Assembly (NCBI RefSeq): GCF_014642075.1 | Contig: NZ_BMIK01000001.1 | Span: 496,001 to 560,000, forward strand | DNA from: Parapedobacter defluvii | Lineage (GTDB): Bacteria > Bacteroidota > Bacteroidia > Sphingobacteriales > Sphingobacteriaceae | Length of the DNA: 64,000 nt | Direction: 5' to 3' | Shown: piece by piece, positions 1 to 64,000 of the stretch | Layout of the letters: each line of letters begins with the position of its first letter | How positions within the stretch are numbered: the first letter of the stretch is position 1 | Program-made: the position numbers and the translations under genes | The notes under the pieces: generated by a model | Databases searched by the model: none | Told to the model about the DNA's origin: nothing | The model's input: the letters and a program-made list of their open reading frames with translations, nothing else

Positions 1-1
1 T

Positions 2-1831
2 CGTTTCGTTCTCCAACGGATGAAATCGGAAGGGTTAAAGCCTAACCCTGTTGCTGAAAAGCACCATTTGCTGCGCCGGGTAAGCCTGGACATAACGGGA
101 TTGCCGCCGTCGCCCGCCCAGATCGAACGTTTTCTGGCCGATGATTCGCCGGAGGCGTATGAAAAGATGGTGGATGAACTATTGGCATCCGATGCCTACG
201 GCGAGCGAATGGCATTGCACTGGCTGGATGTAGCACGTTATGCGGACTCTTACGGCTATCAGGATGACGACATCCGTACCCAGTGGCCCTGGCGCGATTG
301 GGTGATTCACGCATTCAACGAGAACATGCCGTACGACAGGTTTATTACCTGGCAATTGGCCGGCGATCTGCTGCCCGACGCATCGAAGGAACAGATATTG
401 GCCACTGCTTTTAACAGGAATCATAAAATTACCGAAGAAGGTGGCGTAATCGATGAGGAATACCGGGTTGCCTATACCATCGACAAAACCAACACCTATT
501 CAAAAGGTATCTTGGGCATCACCATGGAGTGTGCGCAATGCCACGATCATAAATACGATCCCTTTTCGCAGAAGAATTATTATAGTTTATTTGCCTTTTT
601 CAACAACACATTGGAAAATGGGTTAGAAGGATTGGTGAATTCCGGTCCGTCTAAGACGCCCCGGTTAACGATTACCCAGGATGACCTGAACGGCATACTT
701 AATTTTATCAATAAATGGGATGATCAGGAACAGGTTTCGGTATCGGTAATGGGTGAACGTGACGAGGTGCGGCCCACATTCCTCTTAGACCGGGGTGTAT
801 ACGACGCGCCCAAGGAACGTGTCTTCCCCGGAACACCGGAGTCTGTACTTGATTTTGACAGTACCCGGTATGCACCGAACCGGCTGGGCTTAGCGCAGTG
901 GACGTTCAGTAAAGACAATCCACTGACGGCACGTGTGTTCGTCAACCAGTTGTGGGCACTGTTTTTCGGCAACGGACTGGTATCCACCATCGCCGACTTC
1001 GGCAATCAGGGTACGCTGCCCACACATCCTGAATTGCTCGATTGGATGGCCGTCGATTTTCAGGAAAACGGTTGGGATATCAAACGATTGGTTAAGCAGT
1101 TTGTCATGAGCGCCACGTATCGGCAGTCGTCTCAGATAACGGATCAACACCGGAAACGGGATCCGGATAACCGCTACTATGCGCGTGCCGCCCGGATCCG
1201 ATTACCCGCTGAAATGATCCGCGATCAGGTACTGGCAAGCAGCGGCCTGCTGAACCGGACCATCGGCGGCCCAAGTATTAAGCCCTATCAACCGGACGGA
1301 ATATGGGAAATTACCAGCCCGGGAAGGGGGGCGTTGGCGCACTATGTACAGGACCACGGCGATGCCTTGTACAGACGGGGTATTTATGTGTTCTTTAAAG
1401 TAACGCTGCCTCCGCCCAGCATGCTTATTTTCGACTCAAGCAACCGGGATATGTGCGAAGTAACCCGGCAGCGCACCAATACACCCTTACAGGCGTTGGT
1501 TATGCTGAATGATCCGACGGTCTTGGAAGGTGCCCGTGTATTTGCGGGCGAATTATTGGCCGAGCAAGCCGATGCTTCGCCGGACACGTGGATACAAACG
1601 GCGTTTAAGCGGATTTTGTGTCGGGATGCAACGGAAGGGGAGCTGGAAGTATTGCAGCAGTATTACGAAGAAGAACAGCAGCGCTTCCGGCAGGATTCCG
1701 GTGAAGCGGATAAATTCCTGCAAGTAGGGGAAGCGCCGCTCAGGGAAGACATTCCCGCCGTTGAATATGCGGCATTGATGGCAGTGATTCATGCGATCTA
1801 TAACCTGGAAGAAGCTACAACACGAGTATAG
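2..1831 (+). CDS. PSD1 (DUF1549/DUF1553) cytochrome-like protein, 5' partial
   Basis: This is the C-terminal part of a planctomycete-type PSD1 protein; the open frame runs off the left edge of the window. The ATG at 20 is internal, because the codons before it (2-19) read RFVLQR, the usual family lead-in to the DUF1549 domain. DUF1549 occupies the first third and carries a c-type-heme-like CAQCH motif at 530-544 followed by the family signature HKYDPF. The DUF1553 domain fills the C-terminal half, with the conserved 'NPLTARVFVNQLW' type block. Members are exported and are usually encoded beside a DUF1501 protein, as here (20 bases downstream). Their biochemical role is not established; a redox or sugar-related periplasmic role is inferred. 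Family assignment is firm, function is not. Confidence 0.9.
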   Translation, partial: RFVLQRMKSEGLKPNPVAEKHHLLRRVSLDITGLPPSPAQIERFLADDSPEAYEKMVDELLASDAYGERMALHWLDVARYADSYGYQDDDIRTQWPWRDWVIHAFNENMPYDRFITWQLAGDLLPDASKEQILATAFNRNHKITEEGGVIDEEYRVAYTIDKTNTYSKGILGITMECAQCHDHKYDPFSQKNYYSLFAFFNNTLENGLEGLVNSGPSKTPRLTITQDDLNGILNFINKWDDQEQVSVSVMGERDEVRPTFLLDRGVYDAPKERVFPGTPESVLDFDSTRYAPNRLGLAQWTFSKDNPLTARVFVNQLWALFFGNGLVSTIADFGNQGTLPTHPELLDWMAVDFQENGWDIKRLVKQFVMSATYRQSSQITDQHRKRDPDNRYYARAARIRLPAEMIRDQVLASSGLLNRTIGGPSIKPYQPDGIWEITSPGRGALAHYVQDHGDALYRRGIYVFFKVTLPPPSMLIFDSSNRDMCEVTRQRTNTPLQALVMLNDPTVLEGARVFAGELLAEQADASPDTWIQTAFKRILCRDATEGELEVLQQYYEEEQQRFRQDSGEADKFLQVGEAPLREDIPAVEYAALMAVIHAIYNLEEATTRV

Positions 1832-1851
1832 GACCATAAAAACGCTGAGCA

Positions 1852-3330
1852 ATGGAAAAGAAAAACGTGCCTTCCATGGAAAAGGAAATTTTAAATGCTA
1901 AACTGTTTCAAAACCGGCGGCAGTTTCTGTCGAGTTTAAGTATCGGCATAGGCAGTGCAGCGCTGGGCTCGCTGTTGATGCCTGGTTTGTTTTCCGGTGG
2001 GAAGAGCGGGCAGGATGCATTGGCAAAAGCAATACCCCATTTTGCTCCCAAAGCAAAACGTGTCATCTATCTGTTCCAATCCGGCGGTGTGTCGCAACTG
2101 GAATCATTCGATTACAAACCGAAATTAAGGGAAATGCTCGGGCAGGACTTACCTGAATCGGTACGCGGAGGACAGCGCCTCACCGGAATGACGTCCGGTC
2201 AGGCTTCCTTCCCTTTAGTGGGATCCTATTTTGATTTTGCGCAATATGGCGAAAGCAGGGCCTGGGTAAGTAGCCTCTTCCCGCACACCGCCAAGATTGT
2301 AGACGACCTCTGTATTGTAAAGTCGATGCATACGGATGCCATAAACCACGATCCTGCCATTACTTTTTTTCAAACGGGAGCACAGCAGGGCAACCGGCCG
2401 AGCATGGGTGCCTGGCTGAGCTATGGCCTGGGCAGCGAAAATGAAAACCTCCCCGCATTTTGTGTATTGATATCAAAGGGAAAAGGTGATAACCAGGGGA
2501 TTTATTCGAAATTATGGACAAACGGGTTTCTCGACTCAGTTCATCAGGGAGTCCAATTCATGGGCGGCCCGAACCCGGTATTGTATTTGAATAATCCCGA
2601 AGGCACAGATAAGGTAAGCCGGCGGAATCTGCTCGATAAGCTGGGGAAATTGAACGCCATGCAGTTTGAAGTGTTCGGTGATGCCGAGATTACCGCTAAG
2701 GTGCAGCAGTATGAAATGGCCTACCGGATGCAGACTTCTGTGCCGGAAGTAACGGATGTATCGAAAGAACCGGATCATATCGTAAAAATGTATGGGTCCG
2801 AATGCCTGGTGCCGGGAACCTATGCAGCAAATTGTTTGCTGGCAAGGAAGTTATCGGAGAGCGGTGTCCGCTTCGTCCAGCTTTATCATCAGGGGTGGGA
2901 CCAGCATGGGGGGCTTCCGGGCATGATGGCCCTGCAGGCGAAAGATGTTGATCAGGCTTCTGCCGCGTTGGTGACCGACTTGAAGCAACGGGGATTGCTC
3001 GACGAGACCTTGGTAATATGGGGCGGTGAATTCGGTCGGACAAATTACTGCCAGGGACACCTCGAGTTTAACAACTACGGGCGCGATCACCATCCGCGCA
3101 GTTTCAGCATTTGGATGGCGGGCGGTGGCGTGAAACCGGGCCTGGTATACGGAGAGACCGATGAATTCGGCTATAACATCGTAAAAGATCCGGTGCATGT
3201 GCATGATTTCCATGCAACGGTACTCCATTTGCTGGGGCTGGATCACGAACGATTAACCTATCAACACCTGGGAAGAAGGTATCGGCTCACGGATGTCGCA
3301 GGCAATGTGGTAAAAAGTATTATTGCTTAG
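1852..3330 (+). CDS. DUF1501 protein, Tat-exported
   Basis: A 492-residue DUF1501 protein, a family related in fold to alkaline phosphatase and sulfatase enzymes. The N-terminus has a twin-arginine signal (NRRQFLSSLS at about residues 21-30, then a glycine/alanine-rich hydrophobic stretch), so export is by the Tat route. Conserved family blocks are visible: FQSGGVSQLESFDYKP near residue 75, HDPAITFFQTG near 165, WDQHGG near 350, GGEFGRT near 390 and GRDHHP near 407. These His/Asp clusters are likely metal ligands. It follows the PSD1 gene by 20 bases and is almost certainly co-transcribed; PSD1/DUF1501 pairing is a recurrent gene order. Substrate unknown. Confidence 0.9.
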   Translation: MEKKNVPSMEKEILNAKLFQNRRQFLSSLSIGIGSAALGSLLMPGLFSGGKSGQDALAKAIPHFAPKAKRVIYLFQSGGVSQLESFDYKPKLREMLGQDLPESVRGGQRLTGMTSGQASFPLVGSYFDFAQYGESRAWVSSLFPHTAKIVDDLCIVKSMHTDAINHDPAITFFQTGAQQGNRPSMGAWLSYGLGSENENLPAFCVLISKGKGDNQGIYSKLWTNGFLDSVHQGVQFMGGPNPVLYLNNPEGTDKVSRRNLLDKLGKLNAMQFEVFGDAEITAKVQQYEMAYRMQTSVPEVTDVSKEPDHIVKMYGSECLVPGTYAANCLLARKLSESGVRFVQLYHQGWDQHGGLPGMMALQAKDVDQASAALVTDLKQRGLLDETLVIWGGEFGRTNYCQGHLEFNNYGRDHHPRSFSIWMAGGGVKPGLVYGETDEFGYNIVKDPVHVHDFHATVLHLLGLDHERLTYQHLGRRYRLTDVAGNVVKSIIA

Positions 3331-3399
3331 TTTTCCAGCCGTAAATTCTAATCGCATGCAACCAATTTTTGGAGTTGAACGTATAATAAGGGGCTGTTG

Positions 3400-5556
3400 A
3401 TGAAAATACCAAACTGGCGGCTGAATACGCTGATAGGCCTCAATTGCTTTATCCTTTTTTTTCTACTGTTCGAACACCTTGTCCGCGTGCCGGTATGGAT
3501 GCAGGTTATCGGAAGAGTACATCCGATGCTGCTGCATTTCCCGATTGTCTTGCTGCTGATGGCCGGTATATTTATCAACTTCAGTCGACAGTTGGAAAAG
3601 ACGCTATCCATAAAACCGCTGATCCGAGAAACCTTATTTGTAGCTGCATTGACCGCCGCCATAACGGTAATTATGGGTCTTCTACTTGCCCAGGAGGAAG
3701 GGTATGAAGGAGGTAATTTGCAGTGGCACAAATGGACAGGTGTGGGTATTTCTTTTTTATCGGGGGTGCTTGTGTGTGCTCAGGGACTTCAATATACCCG
3801 CTATCGATTCTGGTTTGCTGCGGTTACCAACTTATGTCTGTTGCTGGTGCTGATAGCCGGACATTTTGGGGCGGCGTTGACACACGGCGAACAGTTTGTA
3901 TTTGAGCCCCTGAAACAAAATAATACGGAAGTATTCGACATCAACACCGCGCAGGTGTTTGATGATGCCGTACTTCCCATACTGAAAGCCAAATGCCTGT
4001 CGTGTCACAATGCAGGGAAATCAAAAGGTGAATTGATTTTAGCGGATTCCGCCTCGATGGCAAAGGGTGGTAAAAACGGAGTGTTGTTACAGGCAGGAAA
4101 TCCGATGGAAAGCCTGTTAATACAGCGGTTGCTGTTAGATATCGAACACGAACATCACATGCCCCCTAAAGGCAAGCCGCAACTGACGCCGGAAGAACTT
4201 ACGTTGCTTCAGGCGTGGGTAGCCAAGGGTGCCCAATTTAATCTGCCCGTAGCGATGCTGAATGCCGATGACAGTCTCCTGTTGGCCATTGGAGCGGTTT
4301 ATCCGATCCATAAGGAGGAAAATTTTGATTTCCCCGCGGCGGATGCGAAGCAGATCGAAAAACTTTCAACACCCTATCGGGTGATCCGTGTATTAGCAGA
4401 TGGATCACCGGCACTTTCGGTGAGCTTTTACGGAGCGGGCTTTTATACCGACCAAGCGTTGGCGGAGCTGGAACCGATCGCACAACAGATCGTTTCGTTG
4501 AATGTTGACGGTATGCCCATCGGCAAGCAAGGATTGGAGACAGTCGCGAAATTCAAAAATCTCCGTGATATCAATTTGAATGATACCCCGATCGATGATG
4601 CAGGCCTGACGGCATTGCATGCACTGCCCAAATTGGGTAGCGTCAGATTAAGTGGAACGGCTATTACGGCCGCTGGAATCAAAGAGTTGCTGGCCAACGA
4701 CGCATTACGGCGGGTGTATATCTGGAATACACCCATTACCAATGAAGAGGTCTCCCAATTGACGGCTTCGTTTCCAACGAAGGTTGTTGAAATGGGCTTT
4801 GTCGATGATGGGCAGACAACGTTATCGTTGACGGTACCGCAGATCACCCCGGCGCGGACTTTTTTCCGCGATGAGCTGCAGATTACGATGAGTCACCCCA
4901 TCCCCGGTGTAGAAATCCGCTACTCGCTGGATGGAAAGGAGCCGGATAGTTCGAACAGCACCGTATTTGATAAGCCAATTTCGATCCGAAGCAACCAACA
5001 ATTATCGGTGAAAGCATTTAAGGAAGGATGGGCGCCAAGTCCCACCATCGTGCGCGGGTATGTGAGATCGGCGAAAACACCGGACCGTATTGTGATGGAA
5101 GGCCGGCCCCATTATTTATATCCCGCACGCAGGGAAATCTCGTTTTTTGATTTGGAGAGTGGAGGTAACAACCATGCCGATGGAAAATGGCAGGGGTACC
5201 TAAAGTCGCCTTTGTCGGCCGTAATGCATTTTGATGAACCAACGGCAATCGATACCTTGACGCTTAGCGTGATGCAAAACTATCAAGGGATTACGTATAT
5301 GCCCGTTTATGCACCGGAGTATATCGAAGTATGGGGAGGCGCCGATACAACGGAAGAAAAATTATTGGCAAAGTTATCACCCGTACCGGGTAAACCCGAA
5401 CAACTGGAAGGGCATAGGCTGATCGATTGCCCCATCCATACCACCAACCTGCGCTACCTGAAACTGATTGCCCGGCCTTACCGGAAGATTCCTGATGGAT
5501 ATCCCGGTGCGGGCGGGGAGGCCTGGTTATTTGTCGATGAAATTATTTTAAAATAA
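3400..5556 (+). CDS. Membrane PSCyt1-type cytochrome with LRR-like and chitobiase-C-like regions
   Basis: The protein is 718 residues long if started at the ATG at 3400; a TTG one codon upstream is less likely. About five membrane helices lie in residues 10-160, resembling DUF2231-type membrane domains. Next comes a planctomycete cytochrome c (PSCyt1) domain with heme motif CLSCH (Cys199, Cys202, His203) and the downstream HHMPPKGKPQLT block supplying a probable Met ligand. Residues about 350-460 look like leucine-rich repeats (NLRDINLNDTPIDDAGLTAL pattern repeated). Residues about 480-560 match a chitobiase/hexosaminidase C-terminal-like beta domain (IRYSLDGKEP), and the last 150 residues resemble a discoidin-type beta sandwich. 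It closes the PSD1/DUF1501 block and may anchor that system in the inner membrane (inference). Confidence 0.8.
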   Translation: MKIPNWRLNTLIGLNCFILFFLLFEHLVRVPVWMQVIGRVHPMLLHFPIVLLLMAGIFINFSRQLEKTLSIKPLIRETLFVAALTAAITVIMGLLLAQEEGYEGGNLQWHKWTGVGISFLSGVLVCAQGLQYTRYRFWFAAVTNLCLLLVLIAGHFGAALTHGEQFVFEPLKQNNTEVFDINTAQVFDDAVLPILKAKCLSCHNAGKSKGELILADSASMAKGGKNGVLLQAGNPMESLLIQRLLLDIEHEHHMPPKGKPQLTPEELTLLQAWVAKGAQFNLPVAMLNADDSLLLAIGAVYPIHKEENFDFPAADAKQIEKLSTPYRVIRVLADGSPALSVSFYGAGFYTDQALAELEPIAQQIVSLNVDGMPIGKQGLETVAKFKNLRDINLNDTPIDDAGLTALHALPKLGSVRLSGTAITAAGIKELLANDALRRVYIWNTPITNEEVSQLTASFPTKVVEMGFVDDGQTTLSLTVPQITPARTFFRDELQITMSHPIPGVEIRYSLDGKEPDSSNSTVFDKPISIRSNQQLSVKAFKEGWAPSPTIVRGYVRSAKTPDRIVMEGRPHYLYPARREISFFDLESGGNNHADGKWQGYLKSPLSAVMHFDEPTAIDTLTLSVMQNYQGITYMPVYAPEYIEVWGGADTTEEKLLAKLSPVPGKPEQLEGHRLIDCPIHTTNLRYLKLIARPYRKIPDGYPGAGGEAWLFVDEIILK

Positions 5557-5563
5557 TTTTTAT

Positions 5564-5581
5564 AACTTGTATATACAAGTT
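5564..5581. promoter_or_regulatory. Operator palindrome AACTTGTATATACAAGTT
   Basis: A perfect 18-bp palindrome lying between the cytochrome gene and the aldolase gene. Its core CTTGTATATACAAG (5566-5579) recurs exactly at 13186-13199 and with two mismatches at 13096-13109 and 14672-14685. The TTG at 5567-5569 sits 23 bases before a -7 box, so a bound protein would cover the -33 region, as expected for a repressor. The core is like operators of GntR-family (HutC/TreR/AraR type) regulators; that assignment is from memory of the family. No GntR gene is present in the window. Confidence 0.75.
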
Positions 5582-5592
5582 GATTTAATGGT

Positions 5593-5600
5593 TATATTTG
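5593..5600 (+). promoter_or_regulatory. -7 promoter box TATATTTG of the aldolase operon
   Basis: The sequence matches the Bacteroidota -7 consensus TAnnTTTG exactly. It ends only four bases before the aldolase ATG at 5605, so transcription would begin at or next to the start codon, giving a leaderless or nearly leaderless mRNA. The operator palindrome lies 11 bases upstream. Confidence 0.55.
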
Positions 5601-5604
5601 TGTT

Positions 5605-6435
5605 ATGAAAACTTATAGATTAAACAGACTCTTTAACAGGAGCTCAGGCAATTGCTTTGATGTAGCCATAGACCACGGGTTCTTTAATGAGTATTCTTTT
5701 TTGCAGGGTATTGAAAGCATCAAGAATGCCGTGGATGTGTTGGTGGATGCAGCCCCCGATGCCATTCAGCTTACGGTTGGTCAGGCACATTATCTACAGT
5801 CCCTTCCCGGACGGGAGAAACCGTCACTGGTTTTACGTACCGACGTAGCCAATGTATACGGTAAGCAATTGCCGCGTACCTTATTCAGCCGGATGATCGA
5901 AAATCCGGTAGAGCAGGCGGTCCGTTTGGATGCCGCATGCGTCGTCGTGAACCTATTCAGCATTCCGGATGAACCGGAGGTGACCGACCAATGTATTCAG
6001 AATATATTGAAGATAAAGCCTGAGACGGAACGTTATGGTATCCCGCTGATGGTAGAGCCGCTGGTATTCCGCCCAAACAGCGAAGCCGGTGGGTATATGG
6101 TGAATGGCGACCCGGAAAAAATCATTCCATTGGTGAGGCAGGGCGTGGAACTCGGTGCGGATATCATCAAGGCGGATCCTACCGATAACGTGAATGACTA
6201 CCATCGCGTCGTAGAAACTGCAGGAGACATTCCGGTATTGGTACGTGGTGGCGGAAAAGCGAGCGATGAGGAAATCCTTCAACGTACCTATGGTTTGATG
6301 CAGCAGGGGGTGAGAGGCATTGTATATGGAAGGAATGTAATTCAGCATGCCAATCCAAGCGGAATGACCCGTGCGTTGATGGCCATTGTACATGAAAAAG
6401 CTAAACCAGCCGAAGTAATCGGATTGTTAAAATAG
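5605..6435 (+). CDS. DhnA-type class I aldolase (DeoC/LacD/FBA family)
   Basis: A 276-residue TIM-barrel aldolase of the DeoC/LacD/class I fructose-bisphosphate aldolase superfamily. The N-terminal block FDVAIDHGFF (18-27) is typical. Lys189 in GADIIKADPT is the likely Schiff-base lysine, and VRGGGKAS (213-220) is the phosphate-binding loop. GRNVIQ near the C-terminus is also conserved. It should cleave a ketose phosphate into two three- or two-carbon units. It is the first gene of an operon with a Gfo/Idh dehydrogenase, a lyxose isomerase and a PfkB kinase, so its substrate is probably the product of that kinase (inference). An operator palindrome and a -7 box lie directly upstream. The exact substrate cannot be read from sequence. 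Confidence 0.85.
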   Translation: MKTYRLNRLFNRSSGNCFDVAIDHGFFNEYSFLQGIESIKNAVDVLVDAAPDAIQLTVGQAHYLQSLPGREKPSLVLRTDVANVYGKQLPRTLFSRMIENPVEQAVRLDAACVVVNLFSIPDEPEVTDQCIQNILKIKPETERYGIPLMVEPLVFRPNSEAGGYMVNGDPEKIIPLVRQGVELGADIIKADPTDNVNDYHRVVETAGDIPVLVRGGGKASDEEILQRTYGLMQQGVRGIVYGRNVIQHANPSGMTRALMAIVHEKAKPAEVIGLLK

Positions 6436-6441
6436 GCATAA

Positions 6442-7587
6442 ATGAAAACAGTAAACATAGGCATCATTGGCGGCGGATTGATGGGACGCGAGGCGGCGAG
6501 CGCATTTGGACGCTGGTTTGCCTTAAAGGATTTCCCCGTGCGGGTTCAGCTTACCGCGGTTTGCGATCTGAATGAAAGCATATTATCTTGGTACAAACAA
6601 ATTGACAGTGTTTCGTTGCTGACAACGGACTACCGGGAACTGATCAACAGTGATCAGGTGGATGTGGTATACATTGCCGTTCCGCATAACCTGCACCGTG
6701 AATTATACATTGATATCTTGCGGGCAGGCAAAGATTTGCTGGGTGAGAAACCTTTCGGTATTGATCAGGAGGCAGCGGAAGCGATCGCTGCCGAGGCGAC
6801 CAAGTTAGGACGATTTGTGCGTTGCAGTTCGGAAATGCCTTTTCTGCCCGGACCACAGCGGGTTATCGCCGAAGTGCAATCCGGAAGATTAGGCCGGATA
6901 TTTGAAGTCCGGTCGGGTTTCCTCCACGCGAGCGATATGAATGCGCAGAAACCGATCAATTGGAAGCGCCAATCACAATATTGCGGTGAAATCGGTGTGA
7001 TGGGAGATTTGGGTATGCATGCATTGCATGTGCCGCTTCGGTTAGGTTGGAAGCCGACCAAGGTGTTTGCCCAATTGCAAAAGATCATCACTGAGCGGCC
7101 CGATGGAAAAGGGGGAATGGCGGTATGTGATACCTGGAACAATGCTACATTGAGTACCCAGGTAGAAATCAATGGTGAGCAGGTGCCCATGCAACTGGAA
7201 ATGAAACGACTGGCACCGGGTGAAACAAATACTTGGTACATTGAGATTTACGGAACGGAAGGCGGTGTGCGGTACAGCACCAAGGATACGAAAGCCTTTT
7301 GGCAGTTCACCAATGGCGCCGAGCAGTGGTGGAAGCGCACGGACCTCGGATTTCAAATGCCCTTTGAAACCATCACGGGTGGTATTTTCGAAGCAGGCTT
7401 TCCGGATTGTTTCATGCAAATGTTCGCGGCTTATATTGCAGAGCGTGAAGGTTTGTTGGACGGGAAGTTTGGCTGTGCAACGCCTGAGGAAGCCGTGGAT
7501 AGCCATCGGGTATTTAACGCAGCGTTGCGTTCACAGGAAACGGGTACGTTCGTGAATGTCTCTTTCCCTTCCACACTTGTAGTATGA
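6442..7587 (+). CDS. Gfo/Idh/MocA-family sugar dehydrogenase, cytoplasmic
   Basis: A 381-residue NAD(P)-dependent oxidoreductase. The Rossmann glycine motif is GIIGGGLMG (7-15) and the family motif EKP is at 102-104; the C-terminal alpha/beta domain includes GDLGMHALHVP, which carries a probable catalytic His. No signal peptide is visible, so it acts in the cytoplasm. It begins six bases after the aldolase gene and is clearly in the same operon. It probably oxidises a sugar or inositol-like hydroxyl, feeding the isomerase, kinase and aldolase that surround it. Substrate and cofactor choice are not determinable here. Confidence 0.88.
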   Translation: MKTVNIGIIGGGLMGREAASAFGRWFALKDFPVRVQLTAVCDLNESILSWYKQIDSVSLLTTDYRELINSDQVDVVYIAVPHNLHRELYIDILRAGKDLLGEKPFGIDQEAAEAIAAEATKLGRFVRCSSEMPFLPGPQRVIAEVQSGRLGRIFEVRSGFLHASDMNAQKPINWKRQSQYCGEIGVMGDLGMHALHVPLRLGWKPTKVFAQLQKIITERPDGKGGMAVCDTWNNATLSTQVEINGEQVPMQLEMKRLAPGETNTWYIEIYGTEGGVRYSTKDTKAFWQFTNGAEQWWKRTDLGFQMPFETITGGIFEAGFPDCFMQMFAAYIAEREGLLDGKFGCATPEEAVDSHRVFNAALRSQETGTFVNVSFPSTLVV

Positions 7588-7619
7588 CCCCGGTAACAAA
7601 AAAAGAAAAGAAGTAATCA

Positions 7620-8186
7620 ATGAAACGGTCAGAGATAAATTATGCGGTGCGTTCTGCGATCAATTTTTTCGAACGCAATGGTTGGGCATTGCCACCCAAT
7701 CCCGCGTGGGACGTAACGGATTTTGGATTAGGGATTTTTCGTAAGGAAGGGCTGGTATTGGTGAATCTTGCCGCAGAGCCCGAATATTGTGAAAAGCTGA
7801 TGTACGCCTGGAGAGACCAGACCACACCGGCACATTACCATAAGCAGAAAAAGGAGGATATTATATGCCGAGCGGGTGAACTCGCGGTTACGTTGTGGGG
7901 AGAAAATCCCGAAACCGTTGAACAGGAATTTATAAACGTTAAAATCAACGGTGAATATCGTCCAATTAGCAATGGCCAGCCCATTGTGTTAAAAGCAGGT
8001 GAACGCATCACGATTACTCCGCTGCTTTGGCATGCATTTTATCCGGTTTCTCCCGAGTGTATCATTGGCGAGGTATCTACCGCCAACGATGATGAAAACG
8101 ATAATTTCTTTTGGGATACCGAGATCGGACGATTTCCCGAAATCATAGAAGACGAACCTCCGTTGGTGAAGTTGCTGAATGAATAA
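7620..8186 (+). CDS. D-lyxose ketol-isomerase family protein
   Basis: A 188-residue cupin-fold protein that closely fits the D-lyxose isomerase family (EC 5.3.1.15). The metal site expected for the family is complete: His72, His74 and Glu79 in HYHKQKKED, plus His138 in LLWHAFYP. These enzymes interconvert D-lyxose/D-xylulose and often D-mannose/D-fructose. In this operon it would convert an aldose into the ketose used by the downstream kinase. Length is a little under the E. coli-type enzyme. The stop overlaps the next ORF start by eight bases. Confidence 0.87.
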   Translation: MKRSEINYAVRSAINFFERNGWALPPNPAWDVTDFGLGIFRKEGLVLVNLAAEPEYCEKLMYAWRDQTTPAHYHKQKKEDIICRAGELAVTLWGENPETVEQEFINVKINGEYRPISNGQPIVLKAGERITITPLLWHAFYPVSPECIIGEVSTANDDENDNFFWDTEIGRFPEIIEDEPPLVKLLNE

Positions 8187-9255
8187 TCCATTGACCATGT
8201 CGAAAAATCATACGAATCGGTCGGGGCTGCTGGTAGCGGGCAATTGGATATTGGATCAGGTGAAACTGATCGATAAGTTTCCGGCGGAACAATCCCTTGT
8301 CAATATTCTGCATGAGTACACGAGTAATGGCGGATCAGCCTATAATATCCTGATGGATTTAACCAAACTGGAAGCTCCCTTTCGGTTGGAGGCAGTCGGT
8401 TTGGTTGGAAACGATTTCAATGGTATACGGATTGTAGATCATTGCCGCGAAGCGGGTATTGACGTGCGGCAATTGCAAATGATACCTGACATACCGACCT
8501 CCTATACCATTGTGACTTCCGTTAAGCAGACGGGGAAACGCACATTTTTCCATCATCGGGGAGCCAATTCCCTATTGGATATGGATCATTTTGATTTCCG
8601 GATTTCAAATGCAAAAATCTTTCACCTGGGATACCTGCTTCTACTGGATCGCCTGGATGAAATTCAGCCAAACGGAAGGACCAAGGCTTCGTTTGTGTTA
8701 GAGAATGCCAAAAAAGAGGGCTTTTTGACCTCCATTGATTTGGTGAGCGAAGATTCGGATCGGTTCACAACCATCATTCCCTGTGCATTGCCTTACGTAG
8801 ATTATCTTTTTCTAAACGAATACGAGGCAAGCCAACTTTCGGGGGTTAATTTAATGGAAGTAACAGACCCGGCTGAAATGGACAGGCGATGCCAGGATGT
8901 TTTTAAGGTCATTTTCCGGATGGGGGTCAGTGAGTGGATCATTATTCATCATCCGGACGGCGTATGGGCTTCACACCGTGATGGTCGTCAGTTATTCCAA
9001 CCCAGTCTGCAGCTCCCCCAGGAGAAAGTCATAGGGGCAAACGGTGCAGGCGATGCACTTGCCGCCGGTGTTTTGCTGGGTATACACGAAGGTTGGAATA
9101 TGGAAGCATGCCTTGATTTGGGCGTTTGTGCAGCAGCAGCCAGCTTATCGCATGTAACGTGCTCCGATGGAATGCTTCCCCATACGGACTGCCTGGCACT
9201 TTCTAAGGTATATGGATACCGGGAAAAGAAAAGCCGGATCGGATGGGAAAGTTAA
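8179..9255 (+). CDS. PfkB-family carbohydrate kinase
   Basis: A ribokinase/PfkB-family sugar kinase of up to 358 residues. The N-terminal part has GGSAYNIL, the sugar-binding glycine region, and the C-terminal signature is GANGAGDALAAG with the catalytic Asp. The ATG at 8179 overlaps the end of the isomerase gene; a second in-frame ATG at 8197 gives a protein six residues shorter and is equally plausible. It should phosphorylate the ketose made by the lyxose-isomerase-like enzyme, giving the substrate of the aldolase at the head of the operon (inference). Confidence 0.88.
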   Translation: MNNPLTMSKNHTNRSGLLVAGNWILDQVKLIDKFPAEQSLVNILHEYTSNGGSAYNILMDLTKLEAPFRLEAVGLVGNDFNGIRIVDHCREAGIDVRQLQMIPDIPTSYTIVTSVKQTGKRTFFHHRGANSLLDMDHFDFRISNAKIFHLGYLLLLDRLDEIQPNGRTKASFVLENAKKEGFLTSIDLVSEDSDRFTTIIPCALPYVDYLFLNEYEASQLSGVNLMEVTDPAEMDRRCQDVFKVIFRMGVSEWIIIHHPDGVWASHRDGRQLFQPSLQLPQEKVIGANGAGDALAAGVLLGIHEGWNMEACLDLGVCAAAASLSHVTCSDGMLPHTDCLALSKVYGYREKKSRIGWES

Positions 9256-9300
9256 AATAAAAAAGCACATCCTGATTTGAAACGCTTATAATTGTAGGAC

Positions 9301-10116
9301 ATGAAGATGAAAATAATAGGTATGTTGGCAATAGCAGGCTGGTGTTTTGCCTGTGGCTCAACCATCCAAAAGGAGCGCGCTCCTATAGGGGTTGCCTTGT
9401 ATTCGTTTAATCGCTTTTCGTTGAAGGACGGGTTAAAGAAAGCGAAAGAAAGTGGTGCAGCTTATGTAGAGGGTTTTTCTTTTCATCAACCGCGTGGAAA
9501 ATTCGGGGAGAAATCATTTGCCGAACTGAGCGAGTCGGAACTTGCGGATGTCCAATCCCTGTTGCAGGAGAATGACTTGCACATGGTTTCTATGTATGCC
9601 GATGGTAAAACCCTTGATGAATGGCAGGTGTTGTTCGAAAAGGGAAAGCAGCTTGGTTTGAAGTTTCTTGTTGGCGAGCCGGAACCTCAGTTTTGGGATA
9701 AATTGGATAGTCTATCGGCAGATTATGGAATAAAACTGGCCCTCCACCAACATAGGAAAGGACAAAGCCGCTTCTGGCACCCTGATTCCGTTCTAGCCGC
9801 TTTAAAAGGGCATCCGCATTTTGCGGTATGCGGTGATTTGGGGCATTGGGTGAGAAGTGGCCTAGATCCGGTGGAATGCCTAAAACAGTTGGAAGGACAT
9901 TTGGTAAGCATCCATGCGAAAGATCTGGATTCCTTCGGGAATCCGGAGGCGGCTGACATAAAAGTGGGAACCGGAGTGATTGACTACAAGGCGGTATTTA
10001 CAGAACTAAGGCGTCAGAAGTTCCAGGGGTTTATCTTTGTTGAATGTGAGCACGATTGGGATAACAATTTCGATGAAGTAAAAGCAGCAGTCGATTTTCT
10101 GAGCCGACAGGAATAG
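9301..10116 (+). CDS. Exported sugar isomerase/epimerase-like TIM-barrel lipoprotein
   Basis: A 271-residue xylose-isomerase-like (AP endonuclease 2 superfamily) TIM barrel. It starts with a signal peptide ending in WCFACGS; Cys18 is a probable lipidation site, although the lipobox is loose, as is common in Bacteroidota. Conserved metal-site blocks include LALHQHRKGQ, VCGDLGHWV, SIHAKDLD and FVECEHDW. Most relatives with known activity are cytoplasmic isomerases, so the export signal is notable and fits processing of keto-sugars or glycosides outside the cytoplasm, next to the exported DUF1080 protein. Substrate unknown. Confidence 0.82.
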   Translation: MKMKIIGMLAIAGWCFACGSTIQKERAPIGVALYSFNRFSLKDGLKKAKESGAAYVEGFSFHQPRGKFGEKSFAELSESELADVQSLLQENDLHMVSMYADGKTLDEWQVLFEKGKQLGLKFLVGEPEPQFWDKLDSLSADYGIKLALHQHRKGQSRFWHPDSVLAALKGHPHFAVCGDLGHWVRSGLDPVECLKQLEGHLVSIHAKDLDSFGNPEAADIKVGTGVIDYKAVFTELRRQKFQGFIFVECEHDWDNNFDEVKAAVDFLSRQE

Positions 10117-10121
10117 ATGTA

Positions 10122-11021
10122 ATGATAGTTGAGGAAAACAGGGTAAAAAAGTTGGAGGTACCGGGTTGTATACTCGGTGAAAGTCCAATGTGGCATTCAG
10201 GTCGCGGTAGTGCCTTTTGGGTGGACATCCTCGGAAATACCCTTGTTGAGTATCAACTGGGCGATGGCTTGGTAACCCAATACAAAGGAAGCCGGATGAT
10301 TTCGTTCGTTTGTCCGGTCGGCGGAACTAACAATTTGCTCGTTGCCGGTGCGCAGGGTGGCATAGGTACGTATGATCTGAGGTCTCAGGAGCTGTCATTG
10401 ATTTCCGATTTGAACCGGGAATGGGAAAATCACCGGTGCAATGATGGCGCAGTGGATTGCTTGGGGAATCTGTGGATCGGGACGACCCATATGGATCATG
10501 AGCCGGGTGGGGGGGATCTATATCGCATTTCCGACGCATGGCAGGCAGAAAAAAAAATTGAAAGGGTGTCGATCTCTAATGGAATATGCTGGTCGGCCGA
10601 TAACCGGACCCTATATTACATAGATAGCCCGACGAAAGAAATTAGGGCATTCAGGCACGATGCAGTGACCGGTAAGGTTGCTTTCGATCGGTTAGCGGTG
10701 AAAATTTCAGCATCCATGGGTTTTCCGGATGGCATGTCCATGGATGTTGCAGGAACCATTTGGGTAGCTATCTGGGGAGGAGGGGGTGTAGGCGGATTCA
10801 ATCCGATTTCGGGAGCGATGGAGCATTGGATTCCCATACCGGCACCTCATGTGTCGTCCTGCGCGTTTGTAGGCCCTCATTTGGATTACTTGCTTGTGAC
10901 GACTGCCCAGAAGGAAATGGACGATGAACAACTGGCGCAATATCCCGATAGCGGGTGCACCTTCCTGGTAGCGATGGAGGTGCCTGGATTGCCTACTTAC
11001 GATTGCCAATTGCCGACGTAA
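10122..11021 (+). CDS. SMP-30/gluconolactonase-family lactonase
   Basis: A 299-residue beta-propeller of the SMP-30/gluconolactonase/LRE family. The expected metal ligands are recognisable: Glu in ILGESPMW near the N-terminus, Asn in ISNGICW, and Asp in FPDGMSMD. There is no signal peptide. It should hydrolyse sugar lactones such as those made by the Gfo/Idh dehydrogenases in this cluster. It starts five bases after the preceding stop and belongs to the same operon. A paralogue lies at 24403-25215. Confidence 0.87.
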   Translation: MIVEENRVKKLEVPGCILGESPMWHSGRGSAFWVDILGNTLVEYQLGDGLVTQYKGSRMISFVCPVGGTNNLLVAGAQGGIGTYDLRSQELSLISDLNREWENHRCNDGAVDCLGNLWIGTTHMDHEPGGGDLYRISDAWQAEKKIERVSISNGICWSADNRTLYYIDSPTKEIRAFRHDAVTGKVAFDRLAVKISASMGFPDGMSMDVAGTIWVAIWGGGGVGGFNPISGAMEHWIPIPAPHVSSCAFVGPHLDYLLVTTAQKEMDDEQLAQYPDSGCTFLVAMEVPGLPTYDCQLPT

Positions 11022-11052
11022 GGAAGTGTGATGATCGCATTGACAAGCTTGA

Positions 11053-11724
11053 ATGCGTAACAACTATAAATTCAGCATTATGTATAGATATCAGTTTTTT
11101 TTGGCGGCATTCTTCCTGTTATTGAGTGGCGTGTCAATTGCCCAAGAGGGCAACAATGCCACAGATGGGTGGATATCACTGTTTGATGGAAAGACATTGA
11201 ATGGGTGGAAAGTGAACGAACATCCCGAAACATTTCGCGTGGAAGACGGAGCGATTGTGGTAAATGGCGAGCGATCACATCTTTTTTACGCTGGCGATGT
11301 GAATAACCACGATTTTAAGAACTTCGAATTGAAAGTGGACGTAATGACGTTCCCGGGTTCAAATTCAGGGATTTATTTCCATACACAATTTCAGGAGGTA
11401 GGTTTCCCGGAGATAGGCCATGAAGTACAGGTAAATATTTCGCATACCGATTGGCGCCGATCGGGTAGCATTTATGGCATTGTCCATGTTGATACGGTTC
11501 CGGTGAAGGACAAGCAGTGGTATACGCAACACATTATTGTACAGGGCAAGACCGTCCGGATTCTGATTGATGGAAAGCTCATCCTGGAGTATAATGAACC
11601 GGATACAACGATAAAACCCCATACCGGGCATACGATTTCAAGCGGGACTTTTGCGTTGCAGGGGCACGATCCGGGTAGTAAAGTGCTGTTCCGCAACATT
11701 CGTGTAAAGATACTTCCCGATTAA
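11053..11724 (+). CDS. DUF1080 (3-keto-disaccharide hydrolase family) exported protein
   Basis: A 223-residue DUF1080 protein (Pfam 3keto-disac_hyd, a lectin-like beta sandwich). The lead-in ISLFDGKTLNGWK and the block SNSGIYFHTQ are the family hallmarks. A Sec signal peptide with cleavage after VSIAQ is seen; the ATG at 11080 (MYRYQFF) gives a more usual signal length than the one at 11053. Characterised relatives act on 3-keto-glycosides, consistent with the Gfo/Idh dehydrogenases nearby. Its stop shares one base with the AraC gene start. A second DUF1080 gene is at 17153-17755. Confidence 0.87.
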   Translation: MRNNYKFSIMYRYQFFLAAFFLLLSGVSIAQEGNNATDGWISLFDGKTLNGWKVNEHPETFRVEDGAIVVNGERSHLFYAGDVNNHDFKNFELKVDVMTFPGSNSGIYFHTQFQEVGFPEIGHEVQVNISHTDWRRSGSIYGIVHVDTVPVKDKQWYTQHIIVQGKTVRILIDGKLILEYNEPDTTIKPHTGHTISSGTFALQGHDPGSKVLFRNIRVKILPD

Positions 11725-12578
11725 TGATTCCTGTATCCCGGCCCATACCGATTACTCCGTCCCAGTCTTTTGCGGTGAAACACTTGCGGGGGGTGGCCTG
11801 CAACATTCCCTATCATGTGCACGATGCGCATGAATTAATACTCATACGTTCGGGCTCGGGAAGCTTTTATGTGGGTAATACCATCCGGAAGTTCCAGGCT
11901 GGTGATGTGTTTTTACTGGCTCCGGGAGTACCGCACTGGTTCAAATGTGAACAATTGGCTGGATGCGATGCAGAAGAAGATGAATTTATTGTTCTTCAGT
12001 TTTACCGGTCATTTTTGGGTGAAACTTATTTTGATCTTCCAGAGCACGGAAAGTTAAAGCGATTGTTTACGGCGGAGGGTTTGGCCTTAACATTTAAAGA
12101 GCTGACACGGGATTCACTGACTGAATTTATGCTGTCAATGCCGCACGCCATCGGGCAGGGACGGCTGCTGTTGGTACTTCGGTTGCTTGCCGTGTTGGGC
12201 GATAATCCGAGTTGCGCGCCGTTGCATTATACAATATCCACAGAAATGGACCTGCAGGGCAAAGAGACGCTGGGCCGTATCCAAACGTATGTTGCGGATC
12301 GGATACGTGATCGGATTTACCTCGAAGAGGTAGCCGGGTTAGTGAACATGAGTGTTCCTACCTTTTGCCGTTACTTTAAACAGTGGACGGGAAAAACACT
12401 GACAGACTTTGTACAGGAAATGCGGGTGGAACATGCGTGTGAGTTGCTGAAAGGTACCTCATTGTCGATTCAAAAGATATGCCGGGACAGTGGATTCCAA
12501 TCTACGGCTCATTTCATCCGGTTGCTTAAGCGGCTGAAGGGAATGACGCCCCAGGAGTTTCGGAAAATGTTTACATAA
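11724..12578 (+). CDS. AraC-family regulator with cupin sensor domain
   Basis: A 284-residue regulator with an N-terminal cupin sugar-sensing domain (PYHVHDAHELILI, residues about 31-45) and a C-terminal double helix-turn-helix (about 190-284) ending in the AraC signature MTPQEFRKMF. The start codon overlaps the DUF1080 stop by one base (TAATG), so translation is probably coupled to the enzyme gene. Residue 'CRYFKQWTGKTLTDFVQEMR' marks the first recognition region. It is likely to control this operon or a neighbour in response to a sugar. A related regulator is at 21706-22596. Confidence 0.9.
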   Translation: MIPVSRPIPITPSQSFAVKHLRGVACNIPYHVHDAHELILIRSGSGSFYVGNTIRKFQAGDVFLLAPGVPHWFKCEQLAGCDAEEDEFIVLQFYRSFLGETYFDLPEHGKLKRLFTAEGLALTFKELTRDSLTEFMLSMPHAIGQGRLLLVLRLLAVLGDNPSCAPLHYTISTEMDLQGKETLGRIQTYVADRIRDRIYLEEVAGLVNMSVPTFCRYFKQWTGKTLTDFVQEMRVEHACELLKGTSLSIQKICRDSGFQSTAHFIRLLKRLKGMTPQEFRKMFT

Positions 12579-12608
12579 ACAGGTTAAGTTCTTTTAAAAA
12601 GCCCTTCT

Positions 12609-12628
12609 TTTTGGTAGTTTTACCAAAA
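12609..12628. promoter_or_regulatory. Inverted repeat TTTTGGTA-GTTT-TACCAAAA
   Basis: Perfect 8-bp arms with a 4-base loop, lying between the AraC gene and the cytochrome c gene, 10 bases before the cytochrome ATG. It could be an operator or a weak hairpin. Twelve bases of its complement, TTGGTAAAACTA, recur at 21480-21491 upstream of the other AraC gene. Its function is not established. Confidence 0.45.
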
Positions 12629-12638
12629 TCCAATCATC

Positions 12639-13067
12639 ATGCACGCTTTTATGTTTTGTTCTGCTACGTTGCTGGCCGTTGTTATCTTGGCTGTCGGATG
12701 CGGGGGAAATGCAAACCACAGCGAGAAAAGCGCGGTCCGTGAGCATCCAAACAAACCCATCGAAAAGCTTGCCGGAGATGTAGACGTTGTGCCTACAGCT
12801 GAAATGCTGGATAAAGGAAGGGTATTAATGTCTTATTCAGATTGCTTTACCTGTCACAAAGAAACCGATCGAAAGCGTGGCCCTGCCTTTCAAGATATCG
12901 CGGCCCGTTACCCAATGAACAGTAATTACATCCGTGTCCTTGCCAAGCGGATTATTTTAGGGGCCAAAGGTTCATGGGGAAATGTTGTGATGCCGCCCCA
13001 TCCGGCGGTTTCGGAAGAAGACGCCGAAACGATGGTTATGTACGTTCTTTCGTTAGACAGGAAGTAG
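12639..13067 (+). CDS. Lipoprotein cytochrome c
   Basis: A small class I c-type cytochrome of 142 residues. A lipoprotein signal ends in ILAVGCGG with Cys21 as the lipidation site. The heme motif is CFTCH (Cys69, Cys72, His73) and Met118 in VVMPPHP is the likely sixth ligand. It would sit in the periplasm on a membrane as a small electron carrier. Placed between two sugar-dehydrogenase modules, it could take electrons from exported oxidoreductases (inference). Very similar small cytochromes accompany PSD1-type and Gfo/Idh clusters in Bacteroidota. Confidence 0.88.
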   Translation: MHAFMFCSATLLAVVILAVGCGGNANHSEKSAVREHPNKPIEKLAGDVDVVPTAEMLDKGRVLMSYSDCFTCHKETDRKRGPAFQDIAARYPMNSNYIRVLAKRIILGAKGSWGNVVMPPHPAVSEEDAETMVMYVLSLDRK

Positions 13068-13095
13068 TTCCCTAAGATGATACTGAAATTTGCTG

Positions 13096-13109
13096 CTTGT
13101 ATACACAAA
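13096..13109. promoter_or_regulatory. Degenerate operator copy CTTGTATACACAAA
   Basis: Twelve of 14 positions match the CTTGTATATACAAG core. Its centre is 90 bp upstream of the perfect copy at 13186-13199, a separation that could allow two bound dimers to loop DNA. Confidence 0.5.
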
Positions 13110-13185
13110 TCATGTCAATTGCTTTGACGGTGCAATTCGTGTAAAGTTGTTGTTTTAGCGATTATTCATTGATTTTCTGTTTTTT

Positions 13186-13199
13186 CTTGTATATACAAG
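13186..13199. promoter_or_regulatory. Operator palindrome CTTGTATATACAAG
   Basis: A perfect 14-bp palindrome identical to the core at 5566-5579. Its TTG at 13187-13189 is 19 bases before the -7 box at 13209, a normal -33/-7 spacing for Bacteroidota, so the palindrome covers the -33 element of the Gfo/Idh promoter. Confidence 0.75.
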
Positions 13200-13208
13200 T
13201 ATAATATA

Positions 13209-13216
13209 TATCTTTG
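13209..13216 (+). promoter_or_regulatory. -7 promoter box TATCTTTG of the first Tat Gfo/Idh gene
   Basis: Exact TAnnTTTG match, nine bases downstream of the operator core, predicting a leader of about 50 bases before the ATG at 13272. Confidence 0.6.
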
Positions 13217-13271
13217 TTTAGGTAGAAGGATAACCAATTTTTTGAACCTGTTAATAGATATATGCTGGGGT

Positions 13272-14648
13272 ATGAAAAACGATCATTCAACATCACGTAG
13301 AAAATTTTTACGCACCGCTGCAACCGCAGCTATCGGTGTACCGTTTATTTTGGAATCCGCATCCAAAGCGTTTGCGGCGCTGCCCAAAGAAAAGCTTCGG
13401 CATGCCTGTATCGGTGTCGGCGGTATGGGAGGGCATGACCTTCAGAACTTCAAATCTCATCCGAATGTAGAAATCGTCGCCTTGTGCGATGTCGATGAAA
13501 ACATCTTGCAAAAAGCTGCCGAGCTGGTACCCGGCGCACGTCTCTACACGGATTGGCGCGAACTTCTAAAAAAAGAGAAAAACAAGATTGACTCCGTTAA
13601 TGTAACGGTACCCGATCATAATCACTTCATTATTGCCATGAGCGCTATTAAGGCAGGTAAACACGTGTATTGTCAAAAGCCTATGTGCCATGATGTTGCA
13701 GAAGTGCGTGTGCTTACACAAGCAGCTATAAAAGCGGGGGTAATTACACAATTGGGAACCCAGATAGCCTCATCCATTGGTGACCGGACGGGTGTTCAAT
13801 GGATTAAGGAAGGTATTATCGGAAAAGTGAAACATGCTTATCTATGCTCGAACCGCTCGGGCATAGCGGGATACCGTCTTGAGGGGCCACGACCCGTACA
13901 AGGCCAGGAGGTACCTTCCGGTTTGCATTGGGACAATTGGATTGGTACGGCTCCCATGCGACCTTATGCGCCATCTATTTATCATCCGGCAATATGGCGC
14001 GCCTGGCAGGATTTCGGCACGGGGTGGTCGGGCGATATCGGCTGTCATATCTTCGATGCCGTTTGGAAAGGATTGGGCATGACATCGCCGATATCTGTAG
14101 TGGCAGAAGTGCAGAAATCCTGGAAGGATTCACCGGATCGTCGGGCCGATACATGGCCGCAAGGCAATCACATTACTTGGATGTTCCCCGGTAACGACCG
14201 GACGGCATCCAAAACGCTTCCTGTAGAATGGTTTGATGGTGAATTCTACCCTCCCGAAGAGGTACGCGCGCTGTACCCGGGCGAGAAATATCCCGAAGAG
14301 GCAGCTATGCTGATTGGTACCGAAGGGGCACTACTTATTCCGCATGGGGGAACACCGGTACTGCTTCCGGAGAGTAAGTTCAAGGATCATAAGCGTCCGG
14401 ATTTGGAAGAGCGGAATCATTACCATCACTTTGTAGATGCTTGCTTAGGCGGACCAAAAACCGAATCGCATTTTGCACAGACCGGACCGATGACCGAGGC
14501 CATACTTTTAGGGACTGTAGCGATACGTGTGCCGGATACGGTATTGGAATGGGATGCAGTTAATATGAAATTTCCAAATTATCCGGATGCCGAAAAATAC
14601 CTGCGCCGTACGTATCGAAAAGGTTGGCAGGTAGATGGATTTAGTTAG
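13272..14648 (+). CDS. Tat-exported Gfo/Idh/MocA-family oxidoreductase
   Basis: A 458-residue oxidoreductase started at the ATG at 13272; an upstream in-frame TTG at 13242 would put ten extra residues before the signal and is less likely. The twin-arginine signal is SRRKFLRTAA, followed by a hydrophobic stretch, so the folded, cofactor-loaded enzyme is exported by Tat. The Rossmann motif is GVGGMGGHD near residues 48-56 and the family EKP motif appears as QKP (CQKPMC), a common variant in exported members. Conserved WDNWIGTAP and GDIGCHIFD blocks mark the exported sugar-dehydrogenase subgroup. It has its own promoter with two operator copies. Likely role: oxidation of a sugar or glycoside hydroxyl in the periplasm with tightly bound NAD(P). 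Confidence 0.88.
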   Translation: MKNDHSTSRRKFLRTAATAAIGVPFILESASKAFAALPKEKLRHACIGVGGMGGHDLQNFKSHPNVEIVALCDVDENILQKAAELVPGARLYTDWRELLKKEKNKIDSVNVTVPDHNHFIIAMSAIKAGKHVYCQKPMCHDVAEVRVLTQAAIKAGVITQLGTQIASSIGDRTGVQWIKEGIIGKVKHAYLCSNRSGIAGYRLEGPRPVQGQEVPSGLHWDNWIGTAPMRPYAPSIYHPAIWRAWQDFGTGWSGDIGCHIFDAVWKGLGMTSPISVVAEVQKSWKDSPDRRADTWPQGNHITWMFPGNDRTASKTLPVEWFDGEFYPPEEVRALYPGEKYPEEAAMLIGTEGALLIPHGGTPVLLPESKFKDHKRPDLEERNHYHHFVDACLGGPKTESHFAQTGPMTEAILLGTVAIRVPDTVLEWDAVNMKFPNYPDAEKYLRRTYRKGWQVDGFS

Positions 14649-14671
14649 CGACAAATACAGTTTCAGTCTTT

Positions 14672-14685
14672 TTTGTGTATACAAG
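14672..14685. promoter_or_regulatory. Operator copy TTTGTGTATACAAG
   Basis: Twelve of 14 positions match CTTGTATATACAAG. The nine-base gap to the -7 box at 14695 is identical to that in the 13186 promoter, which supports a conserved promoter-operator layout. Confidence 0.6.
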
Positions 14686-14694
14686 ATAGTTTTT

Positions 14695-14702
14695 TAGTTT
14701 TG
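14695..14702 (+). promoter_or_regulatory. -7 promoter box TAGTTTTG of the second Tat Gfo/Idh gene
   Basis: Exact TAnnTTTG match; a TTG at 14673-14675 lies 19 bases upstream as the -33 element. The predicted leader before the ATG at 14803 is about 95 bases. Confidence 0.55.
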
Positions 14703-14802
14703 TGAGGCAAGTGGATGGTTGGCCATGCAGGCCACAATCATTAAACTTGAAGTTCCAATTATTAATTCTCGTTTAAAGAATCAGATGCTTTAACAAAAAC
14801 AA

Positions 14803-16119
14803 ATGGAGAAAAACTATTCATCGTTACCATCAGGAAGTCGCCGTTCTTTTTTGAAAACCGCAGGTGTGGCTGTTATCGGCGGCAGTGTTGCTTATCACTT
14901 CGGCATGCCCTATGCGCTGGGCAATGTTCCGGGGAGAAAAGAAGTGCTAAAAATTGGTCTCATAGGTTGTGGTGGCCGCGGTACCGGAGCAGCGATCCAG
15001 GCAATTAAATCCGACCCCAATGTGATACTCACCGCAATGGGCGACGTTTTCGAGGATCGGATGGAACAATCCTACGAAGCGTTGTCCAAGGCGATTCCAG
15101 ACAAGATCAAGGTTAAAAAAAGGGACAAGTTTCTGGGTTTCGACGCCTACCAGCGGGTGATTGATTCGGGCGTTGATGTGGTGCTTTTGACCGCGCCGCC
15201 AGCATTCCGGCCGGGTCATTTTGCCGCTGCCGTAGCTGCAGGCAAGCATGCCTTCTGCGAAAAGCCGATGGCAGTTGACGCGCCCGGTGTCCGGTCGGTA
15301 TTGGAATCCGCACGAAAAGCAAAAGAGAAAAACCTCGGAGTTTTTGCAGGCTTCTGTTTCCGGCACGATGCAGCAAATCAAGCAGCCTTTCAGCAGATCC
15401 TGAACGGCCAGGTGGGTAACGTACGGACAGTTACCGGTTTCCGCTACGGAGGTGAATTACCCAGCGACTATTCGAAGATGCAGGGGACTGGACTGGAATA
15501 TCAATTGCGTAACTGGTACTATCAAAATTGGTTATCCGGAGATTTTATCGTTGAGGTGGCGTGCCACAGTGCGGATATGATGAGTTGGGCACTGGGCGAT
15601 GAAATGCCAATAAAGGCGATTGGATCGGGAGGACGTCAACAGCGGGTAGAGGAGCGATTCGGTAACATCTACGACCATTTTGCCATTGAATACGAATACC
15701 GGGAAGGTGTCAGAGGATTTCTTTTCACCCGCCAGCAGCGGGGTGCCTTTTCCAGAAATACCATCGATGTAACCGGCAGTGAAGGAGACGCGCATTTGGT
15801 GATGGGACAACTTCATGAAATCCGAGGGAAACATCCCTGGAAATTTGATGGCAAACCAAATAACATGTTTCAGGCAGAACACGATGCGTTCTTTGCTTCG
15901 ATACGATCGGGAAATCCCATAAACGATGGCGAATGGATGGCCAATAGTACCATGATGGCCATTTTGGGTAGGATGGCTGCTTACAGCGGTCAGGAAATCA
16001 CTTGGGAGGAAGCCCTCAATTCCAACCAGGTATTGGGGCCGAAACTGGAAGAATACGATTGGGATTTGCAATGGCAGTCACCTCCTGTAGCGATCCCCGG
16101 CGTCACTAAAGTGCTGTAA
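14803..16119 (+). CDS. Tat-exported Gfo/Idh/MocA-family oxidoreductase
   Basis: A 438-residue oxidoreductase with a twin-arginine signal (SRRSFLKTAG at residues 12-21). The Rossmann motif is GLIGCGGRGTG and the family motif is CEKPMAVD. The C-terminal domain includes EVACHSADMMSWALG, with a probable active-site His. It differs clearly from the neighbour at 13272 in length and sequence, so the two probably act on different substrates or positions. Its stop is directly followed by the next start codon, so it is co-transcribed with the SUMF1-fold gene. Its own operator-bearing promoter lies upstream. Confidence 0.88.
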   Translation: MEKNYSSLPSGSRRSFLKTAGVAVIGGSVAYHFGMPYALGNVPGRKEVLKIGLIGCGGRGTGAAIQAIKSDPNVILTAMGDVFEDRMEQSYEALSKAIPDKIKVKKRDKFLGFDAYQRVIDSGVDVVLLTAPPAFRPGHFAAAVAAGKHAFCEKPMAVDAPGVRSVLESARKAKEKNLGVFAGFCFRHDAANQAAFQQILNGQVGNVRTVTGFRYGGELPSDYSKMQGTGLEYQLRNWYYQNWLSGDFIVEVACHSADMMSWALGDEMPIKAIGSGGRQQRVEERFGNIYDHFAIEYEYREGVRGFLFTRQQRGAFSRNTIDVTGSEGDAHLVMGQLHEIRGKHPWKFDGKPNNMFQAEHDAFFASIRSGNPINDGEWMANSTMMAILGRMAAYSGQEITWEEALNSNQVLGPKLEEYDWDLQWQSPPVAIPGVTKVL

Positions 16120-17139
16120 ATGATGATAAAAATGGGATACTGGTTTCCGTGGTCAACGTCAGACATGCTGATCTGCTGTCTGTTGCCCCTACTGGCCTTT
16201 GGGCAACTGATTGCACAAGAGACCGATTTTTCCGATTACCAACAGCCGCTACCGGGGTCTGATCTGTTCATTGACATGGTGGCAATCCAGGGTGGCGTGT
16301 TCAAGATGGGAAGTCCGGCAGATGAGAAAGGGCGTCGGACCGATGAGGGGCCTCAAGTTGACGTACGTGTGGCACCTTTTTGGATTGGGAAGTATGAGAT
16401 ATCCTGGGACATATACGAGTATTTTATCTACGAATCCGGTGACCCAACGGTTGCACAGGAGTCTGCATTGCAGGATGTAGACGGGATTACCCGACCTACA
16501 CCGCCTTACTTGGATATGACCATGGGAATGGGGAAAGAGGGGAAGCCAGCGATTGCCATGACGCATTATAATGCCATTCAGTTTTGCAGGTGGTTATATA
16601 CCCGGACGGGTGTTTTTTACCGACTTCCAACGGAAGCAGAATGGGAATATGCGTGTAGGGCTGGCGCCGAAACCGCCTTTTTTTTCGGTGACAACGGAGA
16701 TGATTTGGGAGATTACGCGTGGTACGCTGCTAACAGTGAGGGAAAAACCCACGTAATTGGCACAAAGAAGCCAAATGCTTGGGGTCTGTATGATATGTTG
16801 GGAAACGTTTGTGAATGGACATTCGATCAGTATGCCCCAACTAGTTATAAGCAATGGGGAAAAGTTGAGCCCATTGATAATCCTGTAAATCCACCCGTGG
16901 AATTGTATCCGCACGCGGTGAGAGGTGGATCTTTTCAGGACGAAGCTGAAAACCTTAGGTCTGCGGCGCGCGCGTATTCAGACCCGAGCTGGAAGGAGCT
17001 GGATCCCCAAACACCGAAAAGTAATTGGTGGTTTCCCTTTACGCCCTTTGTCGGGTTGCGGATCGTTCGTCCGGCCGTACAGCCCTCGCCAGCGGAAATC
17101 GAGGCTTATTACACCATTGAACCCATTCCGGAATATTAA
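16120..17139 (+). CDS. SUMF1/formylglycine-enzyme-fold exported protein, catalytic cysteines absent
   Basis: A 339-residue protein of the SUMF1/EgtB/PvdO fold with an N-terminal signal peptide (cleavage likely near QLIAQ). Family blocks are clear: GGVFKMGSP, YRLPTEAEWEYACR, GLYDMLGNVCEW, AVRGGSF and FVGLRIVRP. The two copper-binding cysteines that true formylglycine-generating enzymes have just after the GGS block are missing; the sequence there is GGSFQDEAENLR. It is therefore probably not a sulfatase-maturing enzyme. Its start abuts the stop of the Tat Gfo/Idh gene. A binding or accessory role in the exported sugar-oxidising module is possible (inference). Confidence 0.85.
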   Translation: MMIKMGYWFPWSTSDMLICCLLPLLAFGQLIAQETDFSDYQQPLPGSDLFIDMVAIQGGVFKMGSPADEKGRRTDEGPQVDVRVAPFWIGKYEISWDIYEYFIYESGDPTVAQESALQDVDGITRPTPPYLDMTMGMGKEGKPAIAMTHYNAIQFCRWLYTRTGVFYRLPTEAEWEYACRAGAETAFFFGDNGDDLGDYAWYAANSEGKTHVIGTKKPNAWGLYDMLGNVCEWTFDQYAPTSYKQWGKVEPIDNPVNPPVELYPHAVRGGSFQDEAENLRSAARAYSDPSWKELDPQTPKSNWWFPFTPFVGLRIVRPAVQPSPAEIEAYYTIEPIPEY

Positions 17140-17152
17140 ATAAAAAAACGAG

Positions 17153-17755
17153 ATGAAACGAAATTCAAAAATTCTATTGGTAGCATTGTGCGTGTTAGTC
17201 CATTTTACAGCCTTAGGGCAACGTAAAAGTTTGTTTAACGGGAAAGACTTAACCGGATGGACCATCCACGGCACGGAGAAATGGTATGTTGAAAACGGGG
17301 AACTGGTCTGTGAAAGCGGTCCCGATAAGCAGTATGGTTATTTATCAACCAATGACACGTACAAAGACTTTGAGCTGATTGTTCATTTTAAGCAGGAAGC
17401 CGATGGCAACAGCGGTGTGTTTATCCGCTCCGATATCGAAGGAGTCAAAATCAGCGGCTGGCAGGTTGAAGTGGCGCCACCGGGGCATGATACCGGAGGC
17501 ATTTATGAATCCTATGGTCGTGGATGGTTGGTGCAACCCGAGCCGGAAAAGGATAAATACCTAAAAGTTGGCGAATGGAATACAATGAAAATACGGGCAG
17601 TTGGCAATGAGGTTACCAGTTGGCTGAACGGAAAGAAAATGGTCCATTTGTCGGATGAGAAAATTGGAGCAGCAAATGGCTTCATTGCACTGCAGATTCA
17701 TGACGGCGGTGGTATTAAGGTACGGTGGAAAGATCTATCGATCAAGGAGCTTTGA
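17153..17755 (+). CDS. DUF1080 (3-keto-disaccharide hydrolase family) exported protein
   Basis: A compact 200-residue DUF1080 protein. The Sec signal peptide ends near TALGQ; the mature part begins at once with the family motif SLFNGKDLTGW and contains DGNSGVFIRSD, GWQVEVAPPG and NGFIALQIHDGG. It is shorter than, and divergent from, the DUF1080 protein at 11053. It follows the SUMF1-fold gene by 13 bases and two exported Gfo/Idh genes, the arrangement expected if keto-glycosides made by oxidation are cleaved outside the cytoplasm. Confidence 0.88.
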   Translation: MKRNSKILLVALCVLVHFTALGQRKSLFNGKDLTGWTIHGTEKWYVENGELVCESGPDKQYGYLSTNDTYKDFELIVHFKQEADGNSGVFIRSDIEGVKISGWQVEVAPPGHDTGGIYESYGRGWLVQPEPEKDKYLKVGEWNTMKIRAVGNEVTSWLNGKKMVHLSDEKIGAANGFIALQIHDGGGIKVRWKDLSIKEL

Positions 17756-17810
17756 GATGGTAGATAGGTGGCTTCGGCTATCAGAAAATAAGTAGTTAGG
17801 AGGATTAAGG

Positions 17811-18893
17811 ATGGACGAACGAAAAAAAGTAGTCCGGGTACTCGTAGTTGGGTGTGGCAACATGGGTGCGTCGCACGCCCGAGCCTATCACGATGCTCCC
17901 GGTTTCGAAATATGCGGATTGGTTTCGCGCGGTGACAGTAAAAGGAAACTGAACGAAAAGTTGAGAAGTAATTACCCGCTGTTCGCTGATTTTGAAGCAG
18001 CATTGGTAGCGACCCAGCCCGATGCCGTGTGCCTATCCACCTATCCGGATACCCACGAGTCCTATGCGGTCCGTGCCATGGAACAGGGGTGCCATGTGTT
18101 TGTGGAAAAGCCGATTGCCAGTACCGTCGAAGGGGCAGAACACGTGGCTGCGGTTTCCAGACAGACGGGAAAGAAGGTGGTAGTTGGATACATTCTCCGT
18201 CATCATCCTTCGTGGCAACGTTTTATTGCGGAAGCGCAGCAACTGGGCAAGCCATTGGTGATGCGGATGAACCTGAATCAGCAGAGCGACGGTGATATGT
18301 GGACGCTCCACCGTAACCTCATGGCCAGCCTGAGTCCCATTGTGGATTGTGGCGTGCACTACATCGATGTCATGTGCCAGATGGTGCGCTCGAAGCCAAA
18401 GCAAGTCTATGCAATCGGTGCGAGATTAACCGACGAAATCGCGTCAGACAATTACAACTATGGCCAGTTGCAGATACGGTTTGAAGATGGATCGGTGGGA
18501 TGGTATGAAGCAGGTTGGGGCCCTATGGTCAGTGAAACCGCTTTTTTTGTAAAAGACGTTTTCGGTCCAAAAGGCTCGGTGTCAATCGTAGCCAAAGAAG
18601 CCGGGGCTTCGGGAAAATCGGATTCCATTGAGGCGCACACCAAGACTGAATCGTTGTTGGTACACCATGCTGAACTGGATAGCAACGAACAATTTGCAAA
18701 ACCCGATGAATGGATTGACCTGACGGATGAACCGGATCATCAGGAGTTATGCAACCGCGAGCAAGCTTATTTTCTAAAAGCAATCCGGGAAGACATGGAC
18801 TTGACGGCGCACTTAGCGGATGCAGTGAACAGCCTGCGTATCGCATTTGCGTGTGATGAGTCGGTGAAAACGGGCAATGTAGTGGAGTTATAG
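17811..18893 (+). CDS. Gfo/Idh/MocA-family dehydrogenase, cytoplasmic
   Basis: A 360-residue cytoplasmic Gfo/Idh enzyme. The Rossmann motif is [12 protein letters not shown] and the family motif is VEKPIAS. A conserved [11 protein letters not shown] block supplies the likely catalytic His. A strong Shine-Dalgarno AGGAGG at 17798-17803, seven bases before the ATG, fixes the start and is unusual for this mostly SD-poor window. It stands between the DUF1080 gene and the NagB-like deaminase, so it may oxidise or reduce an amino-sugar-derived intermediate (inference). Confidence 0.87.
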
Positions 18894-18904
18894 CAAATCG
18901 TGTA

Positions 18905-19837
18905 ATGAGCAGAACGATCAGCAGACTTGCGGAAGGATGGTGGGACTATACCACGCTGGACGAACAGATTCACCGCGATGCGGCCAGATTACGTGTCAAA
19001 GATATCGAACAGCTTTCGCGGCCGGGCTTCCGGGTGGTCTTACATGATACACTTGAGTCTTTTTATCTTGCAGAGGCATTGGAATACGTCCGTGCCTGGA
19101 AGCAGTCCACGCCTTCAAATCCGACGGGAATCTGTGGGCCGATTGGACCGACGGAGCAATTGCCTTTGGTGGCACAACTGGTGAACGATCTGGAAATCTC
19201 GTTAAAGCATGCTCATTTCTGGGGCATGGATGAATGGTATGAAAACGGTAAAAGCGTAGCCAGGTCGCACCCGTTGTCTTTCGCCCGTGCCAATGACGAG
19301 CTGCTGTTCAGCCGGATAAAACCCCATCTCCGGATACCCGATGAGCATATCCACTATCCATCAGCCGATCAATTGGATCGTTACAGCGAAAGCTTTGATG
19401 AAATCCGCTGTCTGGTGATGCAGGGAGGACAGGGAGATGCCAAACATTGGGCGTTCAACGATCCACTCAAACGGGAAGGTATTTATAAAGATGCGCCCCC
19501 CACACCGGAAGAATACCGTGCTTTGCCTGCACGTATTGTAGACCTGCATCCCATTACGTTGATGCAAAATGCACGGACATCGGGCGGTGGATACGTGGTA
19601 GGCGTCCCGATGCAGGCGCTTACCGTGGGCCCCAAGGAAACTTGGAAAGCGGAGAAGGTATCGATCTGGCAGGCTGGTAACCACGACAACCCGTTTGGTA
19701 TGCGTCTTACGGCCTTCATGATCTCAAAAGGCATTGAAGATACTTCGGTACCGATGTCGCTGCTCGCCAGCCATCCGGATGTGGAGTTCCATTATTACCG
19801 GCATGCACTGAAGGATGTAGCAACGGAGATGCACTGA
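18905..19837 (+). CDS. Glucosamine-6-phosphate deaminase-like (NagB-family) protein
   Basis: A 310-residue NagB/6-phosphogluconolactonase-fold protein. Family blocks include [11 protein letters not shown] and a divergent form of the deaminase catalytic loop, [16 protein letters not shown], in place of the usual GVGxDGHIAFNEP; the active-site His and the AFN segment are retained. It starts 11 bases after the Gfo/Idh gene and is followed by a LmbE-like deacetylase, so it likely deaminates a sugar after deacetylation. The changes in the loop mean that the substrate may not be glucosamine-6-phosphate itself. Confidence 0.82.
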
Positions 19838-19858
19838 TCGATTCTATATGCAGAGAAG

Positions 19859-20650
19859 ATGAAAGAGAAGGTAACGAATACGGCATTGGCCATCGTGGCT
19901 CATCCCGATGATGCAGAGCTGTTATGTGCAGGGACACTTGCGTTGCTGAAAGACAGCGGTTGGCGGATCGAGCTTGCCACGATGACGCCGGGGGACGGCG
20001 GAACAACCACATTAAGCCGGGAAGAAATCAGTGCCATCCGCAAAGCGGAGGCATCCAAAGCAGCGGGTCTGCTGAATGGACACTACCAATGCCTGGAATG
20101 CGAGGATATCTTTATATTATATGATAAGCCAACGTTATTGAAGGTAATCGAGCTGATACGGCAAATCCGTCCCCGTATGGTGCTGACGATGAGCCCGCTT
20201 TGCTACATGGTAGATCACGAGATGACCAGCAAACTGGTGCAGACGGCCTGTTTTAGTGCGGGTGTTAAAAACATCAAGACCACTTCGCCCCCTTTTTTTC
20301 ATGTTCCACATCTGTACTATTTGGATGCCATGGAAGGTAAGGATCGTTTGGGGCAGGAAGTAAAACCCTCTATGGTGATAGATATCACGGATAAGATTGA
20401 CCTGAAAGAAGCGATGCTGGTATGCCACGCTTCACAGCGGGAGTGGCTGCGGGACCACCACGGAATGGATGAATACGTACTTGCAATGCGGTCATTTTCG
20501 GCGAAACAGGGCCGATTAGCCGGCGTTCCTTTCGGTGAAGGGTTCCGTCAGCATTTGGGACATGCCTTCCCGCAGGACAACCTGCTGGCGAAGGAATTGG
20601 AAGCGTATGCAAAAGCCCCTAATGCATCATCCAACCTCCATCGACATTGA
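19859..20650 (+). CDS. PIG-L/LmbE-family N-acetyl-sugar deacetylase
   Basis: A 263-residue LmbE-family zinc deacetylase. The metal motif AHPDDAE (His15, Asp17, Asp18 region) is intact, and a second His is in MVDHEMTS. Relatives deacetylate N-acetylglucosamine in sugars or conjugates. Together with the adjacent NagB-like protein it makes a deacetylase-deaminase pair for an amino sugar. The 3' end overlaps the 3' end of the convergent SDR gene by 32 bases; both C-termini look genuine. Confidence 0.87.
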   Translation: MKEKVTNTALAIVAHPDDAELLCAGTLALLKDSGWRIELATMTPGDGGTTTLSREEISAIRKAEASKAAGLLNGHYQCLECEDIFILYDKPTLLKVIELIRQIRPRMVLTMSPLCYMVDHEMTSKLVQTACFSAGVKNIKTTSPPFFHVPHLYYLDAMEGKDRLGQEVKPSMVIDITDKIDLKEAMLVCHASQREWLRDHHGMDEYVLAMRSFSAKQGRLAGVPFGEGFRQHLGHAFPQDNLLAKELEAYAKAPNASSNLHRH

Positions 20651-21383
20651 GGGTTTGTCCGGTGATGAAGTCGCTATCTGGCGAGGCTAAAAAAACGAAA
20701 GCACCGTCCAGATCGCCGATCAGTTGCCTTCGGGGAATGGATTGGAGTTGCGTCATCTGTACATCGGTTTCCTGCTGAGCTTCGACGGACCCGACTTTAG
20801 CTAATTCGGTTTCAGTTTTGATAGCACCCGGCGTAATGCAGTTGACGGTGATGTTGTCATCGCCGATCTCCCTTGCAAGGGCACGTGTGAAGCCGATGAT
20901 GGCCCCTTTTGATGCAACGTAATGGACATAGTTTGTCTTGCCGAACCAAAACGTGACCGATGATACATTAATGATCTTGCCATATTGTTGTTTCTGCATA
21001 TAAGGGTAAACAGCTTTGCAGCAAATAAACTGGGAACGGACATTATTGGCCATGACGCGATCCCATTCTGCCACGGAAATTTCATTCCACTTTTGCCGGG
21101 GGTCTATCGCAGCATTATTAACCAAGATATCGACGGTTCCGTAATGGGCGACGGTGGTTTCCACCATGCGTTGAACATCATCTTCGTTGGATACGTCGGC
21201 GCGAAAAGCAAACGCTTCACCGCCATTTTTCCTGATCTCGTCAACCACGGCGAGTGCCAGCCGCTCATTTGACAGGTAATTGACCACAACTTTGGCTCCT
21301 TCTTTGGCAAATCGGAGCGCGATACCTTTGCCGATGGACTGGGAGGATCCGGTGACGATGGCTACTTTGTTTGCTAATTTCAT
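20619..21383 (-). CDS. SDR-family oxidoreductase (FabG-like)
   Basis: A 254-residue classical short-chain dehydrogenase. The cofactor motif is TGSSQSIGKG, the structural motif NNAA is present, the catalytic Ser/Tyr/Lys are in NVSSVTF and YVASK, and the C-terminus TGQTLNVDGGW is typical. It is the only minus-strand gene before 56.9 kb and is transcribed divergently from the AraC gene at 21706, which may regulate it. A sugar or polyol alcohol is a more likely substrate than acyl-ACP, given the setting (inference). Confidence 0.9.
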   Translation of the reverse strand: MKLANKVAIVTGSSQSIGKGIALRFAKEGAKVVVNYLSNERLALAVVDEIRKNGGEAFAFRADVSNEDDVQRMVETTVAHYGTVDILVNNAAIDPRQKWNEISVAEWDRVMANNVRSQFICCKAVYPYMQKQQYGKIINVSSVTFWFGKTNYVHYVASKGAIIGFTRALAREIGDDNITVNCITPGAIKTETELAKVGSVEAQQETDVQMTQLQSIPRRQLIGDLDGAFVFLASPDSDFITGQTLNVDGGWMMH

Positions 21384-21438
21384 TTGTCAACTTAAAATAT
21401 AATAAAGATAAAGGTAAGCGGATATTTTGAAGGTTGCT

Positions 21439-21469
21439 ACCGGGATATTGACTGAAAATATCGCCCGGT
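21439..21469. promoter_or_regulatory. Imperfect inverted repeat, ACCGGGATATT arms
   Basis: Arms ACCGGGATATT (21439-21449) and AATATCGCCCGGT (21457-21469) pair over 11 bp with a two-base bulge and a seven-base loop. It lies 56 bases upstream of the SDR start and may be an operator or an mRNA structure. Confidence 0.45.
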
Positions 21470-21557
21470 TATCTTTCGGTTGGTAAAACTATCTGCTGAT
21501 GTTAATTGGATTATACTTTTTGTTAATGTAAGGTTAGCTTTTGTTGTGCGATAGCTG

Positions 21558-21565
21558 TACCTTTG
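21558..21565 (+). promoter_or_regulatory. -7 promoter box TACCTTTG before the AraC gene
   Basis: Exact TAnnTTTG match about 140 bases before the AraC ATG. The upstream TTTTG at 21539-21543 is closer than normal for a -33 element, so support is moderate. Confidence 0.4.
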
Positions 21566-21705
21566 TTACGATCCGGGAACTGTGCGAACATATCCGGGGT
21601 GTTTAGCTAACCAATAGGCGGTATCCGTTACCGTTTGGAAATATAAACCTGTAAATAGCGGGAGTGGCTTAAATAAAGTTTTTGTCTTTAAATTTAAAGA
21701 GCACA

Positions 21706-22596
21706 ATGAAGGTCATCGAAACTGAAATCACGCCATTTATAAAAAATCCGGTACACCTGGATATGCGGGAAGATTCTTACCTGTCATCGCCTTATCATGC
21801 AAAACCGGCCTATCATAAACATCCCGAACTACAATTGACACTGATTTTGGAAGGTCATGGCAAGCGAATCATCGGCAATGAAGTGGCCGACTTCAAGTCG
21901 GGGGATATGGTGTTTATCGGATCAAATGTTCCGCATGTGTGGTTGAGTGATCCCGTATATTTTGAAAAGGATTCCAAATTGAAGTCTAAAGTGATCACGG
22001 TATATATCAGTCCGGCGGTCTTTCAGAATATATTTGAGTTGATTGAAGAGATGGATGACATCAAACTGATGGTACGGGAAGCATCAAAGGGGATCAATAT
22101 TTACGGGAAGACCCGAAGTTTGATTGCAGACAAGTTGATTAAGCTGTCATCAAAAACGGGATTTGAGAAAGTAGTTGGACTCTTGCAGGTACTGAGCATT
22201 ATCGCCCGATCGGCGGAGAAGCGCCTGATTCTTGAACATGATACCGCGGAGGATAACGGGCAGTATCCCGATCGGCTGATCCAAGTGCTGAAATTTATGA
22301 CCGATAACCTAAAACGGCAGATTACACTGGACGAAGTAGCCGAAATTGCCTGTATGACCAAACCTTCGTTTTGCCGTTTTTTCAAATCCAGAACGCACAA
22401 GAAATTCTCGCAGTACTTGGAAGAACTACGTATTAACGAAGCCTGCAAATTATTGATTGAGACCGACCATCCGATTTCTGATGTAGCCCACCTGTGCGGT
22501 TACAATTCCGATTCCCATTTCTGCAAGGTATTCAAAGAGCATATGGGAAAAAGCCCGTTCCGGTTTCGCAGTGACGTACCCAAACATAGTTGTTAA
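21706..22596 (+). CDS. AraC-family regulator with cupin sensor domain
   Basis: A 296-residue AraC regulator started at the ATG at 21706, which has AAAGAG five bases upstream; an in-frame TTG at 21682 is less likely. The N-terminal cupin (KHPELQLTLILEGHGKRIIG) probably senses a sugar, and the C-terminal DNA-binding domain (about 200-296) ends in the signature MGKSPFRFR. It is related to the AraC protein at 11724 but clearly different. It is divergent from the SDR gene and upstream of the M81/SMP-30 genes; either could be its target. Confidence 0.9.
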   Translation: MKVIETEITPFIKNPVHLDMREDSYLSSPYHAKPAYHKHPELQLTLILEGHGKRIIGNEVADFKSGDMVFIGSNVPHVWLSDPVYFEKDSKLKSKVITVYISPAVFQNIFELIEEMDDIKLMVREASKGINIYGKTRSLIADKLIKLSSKTGFEKVVGLLQVLSIIARSAEKRLILEHDTAEDNGQYPDRLIQVLKFMTDNLKRQITLDEVAEIACMTKPSFCRFFKSRTHKKFSQYLEELRINEACKLLIETDHPISDVAHLCGYNSDSHFCKVFKEHMGKSPFRFRSDVPKHSC

Positions 22597-22903
22597 CTCG
22601 TTGCATTTCAGGTGTTAAAATAGCTCCTATGGCGATGATTTTTTGGATTTTCACCCTGAAAAGCGATCTGTGCATCCGCTGAGGAGGAACTGGCACTTGG
22701 TAATCTTATTCCATTTATGGGTAAAACCAACCAACTGCGTCTGCTTATTCCCACATACTTTTACAATGAGAAAAGAAAGCACGGTGTTGATCCGATTAAT
22801 ACGTATGTTATACAAATACTACGGTTTAATTTTAATCGTTCGTTGAGCTACTGTTTGTAGGCTACGGCTACAACACCTATCAATTATTAGCTATCAAAGA
22901 ATA
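22597..22903. other. Intergenic region with no supported gene
   Basis: A 307-bp stretch between the AraC and M81 genes. A 67-codon frame at 22643-22846 has no recognisable features. A weak hairpin TTGTAG/CTACAA lies near 22855-22873. I found no exact TAnnTTTG box and no clear terminator. Confidence 0.5.
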
Positions 22904-24403
22904 ATGGGACAGCGACAAGGGAAGCCATATCGGGTAGCATTGTTAGGATTATACCACGAGTCCAATACGTTTATTGCCAGGAAAACAACATTTGAGGATT
23001 TTCAGAACAGTCACTTGTTGCGTGGAGAGGAAATCATTGCAGAATACCGGGATGCCTACCATGAGATCGGTGGCATGTTAGCGGTAATGGACAGAGAGGG
23101 GGTGGAAGTCCTGCCACTCCTGTTTGCAGAGGCCACACCGGGTGGTACCGTTACAGCGACAGCCTACCAACGATTGTTGGATGAAATGACGACATTGCTT
23201 GCCGGAACATTGCCCATTGATGGGTGCCTGGTAGTTCCGCATGGGGCCGGCGTTTCTGAAGAACAGCGGGATATGGACGGGCATTGGTTGGGCAAAGTTC
23301 GGGAGCTTGTTGGTCCGGATGTTCCCATTGTGGGAACGATTGACCCTCACGCCAACGTGAGTAGGGCTATGGTGGAAGCTACCGATGCATTGATCGCTTA
23401 CCGTACAAATCCACACGTTGATCAGCGTGATACAGGTAGGATTGCCGGTGAATTGATGATAAAATGCCTCAACGGTACGATAAAGCCCAATCAATGCCTG
23501 GCAAAGCCTCCTGTAACAATCAGCATTGAACAACAGTACACGGCTGCGTACCCTTGCACGTTGCTCTATGAGGAAGCTGCAGTACTCATGCAGTGGCCGG
23601 GTGTATTGTCTGTGAGCGTAGTATTGGGATTTCCATATGCAGATGTACCGGAAATGGGAACATCTTTTTTGGTCGTGACCGATGACGATCGGCAAGCCGG
23701 GGTTGCGGTGGCACAGCGATTGGAAGCATTATTGATTACACATCGCTATGCATTTGTAGGAAAACTGGAAACCGTCGATGCACAATTGGCGGAGATGTAC
23801 CGATTAGAAAAACCGATACTTTGGTTGGATATGGGAGATAATGTGGGTGGAGGTTCGCTTGGCGACAGCGTGGTGCTGTTGAAAGCGCTGGAACGCGATG
23901 GGCGTTTGCGTGGCTTTACCTGTATATTTGATCCGGTGGCGGTGACTGTCTTGCGGAAATACGAACGTGGTGCGCAAGTGAAAATTTTATTCGGGAATGA
24001 TTACTCCCTCGGCTTGAGCCACAATCCCTATGCAGCAAAGGTCTGCATACTGGACAAAGTGGATGGTAAATTCCGGGAAACAACACCCCGGCACGGAGGG
24101 CAGGTGCAATACGATATGGGTGAAACGGTATTGGTTGAAACAGCGGCCGGAAATGTGGTAATGATCCATTCGCTGCGCGTGCCGCCATTCAGTTTGAGTC
24201 AACTGACGTCGTTTGGATTGGACCCTGCAGGTTTTGACGTGTTGATTGCCAAGGGAGTGAACGCACCGATCGCAGCCTATGGTACAGTTTGCCATACTAT
24301 TATGCAGGCAAATACGCCCGGTGTTACGCAGGCCGATATGACCACTATGGAATTTCGAGTCCGACCGAAGCCTTTATTTCCATTTGAAGATATTTCGACG
24401 TGA
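22904..24403 (+). CDS. M81-family (MlrC-like) metalloprotein
   Basis: A 499-residue protein matching the M81/MlrC family. Probable zinc-site blocks are LYHESNTF near the N-terminus, GTIDPHANVS and YRTNPHVDQRDTG; the C-terminal domain has the hallmark DMGDNVGGGSLGDS. The founding member degrades linearised microcystin, but most relatives are of unknown substrate and occur in sugar and amide catabolic clusters. No signal peptide is visible. The stop overlaps the next start by one base (TGATG), so it is tightly coupled to a SMP-30 lactonase. Confidence 0.87.
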   Translation: MGQRQGKPYRVALLGLYHESNTFIARKTTFEDFQNSHLLRGEEIIAEYRDAYHEIGGMLAVMDREGVEVLPLLFAEATPGGTVTATAYQRLLDEMTTLLAGTLPIDGCLVVPHGAGVSEEQRDMDGHWLGKVRELVGPDVPIVGTIDPHANVSRAMVEATDALIAYRTNPHVDQRDTGRIAGELMIKCLNGTIKPNQCLAKPPVTISIEQQYTAAYPCTLLYEEAAVLMQWPGVLSVSVVLGFPYADVPEMGTSFLVVTDDDRQAGVAVAQRLEALLITHRYAFVGKLETVDAQLAEMYRLEKPILWLDMGDNVGGGSLGDSVVLLKALERDGRLRGFTCIFDPVAVTVLRKYERGAQVKILFGNDYSLGLSHNPYAAKVCILDKVDGKFRETTPRHGGQVQYDMGETVLVETAAGNVVMIHSLRVPPFSLSQLTSFGLDPAGFDVLIAKGVNAPIAAYGTVCHTIMQANTPGVTQADMTTMEFRVRPKPLFPFEDIST

Positions 24404-25215
24404 TGAACCTAGCTGAACGTATCGTATTGCCTTGGTATACCGAAGGCCCTGTCGTAGACGGGGAGGGAGCTATTTATTTTACAACGCTGAGCGGAGGATC
24501 CATTATGCGCTTGGATGTCATCGGTGGTGAAGTGACCCAATGGGCCCAAGGCAACAAACCGAATGGGCAGTTGATCCTTCAAGATGGGGATCACCTGGTC
24601 TGTGACAGCGGCAATGCGAGTGTGAACAGGTATGACGCAGCCGGTAACTGGAAAAAGCACGAAATTATCGAGGAGTGTGCAGGGTGCAAAATTCATATGC
24701 CCAATGATTTGGCATGCGATGCCTCCGGTGGCGTGTATTTTACCGACTCCATCCGGGAAACCGGCAAAGTTTGTTACTATGGGCCCGATGGTAGCCAGCG
24801 AATCATCACAGATAAACTGGATTTCCCGAATGGCATCGCGCTCTCTCCGGATGGGAAAGGGCTGCTGATTGCAGAAAGTTACCGGAATCGGATTCTATGG
24901 ATGCCGATTGCCTCATCCGGCTTGCCGGAAGGCGGGTGGGAGGTATTTGCAGAATTACCGAAAAATAGAGATCCGGAGGGTTATAACCTGCCCGATGGAA
25001 TTAAATTCCATTCGGATGGTACATTGTGGGTAGCCCATTATGGGATGCAGGCAGTTCAGGTACTGGATGGTAACGGCAAGCTGCTAAAGACCCTGGCGAT
25101 GGATTTTCCGTTACCCAGCAATTTGTGTTTGACAGATAGACACCTTATTGTAACCGGAGGGAGTGCTGAACCAGGGCCCGGAGGAATACGAATTATCAGG
25201 TTGACCGGAAATTAA
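24403..25215 (+). CDS. SMP-30/gluconolactonase-family protein
   Basis: A 270-residue beta-propeller lactonase family member, started at the ATG at 24403; a GTG at 24400 is also in frame. Metal-ligand blocks are YTEGPVVD, MPNDLACD, FPNGIALS and LPDGIKFH. It has no signal peptide and is translationally coupled to the M81 gene. It differs from the SMP-30 protein at 10122 and is closer to the plain gluconolactonase/strictosidine-synthase-like branch. It probably opens a sugar lactone. Confidence 0.85.
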   Translation: MNLAERIVLPWYTEGPVVDGEGAIYFTTLSGGSIMRLDVIGGEVTQWAQGNKPNGQLILQDGDHLVCDSGNASVNRYDAAGNWKKHEIIEECAGCKIHMPNDLACDASGGVYFTDSIRETGKVCYYGPDGSQRIITDKLDFPNGIALSPDGKGLLIAESYRNRILWMPIASSGLPEGGWEVFAELPKNRDPEGYNLPDGIKFHSDGTLWVAHYGMQAVQVLDGNGKLLKTLAMDFPLPSNLCLTDRHLIVTGGSAEPGPGGIRIIRLTGN

Positions 25216-25236
25216 ACCACAATCAATATTGGAATC

Positions 25237-26631
25237 ATGGGTTATAAACAACTTATTAAATCTTGTATAATCGTCTTTGCAACCGGGCTGTCTGCTGTTG
25301 CTTGCCAATCACCGGAGGAAGCCACTTCGGTACGTAAATCCACATTAGAAACGATTGGTCTGTATGCTTTTGATGCTGCGGAAGAGGAACATTATATATT
25401 CTGGAAGGCCTGCGGATACAATTTCCTGCAATTCATTGACAAAGGGCTTTGGTTATCCCCTGAGGAACAAGATGGGTATTATGAACGCTTGGCGCGTGGC
25501 ATCGAGGATGCCCAGCGACATGGTTTTAAGGTGGGTATATTGTTGCAATCCAACTTGTTGTCGTATCCCCACGATTGGTGGGAGACATTTGACCCCCGGG
25601 ACAGTATGCAGATGCAGGCCCGGCTGGCAACCATCGAAGCGGTAGTCAAACGGTGCCGCAAAGCAGATGTAATGGAATTTTACGCTGGAGATCCCGGTGG
25701 TGCCCCCGATTCGCTTGGTGCCGAGGGTATTGCCCTATGGAAAGACATGGCTCAGGAAGTGAGGCATCTCGTGCACCAATATGCACCAACGGCAATGTTC
25801 AACGTCAACATCTGGGCGGTGTCGCATTGGGATTATATCCAGATTAGCCCATGGGCGACCTTCTTTTGGGATAAAGAGGTACAATATGGACGGGAAATCG
25901 CGGGCGATACATCGCTGGTCAATCCGATGACCGGTATTGAATTTCCACTGCATAACTATTATCGGTCGCTGGCTTTCAAAGCCTATGAAGAGGCGGGCGT
26001 TGATCCGGAACGCTTTCCAACAGCAGATGGCATCCGGGCATTAAAGCAGCGCGGCATAGAACGCATATGGGGATGGGCGCATTTCCTGATTGATGAGGTG
26101 GACGACGGATATACGGGATATGCGGGTATGAAGACCCATCCTGCCCAAGCCGAAACCAGGTACCTTCATCGGATTGTCTCCGATGCCCGGCAGATCGGAT
26201 TAACGGGAATGATCAGCAATTGCGATGGTTCCAACTCAGCGGTCGAGGCGATGAATGTCTATGCATTTGCTCGGTTCTGCCAAGACGGAGACCTCACGCC
26301 GGAAAAAGTGATTGATGAGTATGCCAGCTATCTGGGAGCCGATACCACATCCCAGGAAGTCATTGCCCAAGTGATCCGGTTTATCGAGAATCACAGTACG
26401 TGGGAGCAAAGTCTGCCCGAACGAAATCGGGTGGCAGCCTTCACTTGTCGGTTCGAAACCGCAGGTGCTGCGTTGGATGCACTTGAACGGATACCGCACC
26501 ACAGCAGTCAGACCAAACAATTTCCGTTGCTAGAATCTCCAGCGGAATATCTGATTAGATTGAAAGACCGCCTACGCGATATCGCGGCATTGAACCCCGA
26601 TGTTTCATCGCCATCGTCAACGCAAAGGTAA
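25237..26631 (+). CDS. Exported DPGG-family protein, subgroup A (unrecognised family)
   Basis: A 464-residue exported protein that I do not recognise. The signal peptide ends in LSAVACQS with a probable lipidated Cys23. The N-terminal two thirds look like a TIM barrel: GLYAFDA, ACGYNFLQF, HGFKVGILLQSN, FYAGDPGGAP (Asp152), FNVNIWAVSHWD, GIEFPLHNYYRSLA and FLIDEVDDGYTGY. The C-terminal third is mostly helical. The protein at 46428 is a clear paralogue across its whole length, and the proteins at 28093 and 29694 share the order of motifs more distantly. Conserved acidic and aromatic residues suggest a glycoside hydrolase-like function (inference). It lies between a lactonase and a sugar transporter. 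Confidence 0.8.
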   Translation: MGYKQLIKSCIIVFATGLSAVACQSPEEATSVRKSTLETIGLYAFDAAEEEHYIFWKACGYNFLQFIDKGLWLSPEEQDGYYERLARGIEDAQRHGFKVGILLQSNLLSYPHDWWETFDPRDSMQMQARLATIEAVVKRCRKADVMEFYAGDPGGAPDSLGAEGIALWKDMAQEVRHLVHQYAPTAMFNVNIWAVSHWDYIQISPWATFFWDKEVQYGREIAGDTSLVNPMTGIEFPLHNYYRSLAFKAYEEAGVDPERFPTADGIRALKQRGIERIWGWAHFLIDEVDDGYTGYAGMKTHPAQAETRYLHRIVSDARQIGLTGMISNCDGSNSAVEAMNVYAFARFCQDGDLTPEKVIDEYASYLGADTTSQEVIAQVIRFIENHSTWEQSLPERNRVAAFTCRFETAGAALDALERIPHHSSQTKQFPLLESPAEYLIRLKDRLRDIAALNPDVSSPSSTQR

Positions 26632-26642
26632 TCGGATTACAG

Positions 26643-26660
26643 TTTCGGTTAACACCGAAG
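26643..26660. terminator. Small hairpin TTCGGT-TAAC-ACCGAA
   Basis: A perfect six-base-pair stem with a four-base loop just after the DPGG gene, with one extra wobble pair. No U-tract follows, so it may be a processing or regulatory hairpin instead of a true terminator. Confidence 0.35.
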
Positions 26661-26683
26661 TACAAACATCAGGTTTACACGGC

Positions 26684-26691
26684 TATTTTTG
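26684..26691 (+). promoter_or_regulatory. -7 promoter box TATTTTTG before the MFS gene
   Basis: Exact TAnnTTTG match 35 bases before the transporter ATG. No clear -33 TTG is seen at normal spacing, so this is a moderate call. Confidence 0.4.
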
Positions 26692-26726
26692 AATAAATGG
26701 AAGACGAGTCTTAGTAGAAGCAGGCA

Positions 26727-28100
26727 ATGATACAGGAAGAAAAAGGAAATAAAGTTTATACATATTTGATCGTATTGGTCGCTTCCATTGGGGGCTTCAT
26801 GTTTGGGTTCGATTTGGTCATCATCGCCGGCGCACTGCCTTTTTTGGAAGTGGATTTTCAGCTGACGCCGGCGCTGAAGGGATTTGCGGTAAGCAGTGCG
26901 ATCTTGGGATCTGTATCCGGGCCGTTAGTTGGTATGTGGTTTACCGAACGCTTGGGCCGGCGTAAAACCATGATGCTCGCCGCTTTATTTTTTATGGTAT
27001 CCACCATCGGGTCGGCATTTGCCTTTGGTATTTGGGACTTCGCGGTATGGCGCTTCCTAGGTGGAGTGGGTATCGGCTTAGCCATGATCTCCTCTCCCAT
27101 TTATATCGCCGAGTTATCACCACCCCATTTACGGGGCGTGTTGGTAAATGTGAACCAGCTTTCTAACGTTATCGGAATCAATTTGGCGGTTGTCGTGGGG
27201 TATTTCTTTTCATTCGATGGTTGGGGATGGCGTTGGATGTTCGGTTCGCAGGCTGTGCCTGTGGCTCTACTCATTGTCGGCCTGCTCCTTGTACCCGAAA
27301 GCCCCAGGTGGCTGGCCGCCCGGAACAGGCTTGCCGATGCGCTCGATGTGTTGACAAAAATCAATGGCCGGTGGCGGGCAGCGCAGGAATTGGAAGAAAT
27401 TAAAGCCGAATTGACACGCTCAGCGATGGACAACGGTTCATTTCATGAGCTTTGGCGGCCAGGAATCAGGCAAGCGTTGCTTATCGGCATCGTCATTATG
27501 GTATTCTCGCAGATCAACGGTGTTAACATGATTTTGCTCTATGCCCCAACCATTATGACGGAGGTAGGGATCAGTTTCGGTTCGAGCGCAATCCTCAGCT
27601 CCATTCCCGTTTATTTATTGATTTTACTGACTACCCTCTTGGCCTTTCCATTCATTAAGAAATTTTCCCGCCGTGGGTTGCTGATGGGCGGTGTTGCATT
27701 CATGGTCTTGGGGCATTTGATAATGGCAATTAATCTGTTTTTAGGCTGGCCGCCGCTGTTTTCGCTGATTCCAATGTTAATCTCTGCCGGTGCCTTTACC
27801 ATCGGCTTGGCACCATTAAGCTGGATTATTGTTGCTGAAATCTTTCCCAATCGGGTGAGGGGGAAGGCGCTTGCGGTGGTATGCTTCTTTCTGTATGCGG
27901 CATCTTTTATCACCGCCCAGTTCTTTCCGATACTAACAGATTGGTTTACGAGAAATTATGATACCGCCGCAGGAGTTTACCTCATTTTTGCAGGCATCTG
28001 CTCCTTGGGATTGTGGTTTTCCTGGCGGTTTGTGCCGGAAACCAAAGGGCTTAGCCTGGAAAAGATCAGCGAGTTTTGGGAGGAACGCAGGCATGGTTAA
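26727..28100 (+). CDS. MFS sugar porter
   Basis: A 457-residue major facilitator of the sugar porter family, with 12 predicted membrane helices in the inner membrane. Signature motifs are all present: ERLGRRK after helix 2, RFLGGVGIG in helix 4, PESPRWL before the central loop, FSQINGVNMILLYAP in helix 7 and PETKGLSLE at the C-terminus. It likely imports a monosaccharide or small sugar derivative by proton symport. Its end overlaps the next gene by eight bases, tying it to the DPGG proteins. Confidence 0.92.
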   Translation: MIQEEKGNKVYTYLIVLVASIGGFMFGFDLVIIAGALPFLEVDFQLTPALKGFAVSSAILGSVSGPLVGMWFTERLGRRKTMMLAALFFMVSTIGSAFAFGIWDFAVWRFLGGVGIGLAMISSPIYIAELSPPHLRGVLVNVNQLSNVIGINLAVVVGYFFSFDGWGWRWMFGSQAVPVALLIVGLLLVPESPRWLAARNRLADALDVLTKINGRWRAAQELEEIKAELTRSAMDNGSFHELWRPGIRQALLIGIVIMVFSQINGVNMILLYAPTIMTEVGISFGSSAILSSIPVYLLILLTTLLAFPFIKKFSRRGLLMGGVAFMVLGHLIMAINLFLGWPPLFSLIPMLISAGAFTIGLAPLSWIIVAEIFPNRVRGKALAVVCFFLYAASFITAQFFPILTDWFTRNYDTAAGVYLIFAGICSLGLWFSWRFVPETKGLSLEKISEFWEERRHG

Positions 28101-29667
28101 GGCGTTGATATTTTTAGCTGCGTGCCTACTTCTTTCGGGGGCTATCCGAGCACAGGAGACGGCCGGCCAAAAATTGGTGGGGATGTATATTCACCAAGGA
28201 TGGTCCTATAACCATCCGTATGCAGCACGTACTTGGACATTGGAAAATTGGCAGCAATACCTAGGCGGTATCAGCGCGCTTGGCTATAACAGTATACTGA
28301 TCTGGCCAATGCTGGAGACGATGCCCAATCCGATGACGCCAAGTGACAGTGCGCATGTAGATCGGATGCGGGCTGTAATCGATCTTGCACACCGTAAATT
28401 CAAGATGAAGACATTTGTTGTATTGTGTGCGAATATCGGACCCAAAAGTGAGCTGGCGAGTACATACTCCTATGAAGACCGGCCGCTCTATGGCATTGAT
28501 GAATACATCGATCCGGCCGATCCGGTGAAATTGGGAAAATTGATGGCATGGCGCGAGGAACTGTTGAAACCATTGAAAGCCGCAGATGGTATTTTCATCA
28601 TCGATAGTGATCCGGGTGGATATCCGAATTCGACCAATCCGGAGTTTGCCTACCTCCTCACTGCACACCGACGCATGCTTGATCGGCTTCGCCCCGGGAT
28701 TGAAATTTACTATTGGGCCTGGACGGGCTGGGAATCCTACGGCAGATTCCATGCAACAGGGCATTTTAGTATGGGAACGCAGGAAGAAATCCAGGATGCA
28801 TTATCTCTTATTGAAAAACAGCGCCCTGAGCCGTGGGGTGTAGCAACACATTGGTTGGGATACGGGGCTCAGGTTGATGCCGAGATGAAAGATCGTGTAC
28901 TGGCGTATAATTACGGTGCAATCGAAGCCGATCCAGCATTTCCCTTTACCTTATTTGGTCCAGCAGCTTACGAAGGCGGCATGAATACGGGAAGTAGAGG
29001 AGTGTTCGGAAATGCACTGACACACTGCGTGCAACTCCCCAATACGTTTGCTTTTGCAAGAGGAGCGTTGGGTCTGACCGCCGAAAGAGGCGATTACATA
29101 GCCTTTGCCGATCAGCTGATCGAAGGCGCGGGCGAATCGATCGTAGAAGGTTGGGAGGCATTACAGGGAACGGACGCGGTGCGCATGAAAGCTGCGGCAA
29201 TGAAGCTGATCAACTTGAGTAAATCCGATCTGAAGACGGGGAAATTCCGGGGATTACTCTTCGGAGATCCAAAGCGATTCGTGGATGATTTAATCGGCCA
29301 ACTTCAGATGGCAGCGGCCCTGTTTACCTTGAAGCGGACGTTGGGTGATGGGGAAGGCATGGTAACCAAGACATCGGTTGCCGCTTTTAGCGCGTTCATT
29401 ACTGCTGTGGAAGATTGGCATGACAGACACGGGTACAATAGCTATTGGTTTTGGCCTCCGATGACGGAAACCTTGACACGGCTACCTACCGATCGGTTAA
29501 AGCCCTTTTTGGAGGGCGGTCCTTGGTGGGAAGACGGCGTTGGTGATACGCCCGGTGAGCGCATAGGCGATGCGTACGAAAAAATACAAACTTACACCCC
29601 CCGGCTGATTGCAGCGATGAAAAGTGCCCTGGATGATTTACGAATGCAGGGGCAGGGCAATAAATAA
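28093..29667 (+). CDS. Exported DPGG-family protein, subgroup B copy 1 (unrecognised family)
   Basis: A 524-residue exported protein of no family I recognise. The frame is open far into the transporter gene, but the start is the ATG at 28093, which heads a good Sec signal peptide (cleavage after AIRAQ). The mature N-terminus has GMYIHQGWSYNHPYAART and LGYNSILIWPMLE; the DPGG motif is at Asp173 in DSDPGGYPNSTN, followed by RPGIEIYYWAWTGWESYG. A helical C-terminal third contains FSAFITAVEDWHDRHGY. The next gene encodes a close copy of the same length. Motif order matches the proteins at 25237 and 46428. A glycosidase-like TIM barrel is plausible but unproven. Confidence 0.8.
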   Translation: MVKALIFLAACLLLSGAIRAQETAGQKLVGMYIHQGWSYNHPYAARTWTLENWQQYLGGISALGYNSILIWPMLETMPNPMTPSDSAHVDRMRAVIDLAHRKFKMKTFVVLCANIGPKSELASTYSYEDRPLYGIDEYIDPADPVKLGKLMAWREELLKPLKAADGIFIIDSDPGGYPNSTNPEFAYLLTAHRRMLDRLRPGIEIYYWAWTGWESYGRFHATGHFSMGTQEEIQDALSLIEKQRPEPWGVATHWLGYGAQVDAEMKDRVLAYNYGAIEADPAFPFTLFGPAAYEGGMNTGSRGVFGNALTHCVQLPNTFAFARGALGLTAERGDYIAFADQLIEGAGESIVEGWEALQGTDAVRMKAAAMKLINLSKSDLKTGKFRGLLFGDPKRFVDDLIGQLQMAAALFTLKRTLGDGEGMVTKTSVAAFSAFITAVEDWHDRHGYNSYWFWPPMTETLTRLPTDRLKPFLEGGPWWEDGVGDTPGERIGDAYEKIQTYTPRLIAAMKSALDDLRMQGQGNK

Positions 29668-29693
29668 AATAGGAAACCATACAAAGATAACAG

Positions 29694-31268
29694 ATGATAA
29701 AAGTGAACATGAAACGAATATTGATGCTTGCGATGGCGATAACCGTTTGCTGTACGGCCAGCGCCCAACAATCCGCAAACAATCCAACGGGGAAATTACT
29801 GGGTATCTATGTGCACCAGCACTGGTCGTACAACCATCCATACGCTGCCCGTACCTGGACGTTGGATGATTGGACCGGCTATCTGGATGGGGTGAAAAAA
29901 TTGGGTTATAACAGTGTGTTGATTTGGCCGATGCTCGAAACGATTCCGGATCCGATGACACCAAGCGACGAAGCCAACCTGGAAAAAATCGCCAAAGTCA
30001 TCGATATTGCGAAGAATCGGTATCAGTTGAAAGTGTCGATTGTGTTCTGCCCCAATGTTTCACCAAAAAGTGAAATCGGCCGCCAATACACTTTTGAAAA
30101 ACGACCGTTTTTCCATACAGATGATCGCGTAGATCCCGGCGATCCCGTGGCGTTCGGCAAATTGATGGAATGGCGTGAGAAACTCTTCCGGCCGTTGGCG
30201 AATGCCGACGGATTATTTGTCATCGATAGCGACCCGGGAGGGTATCCAGGATCGACGAACCTGGAATTTGCATATATCCTGACGGCTCACCGCCGGATGC
30301 TGGATAGGCTACGTCCGGGTATTGAAATCTACTATTGGGCCCATTTCGGATGGGAATCCTATGGTAAGTTTTATGCCACGGGTGAGCTGGTACATGGGAC
30401 TGCCGAAGAGGTGCAGGATGCCATGAAATTGATCGAACGGCAAAATATCGGCCCATGGGGCGTGGCCAGCAGTGGCTTCGGTCCTAGCGTGGGCGATGCC
30501 ATCGGGATGAGCGATCGGGTGTTGGCATTTAATTACGGTGCCATCGAGGGTGAGCCGTCGTTTCCCCTGACCATTTATGGGACAGATAACGCGTACAACG
30601 GTGGAAGAAACGGTGCTGAACGTGGGGTATTTGGAAACGTGCAAAGTCATTGCCTCCAATTGCCGAATACCTTTGCTTTCGCAAGAGGAGCTCAGGGACT
30701 ACCCGTGGAACGTGCCGATTATGTGGCTTTTGCCAATGAGCTGATCGTCGGACAGGGTGAAACAATTGTAGAAGGTTGGGAATCGCTCCAGAGTGGAGAC
30801 AGCAAACGGATGGATAAAGCTGCAAAGCGGCTGCGGGCCCTGACAAAGCGGCCGCTGGAGACTGGTAGCTTAAAAGGGCTGTTGTTTGGGGATGTGAATC
30901 GATTTATTGAAGATCTGGCCGTTCAATTGGATGTGATGTCTTCGCTACAGACATTCAGCAATGCCGTTAATCGCTATCCGAAATCCCATAAAGCTGTGAA
31001 AATTGCGTTCTCTGCATTCGTAGAAGCTGTTGAAACCTGGCAGACGCGCCATGGGTACAGCAATCATTGGTATTGGCCTACCATGATAGAAGCACTTAAG
31101 AAACTGGAGGCCAAACCGGTTGACGAAACATTGGCAACGTTGACTTGGGTGAGTGAAGAAGGAGATACGCCTTTTGAGCGTGTAAAAAATGGGCTGGCGA
31201 GGTTAGAAGACTATTCACCCAGATTGATCAAAGCAATGAGGCAAGCATTGGCGGAGTGGGGTAAGTAA
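29694..31268 (+). CDS. Exported DPGG-family protein, subgroup B copy 2 (unrecognised family)
   Basis: A tandem paralogue of the preceding gene, also 524 residues from the ATG at 29694; the ATG at 29709 (MKRILML) would give a tidier signal peptide ending at TASAQ. By eye about half or more of the positions are identical to copy 1, including IHQHWSYNHPYAART, IWPMLETIPDPMTPSD, IDSDPGGYPGSTN, AHRRMLDRLRPGIEIYYWA and RHGYSNHWYWP. Differences cluster around the middle, where TGHFSMGT in copy 1 aligns with TGELVHGT here, which may alter specificity. The two copies probably work on related substrates. Confidence 0.8.
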   Translation: MIKVNMKRILMLAMAITVCCTASAQQSANNPTGKLLGIYVHQHWSYNHPYAARTWTLDDWTGYLDGVKKLGYNSVLIWPMLETIPDPMTPSDEANLEKIAKVIDIAKNRYQLKVSIVFCPNVSPKSEIGRQYTFEKRPFFHTDDRVDPGDPVAFGKLMEWREKLFRPLANADGLFVIDSDPGGYPGSTNLEFAYILTAHRRMLDRLRPGIEIYYWAHFGWESYGKFYATGELVHGTAEEVQDAMKLIERQNIGPWGVASSGFGPSVGDAIGMSDRVLAFNYGAIEGEPSFPLTIYGTDNAYNGGRNGAERGVFGNVQSHCLQLPNTFAFARGAQGLPVERADYVAFANELIVGQGETIVEGWESLQSGDSKRMDKAAKRLRALTKRPLETGSLKGLLFGDVNRFIEDLAVQLDVMSSLQTFSNAVNRYPKSHKAVKIAFSAFVEAVETWQTRHGYSNHWYWPTMIEALKKLEAKPVDETLATLTWVSEEGDTPFERVKNGLARLEDYSPRLIKAMRQALAEWGK

Positions 31269-31295
31269 AGCGATATATAACAGATATAAATAACC

Positions 31296-32261
31296 ATGAA
31301 GATATCAGACATACTTCCGCCTTTTCGTCATCGCCTATGGACAATAGCGAAGCAAGGCGGAGCTACCCACGCGGTATCCCGGCTTCCTTTAGGTGCAGAC
31401 GGTAAGATATCCTGGGAATATCTGGACTTGCTCCATCTCAAGGAAAGCTATCAGAATTTCGGTCTCCAACTGGAGGTTATAGAACCTGGATTGGATGGGC
31501 AGATGCACGACATGAAATTGGGTACGGACAAACGAGATCTGGATATTGAACACTGTAAGCAACTGATCCGCAACATGGGGACGTTGGGTATTCCGGTGTT
31601 TTGTTACAATTTTATGGCAAAGTTTAATTGGGTCCGGACGTCGACGACGACGCCTACAAGGGGAGGTGCTTTGGTTACCAGCTACGATCATTCGCTGATG
31701 GAGCACGCCCCGCTGACCGATGCAGGAATCGTAACGGCGGATACCTTGTGGGAAAATATTAAGTATTTCCTGGAGGCCGTTGTGCCCGTTGCTGAAGAAT
31801 ACAAAGTAAAGCTTGCACTCCACCCCGATGATCCGCCCGTAGCTAGTATACGGGGAATTTCAAGAATCGTCACCAGCGCTGCAGCGCTGCAGAAAGTGCT
31901 GGACATGGTGCCAAGCCCTTATAGCGGGATCACGCTCTGTCAAGGGACACTTGCCGCCGCAGGAGAAGATATTCCTGCTATCATCCGCGAATTCGGGCAT
32001 AAAAAGAAAATTTTCTTCGTGCATTTCCGGGACGTCAAAGGTACGGCCGAGCGATTTACAGAAACGTTTCACGACGATGGGCAAACCAACATGCTAGAAG
32101 CGGTAAAAGCGTACAGAGAAGTCGGGTTTGACGGTCCGGTACGCATAGATCATGCACCTACACTAGAAGGAGAGGACAATAAAGACCCCGGTTATGCCGA
32201 AATGGGGCGGCTATTTGCGCTTGGATACCTCCGGGGGCTCATGGATCATGCAGGTTATTAA
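31296..32261 (+). CDS. uxuA: Mannonate dehydratase (UxuA family, short form)
   Basis: A 321-residue UxuA-family TIM barrel that dehydrates D-mannonate to 2-keto-3-deoxygluconate, or a close relative. The four metal-site residues are present: His176 in LHPDDPP, Cys215 in LCQGT, His243 in FVHFRDV and Asp285 in IDHAPT. It is shorter than enterobacterial UxuA (about 390 residues) but fits the short family found in Bacteroidota. It indicates that an aldonic or uronic acid is produced by the pathway. No uxuB, kdgK or kdgA partner is adjacent, so the downstream route is unclear. Confidence 0.85.
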   Translation: MKISDILPPFRHRLWTIAKQGGATHAVSRLPLGADGKISWEYLDLLHLKESYQNFGLQLEVIEPGLDGQMHDMKLGTDKRDLDIEHCKQLIRNMGTLGIPVFCYNFMAKFNWVRTSTTTPTRGGALVTSYDHSLMEHAPLTDAGIVTADTLWENIKYFLEAVVPVAEEYKVKLALHPDDPPVASIRGISRIVTSAAALQKVLDMVPSPYSGITLCQGTLAAAGEDIPAIIREFGHKKKIFFVHFRDVKGTAERFTETFHDDGQTNMLEAVKAYREVGFDGPVRIDHAPTLEGEDNKDPGYAEMGRLFALGYLRGLMDHAGY

Positions 32262-32273
32262 AAATGGCGACCG

Positions 32274-35264
32274 ATGAATAGGAGAGATTATCTGAGATCG
32301 TTGGCTATCGGATCGGTGGGCTTTTCCGTTTCGCCTTTTGAATCGCTAACGAAGGGGACGTCACAGGAAAATACGGATACGTTGCCGGCGGGAAAACTGA
32401 AAGGAGACGAAATATACCCTGCGGCTGGATACGGTACAACGACATTTTTGGTAGCCGATGCCGCCGTTATCCGTCGGCTCGAAAATCAATTGCCATCCGG
32501 TTTTATTCCACTTCCGCTTCAAACACTCAATGCAGATGAATTGGTGGGCCGATTGGCCGAGGGAAATGCCTTGGTTTGGTTGGGCGAACCGGGTAACTTA
32601 CCTCCTGCGCTTTCGGTAGGCGGGTATGTGATTTCCGATGATGAGTTAGACATCGGTGTAAAATCAGATAGTCCAATTTTGTGGCCGCACCTGCCATTGA
32701 CCCGAGCAAAGGTCATGGGTGCGTACATTGCTCCGCCAAAGGGAATGCCTTATCACAATGTGGATGAGGAAATCCGGGCAGACTTTTTGCCGATATGGGA
32801 GGCAAAGGATCGGTTTGGAAATGTGGTCGGATATCCGGCGGTATACATGAATTATTTTGCACCGTCCTTGGCGTTGGGCAGATTCGAAGGGTGCGAATGT
32901 TTCTTTTTTTTCGTCCATGAACCGTTAAAGTTAATGGACGAACAACAATGGAAATCCATACTTGATCAGTTGGATCGGAAACGCAGAAGTTTTCTCCAGG
33001 TAACAGATTTTAATACCAATTACACTGCATTTTATAAAAAAGAACGGGTACAGCTCCGTGTGCGCCTTCGCAACCGCAACCAGCGTGCGGTATCCGTCCA
33101 ATTCCGTTTTTCCATACGCTATCCCGATGCTACGGATTTTCAGCCTTTGGGTCTCCTCAGGCGGGTTCCAGAAGGAAGAAGCAGCACCGAAGCGATTTTT
33201 GACTTTGTGCCGAGATTTCAACCCGGGTTATGCGAGGTAAGGCTTGAGGTGCTGCAGGACGTTTCGAAAGCCGAACTACTGGCTGTGGATGGCAATCTGG
33301 AGGTTATCGAAGTCCGGTACCTCGCGTTTAAGCTGGCGGCTGATCAGGTGAATACCTCTGTGAACCACGAAATAGTCGGACCCAGCTTTAAAATCGATGG
33401 CGAGGAGGCCTTTTGGGCAGGAACACACTATTATCCGTCAAGTTCGTGGTGGGAATGGGTATGGCGGGATTACCGCCCGTTGAAGGCCGAGGAAGATCTT
33501 GCAGCAATTCGGAAAGCCGGATATCGCATCATACGGGTGTGGATTAATCCGGTTATCGACGAACAGGTATTGCGCTCGATCGACGTAGCGATCGAACAGG
33601 CGGCGCGGAATGGGATTGTCGTGATCCTGACATTGTTTACCCAATGGGTACGGCAAATGGGATTTCAACGTGACTCGGGCGAACAGGTGTTGTTTGATTT
33701 CAGGCATCCAAGAGATTTTAACCTCATCTCCGTGTCGCTCAGGAACCTCGATTTGCAACGCGAATTTATTTCGATCCTGGCCAGCCGTTGGAAAAATGCA
33801 GGTAACCTCATCTATAATTTGTCCAACGAAGTGTATATCAAGGATCCGGACACCTCTCAGATGGATAAGGAAGTGCAGGACTGGGAGGAAGTGACCATGA
33901 GCCGAGGAACTTTACGAGATTCATTGCTTTATAAGCGGTGGGCGAATGTCATGACGGCGGTGCTAAGAAAAGCCGGATCTGACCAACTGGTTTTACCCGG
34001 TTACGTATTTTCGACCGTGGATGGCGGAGACGTCAACGTAGCCAATGCAGACGCCCCCATGGTACCCTGGCACAACTATTATCCCGCGGAGCATGCCGGG
34101 TTGAAATTGCAGTATCTCGACCCCATTTCTTTCAATAAGCCGATTTTGCTGGAAGAGTTTGGCTATGGTGAATGGAATCCGACGGAGCGATACGACGGAA
34201 CTGCCCACTATGCGTTGGCCGGTGGTGCGGCGGGGGCTGTTTCCTACGAATGGGGACTAAGCTGGCTCTCCAAGGAGTCCTGCTATTGGCCGTTACCGCT
34301 TCGGGAAACACTGGTCGATGATCCGGATCCCAGGTGGTTTGCACCGTTTGCGGATATGGCAAGATTGATGTCCGACAAGGGGGTAGGGATGTGTCCGACG
34401 CCAAGTGGAACGGGCTATGGATCGATTTATCATGGAACGCCATTTCCGGCATCGGCGGCAGTCGCACTGGGTAGACTGGGCTTGTTTGGGGCGGGCTTGC
34501 AACGGGTCGCTGCCCCGGAAACGGCGTATGTAGTGATCCCGAAAGCACAACTTCAGGCCATCAACACCCTAGATGACACATTCCGGAAACTGTGGGAAAA
34601 CCATGTGTTGTTCGGCGTTTGGCAGGAGGATCAGCTGGCATCACTTCCAGACAAGGTACAGGTTTTGATCTGTCCGCATGCACTCGGCCCCGAAGGGACC
34701 GCAGTGATTGAGCGGTTAAGGGCAAGCGGGGTGTCCGTGTTTACGGACGATACATGGGTTTCAAGCCAACTACTGGATCGGGTAACGGTAGAGGCGGGTG
34801 GCGAAGGAATCAGGGTCGTCATGAGGCGGACAGCTAAAGGGATGTTGTTGACTGCGGCAGTGGAGCAGCCGGTAGATCAAGCTGTACTTGCTTATTCATA
34901 TGAGAAGGTGGGAATGGGGTTGACGGATTTCGGTGTCGTGCACCTGACCAAAAGCGGAATACCATTGGTGGAAGGCGCCCGCAAGATCTATATCGGCAAG
35001 CGCCAATTCTGTGATGTCGAAAGTGGCCGTGCCATTTTCGCAACCGAGCAGCCGGATTTATTGAAAGCTGCAACGGTTAAGTTGATGGTGACTCAACCTA
35101 CGCGCATCACATTCCAGCGGACAATTAGTCAACTATGTATTTCAGATGGTTTTGGTCATGAACATCCAATACAAGGTGGTTTCAAAGGGAATGTACTAAC
35201 GGTGGATGATCAGCTGGCTCGATACGTTATCCTCGTCAAGTTTGGAAAAGGGAGGATGGGCTAA
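32274..35264 (+). CDS. Large clan GH-A-like glycoside hydrolase, probably exported
   Basis: A 996-residue protein with a Tat-like N-terminus (MNRRDYLRSLAIGS). Residues about 40-250 resemble a beta-rich or glutamine-amidotransferase-like leader, 250-360 a beta sandwich, and 370-680 a TIM barrel like GH5/GH2/GH39 enzymes. The acid/base candidate is Glu519 in YNLSNEVY and the nucleophile candidate is Glu628 in LLEEFGYGEW, the usual Asn-Glu and Glu pair of clan GH-A retaining enzymes. The C-terminal 280 residues include a Rossmann-like stretch (VQVLICPHALGPEG) and a beta domain. It starts 12 bases after uxuA. Substrate unknown; family number not assigned. Confidence 0.78.
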   Translation: MNRRDYLRSLAIGSVGFSVSPFESLTKGTSQENTDTLPAGKLKGDEIYPAAGYGTTTFLVADAAVIRRLENQLPSGFIPLPLQTLNADELVGRLAEGNALVWLGEPGNLPPALSVGGYVISDDELDIGVKSDSPILWPHLPLTRAKVMGAYIAPPKGMPYHNVDEEIRADFLPIWEAKDRFGNVVGYPAVYMNYFAPSLALGRFEGCECFFFFVHEPLKLMDEQQWKSILDQLDRKRRSFLQVTDFNTNYTAFYKKERVQLRVRLRNRNQRAVSVQFRFSIRYPDATDFQPLGLLRRVPEGRSSTEAIFDFVPRFQPGLCEVRLEVLQDVSKAELLAVDGNLEVIEVRYLAFKLAADQVNTSVNHEIVGPSFKIDGEEAFWAGTHYYPSSSWWEWVWRDYRPLKAEEDLAAIRKAGYRIIRVWINPVIDEQVLRSIDVAIEQAARNGIVVILTLFTQWVRQMGFQRDSGEQVLFDFRHPRDFNLISVSLRNLDLQREFISILASRWKNAGNLIYNLSNEVYIKDPDTSQMDKEVQDWEEVTMSRGTLRDSLLYKRWANVMTAVLRKAGSDQLVLPGYVFSTVDGGDVNVANADAPMVPWHNYYPAEHAGLKLQYLDPISFNKPILLEEFGYGEWNPTERYDGTAHYALAGGAAGAVSYEWGLSWLSKESCYWPLPLRETLVDDPDPRWFAPFADMARLMSDKGVGMCPTPSGTGYGSIYHGTPFPASAAVALGRLGLFGAGLQRVAAPETAYVVIPKAQLQAINTLDDTFRKLWENHVLFGVWQEDQLASLPDKVQVLICPHALGPEGTAVIERLRASGVSVFTDDTWVSSQLLDRVTVEAGGEGIRVVMRRTAKGMLLTAAVEQPVDQAVLAYSYEKVGMGLTDFGVVHLTKSGIPLVEGARKIYIGKRQFCDVESGRAIFATEQPDLLKAATVKLMVTQPTRITFQRTISQLCISDGFGHEHPIQGGFKGNVLTVDDQLARYVILVKFGKGRMG

Positions 35265-35305
35265 AAAAGTAAGAAGAAAAACGTCAGAACGATATACATA
35301 AAAGA

Positions 35306-36613
35306 ATGGGTAGTTATAAAAATTCTGCGATCTTATTGGATCGCGCAAAGCAAGTATTGGCAGGGGGCGTCTCTTCGGAATTCCGGAAATATAATCACCC
35401 CCACGCGATCTTTTATTCCCACGGAAAAGGTAGCCGAATATACGATGTCGACGGGAATGAGTATCTGGATTTTACATTGAGTCAAGGTCCGTTAATCTTG
35501 GGTCATTCCCATCCACACGTGTTAAAATCAGTAGCAGAATATTCGGAAGAAGGGCAGTTGTATGCCGGACAGCATATCCGGGAAGTAGAGTTAGCTGAAA
35601 AATTGAATGCGCTGATTCCTTCGGCTGAGTTGATGAGGTTTTGCCTGGACGGGTCTGAAGCTGTACAGACGGCATTCAGGGTAGCCCGTGCAAAGACAGG
35701 ACGGAAAAAATTTCTACGGTTTGAAGGGCATTACCATGGCTGGTTGGACAATGTGGCCTATGGCATCTCGGCTCCTAATGCGGACGCATTGGGCGACCGC
35801 GAGCAGCCCAATGTGTTTCCGTGGACTGCCGGCCTTCCGGATTCTTCACGGGATGATTTCATCGTATTGCCCTGGAACGATCTGGAATTGGTAGGGCGGG
35901 TACTGGAAAAGCGGCATGAAGAAATCGCGGCAATCATTACGGAGCCCATTATGTGCAACAACGGATGTATTCTGCCAAAAGAAGGCTTTTTATCGGGCTT
36001 ACGCGAGCTATGCAATAAATATGGGGTAACACTCATATTTGACGAGGTAATAACAGGTTTCCGGGTGGGACTGGGTGGGGCACAGTCCTACTATGGGGTG
36101 ACTCCGGATCTGTCAATTTTTGCCAAGGCAATGGGCAGCGGTTATCCAATCAGTGCGATCGTGGGCAAACGCGAATGGATGGAACTTGTGGCAGCAGGAA
36201 AGGTAATCCATGCGGGAACCATGAACGCTGGAAATCCAACAGTCGCTGCTGCGTTGGCAACCATCGAGGTACTCGAACAGGAGATGCCCTATGATCGGAT
36301 GCACCGGTTAGGCAGAAAGCTGATGCAAGGCTTGCAAAGAACTGCAGCGGAAGCTGCTCAGGATCTGTCTGTACAGGGGCTGGGACCGATGTTCGTAACC
36401 TATTTCGGTGTATCGCAGCCGCTGTCGGACTACCGGGATACGTTGGGTACCAACAAAGCGAAGCTGGGCCGTTTTGTAGCGGGACTGCATGATGCGGGTG
36501 TGCGCGTCATCGGCCGCGGACTGTGGTACATCAGCGCTGCACATACCGAGGCAGAGATCAATCAGGCCATTGAGGTAGCCAGCCGGGTGCTTCACGATAT
36601 GAATTCAGCATGA
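35306..36613 (+). CDS. Class III aminotransferase (glutamate-1-semialdehyde aminomutase-like)
   Basis: A 435-residue PLP enzyme of aminotransferase class III. Lys274 in IFAKAMGSGYP is the PLP lysine, with IFDEVITGFR just before it and DGSEAVQTAFRVARA as the phosphate-binding region. The N-terminus resembles glutamate-1-semialdehyde aminomutase, but the setting between a glycosidase and SusCD argues for an amino-sugar or amino-acid-conjugate role instead of tetrapyrrole synthesis. It is probably co-transcribed with the upstream hydrolase and the SusC gene 16 bases downstream. Confidence 0.87.
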   Translation: MGSYKNSAILLDRAKQVLAGGVSSEFRKYNHPHAIFYSHGKGSRIYDVDGNEYLDFTLSQGPLILGHSHPHVLKSVAEYSEEGQLYAGQHIREVELAEKLNALIPSAELMRFCLDGSEAVQTAFRVARAKTGRKKFLRFEGHYHGWLDNVAYGISAPNADALGDREQPNVFPWTAGLPDSSRDDFIVLPWNDLELVGRVLEKRHEEIAAIITEPIMCNNGCILPKEGFLSGLRELCNKYGVTLIFDEVITGFRVGLGGAQSYYGVTPDLSIFAKAMGSGYPISAIVGKREWMELVAAGKVIHAGTMNAGNPTVAAALATIEVLEQEMPYDRMHRLGRKLMQGLQRTAAEAAQDLSVQGLGPMFVTYFGVSQPLSDYRDTLGTNKAKLGRFVAGLHDAGVRVIGRGLWYISAAHTEAEINQAIEVASRVLHDMNSA

Positions 36614-36629
36614 TTAAAATTATGAGCAG

Positions 36630-39600
36630 ATGAATAGGATATTTTTTAGGTTTCGAATCCAGCCACTGGTGCTTATGCTGGTTGTCGCGGCATCGGCGTA
36701 TGTAAAGGGAATGGCGCAGGAAAAAACGGAAGTCCGAGGAGTGGTGCGCGATGCAGAAACCCAGCAGGGAATGGCCGGTGTGACGGTAGCCGCTTCAGGG
36801 GCAACCGTGAAAACGGACAGCATCGGAAGTTATCGAATGGAGGTTGGCCCGAACGCAGTGCTGACATTCAGTTCCGTTGGCTATGAATCCGTTGAAATTC
36901 CGGTCAACAGCCGGCGTGTGGTCGATGTCATGTTGCAGAAATCCACGACAGCATTGGATCAAGTGGTTGTCATTGGTTACGGTACGCAACGCAAATCGGA
37001 TTTGACGGGTTCCGTTGGATCGATCAGTGAAAGGACATTAAAGGAACGTCCAGCATCGTCTGTAAACGAGATGCTCGCTGGTCGTATTTCCGGTGTGCAG
37101 GTGAATGTCAATTCGGGCAGACCTGGAGGGTTTACCAATGTAAGAGTGCGGGGATTCAGCTCCATCAATAGCTCGAATGACCCACTGTATGTCATTGACG
37201 GGGTCATGACCGAAAGCATGGGTTTTATTAATCCGACGGATATCGTATCGATCGAAATCCTGAAAGATGCTTCATCTACTGCAATTTATGGAGCAAGGGG
37301 TGCAAATGGCGTGATTTTGATAACCACGAAGCGGGGTAAATCGGGATTCAGCGAAGTGAACTATAATGTTGATGTCAGCACGCCGACTCTTGGCCCTAAT
37401 ATGCCGAAATACCTGAACGCCAGGGAATATTTGCAGGTGGAGGATATCGCTTACCGAAATATCGAGAAATACGACCCTGTCGGTTGGGCCGACGGCAAAT
37501 ACGAGCTCAGGAATCCGGCACTGAACCGGACCGATCCCAGGCTTTTCGACAGTGAGGGAAATCCGTTGTATGACACCGATTGGATGGACGAAGCCACTCA
37601 GCACCGAATCTCTCAAAACCATCAACTGGGAATTACCGGAGGGTCAGATAGCAGATCCTATGCGGTTTCCCTGGGTTACCGCGATGACCAGGGGCTTATT
37701 AAAACATCTTATATGAAACGGTATAACGGCCGCTTAACATTTGACGATCAAGTCAGGGATTGGTTGAAGGTTGGCGGTACGCTGACGTATAACTACCAAA
37801 CGGAAAACAGGGTAGATCAAGATTATCTTCCGATCCGGATGATTGCAGAAGGCTTGCCGTTTTTGCCCGTGAAATATCCCGATGGCTCGTGGAGCGCAAA
37901 CAGAGACTATCCATATGCAGAAGCAAGCTTGAACCCCATCCAGTACCTTTATGAACGCAAGTATATATTGAATACGCAGACAGCATTGGGTAATATCTAT
38001 TCCAACATTCGTCTCTTTGAGGGATTGGAGATGCGCACGGAATTGGGTACTTCCAATATCACTCAGGAAATCAACACGTCGGTGAGCCGCGGACTTTCTA
38101 TCATGGGAGAACAGGGGTCGGCGTCGGTAAACAATGGGCGCACGAATTTCTGGTCACTCGATCATTACTTTACCTATAACAACAGCTTGTCCGATGTCCA
38201 TTCCATCAATGCGATGCTTGGAATGTCCTGGCAGGAATCCAGCGCTTTCGGAATCAATGTGAGTGTACAGAATTTTCCAAGCGACTACTTTGGGTTTAAC
38301 AACATCGGTGCCGGCAGCAATAACCCGATATACGGTTCGGGCGCATCCCGGTTTTCCTTCAACTCCTATTTTGGGCGTGTAAACTACAGTATGTTTAACA
38401 AATATTTGCTGACGGTAACCGGACGAATTGATGGCTCGTCGAAATTTGGAGACAATTATAAATATGCATTTTTCCCCTCGGCCGCACTGGCCTGGCGGGT
38501 GTCTGACGAGCCGTTTTTGCGCCAAAACGAGGTAGTCTCTAATTTGAAATTGCGCATGAGTTACGGGGTAACGGGAAATTCCGAAATCCCGCCCTATTCT
38601 TCTTTATCACTCCTGAACTCCGGCTACATAGCCGTGCTGGGAGACCAGCGTGTGGGCGGCACCGGAATTGGCAGATTGGCTAATCCGGATCTGCGTTGGG
38701 AGAAAACGGCGCAAAGCGATGTGGGCGTGGAGCTAGGTCTTTTCAATAACCGGATCGCCATTGAAGGAGACCTCTATTACCGGAAAACGACCGACATGCT
38801 GCTGGACGCACCCGTTCCCCGAAGCAGCGGCTATGCCACGATACGGCGAAATGTGGGATCCATGGAAAACAAAGGGATAGAGCTTACAGTAAATTCACGC
38901 AACATTGAAAGCAATGCGTTTTCGTGGAAGACCACGTTCAACATCTCCATGAATAGAAACAAGGTGCTTTCACTGGCTACACCTTCCGATATCATTGGTG
39001 TCGGTGGCGTGGTGTTCATTAATCCGACGAATATCATCCGGGAAGGGGCCCCGGTGGGATCGTTTTACGGACTGATCAGAGAAGGGATATGGAGTGAGGC
39101 AGAACGTGAGGAGGCTGCAAAATTTGCGAGTTACCGTAATGGCTTGCCCATTCTGCCCGGAGATATAAAATACCGTGACGTCAACGGAGACTATGCAATA
39201 ACCGATGCAGACCGGATGATTATCGGAAATGGCAGCCCGGATGGTTGGGGAGCATTGGTCAACGAATTTACATACCGGAATTGGGGGCTCACGGTAGATC
39301 TTCAATATGCCTATGGAAATGATGTCTTTGAGTTGAGCATGGGATCCAGCGAAGACCGGGTGGCACTGGCTAATAGTTACCGGACTGTGCTCAATGCCTG
39401 GACCCCGGAAAATCAGCACTCAATCATCCCCGAATTACGGGATACGCGTGCGGGATATGTCATTAATGAAGACACGCATTGGCTAAAAGACGGTTCATTT
39501 GTTCGGGGACGGAACCTGGCATTGAGTTATACCCTGCCGAGTGGCATGACACAGCGTTGGGGCGTCAATCAATTGCGCGTATACGCGTCGCTCCAGAACT

Positions 39601-39746
39601 TTTTCCTGATTGTCAGCGATGAGGTAAATGGCGATCCGGAAACAGTGGGGACGGGATTTGGTGCCGGAGCATTTTCACAAGGGTTGACTTATCACGCGTA
39701 CCCCAAGCCAACATTGTATATGTTGGGCGTAAATGTTAGTTTTTGA
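36630..39746 (+). CDS. SusC/RagA-family TonB-dependent transporter
   Basis: A 1038-residue outer-membrane transporter. After a signal peptide (cleavage near KGMAQ) come a carboxypeptidase-like regulatory domain (about residues 30-110, EVRGVVRDAETQQGMAGV), a TonB box and plug (about 115-240, VVVIGYGTQRKSDLTGSV and VIDGVMT, then ILKDASSTAIYGARGANGVILITTKRG) and a 22-strand barrel. There is no N-terminal STN domain, so no sigma/anti-sigma signalling is expected from it. It binds glycans or glycosides together with the SusD protein that follows and overlaps. Confidence 0.95.
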   Translation: MNRIFFRFRIQPLVLMLVVAASAYVKGMAQEKTEVRGVVRDAETQQGMAGVTVAASGATVKTDSIGSYRMEVGPNAVLTFSSVGYESVEIPVNSRRVVDVMLQKSTTALDQVVVIGYGTQRKSDLTGSVGSISERTLKERPASSVNEMLAGRISGVQVNVNSGRPGGFTNVRVRGFSSINSSNDPLYVIDGVMTESMGFINPTDIVSIEILKDASSTAIYGARGANGVILITTKRGKSGFSEVNYNVDVSTPTLGPNMPKYLNAREYLQVEDIAYRNIEKYDPVGWADGKYELRNPALNRTDPRLFDSEGNPLYDTDWMDEATQHRISQNHQLGITGGSDSRSYAVSLGYRDDQGLIKTSYMKRYNGRLTFDDQVRDWLKVGGTLTYNYQTENRVDQDYLPIRMIAEGLPFLPVKYPDGSWSANRDYPYAEASLNPIQYLYERKYILNTQTALGNIYSNIRLFEGLEMRTELGTSNITQEINTSVSRGLSIMGEQGSASVNNGRTNFWSLDHYFTYNNSLSDVHSINAMLGMSWQESSAFGINVSVQNFPSDYFGFNNIGAGSNNPIYGSGASRFSFNSYFGRVNYSMFNKYLLTVTGRIDGSSKFGDNYKYAFFPSAALAWRVSDEPFLRQNEVVSNLKLRMSYGVTGNSEIPPYSSLSLLNSGYIAVLGDQRVGGTGIGRLANPDLRWEKTAQSDVGVELGLFNNRIAIEGDLYYRKTTDMLLDAPVPRSSGYATIRRNVGSMENKGIELTVNSRNIESNAFSWKTTFNISMNRNKVLSLATPSDIIGVGGVVFINPTNIIREGAPVGSFYGLIREGIWSEAEREEAAKFASYRNGLPILPGDIKYRDVNGDYAITDADRMIIGNGSPDGWGALVNEFTYRNWGLTVDLQYAYGNDVFELSMGSSEDRVALANSYRTVLNAWTPENQHSIIPELRDTRAGYVINEDTHWLKDGSFVRGRNLALSYTLPSGMTQRWGVNQLRVYASLQNFFLIVSDEVNGDPETVGTGFGAGAFSQGLTYHAYPKPTLYMLGVNVSF

Positions 39747-39757
39747 TTTTTAAGGAG

Positions 39758-41329
39758 ATGAGGATATTTGCTATGAAGTTTTTTTCATCAAGGTCTACGG
39801 TAATCGCTGTATTAACCGTTTGCTGCGGACTATCCATATGGGGATGCTCGGGTTTTCTCAAGGAAGTCGATCCGACAAATTTAACCAAAGAAAGCTTTTT
39901 CACGATTCCGGAACATGCCGAGTCTGCAATTGCCGCTGTCTATGCAGATACGCGCTTTATCGGTGATTATGCGGGATCATTTTCTGCGAACTGGCAGCTG
40001 CTGGAAGCACTGACGGGGACATCAACAACGGAAAGTGCGGAGAATGCCAGCCTAAACAATCTGTATTCGTTGGTACACGATGGTAACAACAGGCATATCG
40101 TTAACTGGTGGAATGGACTGTACCGCGTAATAGCGCAGGCTAATCTCGTTATTGAGAATGTGCCCAACATCAGTCCGATGGATGAAGAACAACGGTCTAA
40201 GATCATGGGGGAAGCTTATTTCCTGAGAGCCTGGGCCTATTTTTATGCAGTACGGCTGTGGGGAGATATTCCATTGATTACTAAACCCCAAAATGCCGGT
40301 TCGGATGATTTCTTTCCCCAAAGAACCTCAATTGAAGAAGTTTACGCGCTGATCGTCAATGATCTGGTTAATGCAGAATCTGCAGGGCTACCCTGGATGG
40401 ACAAATCAGGGCGTGTCTCATTGGCTGCGGTAAAATCCCAATTGGCCATGGTGTATTTGACCATGGCGGGATACCCGTTAAATAAAGGCAACGCATACTA
40501 TCAATTGGCGGCTGAAAAATCCGGAGAAGTCATTACATACGCACGCGCAAACCCGGGTATTTTGAACCTGTTTGGCGACTACTCGGCATTTAGGGATCCA
40601 TCCAGAAAAAACGAGCTTGAGCAGATTTTTATGATCCAATTCCATGGTAGCATTGTACCTAATATGCAGGGGCTTTTCACCCGACCGAATTTTAAACCGG
40701 TGTCTGTCACGAATACAGGGGTTGGCACCACCGTTCCGACACTGGACTTCTACAATTCGTTTGCGGACGATGACCTCCGGAAGAAAGACAAAACGGGGTT
40801 TTTCTATACGAGCTACTATACCAATGGGTCCGGTGCGCTATTCAGCTTGGGCGGTCCTTACATTTTCAAGTTTTTTAATACCATTGCAAATGGCGCACCG
40901 GGTCAAACAGGTACAGGGGTAGATGACCTGAATATTCATCAGATCCGCTTTGCCGAGGTGTTACTGGTGTTTGCTGAGGCAACAAATGAAAGTACCGGAA
41001 TATCGGACGATGCGTATGAAGCACTGACGCGCATTCGAACCCGGGCTGGCCTGACGACTGCCGCACGGAACTCATTTAGCAAGGAAACCTTTCGGGAAGC
41101 CATCTGGAAAGAACGGTGGCATGAGTTATGTTATGAGGGGATTACCTGGTTTGATATGGTGAGGCTTCGAAAAGTTTACAATGAACGGACGGACAGGTTT
41201 GATGATTTTGTCGGACATGTCAACCTGAGTTCTAATCAGACCCTCAAAGACCGGCACCTGCTGCTACCGCTGCCCACGCTGGAAATGTCTGATAATCCAA
41301 ACTTGAGACCCCAAAACCCGGGTTACTGA
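39758..41329 (+). CDS. SusD/RagB-family lipoprotein
   Basis: A SusD-family surface lipoprotein of about 523 residues. The start is uncertain: an AAGGAG directly abuts the ATG at 39758 and stands 15 bases from an in-frame ATG at 39773, while a TTG at 39743 overlaps the SusC stop. All give a lipoprotein signal ending in LSIWGCSG. Conserved TPR-like segments (AYFLRAWAYFYAVRLWGDIPLI) and the C-terminal YEGITWFDMVRL and LPLPTLEM...NP blocks are typical. It caps the SusC barrel and selects the ligand. A strong terminator follows 23 bases after the stop. Confidence 0.93.
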   Translation: MRIFAMKFFSSRSTVIAVLTVCCGLSIWGCSGFLKEVDPTNLTKESFFTIPEHAESAIAAVYADTRFIGDYAGSFSANWQLLEALTGTSTTESAENASLNNLYSLVHDGNNRHIVNWWNGLYRVIAQANLVIENVPNISPMDEEQRSKIMGEAYFLRAWAYFYAVRLWGDIPLITKPQNAGSDDFFPQRTSIEEVYALIVNDLVNAESAGLPWMDKSGRVSLAAVKSQLAMVYLTMAGYPLNKGNAYYQLAAEKSGEVITYARANPGILNLFGDYSAFRDPSRKNELEQIFMIQFHGSIVPNMQGLFTRPNFKPVSVTNTGVGTTVPTLDFYNSFADDDLRKKDKTGFFYTSYYTNGSGALFSLGGPYIFKFFNTIANGAPGQTGTGVDDLNIHQIRFAEVLLVFAEATNESTGISDDAYEALTRIRTRAGLTTAARNSFSKETFREAIWKERWHELCYEGITWFDMVRLRKVYNERTDRFDDFVGHVNLSSNQTLKDRHLLLPLPTLEMSDNPNLRPQNPGY

Positions 41330-41352
41330 TTTTGCTGGATAATTCGGCCATG

Positions 41353-41388
41353 AAAAAGCCTGTTTGGTATTCACCGAACGGGCTTTTT
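41353..41388 (+). terminator. Intrinsic terminator after the first SusCD pair
   Basis: Arms 41353-41368 and 41373-41388 pair over 16 bp (AAAAAGCC...GGCTTTTT with two G-U pairs) around a four-base loop, ending in a T-run. It should separate the upstream operon from the second SusCD operon. Confidence 0.85.
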
Positions 41389-41496
41389 CAATGTGTTTTT
41401 ACCTTAGTAAGACGCCGTTTTTGTCCATAAAAAAGGATAGGTAATAGTGATATAGTTTCTGTTAACCCTGTCATATTTAAATGATTGGTGGTGATG

Positions 41497-41504
41497 TAAA
41501 TTTG
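41497..41504 (+). promoter_or_regulatory. -7 promoter box TAAATTTG of the second SusCD operon
   Basis: Exact TAnnTTTG match in the 178-bp gap between the terminator and SusC, predicting a leader of about 57 bases. A -33 TTG at normal spacing is not evident. Confidence 0.5.
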
Positions 41505-41566
41505 TTGTGATCAGCTTGTGACACTTTTGGATGTGTGAACACAAGAATAACTAACCTAATAAAAAT

Positions 41567-44500
41567 ATGAATAAGAATGTTTTACTAATCAACCAATTAA
41601 AAGGCATCCTATTGATGATGCTTGCGTTGCTGATGGAATTACCTGCCCAATCTCAGCAGTTACTGGATATTTCGGGAACTGTGCGTGATTCGGAGAACCA
41701 GGAGGTTTTGCCAGGTGTAACCGTTACCATCGCGTCCTCCGGCTTCAGTGTGAAAACGGATATCGATGGACAATTCCATTTGCAAGCCAAGCCTGAAGAA
41801 ACGCTGGTATTCCGACATGTGGGATTTGATGAACAATATGTTTACGTTGACAGCCGGGTTAACATCGACGTCTTGCTGGTGAAATCCACCGTTGGCTTGG
41901 ATGAGGTGGCAGTTGTAGCGTATGCTACGCAAAAGAAAGAAACCATCACGGGAGCTATCGCCTCCGTGAAGACCAAGGAATTGAAGCAAAGCCCAGCAGC
42001 GAATCTGGCGGTCACATTGGCCGGGCGGTTGCCCGGATTGACTACACTACAAACCAGCGGTGAGCCGGGACGGGATGTCACTGCCTTGTTTATACGGGGG
42101 AGAGCAACCATTAACCAAACTGCACCCATTGTGTTGATTGATGGTATCGAACGGGAGTTGACCCATATCGACCCTAATGAAGTCGAGTCGATCACGATCT
42201 TAAAAGATGCTTCCTCGACCGCTTTGTTTGGTGTGCGCGGTGCGAACGGTGTCATCTTAGTGACCACAAAACGGGGTACGTCTGAGGTGCCCGAAATCAA
42301 TCTAAGTGCGGAAGGTGCCGTTCAGGATTTTCCGAAGTTTTTTGATATGGTCAACTCGTATGATTATGCCTCACTCCGGAACCTGGCATTAAAAAACGAT
42401 GGGCTGCCGGCACAGTTCTCGGAAAAAGCGCTGGAAATGTACAGAACTGGTGCGGATCCCGTGAACTATCCGAATACGAATTGGCGGGACATCATGATGA
42501 AAGACGTAGCGTTGCAGCAGCGATACAATTTGAATATTTCGGGCACAACCAACAATCGATCCATGAAGTATTTTGTGAATGCAACCTATCTAAATCAGGG
42601 CGGACAGTTTAACGTAGAGCAGGATCTGCCTTATGATCCGTCATTCAAGCTGGATCGATACTCTTTCCGATCGAATATCGATTTACAACTGAATAATCGG
42701 CTGTCAGCGTTCATGAATGTTGCAGGCTATTTGGAAAAGCAGAATATGCCGATGAGTATTTTAAATAGGCTGGGAGATATCCCGACTCAATTGGAGGGTA
42801 TGTCTCCGGCACTGTACATCATCTCATTCATGACGCGTGTCCCGGCCAATGTGCCCATGCTAACCCCCGAGGGTGAAGTAACCACGGGCCCGAATATTGA
42901 CTGGCCGGCATATGGACTGTTGAATAGATCTGGATACGTAAAACAAACCCGCAGCAACGTATTGGCGACGTTTGGTATGAATCAAGAATTGGATATGGTT
43001 ACCAAGGGCTTATCCGCCCGGTTGGTCATGTCCTTTGATACCCGGTCCATTAATAACCTTTACGGTGCACGAGAGTTCATCAGGTATATGCAGGTAATCA
43101 ATCCCAGTTCTGACCCGACGATACCCGATGAGATTTATTTTTCACAGTACGGGGGGTGGCTAAATACTCCCATCACAATAGGGGGCGGTTCAAATTTTGT
43201 GTCGCTGTTCAATTTTCAGGCATACTTGAATTATAATAGGCAGTTTGACAAACATGCCATAACGGGAATGGCTTTTTATCAGCAACAGCAAAATATCCAA
43301 GGCATTGCGTTGCCCTTTAACCTGCGTGGTTTTGCAGGACGGTTGACCTATGGATACGATAACAAGTATTTCATGGAGTTCAACGCGGGTTACAACGGAT
43401 CCGAACAGTTTGCCAAAGGTAAACGTTTTGGATTTTTTCCGGCGATCTCTGCGGGGTGGTTGATTTCGAACGAACCGACATTTAAGGATCACGATTACAT
43501 TTCCCACCTGAAATTAAGGGGATCCTATGGGCTGGTCGGAAACGATCAATTGGGGGGTAGGCGTTTTCTCTATTTGGATGACATCTACCTAGGGGCAGGC
43601 GGATATTCTACAAGCCTCGGACTGGGCCAACACATTGGCATCAATATGCTGAAAAATGCCGATATCACGTGGGAGATCGCCAGAAAAACCAACGTGGGGT
43701 TTGAACTGGGATTATTTAATGAATTAGACCTTATTGTAGATGTATTTAAAGAAAAGCGCGACAATATTTTGCGGAACCGTTCCACCATACCATTGATCAA
43801 CGGGTTTCCGGCAAGTGTGCTTCCTCCGGTTAATATTGGCGTAATCGAGAATAAAGGGTACGAAATCGAGTTGAACTACCGGAAGGCGGTAACGGCAGAT
43901 TTATCTATTTTGACAAAGCTTAATTTTAATCACGCAAAGAACAAACAGCTGTTTGCGGATGAACCGTTATTGAATCCCGATTTTGCCTACCAATACCGCG
44001 CTACCGGATATCCTTTGGGACAAAACTTTGGTTATATCGTAGAGGGCTTCTTTAAAGATGCCGAAGACATTGCCAATTCTCCGCAGCAAGTGGTTGGAGG
44101 GCATGAGTCGAGACCCGGTAACTTTAAGTACAAGGACCTTAACATGGATGGGACCGTCAATGAGTTGGATATGGCCCCGTTGAAATATACGGCAATACCG
44201 GAATATACATTTGGGGCGGCATTTAATGTCAATTACAAACAATGGGATGTCAGCGTGCTGTTTCAAGGTGTAGCCAATGTAGGAAGAATAATGGGAGACA
44301 ATGGAATGTGGGCTGGATCGGGATTTTCTAACTATTCGGATTGGCATCGGTACAGTTGGACGCCCGAACGGGCCGCCAATGGGGAAACCATCAAGTATCC
44401 CCGTTTGACTACCCAGGCATCTCCCGATGAACGATTAAACGATTTCTTTTACGTAGATGGCAGCTTTTTGAGGCTGCGCAATGTTGAGCTGGGCTATACG

Positions 44501-44677
44501 TTCCCCGTCAAGCTCGTGACGCGCATGGGTATCAAGCGTATTCGTCTGTACACCAATGGTCTCAATCTGTATACCTGGGATAAACTTCCATTTGATGGGA
44601 TTGATCCTGAATTGACAAGTGCGTACGCCTATCCCATTCAGCGGTTGTTCAACTTCGGGGTAAATGTTACATTTTAA
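41567..44677 (+). CDS. SusC/RagA-family TonB-dependent transporter
   Basis: A 1036-residue SusC protein. Order: signal peptide, carboxypeptidase-like regulatory domain (DISGTVRDSENQEVLPGVTV), plug with VAVVAYATQKKETITGAI and VLIDGIER, the ILKDASSTALFGVRGANGV block, then the barrel ending in FNFGVNVTF. No STN domain. It differs substantially from the SusC at 36630, so the two pairs should import different ligands. It begins a separate operon that continues through a SusD, a DPGG protein, an SGNH esterase and a degenerate beta-helix gene. Confidence 0.95.
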   Translation: MNKNVLLINQLKGILLMMLALLMELPAQSQQLLDISGTVRDSENQEVLPGVTVTIASSGFSVKTDIDGQFHLQAKPEETLVFRHVGFDEQYVYVDSRVNIDVLLVKSTVGLDEVAVVAYATQKKETITGAIASVKTKELKQSPAANLAVTLAGRLPGLTTLQTSGEPGRDVTALFIRGRATINQTAPIVLIDGIERELTHIDPNEVESITILKDASSTALFGVRGANGVILVTTKRGTSEVPEINLSAEGAVQDFPKFFDMVNSYDYASLRNLALKNDGLPAQFSEKALEMYRTGADPVNYPNTNWRDIMMKDVALQQRYNLNISGTTNNRSMKYFVNATYLNQGGQFNVEQDLPYDPSFKLDRYSFRSNIDLQLNNRLSAFMNVAGYLEKQNMPMSILNRLGDIPTQLEGMSPALYIISFMTRVPANVPMLTPEGEVTTGPNIDWPAYGLLNRSGYVKQTRSNVLATFGMNQELDMVTKGLSARLVMSFDTRSINNLYGAREFIRYMQVINPSSDPTIPDEIYFSQYGGWLNTPITIGGGSNFVSLFNFQAYLNYNRQFDKHAITGMAFYQQQQNIQGIALPFNLRGFAGRLTYGYDNKYFMEFNAGYNGSEQFAKGKRFGFFPAISAGWLISNEPTFKDHDYISHLKLRGSYGLVGNDQLGGRRFLYLDDIYLGAGGYSTSLGLGQHIGINMLKNADITWEIARKTNVGFELGLFNELDLIVDVFKEKRDNILRNRSTIPLINGFPASVLPPVNIGVIENKGYEIELNYRKAVTADLSILTKLNFNHAKNKQLFADEPLLNPDFAYQYRATGYPLGQNFGYIVEGFFKDAEDIANSPQQVVGGHESRPGNFKYKDLNMDGTVNELDMAPLKYTAIPEYTFGAAFNVNYKQWDVSVLFQGVANVGRIMGDNGMWAGSGFSNYSDWHRYSWTPERAANGETIKYPRLTTQASPDERLNDFFYVDGSFLRLRNVELGYTFPVKLVTRMGIKRIRLYTNGLNLYTWDKLPFDGIDPELTSAYAYPIQRLFNFGVNVTF

Positions 44678-44693
44678 TTGGGAGGTTAAAAAC

Positions 44694-46424
44694 ATGAAAA
44701 AAATATCCATTTTAGCGCTTATAACGGTCTTCACCGTACTATCGTGTAAAGAAAGTCCACTTGATATCACGCCCGATGGGAGAATCACATTTGACGAGGT
44801 ATTTAAAGATGAAATTCAGACCGAATCTTTTGTAAATACGATCTATTCAAAAATACCGCTTTATTTTTTCAATTATAATAACTATGGATTTCTTGCGGGC
44901 ATAACCGATGAAGCGCAGGAAGTGAGGAACACATTTATCGGTGGGATGGCCCTGCAATGGCAGATCGGTGCTTTAACACCTTCAGCAAATCCCCTTGCGG
45001 GTATGTTGGATTATGGGCTTTGGTGGCAGGGAATTGGCCATGCGAACCTTTTCCTATCCTATATTGACAATGCAAATATTGAGGATCCTGCTAAGAAAAG
45101 CCGCTTAAAGGCTGAAGTGCAGTTGCTGCGTGCTTTTTTCTATTGGGAACTCACGAAACAATATGGTGCCATGCCCGTGGTGACAGAACCTTTTGCTCCC
45201 GGGTTTGCTTTTGAGTCGTTAACGCGTCCGAGCTTTGAGGAAACGGTCGATTTCATTGTCAGTGATTGCGACGCTGTCATCGCAAACGCGAATATGCCAT
45301 TACGGATTACCAATGCTTCGGAACGTGGTCGTTTCCCTAAGGCCGTTGCTTATGCCATTAAGTCGCAAGCCCTGTTGTTCAATGCAAGCCCACTCTGGAA
45401 TGCGACGAACGAGCAATCCAAGTGGCAGCGGGCTGCTGATGCGGGACGCGATGCATTGCAGGCACTTACGGTGCAGGGAGATTTCCGATTATTTGACGAC
45501 TATGGCAATTATTTCATCCGGTCTCAAGATCTTGGTGCTTCTATCTTGGATCGCGAAACCATCCACGAGATTCCAGCAGATGCGGGTGTTTTTTCCGTTA
45601 TCAATACCATCCCGAGCAATGGAGAACTGATTGGTACCAGTGCCGGGGCATGCCCCTCACAGGAACTAGTAGATAGCTATGAAATGCAAGCGACTGGCGA
45701 GCCGGCGATTTTGGGATATCAGGATAGCGACCACTTGCAGCCTATTATTAATGCCAGTTCTGGTTACGATGAGAATAACCCGTACGCAGGACGTGATCCC
45801 CGCTTTTATGCGACCGTCTTTCACAACGGATCTTATTATGGACCTATAAACGGGAGGGAACATACGGTTGAAACATTTATCGGTGGACGCGATCAACTGC
45901 TGGCCTATGCACAGTTTACCAACACCAGGACCGGTTATTATCTAAAAAAATTCTATGACCCGTTAATTCCAGCCAATCAATTGGTACAACAAACCCGTTG
46001 GAAGAAATACCGCTTAGCCGAAATTTACCTCAATTTTGCAGAAGCCGAGAATGAAGCAAACGGGCCTTTGGGGGCATATGAAGCTGTCAATACAGTAAGA
46101 AGGCGGGCGGATATGCCTGATTTACCCGCTGGTTTAAACCAAGAGCAAATGCGTGATCGCATCAGACGGGAAAGGCGGGTTGAATTTGCGTATGAAGAGC
46201 ATCGCTTTTGGGATGTCAGAAGATGGAAAATTTTGTCAGAAACGGATAAGCTTGTGACGGGGATAGAGATACGGAAACAAGGAGATGGGTCATTTACTTA
46301 CCAGCGATTTGTAACCGAGCGCCGGTCGGCAGGATGGCAGGATAAATACCTGTTATTTCCCATTCCATTGAGCGAAACCAATCTAATCCCTGATTTTAAT
46401 AACAATCAAAATCCCGGTTGGTAA
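44694..46424 (+). CDS. SusD/RagB-family lipoprotein
   Basis: A 576-residue SusD protein started at the ATG at 44694, which has a clear Shine-Dalgarno GGGAGG at 44680-44685; an earlier in-frame ATG at 44664 lies inside the SusC gene and is unlikely. The lipoprotein signal ends in FTVLSCKE (Cys18). The N-terminal half has the helical repeat region (LLRAFFYWELTKQYGAMPVV) and the C-terminus has YEEHRFWDVRRWKI and KYLLFPIPLSE, both typical. It partners the preceding SusC. Confidence 0.93.
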   Translation: MKKISILALITVFTVLSCKESPLDITPDGRITFDEVFKDEIQTESFVNTIYSKIPLYFFNYNNYGFLAGITDEAQEVRNTFIGGMALQWQIGALTPSANPLAGMLDYGLWWQGIGHANLFLSYIDNANIEDPAKKSRLKAEVQLLRAFFYWELTKQYGAMPVVTEPFAPGFAFESLTRPSFEETVDFIVSDCDAVIANANMPLRITNASERGRFPKAVAYAIKSQALLFNASPLWNATNEQSKWQRAADAGRDALQALTVQGDFRLFDDYGNYFIRSQDLGASILDRETIHEIPADAGVFSVINTIPSNGELIGTSAGACPSQELVDSYEMQATGEPAILGYQDSDHLQPIINASSGYDENNPYAGRDPRFYATVFHNGSYYGPINGREHTVETFIGGRDQLLAYAQFTNTRTGYYLKKFYDPLIPANQLVQQTRWKKYRLAEIYLNFAEAENEANGPLGAYEAVNTVRRRADMPDLPAGLNQEQMRDRIRRERRVEFAYEEHRFWDVRRWKILSETDKLVTGIEIRKQGDGSFTYQRFVTERRSAGWQDKYLLFPIPLSETNLIPDFNNNQNPGW

Positions 46425-46427
46425 CGG

Positions 46428-47810
46428 ATGAGTGCGCAGTTTTTCATAAGCTTGAATAGGTGGGCAATGTTTCGAATATTGGGGTTGCTGGCTTCTTTGC
46501 TGCTGTATATGGAAACAACGCAGGCGATGTTGCAGCGAAGTACCCCGCTGCCCGACTCGACTTTCGAGACCGTGGGTGTATACTTGTGGCCATCCTGGGC
46601 AAGAGAAACAACAGGTGATTATGAATTCTGGAAAGCCAGCGGTTATAATACGATTTTCTTCCTAGTTACCGGTATCAGCTTTGTGCCGCCGGCGGTACGT
46701 GATGCTAATCTGGTGGCTTATCGTAAACGCATTGAAGATGCCCAGGAGGCAGGGTTCAAAGTAGGTATTGTGCTGCTTTCCAATATCAGTAAGACCGGAC
46801 ACAGTTACGACCCAAGGGATGAACAACAAATGACCGGGCGTCTAGCCGATATCAAACTAGTTATTCAAAGTTTATCTATTGCCAACAGCATCACGTTTTT
46901 CGCGGGAGATCCCGGTGGTGCTCCCTCTAAATTAGGCTCGGATGGAGTGAAGTATTTTTGGGAGATGGCGTTGAAAGTACAGGCCATGGTTGGACAATAT
47001 GCTCCCCATTCGTTGTTCAATATCAATTTGTGGGCAATAACGCATTGGGATGACATCAATATATCTCCTTTTTCGGTTGATTTTTGGAGAAAAGAAGTTG
47101 AATACAGTAAAGTGTTGCTTGCTAATACCGATTTTAAGGAGACTGGGATCGAATTTCCATTGCATAATTATTACCGATCATTGGCATTACATGAATATAC
47201 AAAGGCGGGGCTTGAACCAGAGAAATATCCCACGAAGCAAGATATCGCTGATTTATACGCTAGGGGAGTAAAGCAACAATGGGCGTGGCCGTACTTTCTC
47301 ATTGATGAAGTTGATGACGGTTACACGGGTTACTTAATTTCCAAGGTCCATCCCACCCAATCTGAGACAAGGTATATACGGGATATTGTGGTAGTGTCTA
47401 GGAAGTTGGGGCTCAATGGAATGATCGTGAATGCTGCAATCGATTCCTTGGGATTCCAAACAGAGGTACTAAACGTATATGCATTGGGACGAATGTGTTC
47501 GGATCCCCTATTAACGCCTGAACAAGTGATTGACGATTTTGCTGGACTCATTGCTAATGCGGATACGAGGCGTGTACTTGCCGATGTGCTGATGTTTGTA
47601 GAAAATAACAGCACCTGGGAGGCGAGTATCCCTCCCTCCTTTCGGATGCCTTCGTTTAACTCCAAATATAAGCAAGCAAATGCTGCATTGGATGCTTTGG
47701 CATATGTTGAAGCGAATACCGCTTTTCAATTTCCGTTGCCTATTGCGCCTGAAGAATATTTGGAAAGGTTGAGAACTCGTTTGTTGGACATCGCAGGTTC
47801 TGAGCTATGA
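46428..47810 (+). CDS. Exported DPGG-family protein, subgroup A (unrecognised family)
   Basis: A protein of up to 460 residues, paralogous to the one at 25237 along its full length. Started at 46428 it carries 13 residues before a Sec signal; the ATG at 46467 (MFRILGLL) would give a normal signal peptide ending near TTQA. No lipobox is seen, unlike its paralogue. Shared blocks are ASGYNTIFF, GFKVGIVLLSN, YDPRDEQQ, FFAGDPGGAP (Asp161), FNINLWAITHWDD, GIEFPLHNYYRSLA, FLIDEVDDGYTGY and FVENNSTWE. It lies four bases after SusD and overlaps the SGNH gene, so it is linked to a specific glycan uptake pair. Function unknown. Confidence 0.8.
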   Translation: MSAQFFISLNRWAMFRILGLLASLLLYMETTQAMLQRSTPLPDSTFETVGVYLWPSWARETTGDYEFWKASGYNTIFFLVTGISFVPPAVRDANLVAYRKRIEDAQEAGFKVGIVLLSNISKTGHSYDPRDEQQMTGRLADIKLVIQSLSIANSITFFAGDPGGAPSKLGSDGVKYFWEMALKVQAMVGQYAPHSLFNINLWAITHWDDINISPFSVDFWRKEVEYSKVLLANTDFKETGIEFPLHNYYRSLALHEYTKAGLEPEKYPTKQDIADLYARGVKQQWAWPYFLIDEVDDGYTGYLISKVHPTQSETRYIRDIVVVSRKLGLNGMIVNAAIDSLGFQTEVLNVYALGRMCSDPLLTPEQVIDDFAGLIANADTRRVLADVLMFVENNSTWEASIPPSFRMPSFNSKYKQANAALDALAYVEANTAFQFPLPIAPEEYLERLRTRLLDIAGSEL

Positions 47811-48559
47811 CGATCGCCAAAATAGTTCGGAATTTGTTTGTTGGATTAGTTGTCCTGATCCCGATATTATGGGGAAACGCTAAGCTAAGGCTTCCGACTA
47901 CCAACAGGATGCAGGTTGCTGTGGCACTGCTGTACCTGATGCCATTTCAATACGTGCAGTCTTCCATGCATTATTTAGATGGGAAACAGCCGAAGGTGGT
48001 TTTTATGGGAAACTCAATCACCTTGGGTTGGGAAACATATTATCCGGAACTCTTTGACGGGGGATATTGGGTTAATCGTGGGATTGCTGGGCAAACAACA
48101 TTCCAAATGCTTAATCGGTTTGAAGCGGATGTACTGGCCGCCGATCCGGAAATAGTTGTGCTGATGGGAGGAACGAATGATATTGCTGGATTGGGTGGGT
48201 CAATAACGGTAGATTCTATTTTTATCAACATTACTCAAATGGTGGAGTTAGCCTTAAATCGGCAGGTTGAGGTGGCACTTTGCTCCGTATTACCTGCCCA
48301 TGAATTTTATTGTTGCCCCGACGTACGACCCATCCCAAAGATTGCAGCACTAAATGCTAAACTCAGTAATTACGCCAAGCGCAAGAAATTGGTTTATATA
48401 GACTATTATTCGTTACTGGTAGACGAACGGAAAGGGATTGGGAAGGATTGGACGGAAGACGGCGTACATCCCAATAGGGCAGGATATGCAAAGATGCTAC
48501 CCCTAACAATCGCTTCAATCTTGAAAGCTTATGGGAAATACGCCGAAAACAATAAGTAG
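47807..48559 (+). CDS. SGNH/GDSL-family hydrolase
   Basis: A 250-residue SGNH hydrolase, probably a carbohydrate esterase or deacetylase. The four family blocks are present: Ser70 in FMGNSITLG (block I), Gly94 in NRGIAGQT (block II), Asn124 in GGTND (block III), and Asp218/His221 in DGVHPN (block V). A hydrophobic N-terminus (residues 8-22) acts as a signal or anchor. It overlaps the DPGG gene by four bases (ATGA) and the next frame by 29 bases, so it is part of the second SusCD operon and may remove ester groups from the imported glycan. Confidence 0.9.
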   Translation: MTIAKIVRNLFVGLVVLIPILWGNAKLRLPTTNRMQVAVALLYLMPFQYVQSSMHYLDGKQPKVVFMGNSITLGWETYYPELFDGGYWVNRGIAGQTTFQMLNRFEADVLAADPEIVVLMGGTNDIAGLGGSITVDSIFINITQMVELALNRQVEVALCSVLPAHEFYCCPDVRPIPKIAALNAKLSNYAKRKKLVYIDYYSLLVDERKGIGKDWTEDGVHPNRAGYAKMLPLTIASILKAYGKYAENNK

Positions 48560-49393
48560 ACGAGCATTGCTTGCATCCGTAGGTGCTTCAACGACATTGC
48601 TTTCTGCCGGTAGTTTGATGGCGGCTACTGCCACCGATACGCATCGGACAACACGATTCAATGTGAAGTCCTTCGGAGCCAAAGGGGATGGTATTCATGA
48701 TGATACATCGGCAATCCAAGAAGCGATAAAAGCAACGGAAGATATTGGAGGTGAGTTGGAGTTTCCGCCTTGTCCTGTACACTATGTTGTAAGTAACCTG
48801 ACCATTTCAAGACCCATAATAATTTGCGGAGGAGGAAGTAATATCCTTGTTGTTGGCTTATCTGCGAAGCGGTACATTTCAATACGTGTATGGCTGACTA
48901 TGTCGGCGGGGATGGATTTCGATTCGAGCAGGTTTGGTACCTTTATTTGGTTGCTATTGTGTCGTCGTTATGTAGCCAAAATGGCCTACATATGAAAGAT
49001 TGCCGATTTGTAAATGGCTCCAATGTAACGACAGCCGGAAGGAGTAAAATGCCGGATTCTCCCTTAAAGGCACATGGAATATTAGGTCATCGCACTTCGG
49101 ATCTCGTGTTTTCAGTGGTCAGTAGCCGCTTTAATACCGGAGATGGGATCCACCTGATTGATTGCCAACAAACTTCTTGGACGGCCCTGCATCTGTTTGA
49201 GAATGATGGTTTTGGCCTGCAGGAGTGCCTGGATAAACCGGATAACCATCCATTCAATATTCTTACGAATCTTATCTTGAAAGCTAATCGAGCGGGAAAT
49301 TATAAAATCTTCTCTCCCAGCACGCATATTGGCCATTCGGTACTTGATTCGGGTGAGCTGCGGCTTGCCGATCATGGCCCCATTGTATGTTAA
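48531..49393 (+). pseudogene. Broken right-handed beta-helix (pectate-lyase-3-like) protein gene
   Basis: Two overlapping frames appear to be one disrupted gene. The first (48531-48995) has a Tat-like signal (SRRALLASVGA) and the pectate-lyase-3 opening NVKSFGAKGDGIHDDTSAIQEAI, then turns into unlike sequence after about 48870. The second (about 48890-49393), in another frame, resumes with beta-helix-like text (NGLHMKDCRFVNGSN, RFNTGDGIHLIDC). The joined length of about 285 residues is short for the family (often 400 or more), so internal loss as well as a frameshift is likely. The start overlaps the SGNH gene by 29 bases. A sequencing error cannot be excluded. Confidence 0.65.
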
Positions 49394-49584
49394 GCTAGGT
49401 AATATGCCTTTGGATAAATCTGTTATAAAATCCGGTAAACGATAGGCGGGCATCAACCTATTGGTTGGTTAATTTTGTTACTGTCAATAATCAGCAGTTG
49501 ATATGTGTTTCTCATGCCACTATCCAATCTTATCAAAATCACATGTTATATTGCCATATAAGGAATAATACCAGGCATGCTTAC

Positions 49585-49592
49585 TATTTTTG
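49585..49592 (+). promoter_or_regulatory. Possible -7 box TATTTTTG before the FAH-family gene
   Basis: Exact TAnnTTTG match 71 bases before the ATG at 49664 in a 270-bp gap. The nearest upstream TTG (49551-49553) is too far for a standard -33 element, so confidence is low. Nothing else in the 49394-49663 gap is recognisable. Confidence 0.3.
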
Positions 49593-49663
49593 AGGTGAAG
49601 GGATGAGTGACGCAATCGATTTGAATAAATTGTTGCATATCGATATAAAATTCTACAACCATT

Positions 49664-50515
49664 ATGAAGTTAATCCGTTTCGGTGCCCCGGGGGCAGAGC
49701 GCCCGGGTATTTTGGATGAACATGGCACAAGGCGGGACCTTTCCAGCCGTTTTCGCGATTGGGACCGCAGCTTTTTCAACGAGGGAGGGCTGGAGCGCAT
49801 AAAGGAATACCTTTCCATCAATCCCAGACCCACCGCGGTAAGCGAAAATGAACGCTGGGCAGCACCCATTGCCCGTCCGGGCAAGGTCATCTGTATCGGG
49901 CTGAATTATTCCGATCACGCCAAAGAGTCGAATATGGCGATTCCACAGGAGCCTATTGTCTTTCAGAAAGGATCCAATACGGTGGTTGGTCCCTACGATC
50001 CCATTGTCATTCCGCGTGGCAGTGAAAAGACAGATTGGGAAGTGGAGCTCGGAGTGGTTATCGGCAAAAATGCGCGGTACCTACAGAACACGGACGAGGC
50101 GAAGGAATATATCCTGGGATACTGTGTCGTCAATGACGTGTCTGAACGCGCGTTTCAGTTGGAGCGCGGCGGTCAGTGGACAAAGGGAAAGTCGTGCGAC
50201 AATTTCAGTCCTACAGGCCCTTGGTTGTTGACGGCCGATGAAGTGACGGATGTACATAACTTACAGCTGAAGCTCCTTGTAAATGGCCGGACTATGCAGG
50301 AGGGCAGTACGAAAAATCTGATCTTCGATGTATATTATATCATTCATTACCTGTCGCAGTTCATGACCTTGGAAGCTGGAGATCTAATCCTGACAGGTAC
50401 TCCCGCTGGCGTGGGTTTGGGAATGAAACCTCCCGTCTACCTGAAATCCGGCGACGTAGTAGAACTCAGTGTGGAAGGGCTCGGTGAGCAGAAACAGGTT
50501 TGCGAACAGGCATAA
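49664..50515 (+). CDS. Fumarylacetoacetate hydrolase-family protein
   Basis: A 283-residue FAH-family enzyme, similar to 2,4-diketo-3-deoxy-L-fuconate hydrolases and related C-C bond hydrolases or decarboxylases. The N-terminal domain spans about 1-65; the catalytic domain contains CIGLNYSDHA, the metal-binding triad in DWEVELGVVIG, and the loop LILTGTPAGVG. It is 20 bases upstream of pyruvate carboxylase. Such enzymes release pyruvate from sugar-acid or aromatic intermediates, so coupling to a pyruvate-using enzyme makes sense (inference). Confidence 0.88.
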   Translation: MKLIRFGAPGAERPGILDEHGTRRDLSSRFRDWDRSFFNEGGLERIKEYLSINPRPTAVSENERWAAPIARPGKVICIGLNYSDHAKESNMAIPQEPIVFQKGSNTVVGPYDPIVIPRGSEKTDWEVELGVVIGKNARYLQNTDEAKEYILGYCVVNDVSERAFQLERGGQWTKGKSCDNFSPTGPWLLTADEVTDVHNLQLKLLVNGRTMQEGSTKNLIFDVYYIIHYLSQFMTLEAGDLILTGTPAGVGLGMKPPVYLKSGDVVELSVEGLGEQKQVCEQA

Positions 50516-50535
50516 ACCCCTAAAGGGAAGAGCAT

Positions 50536-53500
50536 ATGAACATCAAAAAAGTACTCATCGCCAATCGCGGTGAGATTGCCATCCGGATTAGTCGGGCGTG
50601 CAATGAGTTGGGTATTGGTACGGTAGCCGTTTATACGTTTGAAGATCGATACTCGTTGCATCGTTATAAGGCAGACGAAGCTTACCAAATCGGGTTGGAT
50701 AGCGAGCCGCTTAAACCCTATCTGGATATGGAAGCTATCCTGACCACTGCCAAAGAAAGTGGTGTAGACGCGATCCATCCGGGATATGGTTTTTTGTCTG
50801 AAAATGCGGCATTTGCGCGACGTTGCGCCGAAGAGGGTATTATTTTCATCGGTCCGTCTCCGGAAGTAATGGATAAATTGGGCGATAAAGTGCGTGCCAA
50901 AGCCGCAGCGCAGAAGGCAGGTGTACCTATTATTGGCAGCAGCCGTGAAGCATTAGATAGCATCGCTGCGGCATTATCCGAAGCATGGCGTATCGGTTAT
51001 CCCTTAATGCTTAAAGCGGCAGCAGGTGGCGGTGGCCGCGGAATGCGGGTGGTACGTAATGACAGTGAGCTGGAGGTTGCATTTGACAGCGCGAGGAACG
51101 AAGCATTGAACGCGTTTGGAGATGGAACCGTCTTTCTGGAAAAATACATCGAAAATCCCCGGCATATTGAAGTACAGATTGTGGGCGATCACCATGGCAA
51201 CGTGATGCATCTGTATGAACGCGATTGTTCGGTACAGCGTAGATTCCAGAAGGTTGTAGAGGTTGCTCCGGCGGCAAACCTTGCGGAGGAAACCCGCGAC
51301 AGATTATATTCCTATGCAACGGCTATTGCCCATGAAGCGGGATATAACAATGTCGGCACAGTCGAGTTTTTGGTGGATGGAGAAGGCCGGGTTTATTTCA
51401 TCGAAGTAAATCCACGTATCCAGGTTGAGCATACCGTTACAGAAATGGTCACGGGTATTGATCTTATTAAAACCCAACTATACATCGCTTCCGGATACAG
51501 GCTCACCGATCCACAGGTTGGCTTGGGAGATCAGGAAGCAATCCCGTTGAATGGTTACGCCATCCAGTGCCGCATTACGACCGAAGACCCGTCGGATGGT
51601 TTCAAGCCAGACTATGGCACCATTATTACCTATCGAAATGCTGCTGGATTTGGTGTGCGATTGGATGAAGGCAGTGCGTATCCGGGCATGAAAGTGAGCC
51701 CATTCTTTGATTCGATGTTGGCCAAGGTGAGTACACATGGTAATACGCTGGAGGAGGCTGCCAAGCGGATGGATAGGGCGCTCCGGGAATTTCGTATCCG
51801 GGGTGTAAAAAATAACATCGGCTTTTTGGAGAACTTGGTGACCCATCCGGTATTTCTATCGGGGCGGGCGACTGTGGGGTTTATCGCCATGCATCCCGAA
51901 TTGTTCAAATCAGCGGGGAGACAAGATCGTGGTACCAAATTGTTGGCATTCCTTGGAGAGCTTTCGGTCAATGGGAATCCGGATACCAAAGGCAAGCCGA
52001 AGCCGCCGAAACTGGAATTGCCGGTAGTACCAATGGCCAACCCGCATGCGCCTTTTCCAAAAGGTACAAAAGACCGTCTCACTGAACTCGGTCCCGAAGG
52101 ATTATGCGAATGGCTGGTGAACGACAAACGGATTCATTATACAGATACCACCCTGCGCGATGCGCATCAGTCCCTATTAGCTACACGTGTCCGTACGTAT
52201 GACATGCTGAAGGTGGCTTCGGGGTTTGCAAAAGCGCATCCACAGGTATTCAGTATGGAAGTGTGGGGCGGCGCCACGTTTGATGTTTGCTTACGTTTTC
52301 AATTGGAAGATCCGTGGAAGCGCTTGGCAAATTTACGCAAAGCAATTCCCAATATTCTTTTGCAGATGCTCATCCGTGGATGTAACGGGGTAGGCTACTC
52401 CGCTTATCCTGATAACCTGATAGCCGCATTCGTGGAAAAAAGTTGGGAGACCGGCGTGGACTTATTCCGCATCTTCGATTCGCTCAATTGGATGGAAAAC
52501 ATTGCACCCTGTATTGAGATGGTACGGAAACGTACCGGTGGTATCGCTGAGGGGACATTGTGTTATACCGGAGATATCCTGAACCCGCAACGCACAAAGT
52601 ACGACCTCAACTACTACCTGCGTATGGCGAAGGATCTGGAGAATGCCGGTGCCCATATGTTGGGTATCAAAGACATGTCAGGTCTATTAAAACCTTACGC
52701 CGCGGCAGAGCTCGTTGCTGCATTGAAGGATACCGTAAAAATACCCATTCATCTCCACACACATGATACGTCATCGTTGCAGACCGCTACCTATCTCAAG
52801 GCCATTGAGGCGGGCGTTGACGTGGTAGACTGCGCGTTGGGTGCACTATCGGGGCTGACTTCCCAACCCAATTTCAATGCGGTGGTTGAAATGATGCGTT
52901 TTCACGAACGTGAGAACCCTTTTGATATCGATAGTCTCAACGCCTACAGTGATTACTGGGAGACGGTACGGACCTATTATGCGCCTTTTGAGTCGGGCAT
53001 GAAAGCCGGATCCGCAGAGGTATTCCGTCACGAAATTCCGGGAGGGCAATACTCCAATTTGAAACAGCAGGCGACGGCATTGGGATTGGGTGACCGGATT
53101 GACGACATCAAACGTAGTTACGCGGAGGCCAATGAACTGTTTGGCGACATTGTAAAAGTAACCCCCAGTTCCAAAGTGGTGGGTGACATGGCGCAATACA
53201 TGGTGGCCAATAACTTGAGCAAAGACGATGTATTATCGCGAGGAGATAGTTTGTCGTTTCCTGATTCGGTGGTATCTTTCTTCCGCGGAGACATTGGCCA
53301 ACCCGAAGGAGGTTTCCCTATTAAATTGCAGCGTATGGTTTTGAAGGGACAACAGGCTTATTCCGAGCGTCCCAATAAACACTTACCTCCTTTGAATCTG
53401 GAGGCAGATTTCAAGTTGTTTTTGAAGGAGAATGGAGAAGACTTGACATTTACAGATTATCTGAGCTATCAATTTTATCCGAAAGTATTTGGAGAATACC

Positions 53501-53976
53501 TGAAAGCTTACCGGAAATATGGAGACGTATCGGTCGTACCTACTCAGTATTTTCTGTATGGTATGGAACCCGGGGAAGAAACCACTGTGCAGCTGACAAA
53601 AGGAAAGACCCTCTTGGTGAAGTTGGTATCCATTGGCCCCGCCGATCACGAAGGTAATCGTACCGTATTCTTTAAATTAAATGGGCAGACCCGGAATCTT
53701 GAAATACGGGATGGAAAATCTGAAACCGTGCGGAAGGAAAATAGAAAAGTGAATCCATCCGATCCAAGGCAGGTGGGATCTCCTTTGCAAGGGATGCTGA
53801 CTGCGGTTTTTGTTGCAGTTGGGGATACGGTGTCGGCAAATCAGCCGCTGTTTGTTATCGAAGCAATGAAAATGGAAACCACTGTCACTTCAGCGGTGCA
53901 AGGTGTAGTGAAACAGGTGGAACTCTCGGCAGGAACGCTGGTAAATACCGATGACCTGGTGTTGGAGTTGGAATAA
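50536..53976 (+). CDS. pyc: Pyruvate carboxylase
   Basis: A full-length 1146-residue pyruvate carboxylase, which makes oxaloacetate from pyruvate, bicarbonate and ATP in the cytoplasm. Domains in order: biotin carboxylase with ATP-grasp (about 1-450; AAAGGGGRGMRVV glycine loop, EVNPRIQVEHTVTE), carboxyltransferase TIM barrel (about 530-830; YTDTTLRDAHQSLLATR and LHTHDTSS metal-site residues), the PYC tetramerisation/linker region, and a biotin carboxyl carrier domain with Lys1112 in EAMKMET. All key residues are present. Its anaplerotic role would support growth on sugars entering through the upstream region. Confidence 0.96.
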   Translation: MNIKKVLIANRGEIAIRISRACNELGIGTVAVYTFEDRYSLHRYKADEAYQIGLDSEPLKPYLDMEAILTTAKESGVDAIHPGYGFLSENAAFARRCAEEGIIFIGPSPEVMDKLGDKVRAKAAAQKAGVPIIGSSREALDSIAAALSEAWRIGYPLMLKAAAGGGGRGMRVVRNDSELEVAFDSARNEALNAFGDGTVFLEKYIENPRHIEVQIVGDHHGNVMHLYERDCSVQRRFQKVVEVAPAANLAEETRDRLYSYATAIAHEAGYNNVGTVEFLVDGEGRVYFIEVNPRIQVEHTVTEMVTGIDLIKTQLYIASGYRLTDPQVGLGDQEAIPLNGYAIQCRITTEDPSDGFKPDYGTIITYRNAAGFGVRLDEGSAYPGMKVSPFFDSMLAKVSTHGNTLEEAAKRMDRALREFRIRGVKNNIGFLENLVTHPVFLSGRATVGFIAMHPELFKSAGRQDRGTKLLAFLGELSVNGNPDTKGKPKPPKLELPVVPMANPHAPFPKGTKDRLTELGPEGLCEWLVNDKRIHYTDTTLRDAHQSLLATRVRTYDMLKVASGFAKAHPQVFSMEVWGGATFDVCLRFQLEDPWKRLANLRKAIPNILLQMLIRGCNGVGYSAYPDNLIAAFVEKSWETGVDLFRIFDSLNWMENIAPCIEMVRKRTGGIAEGTLCYTGDILNPQRTKYDLNYYLRMAKDLENAGAHMLGIKDMSGLLKPYAAAELVAALKDTVKIPIHLHTHDTSSLQTATYLKAIEAGVDVVDCALGALSGLTSQPNFNAVVEMMRFHERENPFDIDSLNAYSDYWETVRTYYAPFESGMKAGSAEVFRHEIPGGQYSNLKQQATALGLGDRIDDIKRSYAEANELFGDIVKVTPSSKVVGDMAQYMVANNLSKDDVLSRGDSLSFPDSVVSFFRGDIGQPEGGFPIKLQRMVLKGQQAYSERPNKHLPPLNLEADFKLFLKENGEDLTFTDYLSYQFYPKVFGEYLKAYRKYGDVSVVPTQYFLYGMEPGEETTVQLTKGKTLLVKLVSIGPADHEGNRTVFFKLNGQTRNLEIRDGKSETVRKENRKVNPSDPRQVGSPLQGMLTAVFVAVGDTVSANQPLFVIEAMKMETTVTSAVQGVVKQVELSAGTLVNTDDLVLELE

Positions 53977-54045
53977 TCAATGCGCGTGTATCGTTAATAG
54001 CCAGGGGATGTGTATCTTTAACAATTGAGAATGGGAGTGTACAAA

Positions 54046-56976
54046 ATGGACGAAAGTTTATTGACGTTAAGCAAAACCCTGAAAGGTCCTATCTATTACG
54101 ACGATAGTACCCAACATCAAACGATACTTCGTGCCTATTCCACGGATGCATCCGTCTATCAGGAGCGTCCGCTAGCGGTAGCTATTCCCAAAGATGTAGC
54201 GGATCTAAAAGCCCTGATTACATTTGCATCTAGCGGAGGCGTAACATTGATTCCACGGACGGCGGGGACTTCCTTAGCAGGACAGGTGGTTGGCCAGGGC
54301 ATCGTGGTGGATGTATCCAAGCACTTTAATCGTGTACTGGAATTGAACGTGGAAGAGCGTTGGGTACGGGTACAACCGGGAGTTATCCGCGATGACCTCA
54401 ACGCTTACCTGAAACCATATGGATTGATGTTTGGCCCGGAAACGTCCACCGCCAGCCGGGCAATGATCGGTGGAATGGTGGGCAATAATTCCAGCGGCTT
54501 ACATTCTATTTCGTGGGGGGATACGCGCAGTCACCTCCTGTCGGCAAACGTATTGCTCGACGATGGTTCGGAAGCGGTGTTCGAAGCAGTGGATGAGGGA
54601 ACGTTATTCAGCAAATTAACACTGACCAATCGTGAGGGCGATATTTATCGGGCAATGAATGACCTGTTGTCGAATCCGGTAAATCAGGAAGCCATCAAGG
54701 CGGGCTATCCCAAACCGTCGCTTACCCGGCGTAATACGGGATATGCACTGGATCTATTAGGTGACACAACAAAGCCTTTCAACTTCTGCAAACTGCTCGC
54801 CGGATCAGAGGGTACATTAGGGATCCTCACCGAAGCGAAGCTCAATCTGTTGCCGTTGCCCCCGAAAGAAATCGGACTGCTATGCATCCACTGCCATACA
54901 CTTATCGAATCCCTGCACGCGAATATCGTTGCCCTTCGGCATCATCCCGAGGCGTCAGAACTGGTAGATAAGTATATCATGGATTTCACCAAGGGACATC
55001 CAACGTATCAATATAACCGCTTCTTCATCGAGGGGGACCCCGAAGCACTGCTGATGGTGGAGTTCAGGGGAGAGACATTGGAAGAAGTAGCGGCTAAGGC
55101 CAATTCCCTGCGGCAGGAGTTAAGGACACAAGGACTGGGGTATGCGCATCCGTTGATCACCGGTCCGCAGACCAACCTGGTATGGGACGTACGTAAGGCA
55201 GGCCTCGGACTTATCCGTAACCTACCGGGAGATACGCAGCCCGTAAACCTGATTGAAGATTGTGCGGTATCGCCCGAAGACCTACCTGCCTACATCACGG
55301 ATTTACAGGGTGTGTTGACGGATCACGGGTTGAATGCCTCCTATTATGCACATGCGGGTGCTGGCGAGCTGCATGTGGAGCCGTTGATTAACCTGAAGAC
55401 CGCCGAAGGGCGCCGCGCCTTTCGGAGTGTATTGGCTGAGACCGTCAAGTTGGTACGTAAATACAATGGTTCGCTTAGTGGCGAGCATGGCGACGGACGG
55501 TTACGTGGCGAGTTCATAGCCAATGCCCTGGGCAAAGACGTATACCAATTGCTGCAACAGGTCAAACGCATTTTTGATCCAAGTGGCATCTTCAATGCCC
55601 ATAAGATCGTCGATACGCCACCGATGGACAAATCCCTGCGTTATGAACAGGATACTTCGTCCATCAAAATCGACACTGTATTCGATTTCAGCCGTCAGGA
55701 AAGCATCCTCCGGTTGTCCGAGAAATGTTCTGGTTCCGGCGATTGCCGTAAGACGCACATTACAGGAGGAACCATGTGCCCTTCGTACATGGCTACGCGC
55801 GAGGAGAAGGATACCACACGCGCACGTGCTAACATGCTGCGCCAATTTCTGACCCATTCATCGAAAGCCAACCGATTTGATCATCCCGAAATTAAGGAGG
55901 TGATGGATTTGTGCCTAAGCTGCAAAGGTTGCAAAACGGAATGTCCGTCGAGTGTCGACATAGCGAAAATGAAAGCTGAATTCCTGCAGCATTACTACGA
56001 CGCAAACGGCACCCCTTTCCGTGCTTGGGTCATTGCCAACTTTACCAAATCGCAGCAGCTTGCCTCTTTTTTTCCAAGGCTATATAATGCGGTTATTCAC
56101 CATAAAGCGCTCTCTGCTGTGGTAAAGCGGATGTTGGGATTCGCCAAAGACCGGTCACTGCCGGACGTAGGGGATACAACGCTGCGTAAGTGGGTGAAGA
56201 AGCAGCGGCCAGTCAGTCAAACGGGTACACGGGGACGGCAGGTCTATCTGTTCTGTGATGAATTTACAGACTATAACGACGTAAGTATCGGCCAAACAAC
56301 CTATCGACTGCTGACGGCACTGGGCTACGAAGTAAAGCTGGCCCGGCATTTGGAAAGTGGTCGGACTTACCTTTCCAAAGGGCTGCTGCGGAAAGCGAAG
56401 GAAATTGCCAACCGGAATGTGCGTTACCTGAAAGATATTGTCACCGCGGAGACACCGCTGGTCGGTATCGAGCCGTCAGCAATTCTGACCTTCCGCGATG
56501 AATATCCGGAGCTGGTCGATAAGGAGCTCGTGGCAGATGCCTACAAACTGGCAGGGAATGCATTGCTTATCGACGAGTTTCTGGCAAAGGAAATGGAGTC
56601 GGGATACATCCAACGTTCTAGGTTTGAGGGGGCACCTCGCGACATTAAACTGCATGGACACTGTTACCAAAAGGCTTTTCATCTGGTGGATAAAACCGCC
56701 AAAATTCTTGCGTTTCCCGAAGGATACCGGGTAGAAGTCATTCCTTCCGGATGTTGTGGTATGGCGGGGTCTTTTGGCTACGAAAAGGAGCATTACGAGG
56801 TGTCCATGAAGGTGGGCGAGCTGGTATTGCTCCCAACGGTCAGGAAGACGCCTGACAGCATCTTAATTGCCGCACCCGGTACCAGTTGCCGCCATCAAAT
56901 TAAAGACGGTGCGGGCAGAAAAGCGTACCATCCGGTCGAAATCCTATGGGAAGCTCTGCATAAGAAGGAACCGTAA
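54046..56976 (+). CDS. FAD-linked / 4Fe-4S D-2-hydroxyacid dehydrogenase (YdiJ/D-LDH-like)
   Basis: A 976-residue fused dehydrogenase started at the ATG at 54046, which has GGGAG eight bases upstream; earlier TTG and ATG codons at 54025 and 54031 are less likely. The N-terminus (about 1-250) is a PCMH-type FAD-binding domain (RTAGTSLAGQVVG, NNSSGLHS), then an FAD-oxidase C-terminal domain (LSGEHGDGR near 480), a ferredoxin-like domain with two Cys clusters (CSGSGDC...CP and CLSCKGCKTECP) and a C-terminal cysteine-rich CCG region (HGHCYQKA, SGCCGMAGSFGYE). Such proteins oxidise D-lactate or D-2-hydroxyglutarate and pass electrons to the quinone pool. Exact substrate uncertain. Confidence 0.9.
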   Translation: MDESLLTLSKTLKGPIYYDDSTQHQTILRAYSTDASVYQERPLAVAIPKDVADLKALITFASSGGVTLIPRTAGTSLAGQVVGQGIVVDVSKHFNRVLELNVEERWVRVQPGVIRDDLNAYLKPYGLMFGPETSTASRAMIGGMVGNNSSGLHSISWGDTRSHLLSANVLLDDGSEAVFEAVDEGTLFSKLTLTNREGDIYRAMNDLLSNPVNQEAIKAGYPKPSLTRRNTGYALDLLGDTTKPFNFCKLLAGSEGTLGILTEAKLNLLPLPPKEIGLLCIHCHTLIESLHANIVALRHHPEASELVDKYIMDFTKGHPTYQYNRFFIEGDPEALLMVEFRGETLEEVAAKANSLRQELRTQGLGYAHPLITGPQTNLVWDVRKAGLGLIRNLPGDTQPVNLIEDCAVSPEDLPAYITDLQGVLTDHGLNASYYAHAGAGELHVEPLINLKTAEGRRAFRSVLAETVKLVRKYNGSLSGEHGDGRLRGEFIANALGKDVYQLLQQVKRIFDPSGIFNAHKIVDTPPMDKSLRYEQDTSSIKIDTVFDFSRQESILRLSEKCSGSGDCRKTHITGGTMCPSYMATREEKDTTRARANMLRQFLTHSSKANRFDHPEIKEVMDLCLSCKGCKTECPSSVDIAKMKAEFLQHYYDANGTPFRAWVIANFTKSQQLASFFPRLYNAVIHHKALSAVVKRMLGFAKDRSLPDVGDTTLRKWVKKQRPVSQTGTRGRQVYLFCDEFTDYNDVSIGQTTYRLLTALGYEVKLARHLESGRTYLSKGLLRKAKEIANRNVRYLKDIVTAETPLVGIEPSAILTFRDEYPELVDKELVADAYKLAGNALLIDEFLAKEMESGYIQRSRFEGAPRDIKLHGHCYQKAFHLVDKTAKILAFPEGYRVEVIPSGCCGMAGSFGYEKEHYEVSMKVGELVLLPTVRKTPDSILIAAPGTSCRHQIKDGAGRKAYHPVEILWEALHKKEP

Positions 56977-56983
56977 TCGGCAA

Positions 56984-57388
56984 TCAGTACGAAAAAAAAG
57001 TCGTTAAATAGCTTGATGACTTCAGGGCAAGTAGGCTCTCTCTTTTTATAGGTTTGATCAGATAATCGATCAACTGGGGATAGGTTTTAGCACGTTTCCT
57101 ATCCGCTTTGTTAATGGAAGAAGTTACAATGACGACGTGAATATTTTCCGGATAAGGAAACGCCTGTAACGCGTCAAGTACCTGCCATCCATTCTTCACC
57201 GGCATGTTAATATCAAGGAAAACCAAAAAGAATTTGTCGAGCGCAATTTCTTGTCCAATGGTCTCAAGGGCTTCCTCACCGTTTGTGCAGATGGTTGGGT
57301 TGCACGCGATGCCTGTGTCTCGGAGCAATACCTTAGCGATCAGATTGAACATTTTGTCGTCATCGACGACCATGACGCGTAACTCCAT
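56984..57388 (-). CDS. Single-domain response regulator (receiver)
   Basis: A 134-residue CheY-like receiver with no output domain. The acidic pocket is Asp9-Asp11, the phosphorylated residue is Asp59 in FLDINMP, the switch residues are Thr89/Ser90, and Lys112 in LIKP is present. It lies 16 bases downstream of the PAS sensor gene on the same strand, so the two form a pair. With no effector domain it must act by protein contact or as a phosphorelay step. It is convergent with the FAD dehydrogenase gene, ending eight bases from it. Confidence 0.92.
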   Translation of the reverse strand: MELRVMVVDDDKMFNLIAKVLLRDTGIACNPTICTNGEEALETIGQEIALDKFFLVFLDINMPVKNGWQVLDALQAFPYPENIHVVIVTSSINKADRKRAKTYPQLIDYLIKPIKRESLLALKSSSYLTTFFSY

Positions 57389-57404
57389 CGATCTGCATTT
57401 ATTT

Positions 57405-60080
57405 TTATCTGCTAATCTGCTCAGTTTTATCCGTGATATCCCTCAAAATATTATCTAACTCAGTCGCAGAATCCTTAATGGCCCCCAGTAATTCGTCGCT
57501 TTCGATGCCCGAATCGGGACAATGTTGAATGAGATCTGCGAGTCCCATAATGCGTGCCAACGGGGCTCTCACCACATGAGATTGCATCCAGGCAATGTCT
57601 TGCAGTTTTTTGTTTTGTGCCTCTATGGCTTGGATATAATCCAGTTTTTCGCTGATATCATGTGCCAGAATTACCTCAGCTTTTCGGCCATGGAACTTAA
57701 TAATGTTGCTTTTTACTTCGACATAGATCCGCTCCCCGCTTTTTTTTCGGTGTACATAGACACTGGTTGTGAATAATTCGTCATGTTGCTTGGAGTAGGC
57801 TACCGCCGCTTCCATTTTCGGTATCTCTTCAGGTGGTCGGATATCCCGTATGGTCATTGCAAGGAATTCCTCGCGCGTGTATCCATAATGCTTGATAGCG
57901 GCGTCATTTACGTCCAGAAAGCGATAGGTATCGAGATCGTATACCCACATGGGCTGTGGGCTCAGGTGAAAGAGGTTGCTGTACTTCTTTTCTGATTCTG
58001 CTACAATTTTAAGTTGCTGCTCAATTTCTGCATGCAGCTTATTCAGCGCCAGTTCTGCCAATTTAGCTTCTGTAATGTCCAGGCATGCACCGATCATTTT
58101 CCGCGAACCATCGGCCTTAAGAACAAGTTTTGCCCAAGATCTAAGGTGTCGAATTTCTCCTTCCGGGCGTACAATTCGTTCTTCAAATACGGTATCTTTT
58201 CCCTTTTTAATGGCGTTGTGGAGGATATCATAAACACGTTGCCGATCGTCAGCGTGTACACGCGACAGATACGCACTGAAGCCGGGAGTATATGCGGCTT
58301 TATCAAGCCCATAGATATCGAAAAGGGTATCTGACCAAGTGACATGGTCGGATTCGATATCCCATTGCCAGGTACCTAAGTGAGCCAATGCCTGCCCTTG
58401 TTGCATCATCAGCGTCGTTTCTTGAGCAAGTTCTGCATGATGATGATTCTCCAGAATCATATTCAGGAATGCACCGGCACGATCGATGAATGCCAATTCG
58501 TCTTCATTTGGATTCCGGATGTGCTTGTAATAGATACCGAAAACGGCCACAACTTCGCCTTGCGCATTGACAACAGGAGAAGACCAACAGGATTTGAGTC
58601 CGTGGTTCAGCGGTTGTTCTTTAAAATCTGCCCATAGGGGGTTGTTCGCAATATCGGCGACGATCACCGGCTTTTTGGTATACGCTGCACTTCCACATGA
58701 TCCTGCATACTCACCTATGGGTAAGTTGTGGATGTGTTGGAGGTAGGCTGTTGGCAACGATGGCGCTATCCAGCTAAAGAGACGTCCGTTTCGGATTTGA
58801 TTGATGGAACAGGCCATTCCCGGGAATAGGGCTTCGATACCTAACACGTAGGTGGAAAGTATATGTTCAATCGAAGCGTCTTTTTTTTCATTGAGTTCCA
58901 ATATGGTCCGTTCAAGTTGATTCAACTCGGCAAAACGTTTGGCTTCTGTAATATCGACCATAATGCCCCGTAGCCAGCGTGGTTTGTTGGATTCGGAAAT
59001 AACCGATACGATATCTTTGATCCAGATGATGTCGCCATTTTTCTTAACCATGCGGTAGTCAAAGGTGTGGTTTGCGGATTTTTTGGTGTGTTTCTGACAA
59101 TAGGAGACGGCATTTTCCCGATCGGCCTCATAAATGTTTTTCTCCCAAAATCCTGGGTCTGCCAGCCACTCGTCGGCAGTATAACCCAAAAGCCATTTCA
59201 CCTTGTCACTGATGAAGGTTGCTTCAAATGTTTCCGCATCGGCCTCCCATACGACGCCATCAATGGTCTGGATGAGGTTGTGGAATTTGTGCTCAGATGA
59301 AATCAGTGCTTCTTCGGTGTTCTTCTTTTCTGTAATATCCTGTGCCGTACCATATATGCGTACGCATATGCCATTTACCAGCTCAGCTTTGCCAATGGTA
59401 AGTATCCACCGCTTATGCCCTTTTGCTGTAGTCACCGGGAGGGCAATGCGGAAAATAGTACCGTCATGGGTTGCCTTTTGAAGCGCCTTTGAGAGTGCTT
59501 TACGATCGTTAGTGTCGCTGTAAAAAGCCATCGCTGAATGAAAATCCAGCGGATATTCCGGCCCCATCTCAAAGATTTCACGCAGCTCCTGAGACCAACT
59601 GATGGTCTGGAGTGCCCTGTTGATCTCCCAACTGCCGATACGAGCCGCCTGCTGTGTCTCTTGAAGGAATTTTCCGTGATTTACGGACTCAGTTACATCG
59701 GTCATCGAGCGGACGATAAACTGTATTTCACCGCAGTCATCGAGTACCGGCGTATGTTGGATTTCAAGGTATTTTATGTCGATGTGTGTGGGCGACGCTA
59801 TGGCCGGAGAGGCGAATTTCTGCGGAACGAGTTTATGGGCTTGTTTAGTGCTAAGTATCGCATCAAAACTCTTTTTCCACTCGTTATCGTTAAGGTATGG
59901 ATTAGTTGGAAAAACTTCAAAGAAACCCTTACCAAGTAGTTCTTCCCGCTGCTTATTTGTTAGGGTCAGGTAGGAGTCATTGGCATCGACAATGGTAAAT
60001 AACGGTGCATTCGGAAGAAGAATGAGGGTAGGTGTGGGTGAAACCCGAAACACAGCCGTATATTCCATTTCCTTATGCAT
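57405..60080 (-). CDS. Multi-PAS/GAF sensor ending in HisKA, no kinase ATPase domain
   Basis: An 891-residue cytoplasmic sensor without membrane helices. By eye the order is PAS (about 8-130), PAS (150-265), PAS (275-390), GAF (410-545), PAS (570-685), PAS (700-815) and a HisKA-like dimerisation helix hairpin at 825-891 with candidate phospho-acceptor His835 in QSHVVRAPLARIMG. The protein ends there: the HATPase catalytic domain (N, G1, G2 boxes) is absent. The frame ends with a normal stop and the next gene is 16 bases away, so no missing exon-like remnant is seen. It probably needs another kinase to be phosphorylated, or signals through its partner receiver directly. Confidence 0.9.
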   Translation of the reverse strand: MHKEMEYTAVFRVSPTPTLILLPNAPLFTIVDANDSYLTLTNKQREELLGKGFFEVFPTNPYLNDNEWKKSFDAILSTKQAHKLVPQKFASPAIASPTHIDIKYLEIQHTPVLDDCGEIQFIVRSMTDVTESVNHGKFLQETQQAARIGSWEINRALQTISWSQELREIFEMGPEYPLDFHSAMAFYSDTNDRKALSKALQKATHDGTIFRIALPVTTAKGHKRWILTIGKAELVNGICVRIYGTAQDITEKKNTEEALISSEHKFHNLIQTIDGVVWEADAETFEATFISDKVKWLLGYTADEWLADPGFWEKNIYEADRENAVSYCQKHTKKSANHTFDYRMVKKNGDIIWIKDIVSVISESNKPRWLRGIMVDITEAKRFAELNQLERTILELNEKKDASIEHILSTYVLGIEALFPGMACSINQIRNGRLFSWIAPSLPTAYLQHIHNLPIGEYAGSCGSAAYTKKPVIVADIANNPLWADFKEQPLNHGLKSCWSSPVVNAQGEVVAVFGIYYKHIRNPNEDELAFIDRAGAFLNMILENHHHAELAQETTLMMQQGQALAHLGTWQWDIESDHVTWSDTLFDIYGLDKAAYTPGFSAYLSRVHADDRQRVYDILHNAIKKGKDTVFEERIVRPEGEIRHLRSWAKLVLKADGSRKMIGACLDITEAKLAELALNKLHAEIEQQLKIVAESEKKYSNLFHLSPQPMWVYDLDTYRFLDVNDAAIKHYGYTREEFLAMTIRDIRPPEEIPKMEAAVAYSKQHDELFTTSVYVHRKKSGERIYVEVKSNIIKFHGRKAEVILAHDISEKLDYIQAIEAQNKKLQDIAWMQSHVVRAPLARIMGLADLIQHCPDSGIESDELLGAIKDSATELDNILRDITDKTEQISR

Positions 60081-60225
60081 CGGTGGGACATTTTTAATGT
60101 TATCCGTAAAAATAAGGTGATTTTTGTTAATGTCCTAATATTTTGGTGGATGAATCGATCCGATATAGAATTGTTGCAGGTAGGAATCGGAAAGCTCAAA
60201 GGGGTTTAAAAACGAGAAAAATAGA

Positions 60226-60299
60226 ACACCGATAACGCAGATAAAAAAGATCCTCGCTGATTAATCCGCGTTGATCTGCTCGATCCGTGTTATCGGTGT
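60226..60299. repeat. Imperfect palindromic element in the 60081-60328 gap
   Basis: Outer arms ACACCGATAAC (60226-60236) and GTTATCGGTGT (60289-60299) are perfect complements, and inner segments GCAGAT (60237-60242) and ATCTGC (60274-60279) also pair. On the minus strand the hairpin lies downstream of the glutamate dehydrogenase gene and is followed by a T-rich stretch, so it may act as its terminator. Its look is that of a dispersed extragenic repeat. Confidence 0.6.
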
Positions 60300-60328
60300 G
60301 CCATCCCTTTTAGACGAGATTATTACAA

Positions 60329-61765
60329 TCAGGGCCAGATACCCAGATTCTGATACGAAATGGCAATCTTGTCAATTGACCCCACAAAGGCCGCTGTTCT
60401 CAGCGTGTCAATATCCTTATTCGAATTCTTAATCTCCCGGATTTCATGGTAAGAGCGTATCATGGTATCTTCCAGTCCGGAATTGACTAACTCCAATTCA
60501 TCGGCCCCTTTTACAATAGCCATACGTTGGGCGGTGGTGAGTGACTTACCCGTGATCGTTTCAACCGTGTTAACCAGGTTAAGATTGGACATTTCTTCAT
60601 ATCGTTTATCCATCCGGCCGAAAGCTACGTGCGAAAGGTTTTTTAGCCACTCAAAATAAGAAACGGTCACACCGCCCGCATTGCAATACATATCCGGTAT
60701 GATAATGCCGCCATTTTTAACAAATAGTGCTTCAGCACCCGGAGTGGTTGGCCCGTTGGCGCCCTCCGCAATGATTTTTGCTTTAATACGACCGATGTTT
60801 TCTTCAGTTAATTGGTTTTCGAGGGCTGCCGGCACGAGAATATCACATGCTTGCTCCAGCCCTTCTGCCGGGTTTTTAAACTGTTTAGTTGCTTTTTTGT
60901 AGTTGAGAATTGAACCGGTGTTTTTTCGATGTTCGACAATGGCATCGGGATCCAATCCGTCGGGATTATAAAGTGCACCATCGTATTCGCAAATGCCTAC
61001 GATAACGGCTCCGAATTCCATCAACACTTTAGCTGTGTTGTATCCCACGTTACCCAGGCCCTGTATAATTATTTTTTTTCCGGCAATACCCGGCGTAAGC
61101 CCGATTTGATTCATGTCTTCGGCCACATCTACACATTCACGTATTGCGATAGCCACGCCACGTCCGGTTGCGGCTTTACGGCCGCTGATACCGTGCAAAG
61201 ACAATGGCTTGCCCGTTACACAACCAAAGGCATCCAACTGCCCCGGATTCATAGTGGTATATGTATCAGCAATCCAGCTCATTTCTCGTTCGCCGGTACC
61301 GTAATCTGGTGCGGGAACGTCGATGGCAGGACCAATAAAATTTTTTTTGATTAATTCGACCGTATATCTACGCGTGATGGTTTCCAGTTCGCTGACGGAG
61401 TAGTTTTTTGGATTGATACAAATTCCGCCTTTTGCGCCTCCGAACGGTACATTGACGATTGCACACTTATAAGTCATCAAAGCAGCAAGCGCCATGACCT
61501 CGTCTTCATTGACCATATCACTGTACCGAATACCTCCCTTAGTAGGAAGCATGTGCTGTGAATGTTCCACGCGCCAGGCATTGATTACCTCAATCTGATC
61601 CCCTCTCCGGAACGGAAAGCTAAACCGGTAAACACTGTTACATACCTTGATCTGATTCAATAGACCCTGCGGATGCTTGGTAAACTGAGCAGCATGATCA
61701 AAAAATTGGGATACATCGTCAAAAAAGTGAGGTTCTTGTACTGGTTTTTCCTTTGATTTAGCCAT
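60329..61765 (-). CDS. gdhA: Glu/Leu/Phe/Val-type glutamate dehydrogenase
   Basis: A 478-residue hexameric-type glutamate dehydrogenase. The catalytic loop PFGGAKGGI holds the active Lys, KGGIRYS is the substrate site, [14 protein letters not shown] and the Rossmann glycine motif [11 protein letters not shown] are present. It interconverts glutamate and 2-oxoglutarate plus ammonia. It begins eight bases after the CcmD-like gene, so it is probably co-transcribed with cytochrome biogenesis genes. The length is slightly above the 410-450 typical of this family because of an extended N-terminus. Confidence 0.93.
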
Positions 61766-61773
61766 GTCAATCG

Positions 61774-61992
61774 TTAATGTTTTTGCTGTTTTTCCAATTT
61801 CGAAAGTTTTTTGTCAATAGTAAACAGGTATATGGCTAATCCCAAAAATAGGATAACCAATACGGCCACTACGACATAAATCTTACCTGAACTGCGCAAC
61901 CCCGAAGCCATTTCAACTCCGTTGTTGGACTGTGCAAAGCTACATATTAACCCATTGATAACTAGGAGCAAAGAAAGAATTACCTTTTTCAT
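61774..61992 (-). CDS. ccmD: CcmD-family small membrane protein
   Basis: A 72-residue protein with a signal-like N-terminus (cleavage near CSFAQ) and one membrane helix (about 36-58, [20 protein letters not shown]) followed by the basic tail KLSKLEKQQ. This matches the Bacteroidota CcmD family, which helps heme export in cytochrome c maturation. It lies between CcmC and glutamate dehydrogenase; a 205-bp gap (61993-62197) separates it from CcmC, in which I found no clear promoter. Confidence 0.8.
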
Positions 61993-62197
61993 ATTGATTT
62001 GCGAAAAACGTTGTCAATTTTTATTGTAATAATTGGATTTTTTGATGGAAATGAAGCTTGCATGATTTATTTTTCACTTTTTGTTTTTTCTCAGCGGTGT
62101 TCAAAAAATCATTTCGCTTCGTTTGTGCCTTTTTTAAAAGGGTAATTCATGCAGGTTTTAATGTTTTATCAATTTACAATTGCCGCGCTATCAAAAA

Positions 62198-62866
62198 TTA
62201 GTCCGCTGCAGTATGGCTTTGGTACTCCAGTTTTCGAATGCGGAACCGCAAAGTCATTAACCAGGTGCCCACCAGTATCCAGCCCAGTGACGCCGGATAT
62301 AAAACCGCTTTCATGGATCCATCCAAGTCAAAATCCCCGAATCCTGAGTTGCCGCCGGCACCTGGATGCAATGAGTCGGTATTTTTGGGAAGGATATACA
62401 TAAGCACGATCATAATTGGGAAAGCGAATATGTTATAGATGGCGGATATTCTACCCCGTTTCTGTTCTTCCTCCAGCGCATTGCGGAGCACAAGGTAAGC
62501 CAGGTACATGAGTGTAGCGATGGCTGATCCATTTGTTTTCGGGTCGTTTGGCCAGGGGGCCCCCCAAGTGAAATTTGCCCAAATCATGCCGGTTGCCAAA
62601 CCCAGTAAACAAAAGACAATCCCAACATTGACACTTTCTACAGCTACAAGATCATGTTTGGGGTCATTTGACGATAAATATTTTATACTGTAAATAACCG
62701 AAATCAGATAAAGGGTGAACATGGCAAACCACATGGGTACATGAAAATATACATTGCGGATTGTTTCATGCACAATAGGCAACGCCGGTACTTTGCCCAA
62801 AATTCCCATAATGATACTGTACAACAATAATAGAATTGCCAGAATTTTCCACCAGTAATGTTTCAT
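62198..62866 (-). CDS. ccmC: CcmC/CcsA-type cytochrome c biogenesis protein
   Basis: A 222-residue inner-membrane protein with six predicted helices, started at the ATG at 62866 (MKHYWWK); a GTG at 62878 is also in frame but falls inside a short direct-repeat tract. The heme-handling WWD-like segment is NFTWGAPWPNDPK, and the flanking His residues are in NVYFHVPMWF and SLHPGAG. It binds heme during its transfer for cytochrome c maturation. The many cytochromes c at the start of the window would need it. Confidence 0.9.
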   Translation of the reverse strand: MKHYWWKILAILLLLYSIIMGILGKVPALPIVHETIRNVYFHVPMWFAMFTLYLISVIYSIKYLSSNDPKHDLVAVESVNVGIVFCLLGLATGMIWANFTWGAPWPNDPKTNGSAIATLMYLAYLVLRNALEEEQKRGRISAIYNIFAFPIMIVLMYILPKNTDSLHPGAGGNSGFGDFDLDGSMKAVLYPASLGWILVGTWLMTLRFRIRKLEYQSHTAAD

Positions 62867-62870
62867 TTTA

Positions 62871-62928
62871 TTAGACACCAGACATTAGACATTAGACACC
62901 GATCACTCATTACCCACCACCGATCACT
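62871..62928. repeat. Short direct repeats between CcmB and CcmC genes
   Basis: The 64-bp gap is made almost wholly of short repeats: TTAGACACC at 62871-62879 and 62892-62900, with a TTAGACA between, then ACCGATCACT at 62898-62907 and 62919-62928. Confidence 0.6.
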
Positions 62929-62930
62929 AA

Positions 62931-63590
62931 TCAATCTCTCCAAAGGTAAGGAAATAACAACAAAGAAATGGCCACCGTGATGATATTGATTGCCAATAAT
63001 ACAACGAGTTCATCCGTGCTGACACTGCGATCCAGCCCGTCCATCGCATTTTTGGAAACCTTGATAAGAATGAGTAATAAGGGGATGACGATGGGGAAAC
63101 TGAGGATCGCCATTAATGTACTGTTGTTACCTGCTTTCGCACTGATACCAGACACCATGGTGAATACGGAGGCAAAACTCATACTCCCAAGAATTACCAC
63201 AAGGAAATAGAGTACCGGATCGCCCAACGGATTTCGAAAGATGATGGAATATACCAAATAAGCTATTGCAGAAAGCAGTAGCATAACCAGGATATTATAG
63301 CCAATTTTGGAAAGGATGACGGCCTTTGCACTGGAGATCGTATAATAATACAGCTGACGGCTACGGCTTTCCTGGACGAAGCTTTTATTGATCGCATTGA
63401 CCGACGCGAACAGAAGAATAATCCAAAATAGTGCATTCCAAGTAGTGGGATCCACGGATTTAAATGCCTGATAGCAAACAAAAACCGTAGATACCACATA
63501 AAGTAAAATCCCATTGATGGCATACTTAAAACGCCATTCAAGCAAAATCTCTTTGCGAATAAGGGAGGTAACTTCTTTGAGTAAGCTCAT
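62931..63590 (-). CDS. ccmB: CcmB-type heme exporter subunit
   Basis: A 219-residue polytopic inner-membrane protein with about six helices. The N-terminus (LIRKEILLEWRFKYA) and the segment NKSFVQESRSRQLYYYTIS are typical of CcmB, the permease part of the CcmAB heme-related ABC exporter. No ccmA is adjacent within the window. It is the first of the three ccm genes on this strand and lies 46 bases after the YtxH-like gene. Confidence 0.85.
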   Translation of the reverse strand: MSLLKEVTSLIRKEILLEWRFKYAINGILLYVVSTVFVCYQAFKSVDPTTWNALFWIILLFASVNAINKSFVQESRSRQLYYYTISSAKAVILSKIGYNILVMLLLSAIAYLVYSIIFRNPLGDPVLYFLVVILGSMSFASVFTMVSGISAKAGNNSTLMAILSFPIVIPLLLILIKVSKNAMDGLDRSVSTDELVVLLAINIITVAISLLLFPYLWRD

Positions 63591-63636
63591 CCCCGCAAAG
63601 ATACAATTCGCGCGTTATTGCAGACTAAGTAACTGC

Positions 63637-63981
63637 TTATATTTCTTCCTCTGCACGACGGGTAGCTGTTTTAACCGCATTGCTTGCCTTCGAAATACCT
63701 TCTTTGGCCAACCGATCTGCTTTGCTGATAGCTGACTGGCTTTTACTTTTGGCTTCTGTACGGAGATCGTCAATTTCTTTGGAGGCCCGGTCGACTAATT
63801 TTGAAGCTTTGTGTAGACCGTCTTTCGTATTCTTTCTAATGGATTTTGATAGCTCGCGTATGCCATCACTCGCGCGATCCAATTGTTTGCGGCCTTCCTT
63901 TGTACCCAATAGTAGCCACGCTACTGTACCAGCTGCAAGTCCAACCAATGCATACGTAACAATGCTGTTTTTCGTGTTCAT
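63637..63981 (-). CDS. YtxH-domain protein
   Basis: A 114-residue protein with one N-terminal membrane helix (about 8-26, IVTYALVGLAAGTVAWLLL) containing the YtxH GTxxG-like pattern, then a long charged coiled helix rich in Lys, Ala and Glu with apolipoprotein-like periodicity. Such proteins are often stress-induced and membrane-attached; the molecular role is not known. It probably precedes the ccm genes in one transcript, though this is inferred only from spacing. Confidence 0.8.
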   Translation of the reverse strand: MNTKNSIVTYALVGLAAGTVAWLLLGTKEGRKQLDRASDGIRELSKSIRKNTKDGLHKASKLVDRASKEIDDLRTEAKSKSQSAISKADRLAKEGISKASNAVKTATRRAEEEI

Positions 63982-64000
63982 CTCAATGTCCTTTTTTTTT

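Follow-up and report, generated by a model that had tools for sequence, protein, structure and literature searches.

Four proteins encoded in a stretch of 64,000 nucleotides from Parapedobacter defluvii (hereafter the window) form two branches, A and B, of one family that is without a name in Pfam, NCBIfam and PDB sequences. In the reading that we favour and consider fairly probable, both branches are carbohydrate-active enzymes, putative glycosidases that cleave sugar-acid glycosides, next to a pathway with UxuA and lactonase. We infer the catalysis and the substrate of A and B, and the family probably helps to break down sugar-acid compounds. If this is true, the two partner branches would together constitute a new enzyme family for a sugar linkage possibly uncovered by any named one, and that family occurs in many phyla scarcely represented in culture (Armatimonadota, Hydrogenedentota, Planctomycetota and others). 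It would further provide a first test for those proteins of the superfamily that lack annotation, and its sequences offer a bridge to DUF4838, by its name a family of unknown function.

The four open reading frames of the preliminary description are present where it had placed them (Table 1), and all four carry the same order of motifs: G[LVMI]Y, GYN[FST], an [FLM]K strand running to Asn, DP[RGA]D, xxDPGGxP, a W-rich strand and a helical end. The segment previously called FK is thus [FLM]K, with a variable first residue. Sequence comparison confirmed the division into two pairs, with A1 and A2 being 46% identical over 431 positions (E 6e-136) and B1 and B2 54% identical over 519 positions. The ATG of B1 is an internal start within a longer mechanical ORF (27958-29667), and the alignment of B1 with its paralogue B2 begins at residue 2. 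In the tree, the nearest relative of B1 is the B half of a fusion protein at locus L009 (68% identity, support 100/100), while B2 is 78% identical to L008:10001-11557 from P. pyrenivorans and the best match of A2 in L009 reaches 55%.

Table 1. Features of the window, with positions counted from its first letter.
Feature	Positions	Strand	Basis or remark
MlrC-type protein (DUF1485/M81 + MlrC_C)	22904..24403	+	Pfam
SMP-30/gluconolactonase-type protein	24400..25215	+	Pfam
A1, family A protein, 464 aa (P0001), possible lipoprotein	25237..26631	+	lipobox by eye
DPGG of A1 (D152-G155)	25690..25701	+	just after predicted strand 4
D286 of A1, candidate second catalytic acid	26092..26094	+	after predicted strand 7; putative role
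MFS sugar porter	26727..28100	+	Pfam, NCBIfam
B1, family B protein, 524 aa (P0002)	28093..29667	+	
DSDPGG of B1	28603..28620	+	sequence
B2, family B protein, 524 aa (P0003)	29694..31268	+	
DSDPGG of B2 (D178, D180)	30225..30242	+	just after predicted strand 4
E285 of B2, candidate second catalytic acid	30546..30548	+	after predicted strand 7; putative role
UxuA-type protein, mannonate dehydratase subfamily	31296..32261	+	over NCBIfam subfamily cut-off, under uxuA equivalog cut-off
996-aa protein, weak GH5 match	32274..35264	+	Pfam
Class III aminotransferase, GSA-aminomutase-like	35306..36613	+	under the NCBIfam cut-offs shown
SusC1-SusD1 pair	36630..41329	+	named by sequence type
SusC2-SusD2 pair	41567..46424	+	directly upstream of A2; named by sequence type
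A2, family A protein, 460 aa (P0004)	46428..47810	+	true translation start may be further in
DPGG of A2	46908..46919	+	sequence

That A and B are distant homologues, two branches of one family, is well supported. Compared as single sequences, A1 and B2 show hardly any similarity (E 0.022 over 45 positions), and this weakness would speak for two unrelated families with a short motif in common by chance, an idea that we find barely credible; it is contradicted by profile comparison, shuffles, control families, HMM cross-matches and the same predicted layout. Comparison of the profiles with hhalign gave 98.7% (E 2.3e-16) with 44 B rows and 8 A-type rows, and 99.1% (E 1.3e-18; 98.9% in the reverse direction) with 21 A-type rows. 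Column-shuffled A profiles reached at most 2.5% against B in 100 tries, and eight neighbour-family controls at most 0.7%, these controls being thin (1 to 14 rows each, three of them with only 1-3). Searched against 43 B-carrying genomes, the A-type HMM also matches B proteins at about E 5e-14 to 7e-6, mostly over HMM positions 12-190, as well as some further proteins besides A and B. Incomplete or disrupted B proteins (the minus-strand copy of L010, L040, L042-L047) did not enter the 44-row B alignment (A4).

The models of B2 (pLDDT 94.1) and A1 (pLDDT 84.9) have the same strand order: eight strands make up the barrel, DPGG directly follows strand 4 and the C-terminus is helical. A (beta/alpha)8 barrel with a helical C-terminal part is accordingly the predicted fold of both branches and well supported; the TIM barrel guessed at earlier was thereby recovered, and the two subgroups have one predicted layout, not the different folds that the preliminary description had named as a refutation. 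In Foldseek searches against the PDB, B matched GH84 first (TM 0.40), with GH20, GH89 and beta- and alpha-amylases lower, while A matched GH138 first (TM 0.54) and GH84 second (TM 0.52), with xylose isomerases also among its matches. Since TM-scores for the ten first matches are low (only 0.26-0.43 for B; 0.44-0.55 for A) and alpha-amylases score nearly as high for B, these matches identify a barrel with more confidence than any particular glycosidase family.

D152 (after strand 4) and D286 (after strand 7) are Asp in 21 of 21 A-type rows, and D178 and D180 (after strand 4) and E285 (after strand 7) are invariant in all 44 B rows; the family alignments also contain invariant aromatic, His and Gln residues. 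In glycosidases, an acid and a base or nucleophile usually follow strands 4 and 7, and by analogy these roles may fall to the invariant acids of A and B. Both branches show the combination expected of a (beta/alpha)8 glycosidase-like enzyme, a predicted barrel in which strands 4 and 7 are each followed by an invariant acid. These residues also argue against A and B being non-catalytic glycan-binding barrels next to SusD, which we regard as very unlikely. The position of A2 directly after SusD2 would suit such a role, but of 45 B loci only 3 (L008-L010) showed a relative of the window's SusC/SusD in the flanks fetched, and 12 of 48 B proteins look cytoplasmic.

Those 12 proteins have no candidate signal peptide: in 11 all in-frame starts lie within 10 residues of strand 1, and the twelfth (L050) has 18 residues that are not hydrophobic. 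For several further B proteins the call is doubtful, and these were entered as signal-bearing; L040 and L045 are outside the 48-protein list. The suggestion that all members are exported, which holds by eye for the four proteins of the window, was therefore dropped for the family, and some B proteins are probably cytoplasmic.

A different alternative is that A and B are barrel enzymes of another class, such as lyases, epimerases or keto-sugar hydrolases without the classical acid/base pair. The xylose isomerases among the fold matches of A fit this reading, as do the SDR and SMP-30 in the cluster and the many ORFs upstream in the window that we take, by sequence type, to be sugar oxidoreductases and isomerases; together, the oxidoreductases, DUF1080-like proteins, lactonases and xylose-isomerase-like proteins of the window could form an oxidise-then-cleave route. 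We nevertheless consider it unlikely, because the fold matches ranked first are glycosidases, A has a distant sequence link to GH67 and DUF4838, and inspection of A and B by eye revealed no cofactor or known metal motif.

Comparison with named families left the proteins unplaced, as the preliminary description had reported for glycoside hydrolase families, and the searches of Pfam, NCBIfam and PDB sequences returned no characterised family to which they could be assigned, an assignment that would have spoken against that description. None of the four window proteins reached the Pfam or NCBIfam cut-offs, and among 8 A-type and 44 B members there was no Pfam match to a characterised family. Against PDB sequences, single-sequence searches with P0001 and P0002 turned up no relative (lowest E 0.56, for a proteasome subunit), and neither did the B profile (best E 0.048, a VgrG protein) or the A profile (best E 0.28, by name a designed protein). 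No description of the family appeared in listings of the open-access literature, an absence that is weak as most subscription journals are outside this scope. Membership in a recent CAZy family unmodelled in Pfam and NCBIfam appears improbable, a little more so than an enzyme of another class. It would be in keeping with GH138 (BP0997) as the best fold match of A, but the identity to A is 10%, GH138 chains were not among the matches of the A profile to PDB sequences at E 10 (a set expected to include them), and both the profile searches and the literature speak against it.

Profile similarity to DUF4838 and GH67 is restricted to A, which appears weakly related, above chance, to both. The A-type profile matched 11 DUF4838 (PF16126) rows at 60.1% (E 8.6e-5; maximum of 100 shuffles 4.3%) and GH67 at 63.7% (maximum of 100 shuffles 2.0%), whereas the B profile gave 0.1% with DUF4838 and 0.1-0.2% with DUF4838, GH84 and GH67 overall, that is, no link. 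The Asp of the A-type DPGG aligns on the Asp of the DUF4838 "nDN..CxCxxC", which is also resembled by the DWGxCxCGxC of a further group of proteins, here termed C-type. However, CxCxxC is absent (by eye) from A and B rows with DPGG, at E 1 the Pfam model finds none of the A-type or B members examined, and the fetched DUF4838 frames are 611 aa or longer.

A shares with GH67 alpha-glucuronidases a segment (N-x-YAFGR...) that starts past strand 7 and continues into the helices, and UxuA lies near the A/B genes. The catalytic residues of GH67 are a Glu after strand 4 and a later Asp/Glu pair, a layout not found in A, as the local alignment skips the barrel and with it the catalytic residues. Glyco_hydro_67C reaches at best E 0.05, in 3 of 8 A-type members, and 67M has no match. 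The DPGG Asp was considered as the GH67 acid and dropped, as a forced A-type alignment pairs it with another Asp. GH84 (O-GlcNAcase/NAGidase), close in the fold searches, resembles both branches in its barrel followed by helices and in its acids after strand 4. GH84 enzymes have adjacent Asp residues at the end of strand 4; this pair is absent here, where B has DSD and A has [AGS]xD, the profile similarity to 3 GH84 rows is 0.1-0.2%, and there is no Pfam NAGidase match.

The family is scattered over many bacterial phyla, including Armatimonadota, Hydrogenedentota and Planctomycetota, with B found at 45 loci carrying 15 phylum labels in the tree in one scan of genome contigs. A full-length A-type protein (profile, E below 1e-100) is present in 14 of 43 B-carrying genomes, which hold 44 of the 45 B loci (the L049 genome was left out); these 14 include C-type proteins, while the broader A-model tally of 36 of 43 takes in B and other proteins. 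The remaining 29 genomes have B without full-length A, and most are MAGs that may be incomplete. Among 191 genomes from the phylum of genome G677, 13 have both branches, 4 only A, 5 only B and 169 neither (Fisher p 4e-13, ignoring shared ancestry). Without the nine genomes reached through the B scan, the counts are 4, 4, 5 and 169 of 182 (p 2e-4, likewise ignoring shared ancestry). These counts used two thresholds, E 1e-40 and 1e-60, and the B hits include some fragments or divergent sequences (G734, G852). Four of the 13 genomes (G677, G715, G821, G833) carry A and B on a single contig, at a distance of 2-12 kb. Rates of A and B are low in the window's own order and phylum, as judged from single-protein searches that are not like for like with the 43-genome profile count. 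On viral contigs, none of 67 pattern matches for A was confirmed and no relative of B2 turned up; plasmids gave no match to B2 or A1.

Additionally, B and A are fused in two lineages, from two phyla: in Sphingobacteriales 50-39 as one 942-codon frame with no stop between B and A, and in a Phycisphaerae bin, split over two contigs with 27 end bases in common. The fusions would be explained if A and B act on one molecule, one after the other. We propose that this molecule would be an oligosaccharide or a small glycoside, part of it a sugar acid or an oxidised sugar, which SusCD would import in P. defluvii. Once in the periplasm, it would be cut at one linkage after another by A, B and the GH5-like protein; further handling of the released sugar or sugar acid would fall to the MFS porter, SDR, lactonase and UxuA-type dehydratase. 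A wider version, in which A, B and C-type are branches of one wide unnamed barrel superfamily linking to DUF4838/GH67, and B and A/C are partner enzymes, fused or paired, that carry out two steps on one sugar-acid glycoside in many phyla, is conceivable but more tentative.

The neighbourhood of the genes is in part shared with other loci. The adjoining sugar porter and UxuA noted earlier are both backed by Pfam, an SDR accompanies SMP-30 and UxuA in the cluster, and the two further pairs are presumably SusCD, named from sequence type. SusC2 and SusD2 are 69 and 76% identical to L009, which also has a GntP permease, and the 996-aa GH5-like protein has relatives in L008, L009, L010 and L049. Outside Bacteroidota, most neighbours of B are not common to loci. 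No Pfam family occurred more than 3 times among 62 neighbouring plus-strand ORFs, a rough tally because many ORFs in high-GC loci are spurious. UxuA-like genes (31-34%) adjoin A in L125, L129 and L132, with sugar-ABC genes in L129 and relatives of these in L132; all three loci are from Armatimonadota and count as one group, not independent cases. Relatives of the aminotransferase are found in 12 of 45 B loci, 5 of them at 43% or more; deriving a substrate from it was given up, as its best NCBIfam matches are transaminases below their cut-offs, a result that points to no substrate. The MlrC-type protein has relatives close to B in L008 (67%) and L131 (56%), with others of 26-27% in L014, L025 and L029.

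The likeness between families A (A1 and A2) and B (B1 and B2), the two subgroups of proteins named for their DPGG motif, is barely visible in single sequences (E 0.022), and is clear between profiles, where the probability is 98.7% in one comparison and, in another made both ways, 99.1 and 98.9%. Shuffled-column controls gave a maximum of 2.5% in 100 shuffles, and eight neighbour-family controls (UxuA, aminotransferase, MFS, GFO, xylose-isomerase-like, SMP-30, MlrC and aldolase, 1-14 rows each) gave at most 0.7%; a GH5-like neighbour profile reached 9.6% against A-type (family A with its wider relatives) and 0.4% against B. Additionally, when whole genomes were searched with the A model, it also picked up B proteins (E roughly 5e-14 to 7e-6), for the most part inside model positions 12-190. 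We consider it almost certain that A and B are one family with a barrel fold, outside Pfam and NCBIfam. An ORF check found all four proteins where the preliminary description had placed them, and pairwise comparison returned its two subgroups, with 46% identity in pair A and 54% in pair B.

The TIM barrel guessed at in that description is recovered in the predicted models of A1 (pLDDT 84.9, 8 aligned rows), with eight strands of at least 3 residues, and B2 (pLDDT 94.1, 44 rows), with ten strands, eight of which were read as the barrel, excluding 98-100 and 119-121. The subgroups do not differ in fold in these models, both having the barrel, DPGG directly beyond strand 4, and helices after the barrel strands. 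The first Foldseek PDB match of B2 is BtGH84 (E 1.6e-6, TM 0.40), followed lower by GH20, GH89, beta-amylase and alpha-amylases, while A1 first matches GH138 BP0997 (E 1.4e-8, TM 0.54) and then GH84, with xylose isomerases further down; such TM-scores indicate a glycosidase-like barrel, not family membership. Another enzyme class acting on oxidised sugars is an unlikely reading. Glycoside cleavage by A and B is fairly probable, a sugar-acid glycoside as the substrate class is held with less confidence, and the best-supported picture, favoured on balance, is that A and B would work as a glycosidase-like pair on such a glycoside.

Among selected, checked positions, Y39, H41, W44, R53, N73, E82, N121, D178, D180, W215, W220, W255, Y281, E285, N315, H319 and Q322 (B2 numbering) are invariant in 44/44 B rows, and Y43, D152, W193, W198, D286, D289, D290, R308 and N340 (A1 numbering) in 21/21 A-type rows. 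In the combined alignment both families have the Tyr of strand 1, the Asp of DPGG, a W-x4-W following strand 5 and an acidic residue (Asp/Glu) following strand 7, although this final correspondence was judged by eye; the invariant acids are presumably catalytic. In six of the 21 A-type rows (C-type), DWGxCxCGxC, possibly a metal or disulphide loop, sits where A and B carry DPGG.

As the preliminary description held, no named glycoside hydrolase family emerged: none of the four proteins reached an NCBIfam cut-off, and Pfam gave nothing below E 0.033 for 8 A-type members (PAC2, 1/8) or below E 0.003 for 44 B members (GAD-like, 4/44, taken as chance). That A and B are a CAZy family without a Pfam model is quite improbable. 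Weak A-type Pfam matches included Glyco_hydro_67C in 3/8 (best 0.05) and DUF4434 (0.052). In profile-profile comparison A-type reached 60.1% with DUF4838 (11 rows; shuffle maximum 4.3% in 100) and 63.7% with GH67 (13 rows; 2.0% in 100), and 0.1% with GH84 (3 rows), whereas B gave 0.1-0.2% with all three; A would thus be remotely related to DUF4838 and GH67, to which B is tied only via A. The A-type DPGG Asp aligns with the Asp of DUF4838 nDN..CxCxxC, and C-type looks like an intermediate. Ten further proteins (488-943 aa) match the DPGG half of the A-type model, in full or in part; at E 0.01 Pfam finds nothing in 8/10, the other two match only GHL6 weakly, and none is in NCBIfam. They appear to form a wider superfamily without a name.

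Coordinates of the proteins and loci (window positions unless a locus is given)
Feature	Position	Remark
A1	25237..26631	P0001
A2	46428..47810	P0004
B1	28093..29667	P0002
B2	29694..31268	P0003
GH5-like 996-aa protein	32274-35264
Two ORFs overlapping in different frames	48531-49393
Planctomycete-style genes	20-5556
Divergent further B	L008:6779-8383	P. pyrenivorans, at A1's site, between SMP-30 and sugar porter
C-type	L017:11489-12934
C-type	L049:11523-12950
C-type	L063-L066
DUF6785/DUF6784 protein	L050:4008-5966	Armatimonadota, adjoins tandem A genes
DUF6785/DUF6784 protein	L124:1661-3613	Armatimonadota, adjoins tandem A genes
A-type-model match	L050:7230-9635
A-type-model match	L067:1375-2838
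A-type-model match	L070:667-2181
A-type-model match	L073:637-2133
A-type-model match	L087:979-3018
A-type-model match	L088:705-3314
A-type-model match	L089:248-2317
A-type-model match	L092:1617-4445
A-type-model match	L095:1113-2912
A-type-model match	L091:1193-3475

B occurs at 45 loci in the genome collection, which carry 15 different phylum labels in the tree; 44 of the loci are titled as MAGs. Some may be misbinned, the one archaeal record being the most suspect. Single-protein searches found B in 2/300 and A in 1/300 genomes of the window's order, and each in 1/345 of a phylum sample, the window's own genome only. The preliminary claim that all four proteins are exported does not extend to the family, since a candidate signal peptide is absent from 12/48 B proteins; this suggests that the substrate is small and may be met inside the cell. 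B1 clusters with the B half of a Sphingobacteriales 50-39 fusion at support 100/100, and B2 groups with P. pyrenivorans at 100/99. B1 and B2 thus seem to have separated before the divergence from 50-39, barring lateral gene transfer.

A profile search found a full-length A-type protein in 14/43 genomes bearing B; L049, whose genome lies outside the 43, carries two. Within the phylum of genome G677 (L050, Armatimonadota; n=191), 13 genomes have both, 4 A only, 5 B only and 169 neither (Fisher p 4e-13); 9/13 entered via the B scan, and without these the counts are 4, 4, 5 and 169 of 182 (p 2e-4), both p values being inflated by shared ancestry. A and B share a contig, 2-12 kb apart, in 4/13. In 50-39, B then A form a single 942-codon frame with a second A gene behind, and a bin of Phycisphaerae has B followed by C-type A in a shared frame interrupted by a contig end, the B start lying on another contig with 27 end bases in common. 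The A halves come from different branches, and the fusions therefore look independent.

In the window, MlrC, SMP-30, A1, an MFS porter, B1, B2, UxuA, the GH5-like protein, a class III aminotransferase, SusC1 and SusD1 follow one another in the same orientation, with intergenic distances between -8 and 95 bases, and a second cluster holds SusC2, SusD2, A2 and a GDSL/SGNH-type esterase (the SusC/SusD names being ones we assume); this order agrees with the earlier placement of the DPGG genes beside a sugar porter, UxuA or SusCD. P. pyrenivorans, of the same genus, has counterparts of eleven cluster genes at L008 (62-86% identity). At L131 a second B cluster includes SusCD-like genes (58-59%), MlrC (56%) and UxuA (56%), with an FAH-type gene (64%) about 11 kb away. 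At L125, L129 and L132, loci that belong to a single group, A adjoins a UxuA-like gene with 31-34% identity to UxuA of the window; that of L129 falls under NCBIfam cut-offs and has sugar-ABC genes alongside, relatives of which occur in L132. L009 carries a GntP permease, and aminotransferase relatives occur in 12/45 loci, five of which reach at least 43%.

The 996-aa protein has only a weak GH5 match in Pfam (E 2.4e-7), none in NCBIfam, and relatives in B loci L008, L009, L010 and L049; it may represent a separate GH family. The overlapping ORFs may be a frameshifted gene, the first having N-terminal likeness to proteins of the pectate-lyase/rhamnogalacturonase type (38 residues in Pfam, E 1.5e-8). 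The planctomycete-style genes, within a Bacteroidota genome, are by sequence type presumably DUF1549/DUF1553, DUF1501 and cytochrome-domain genes.
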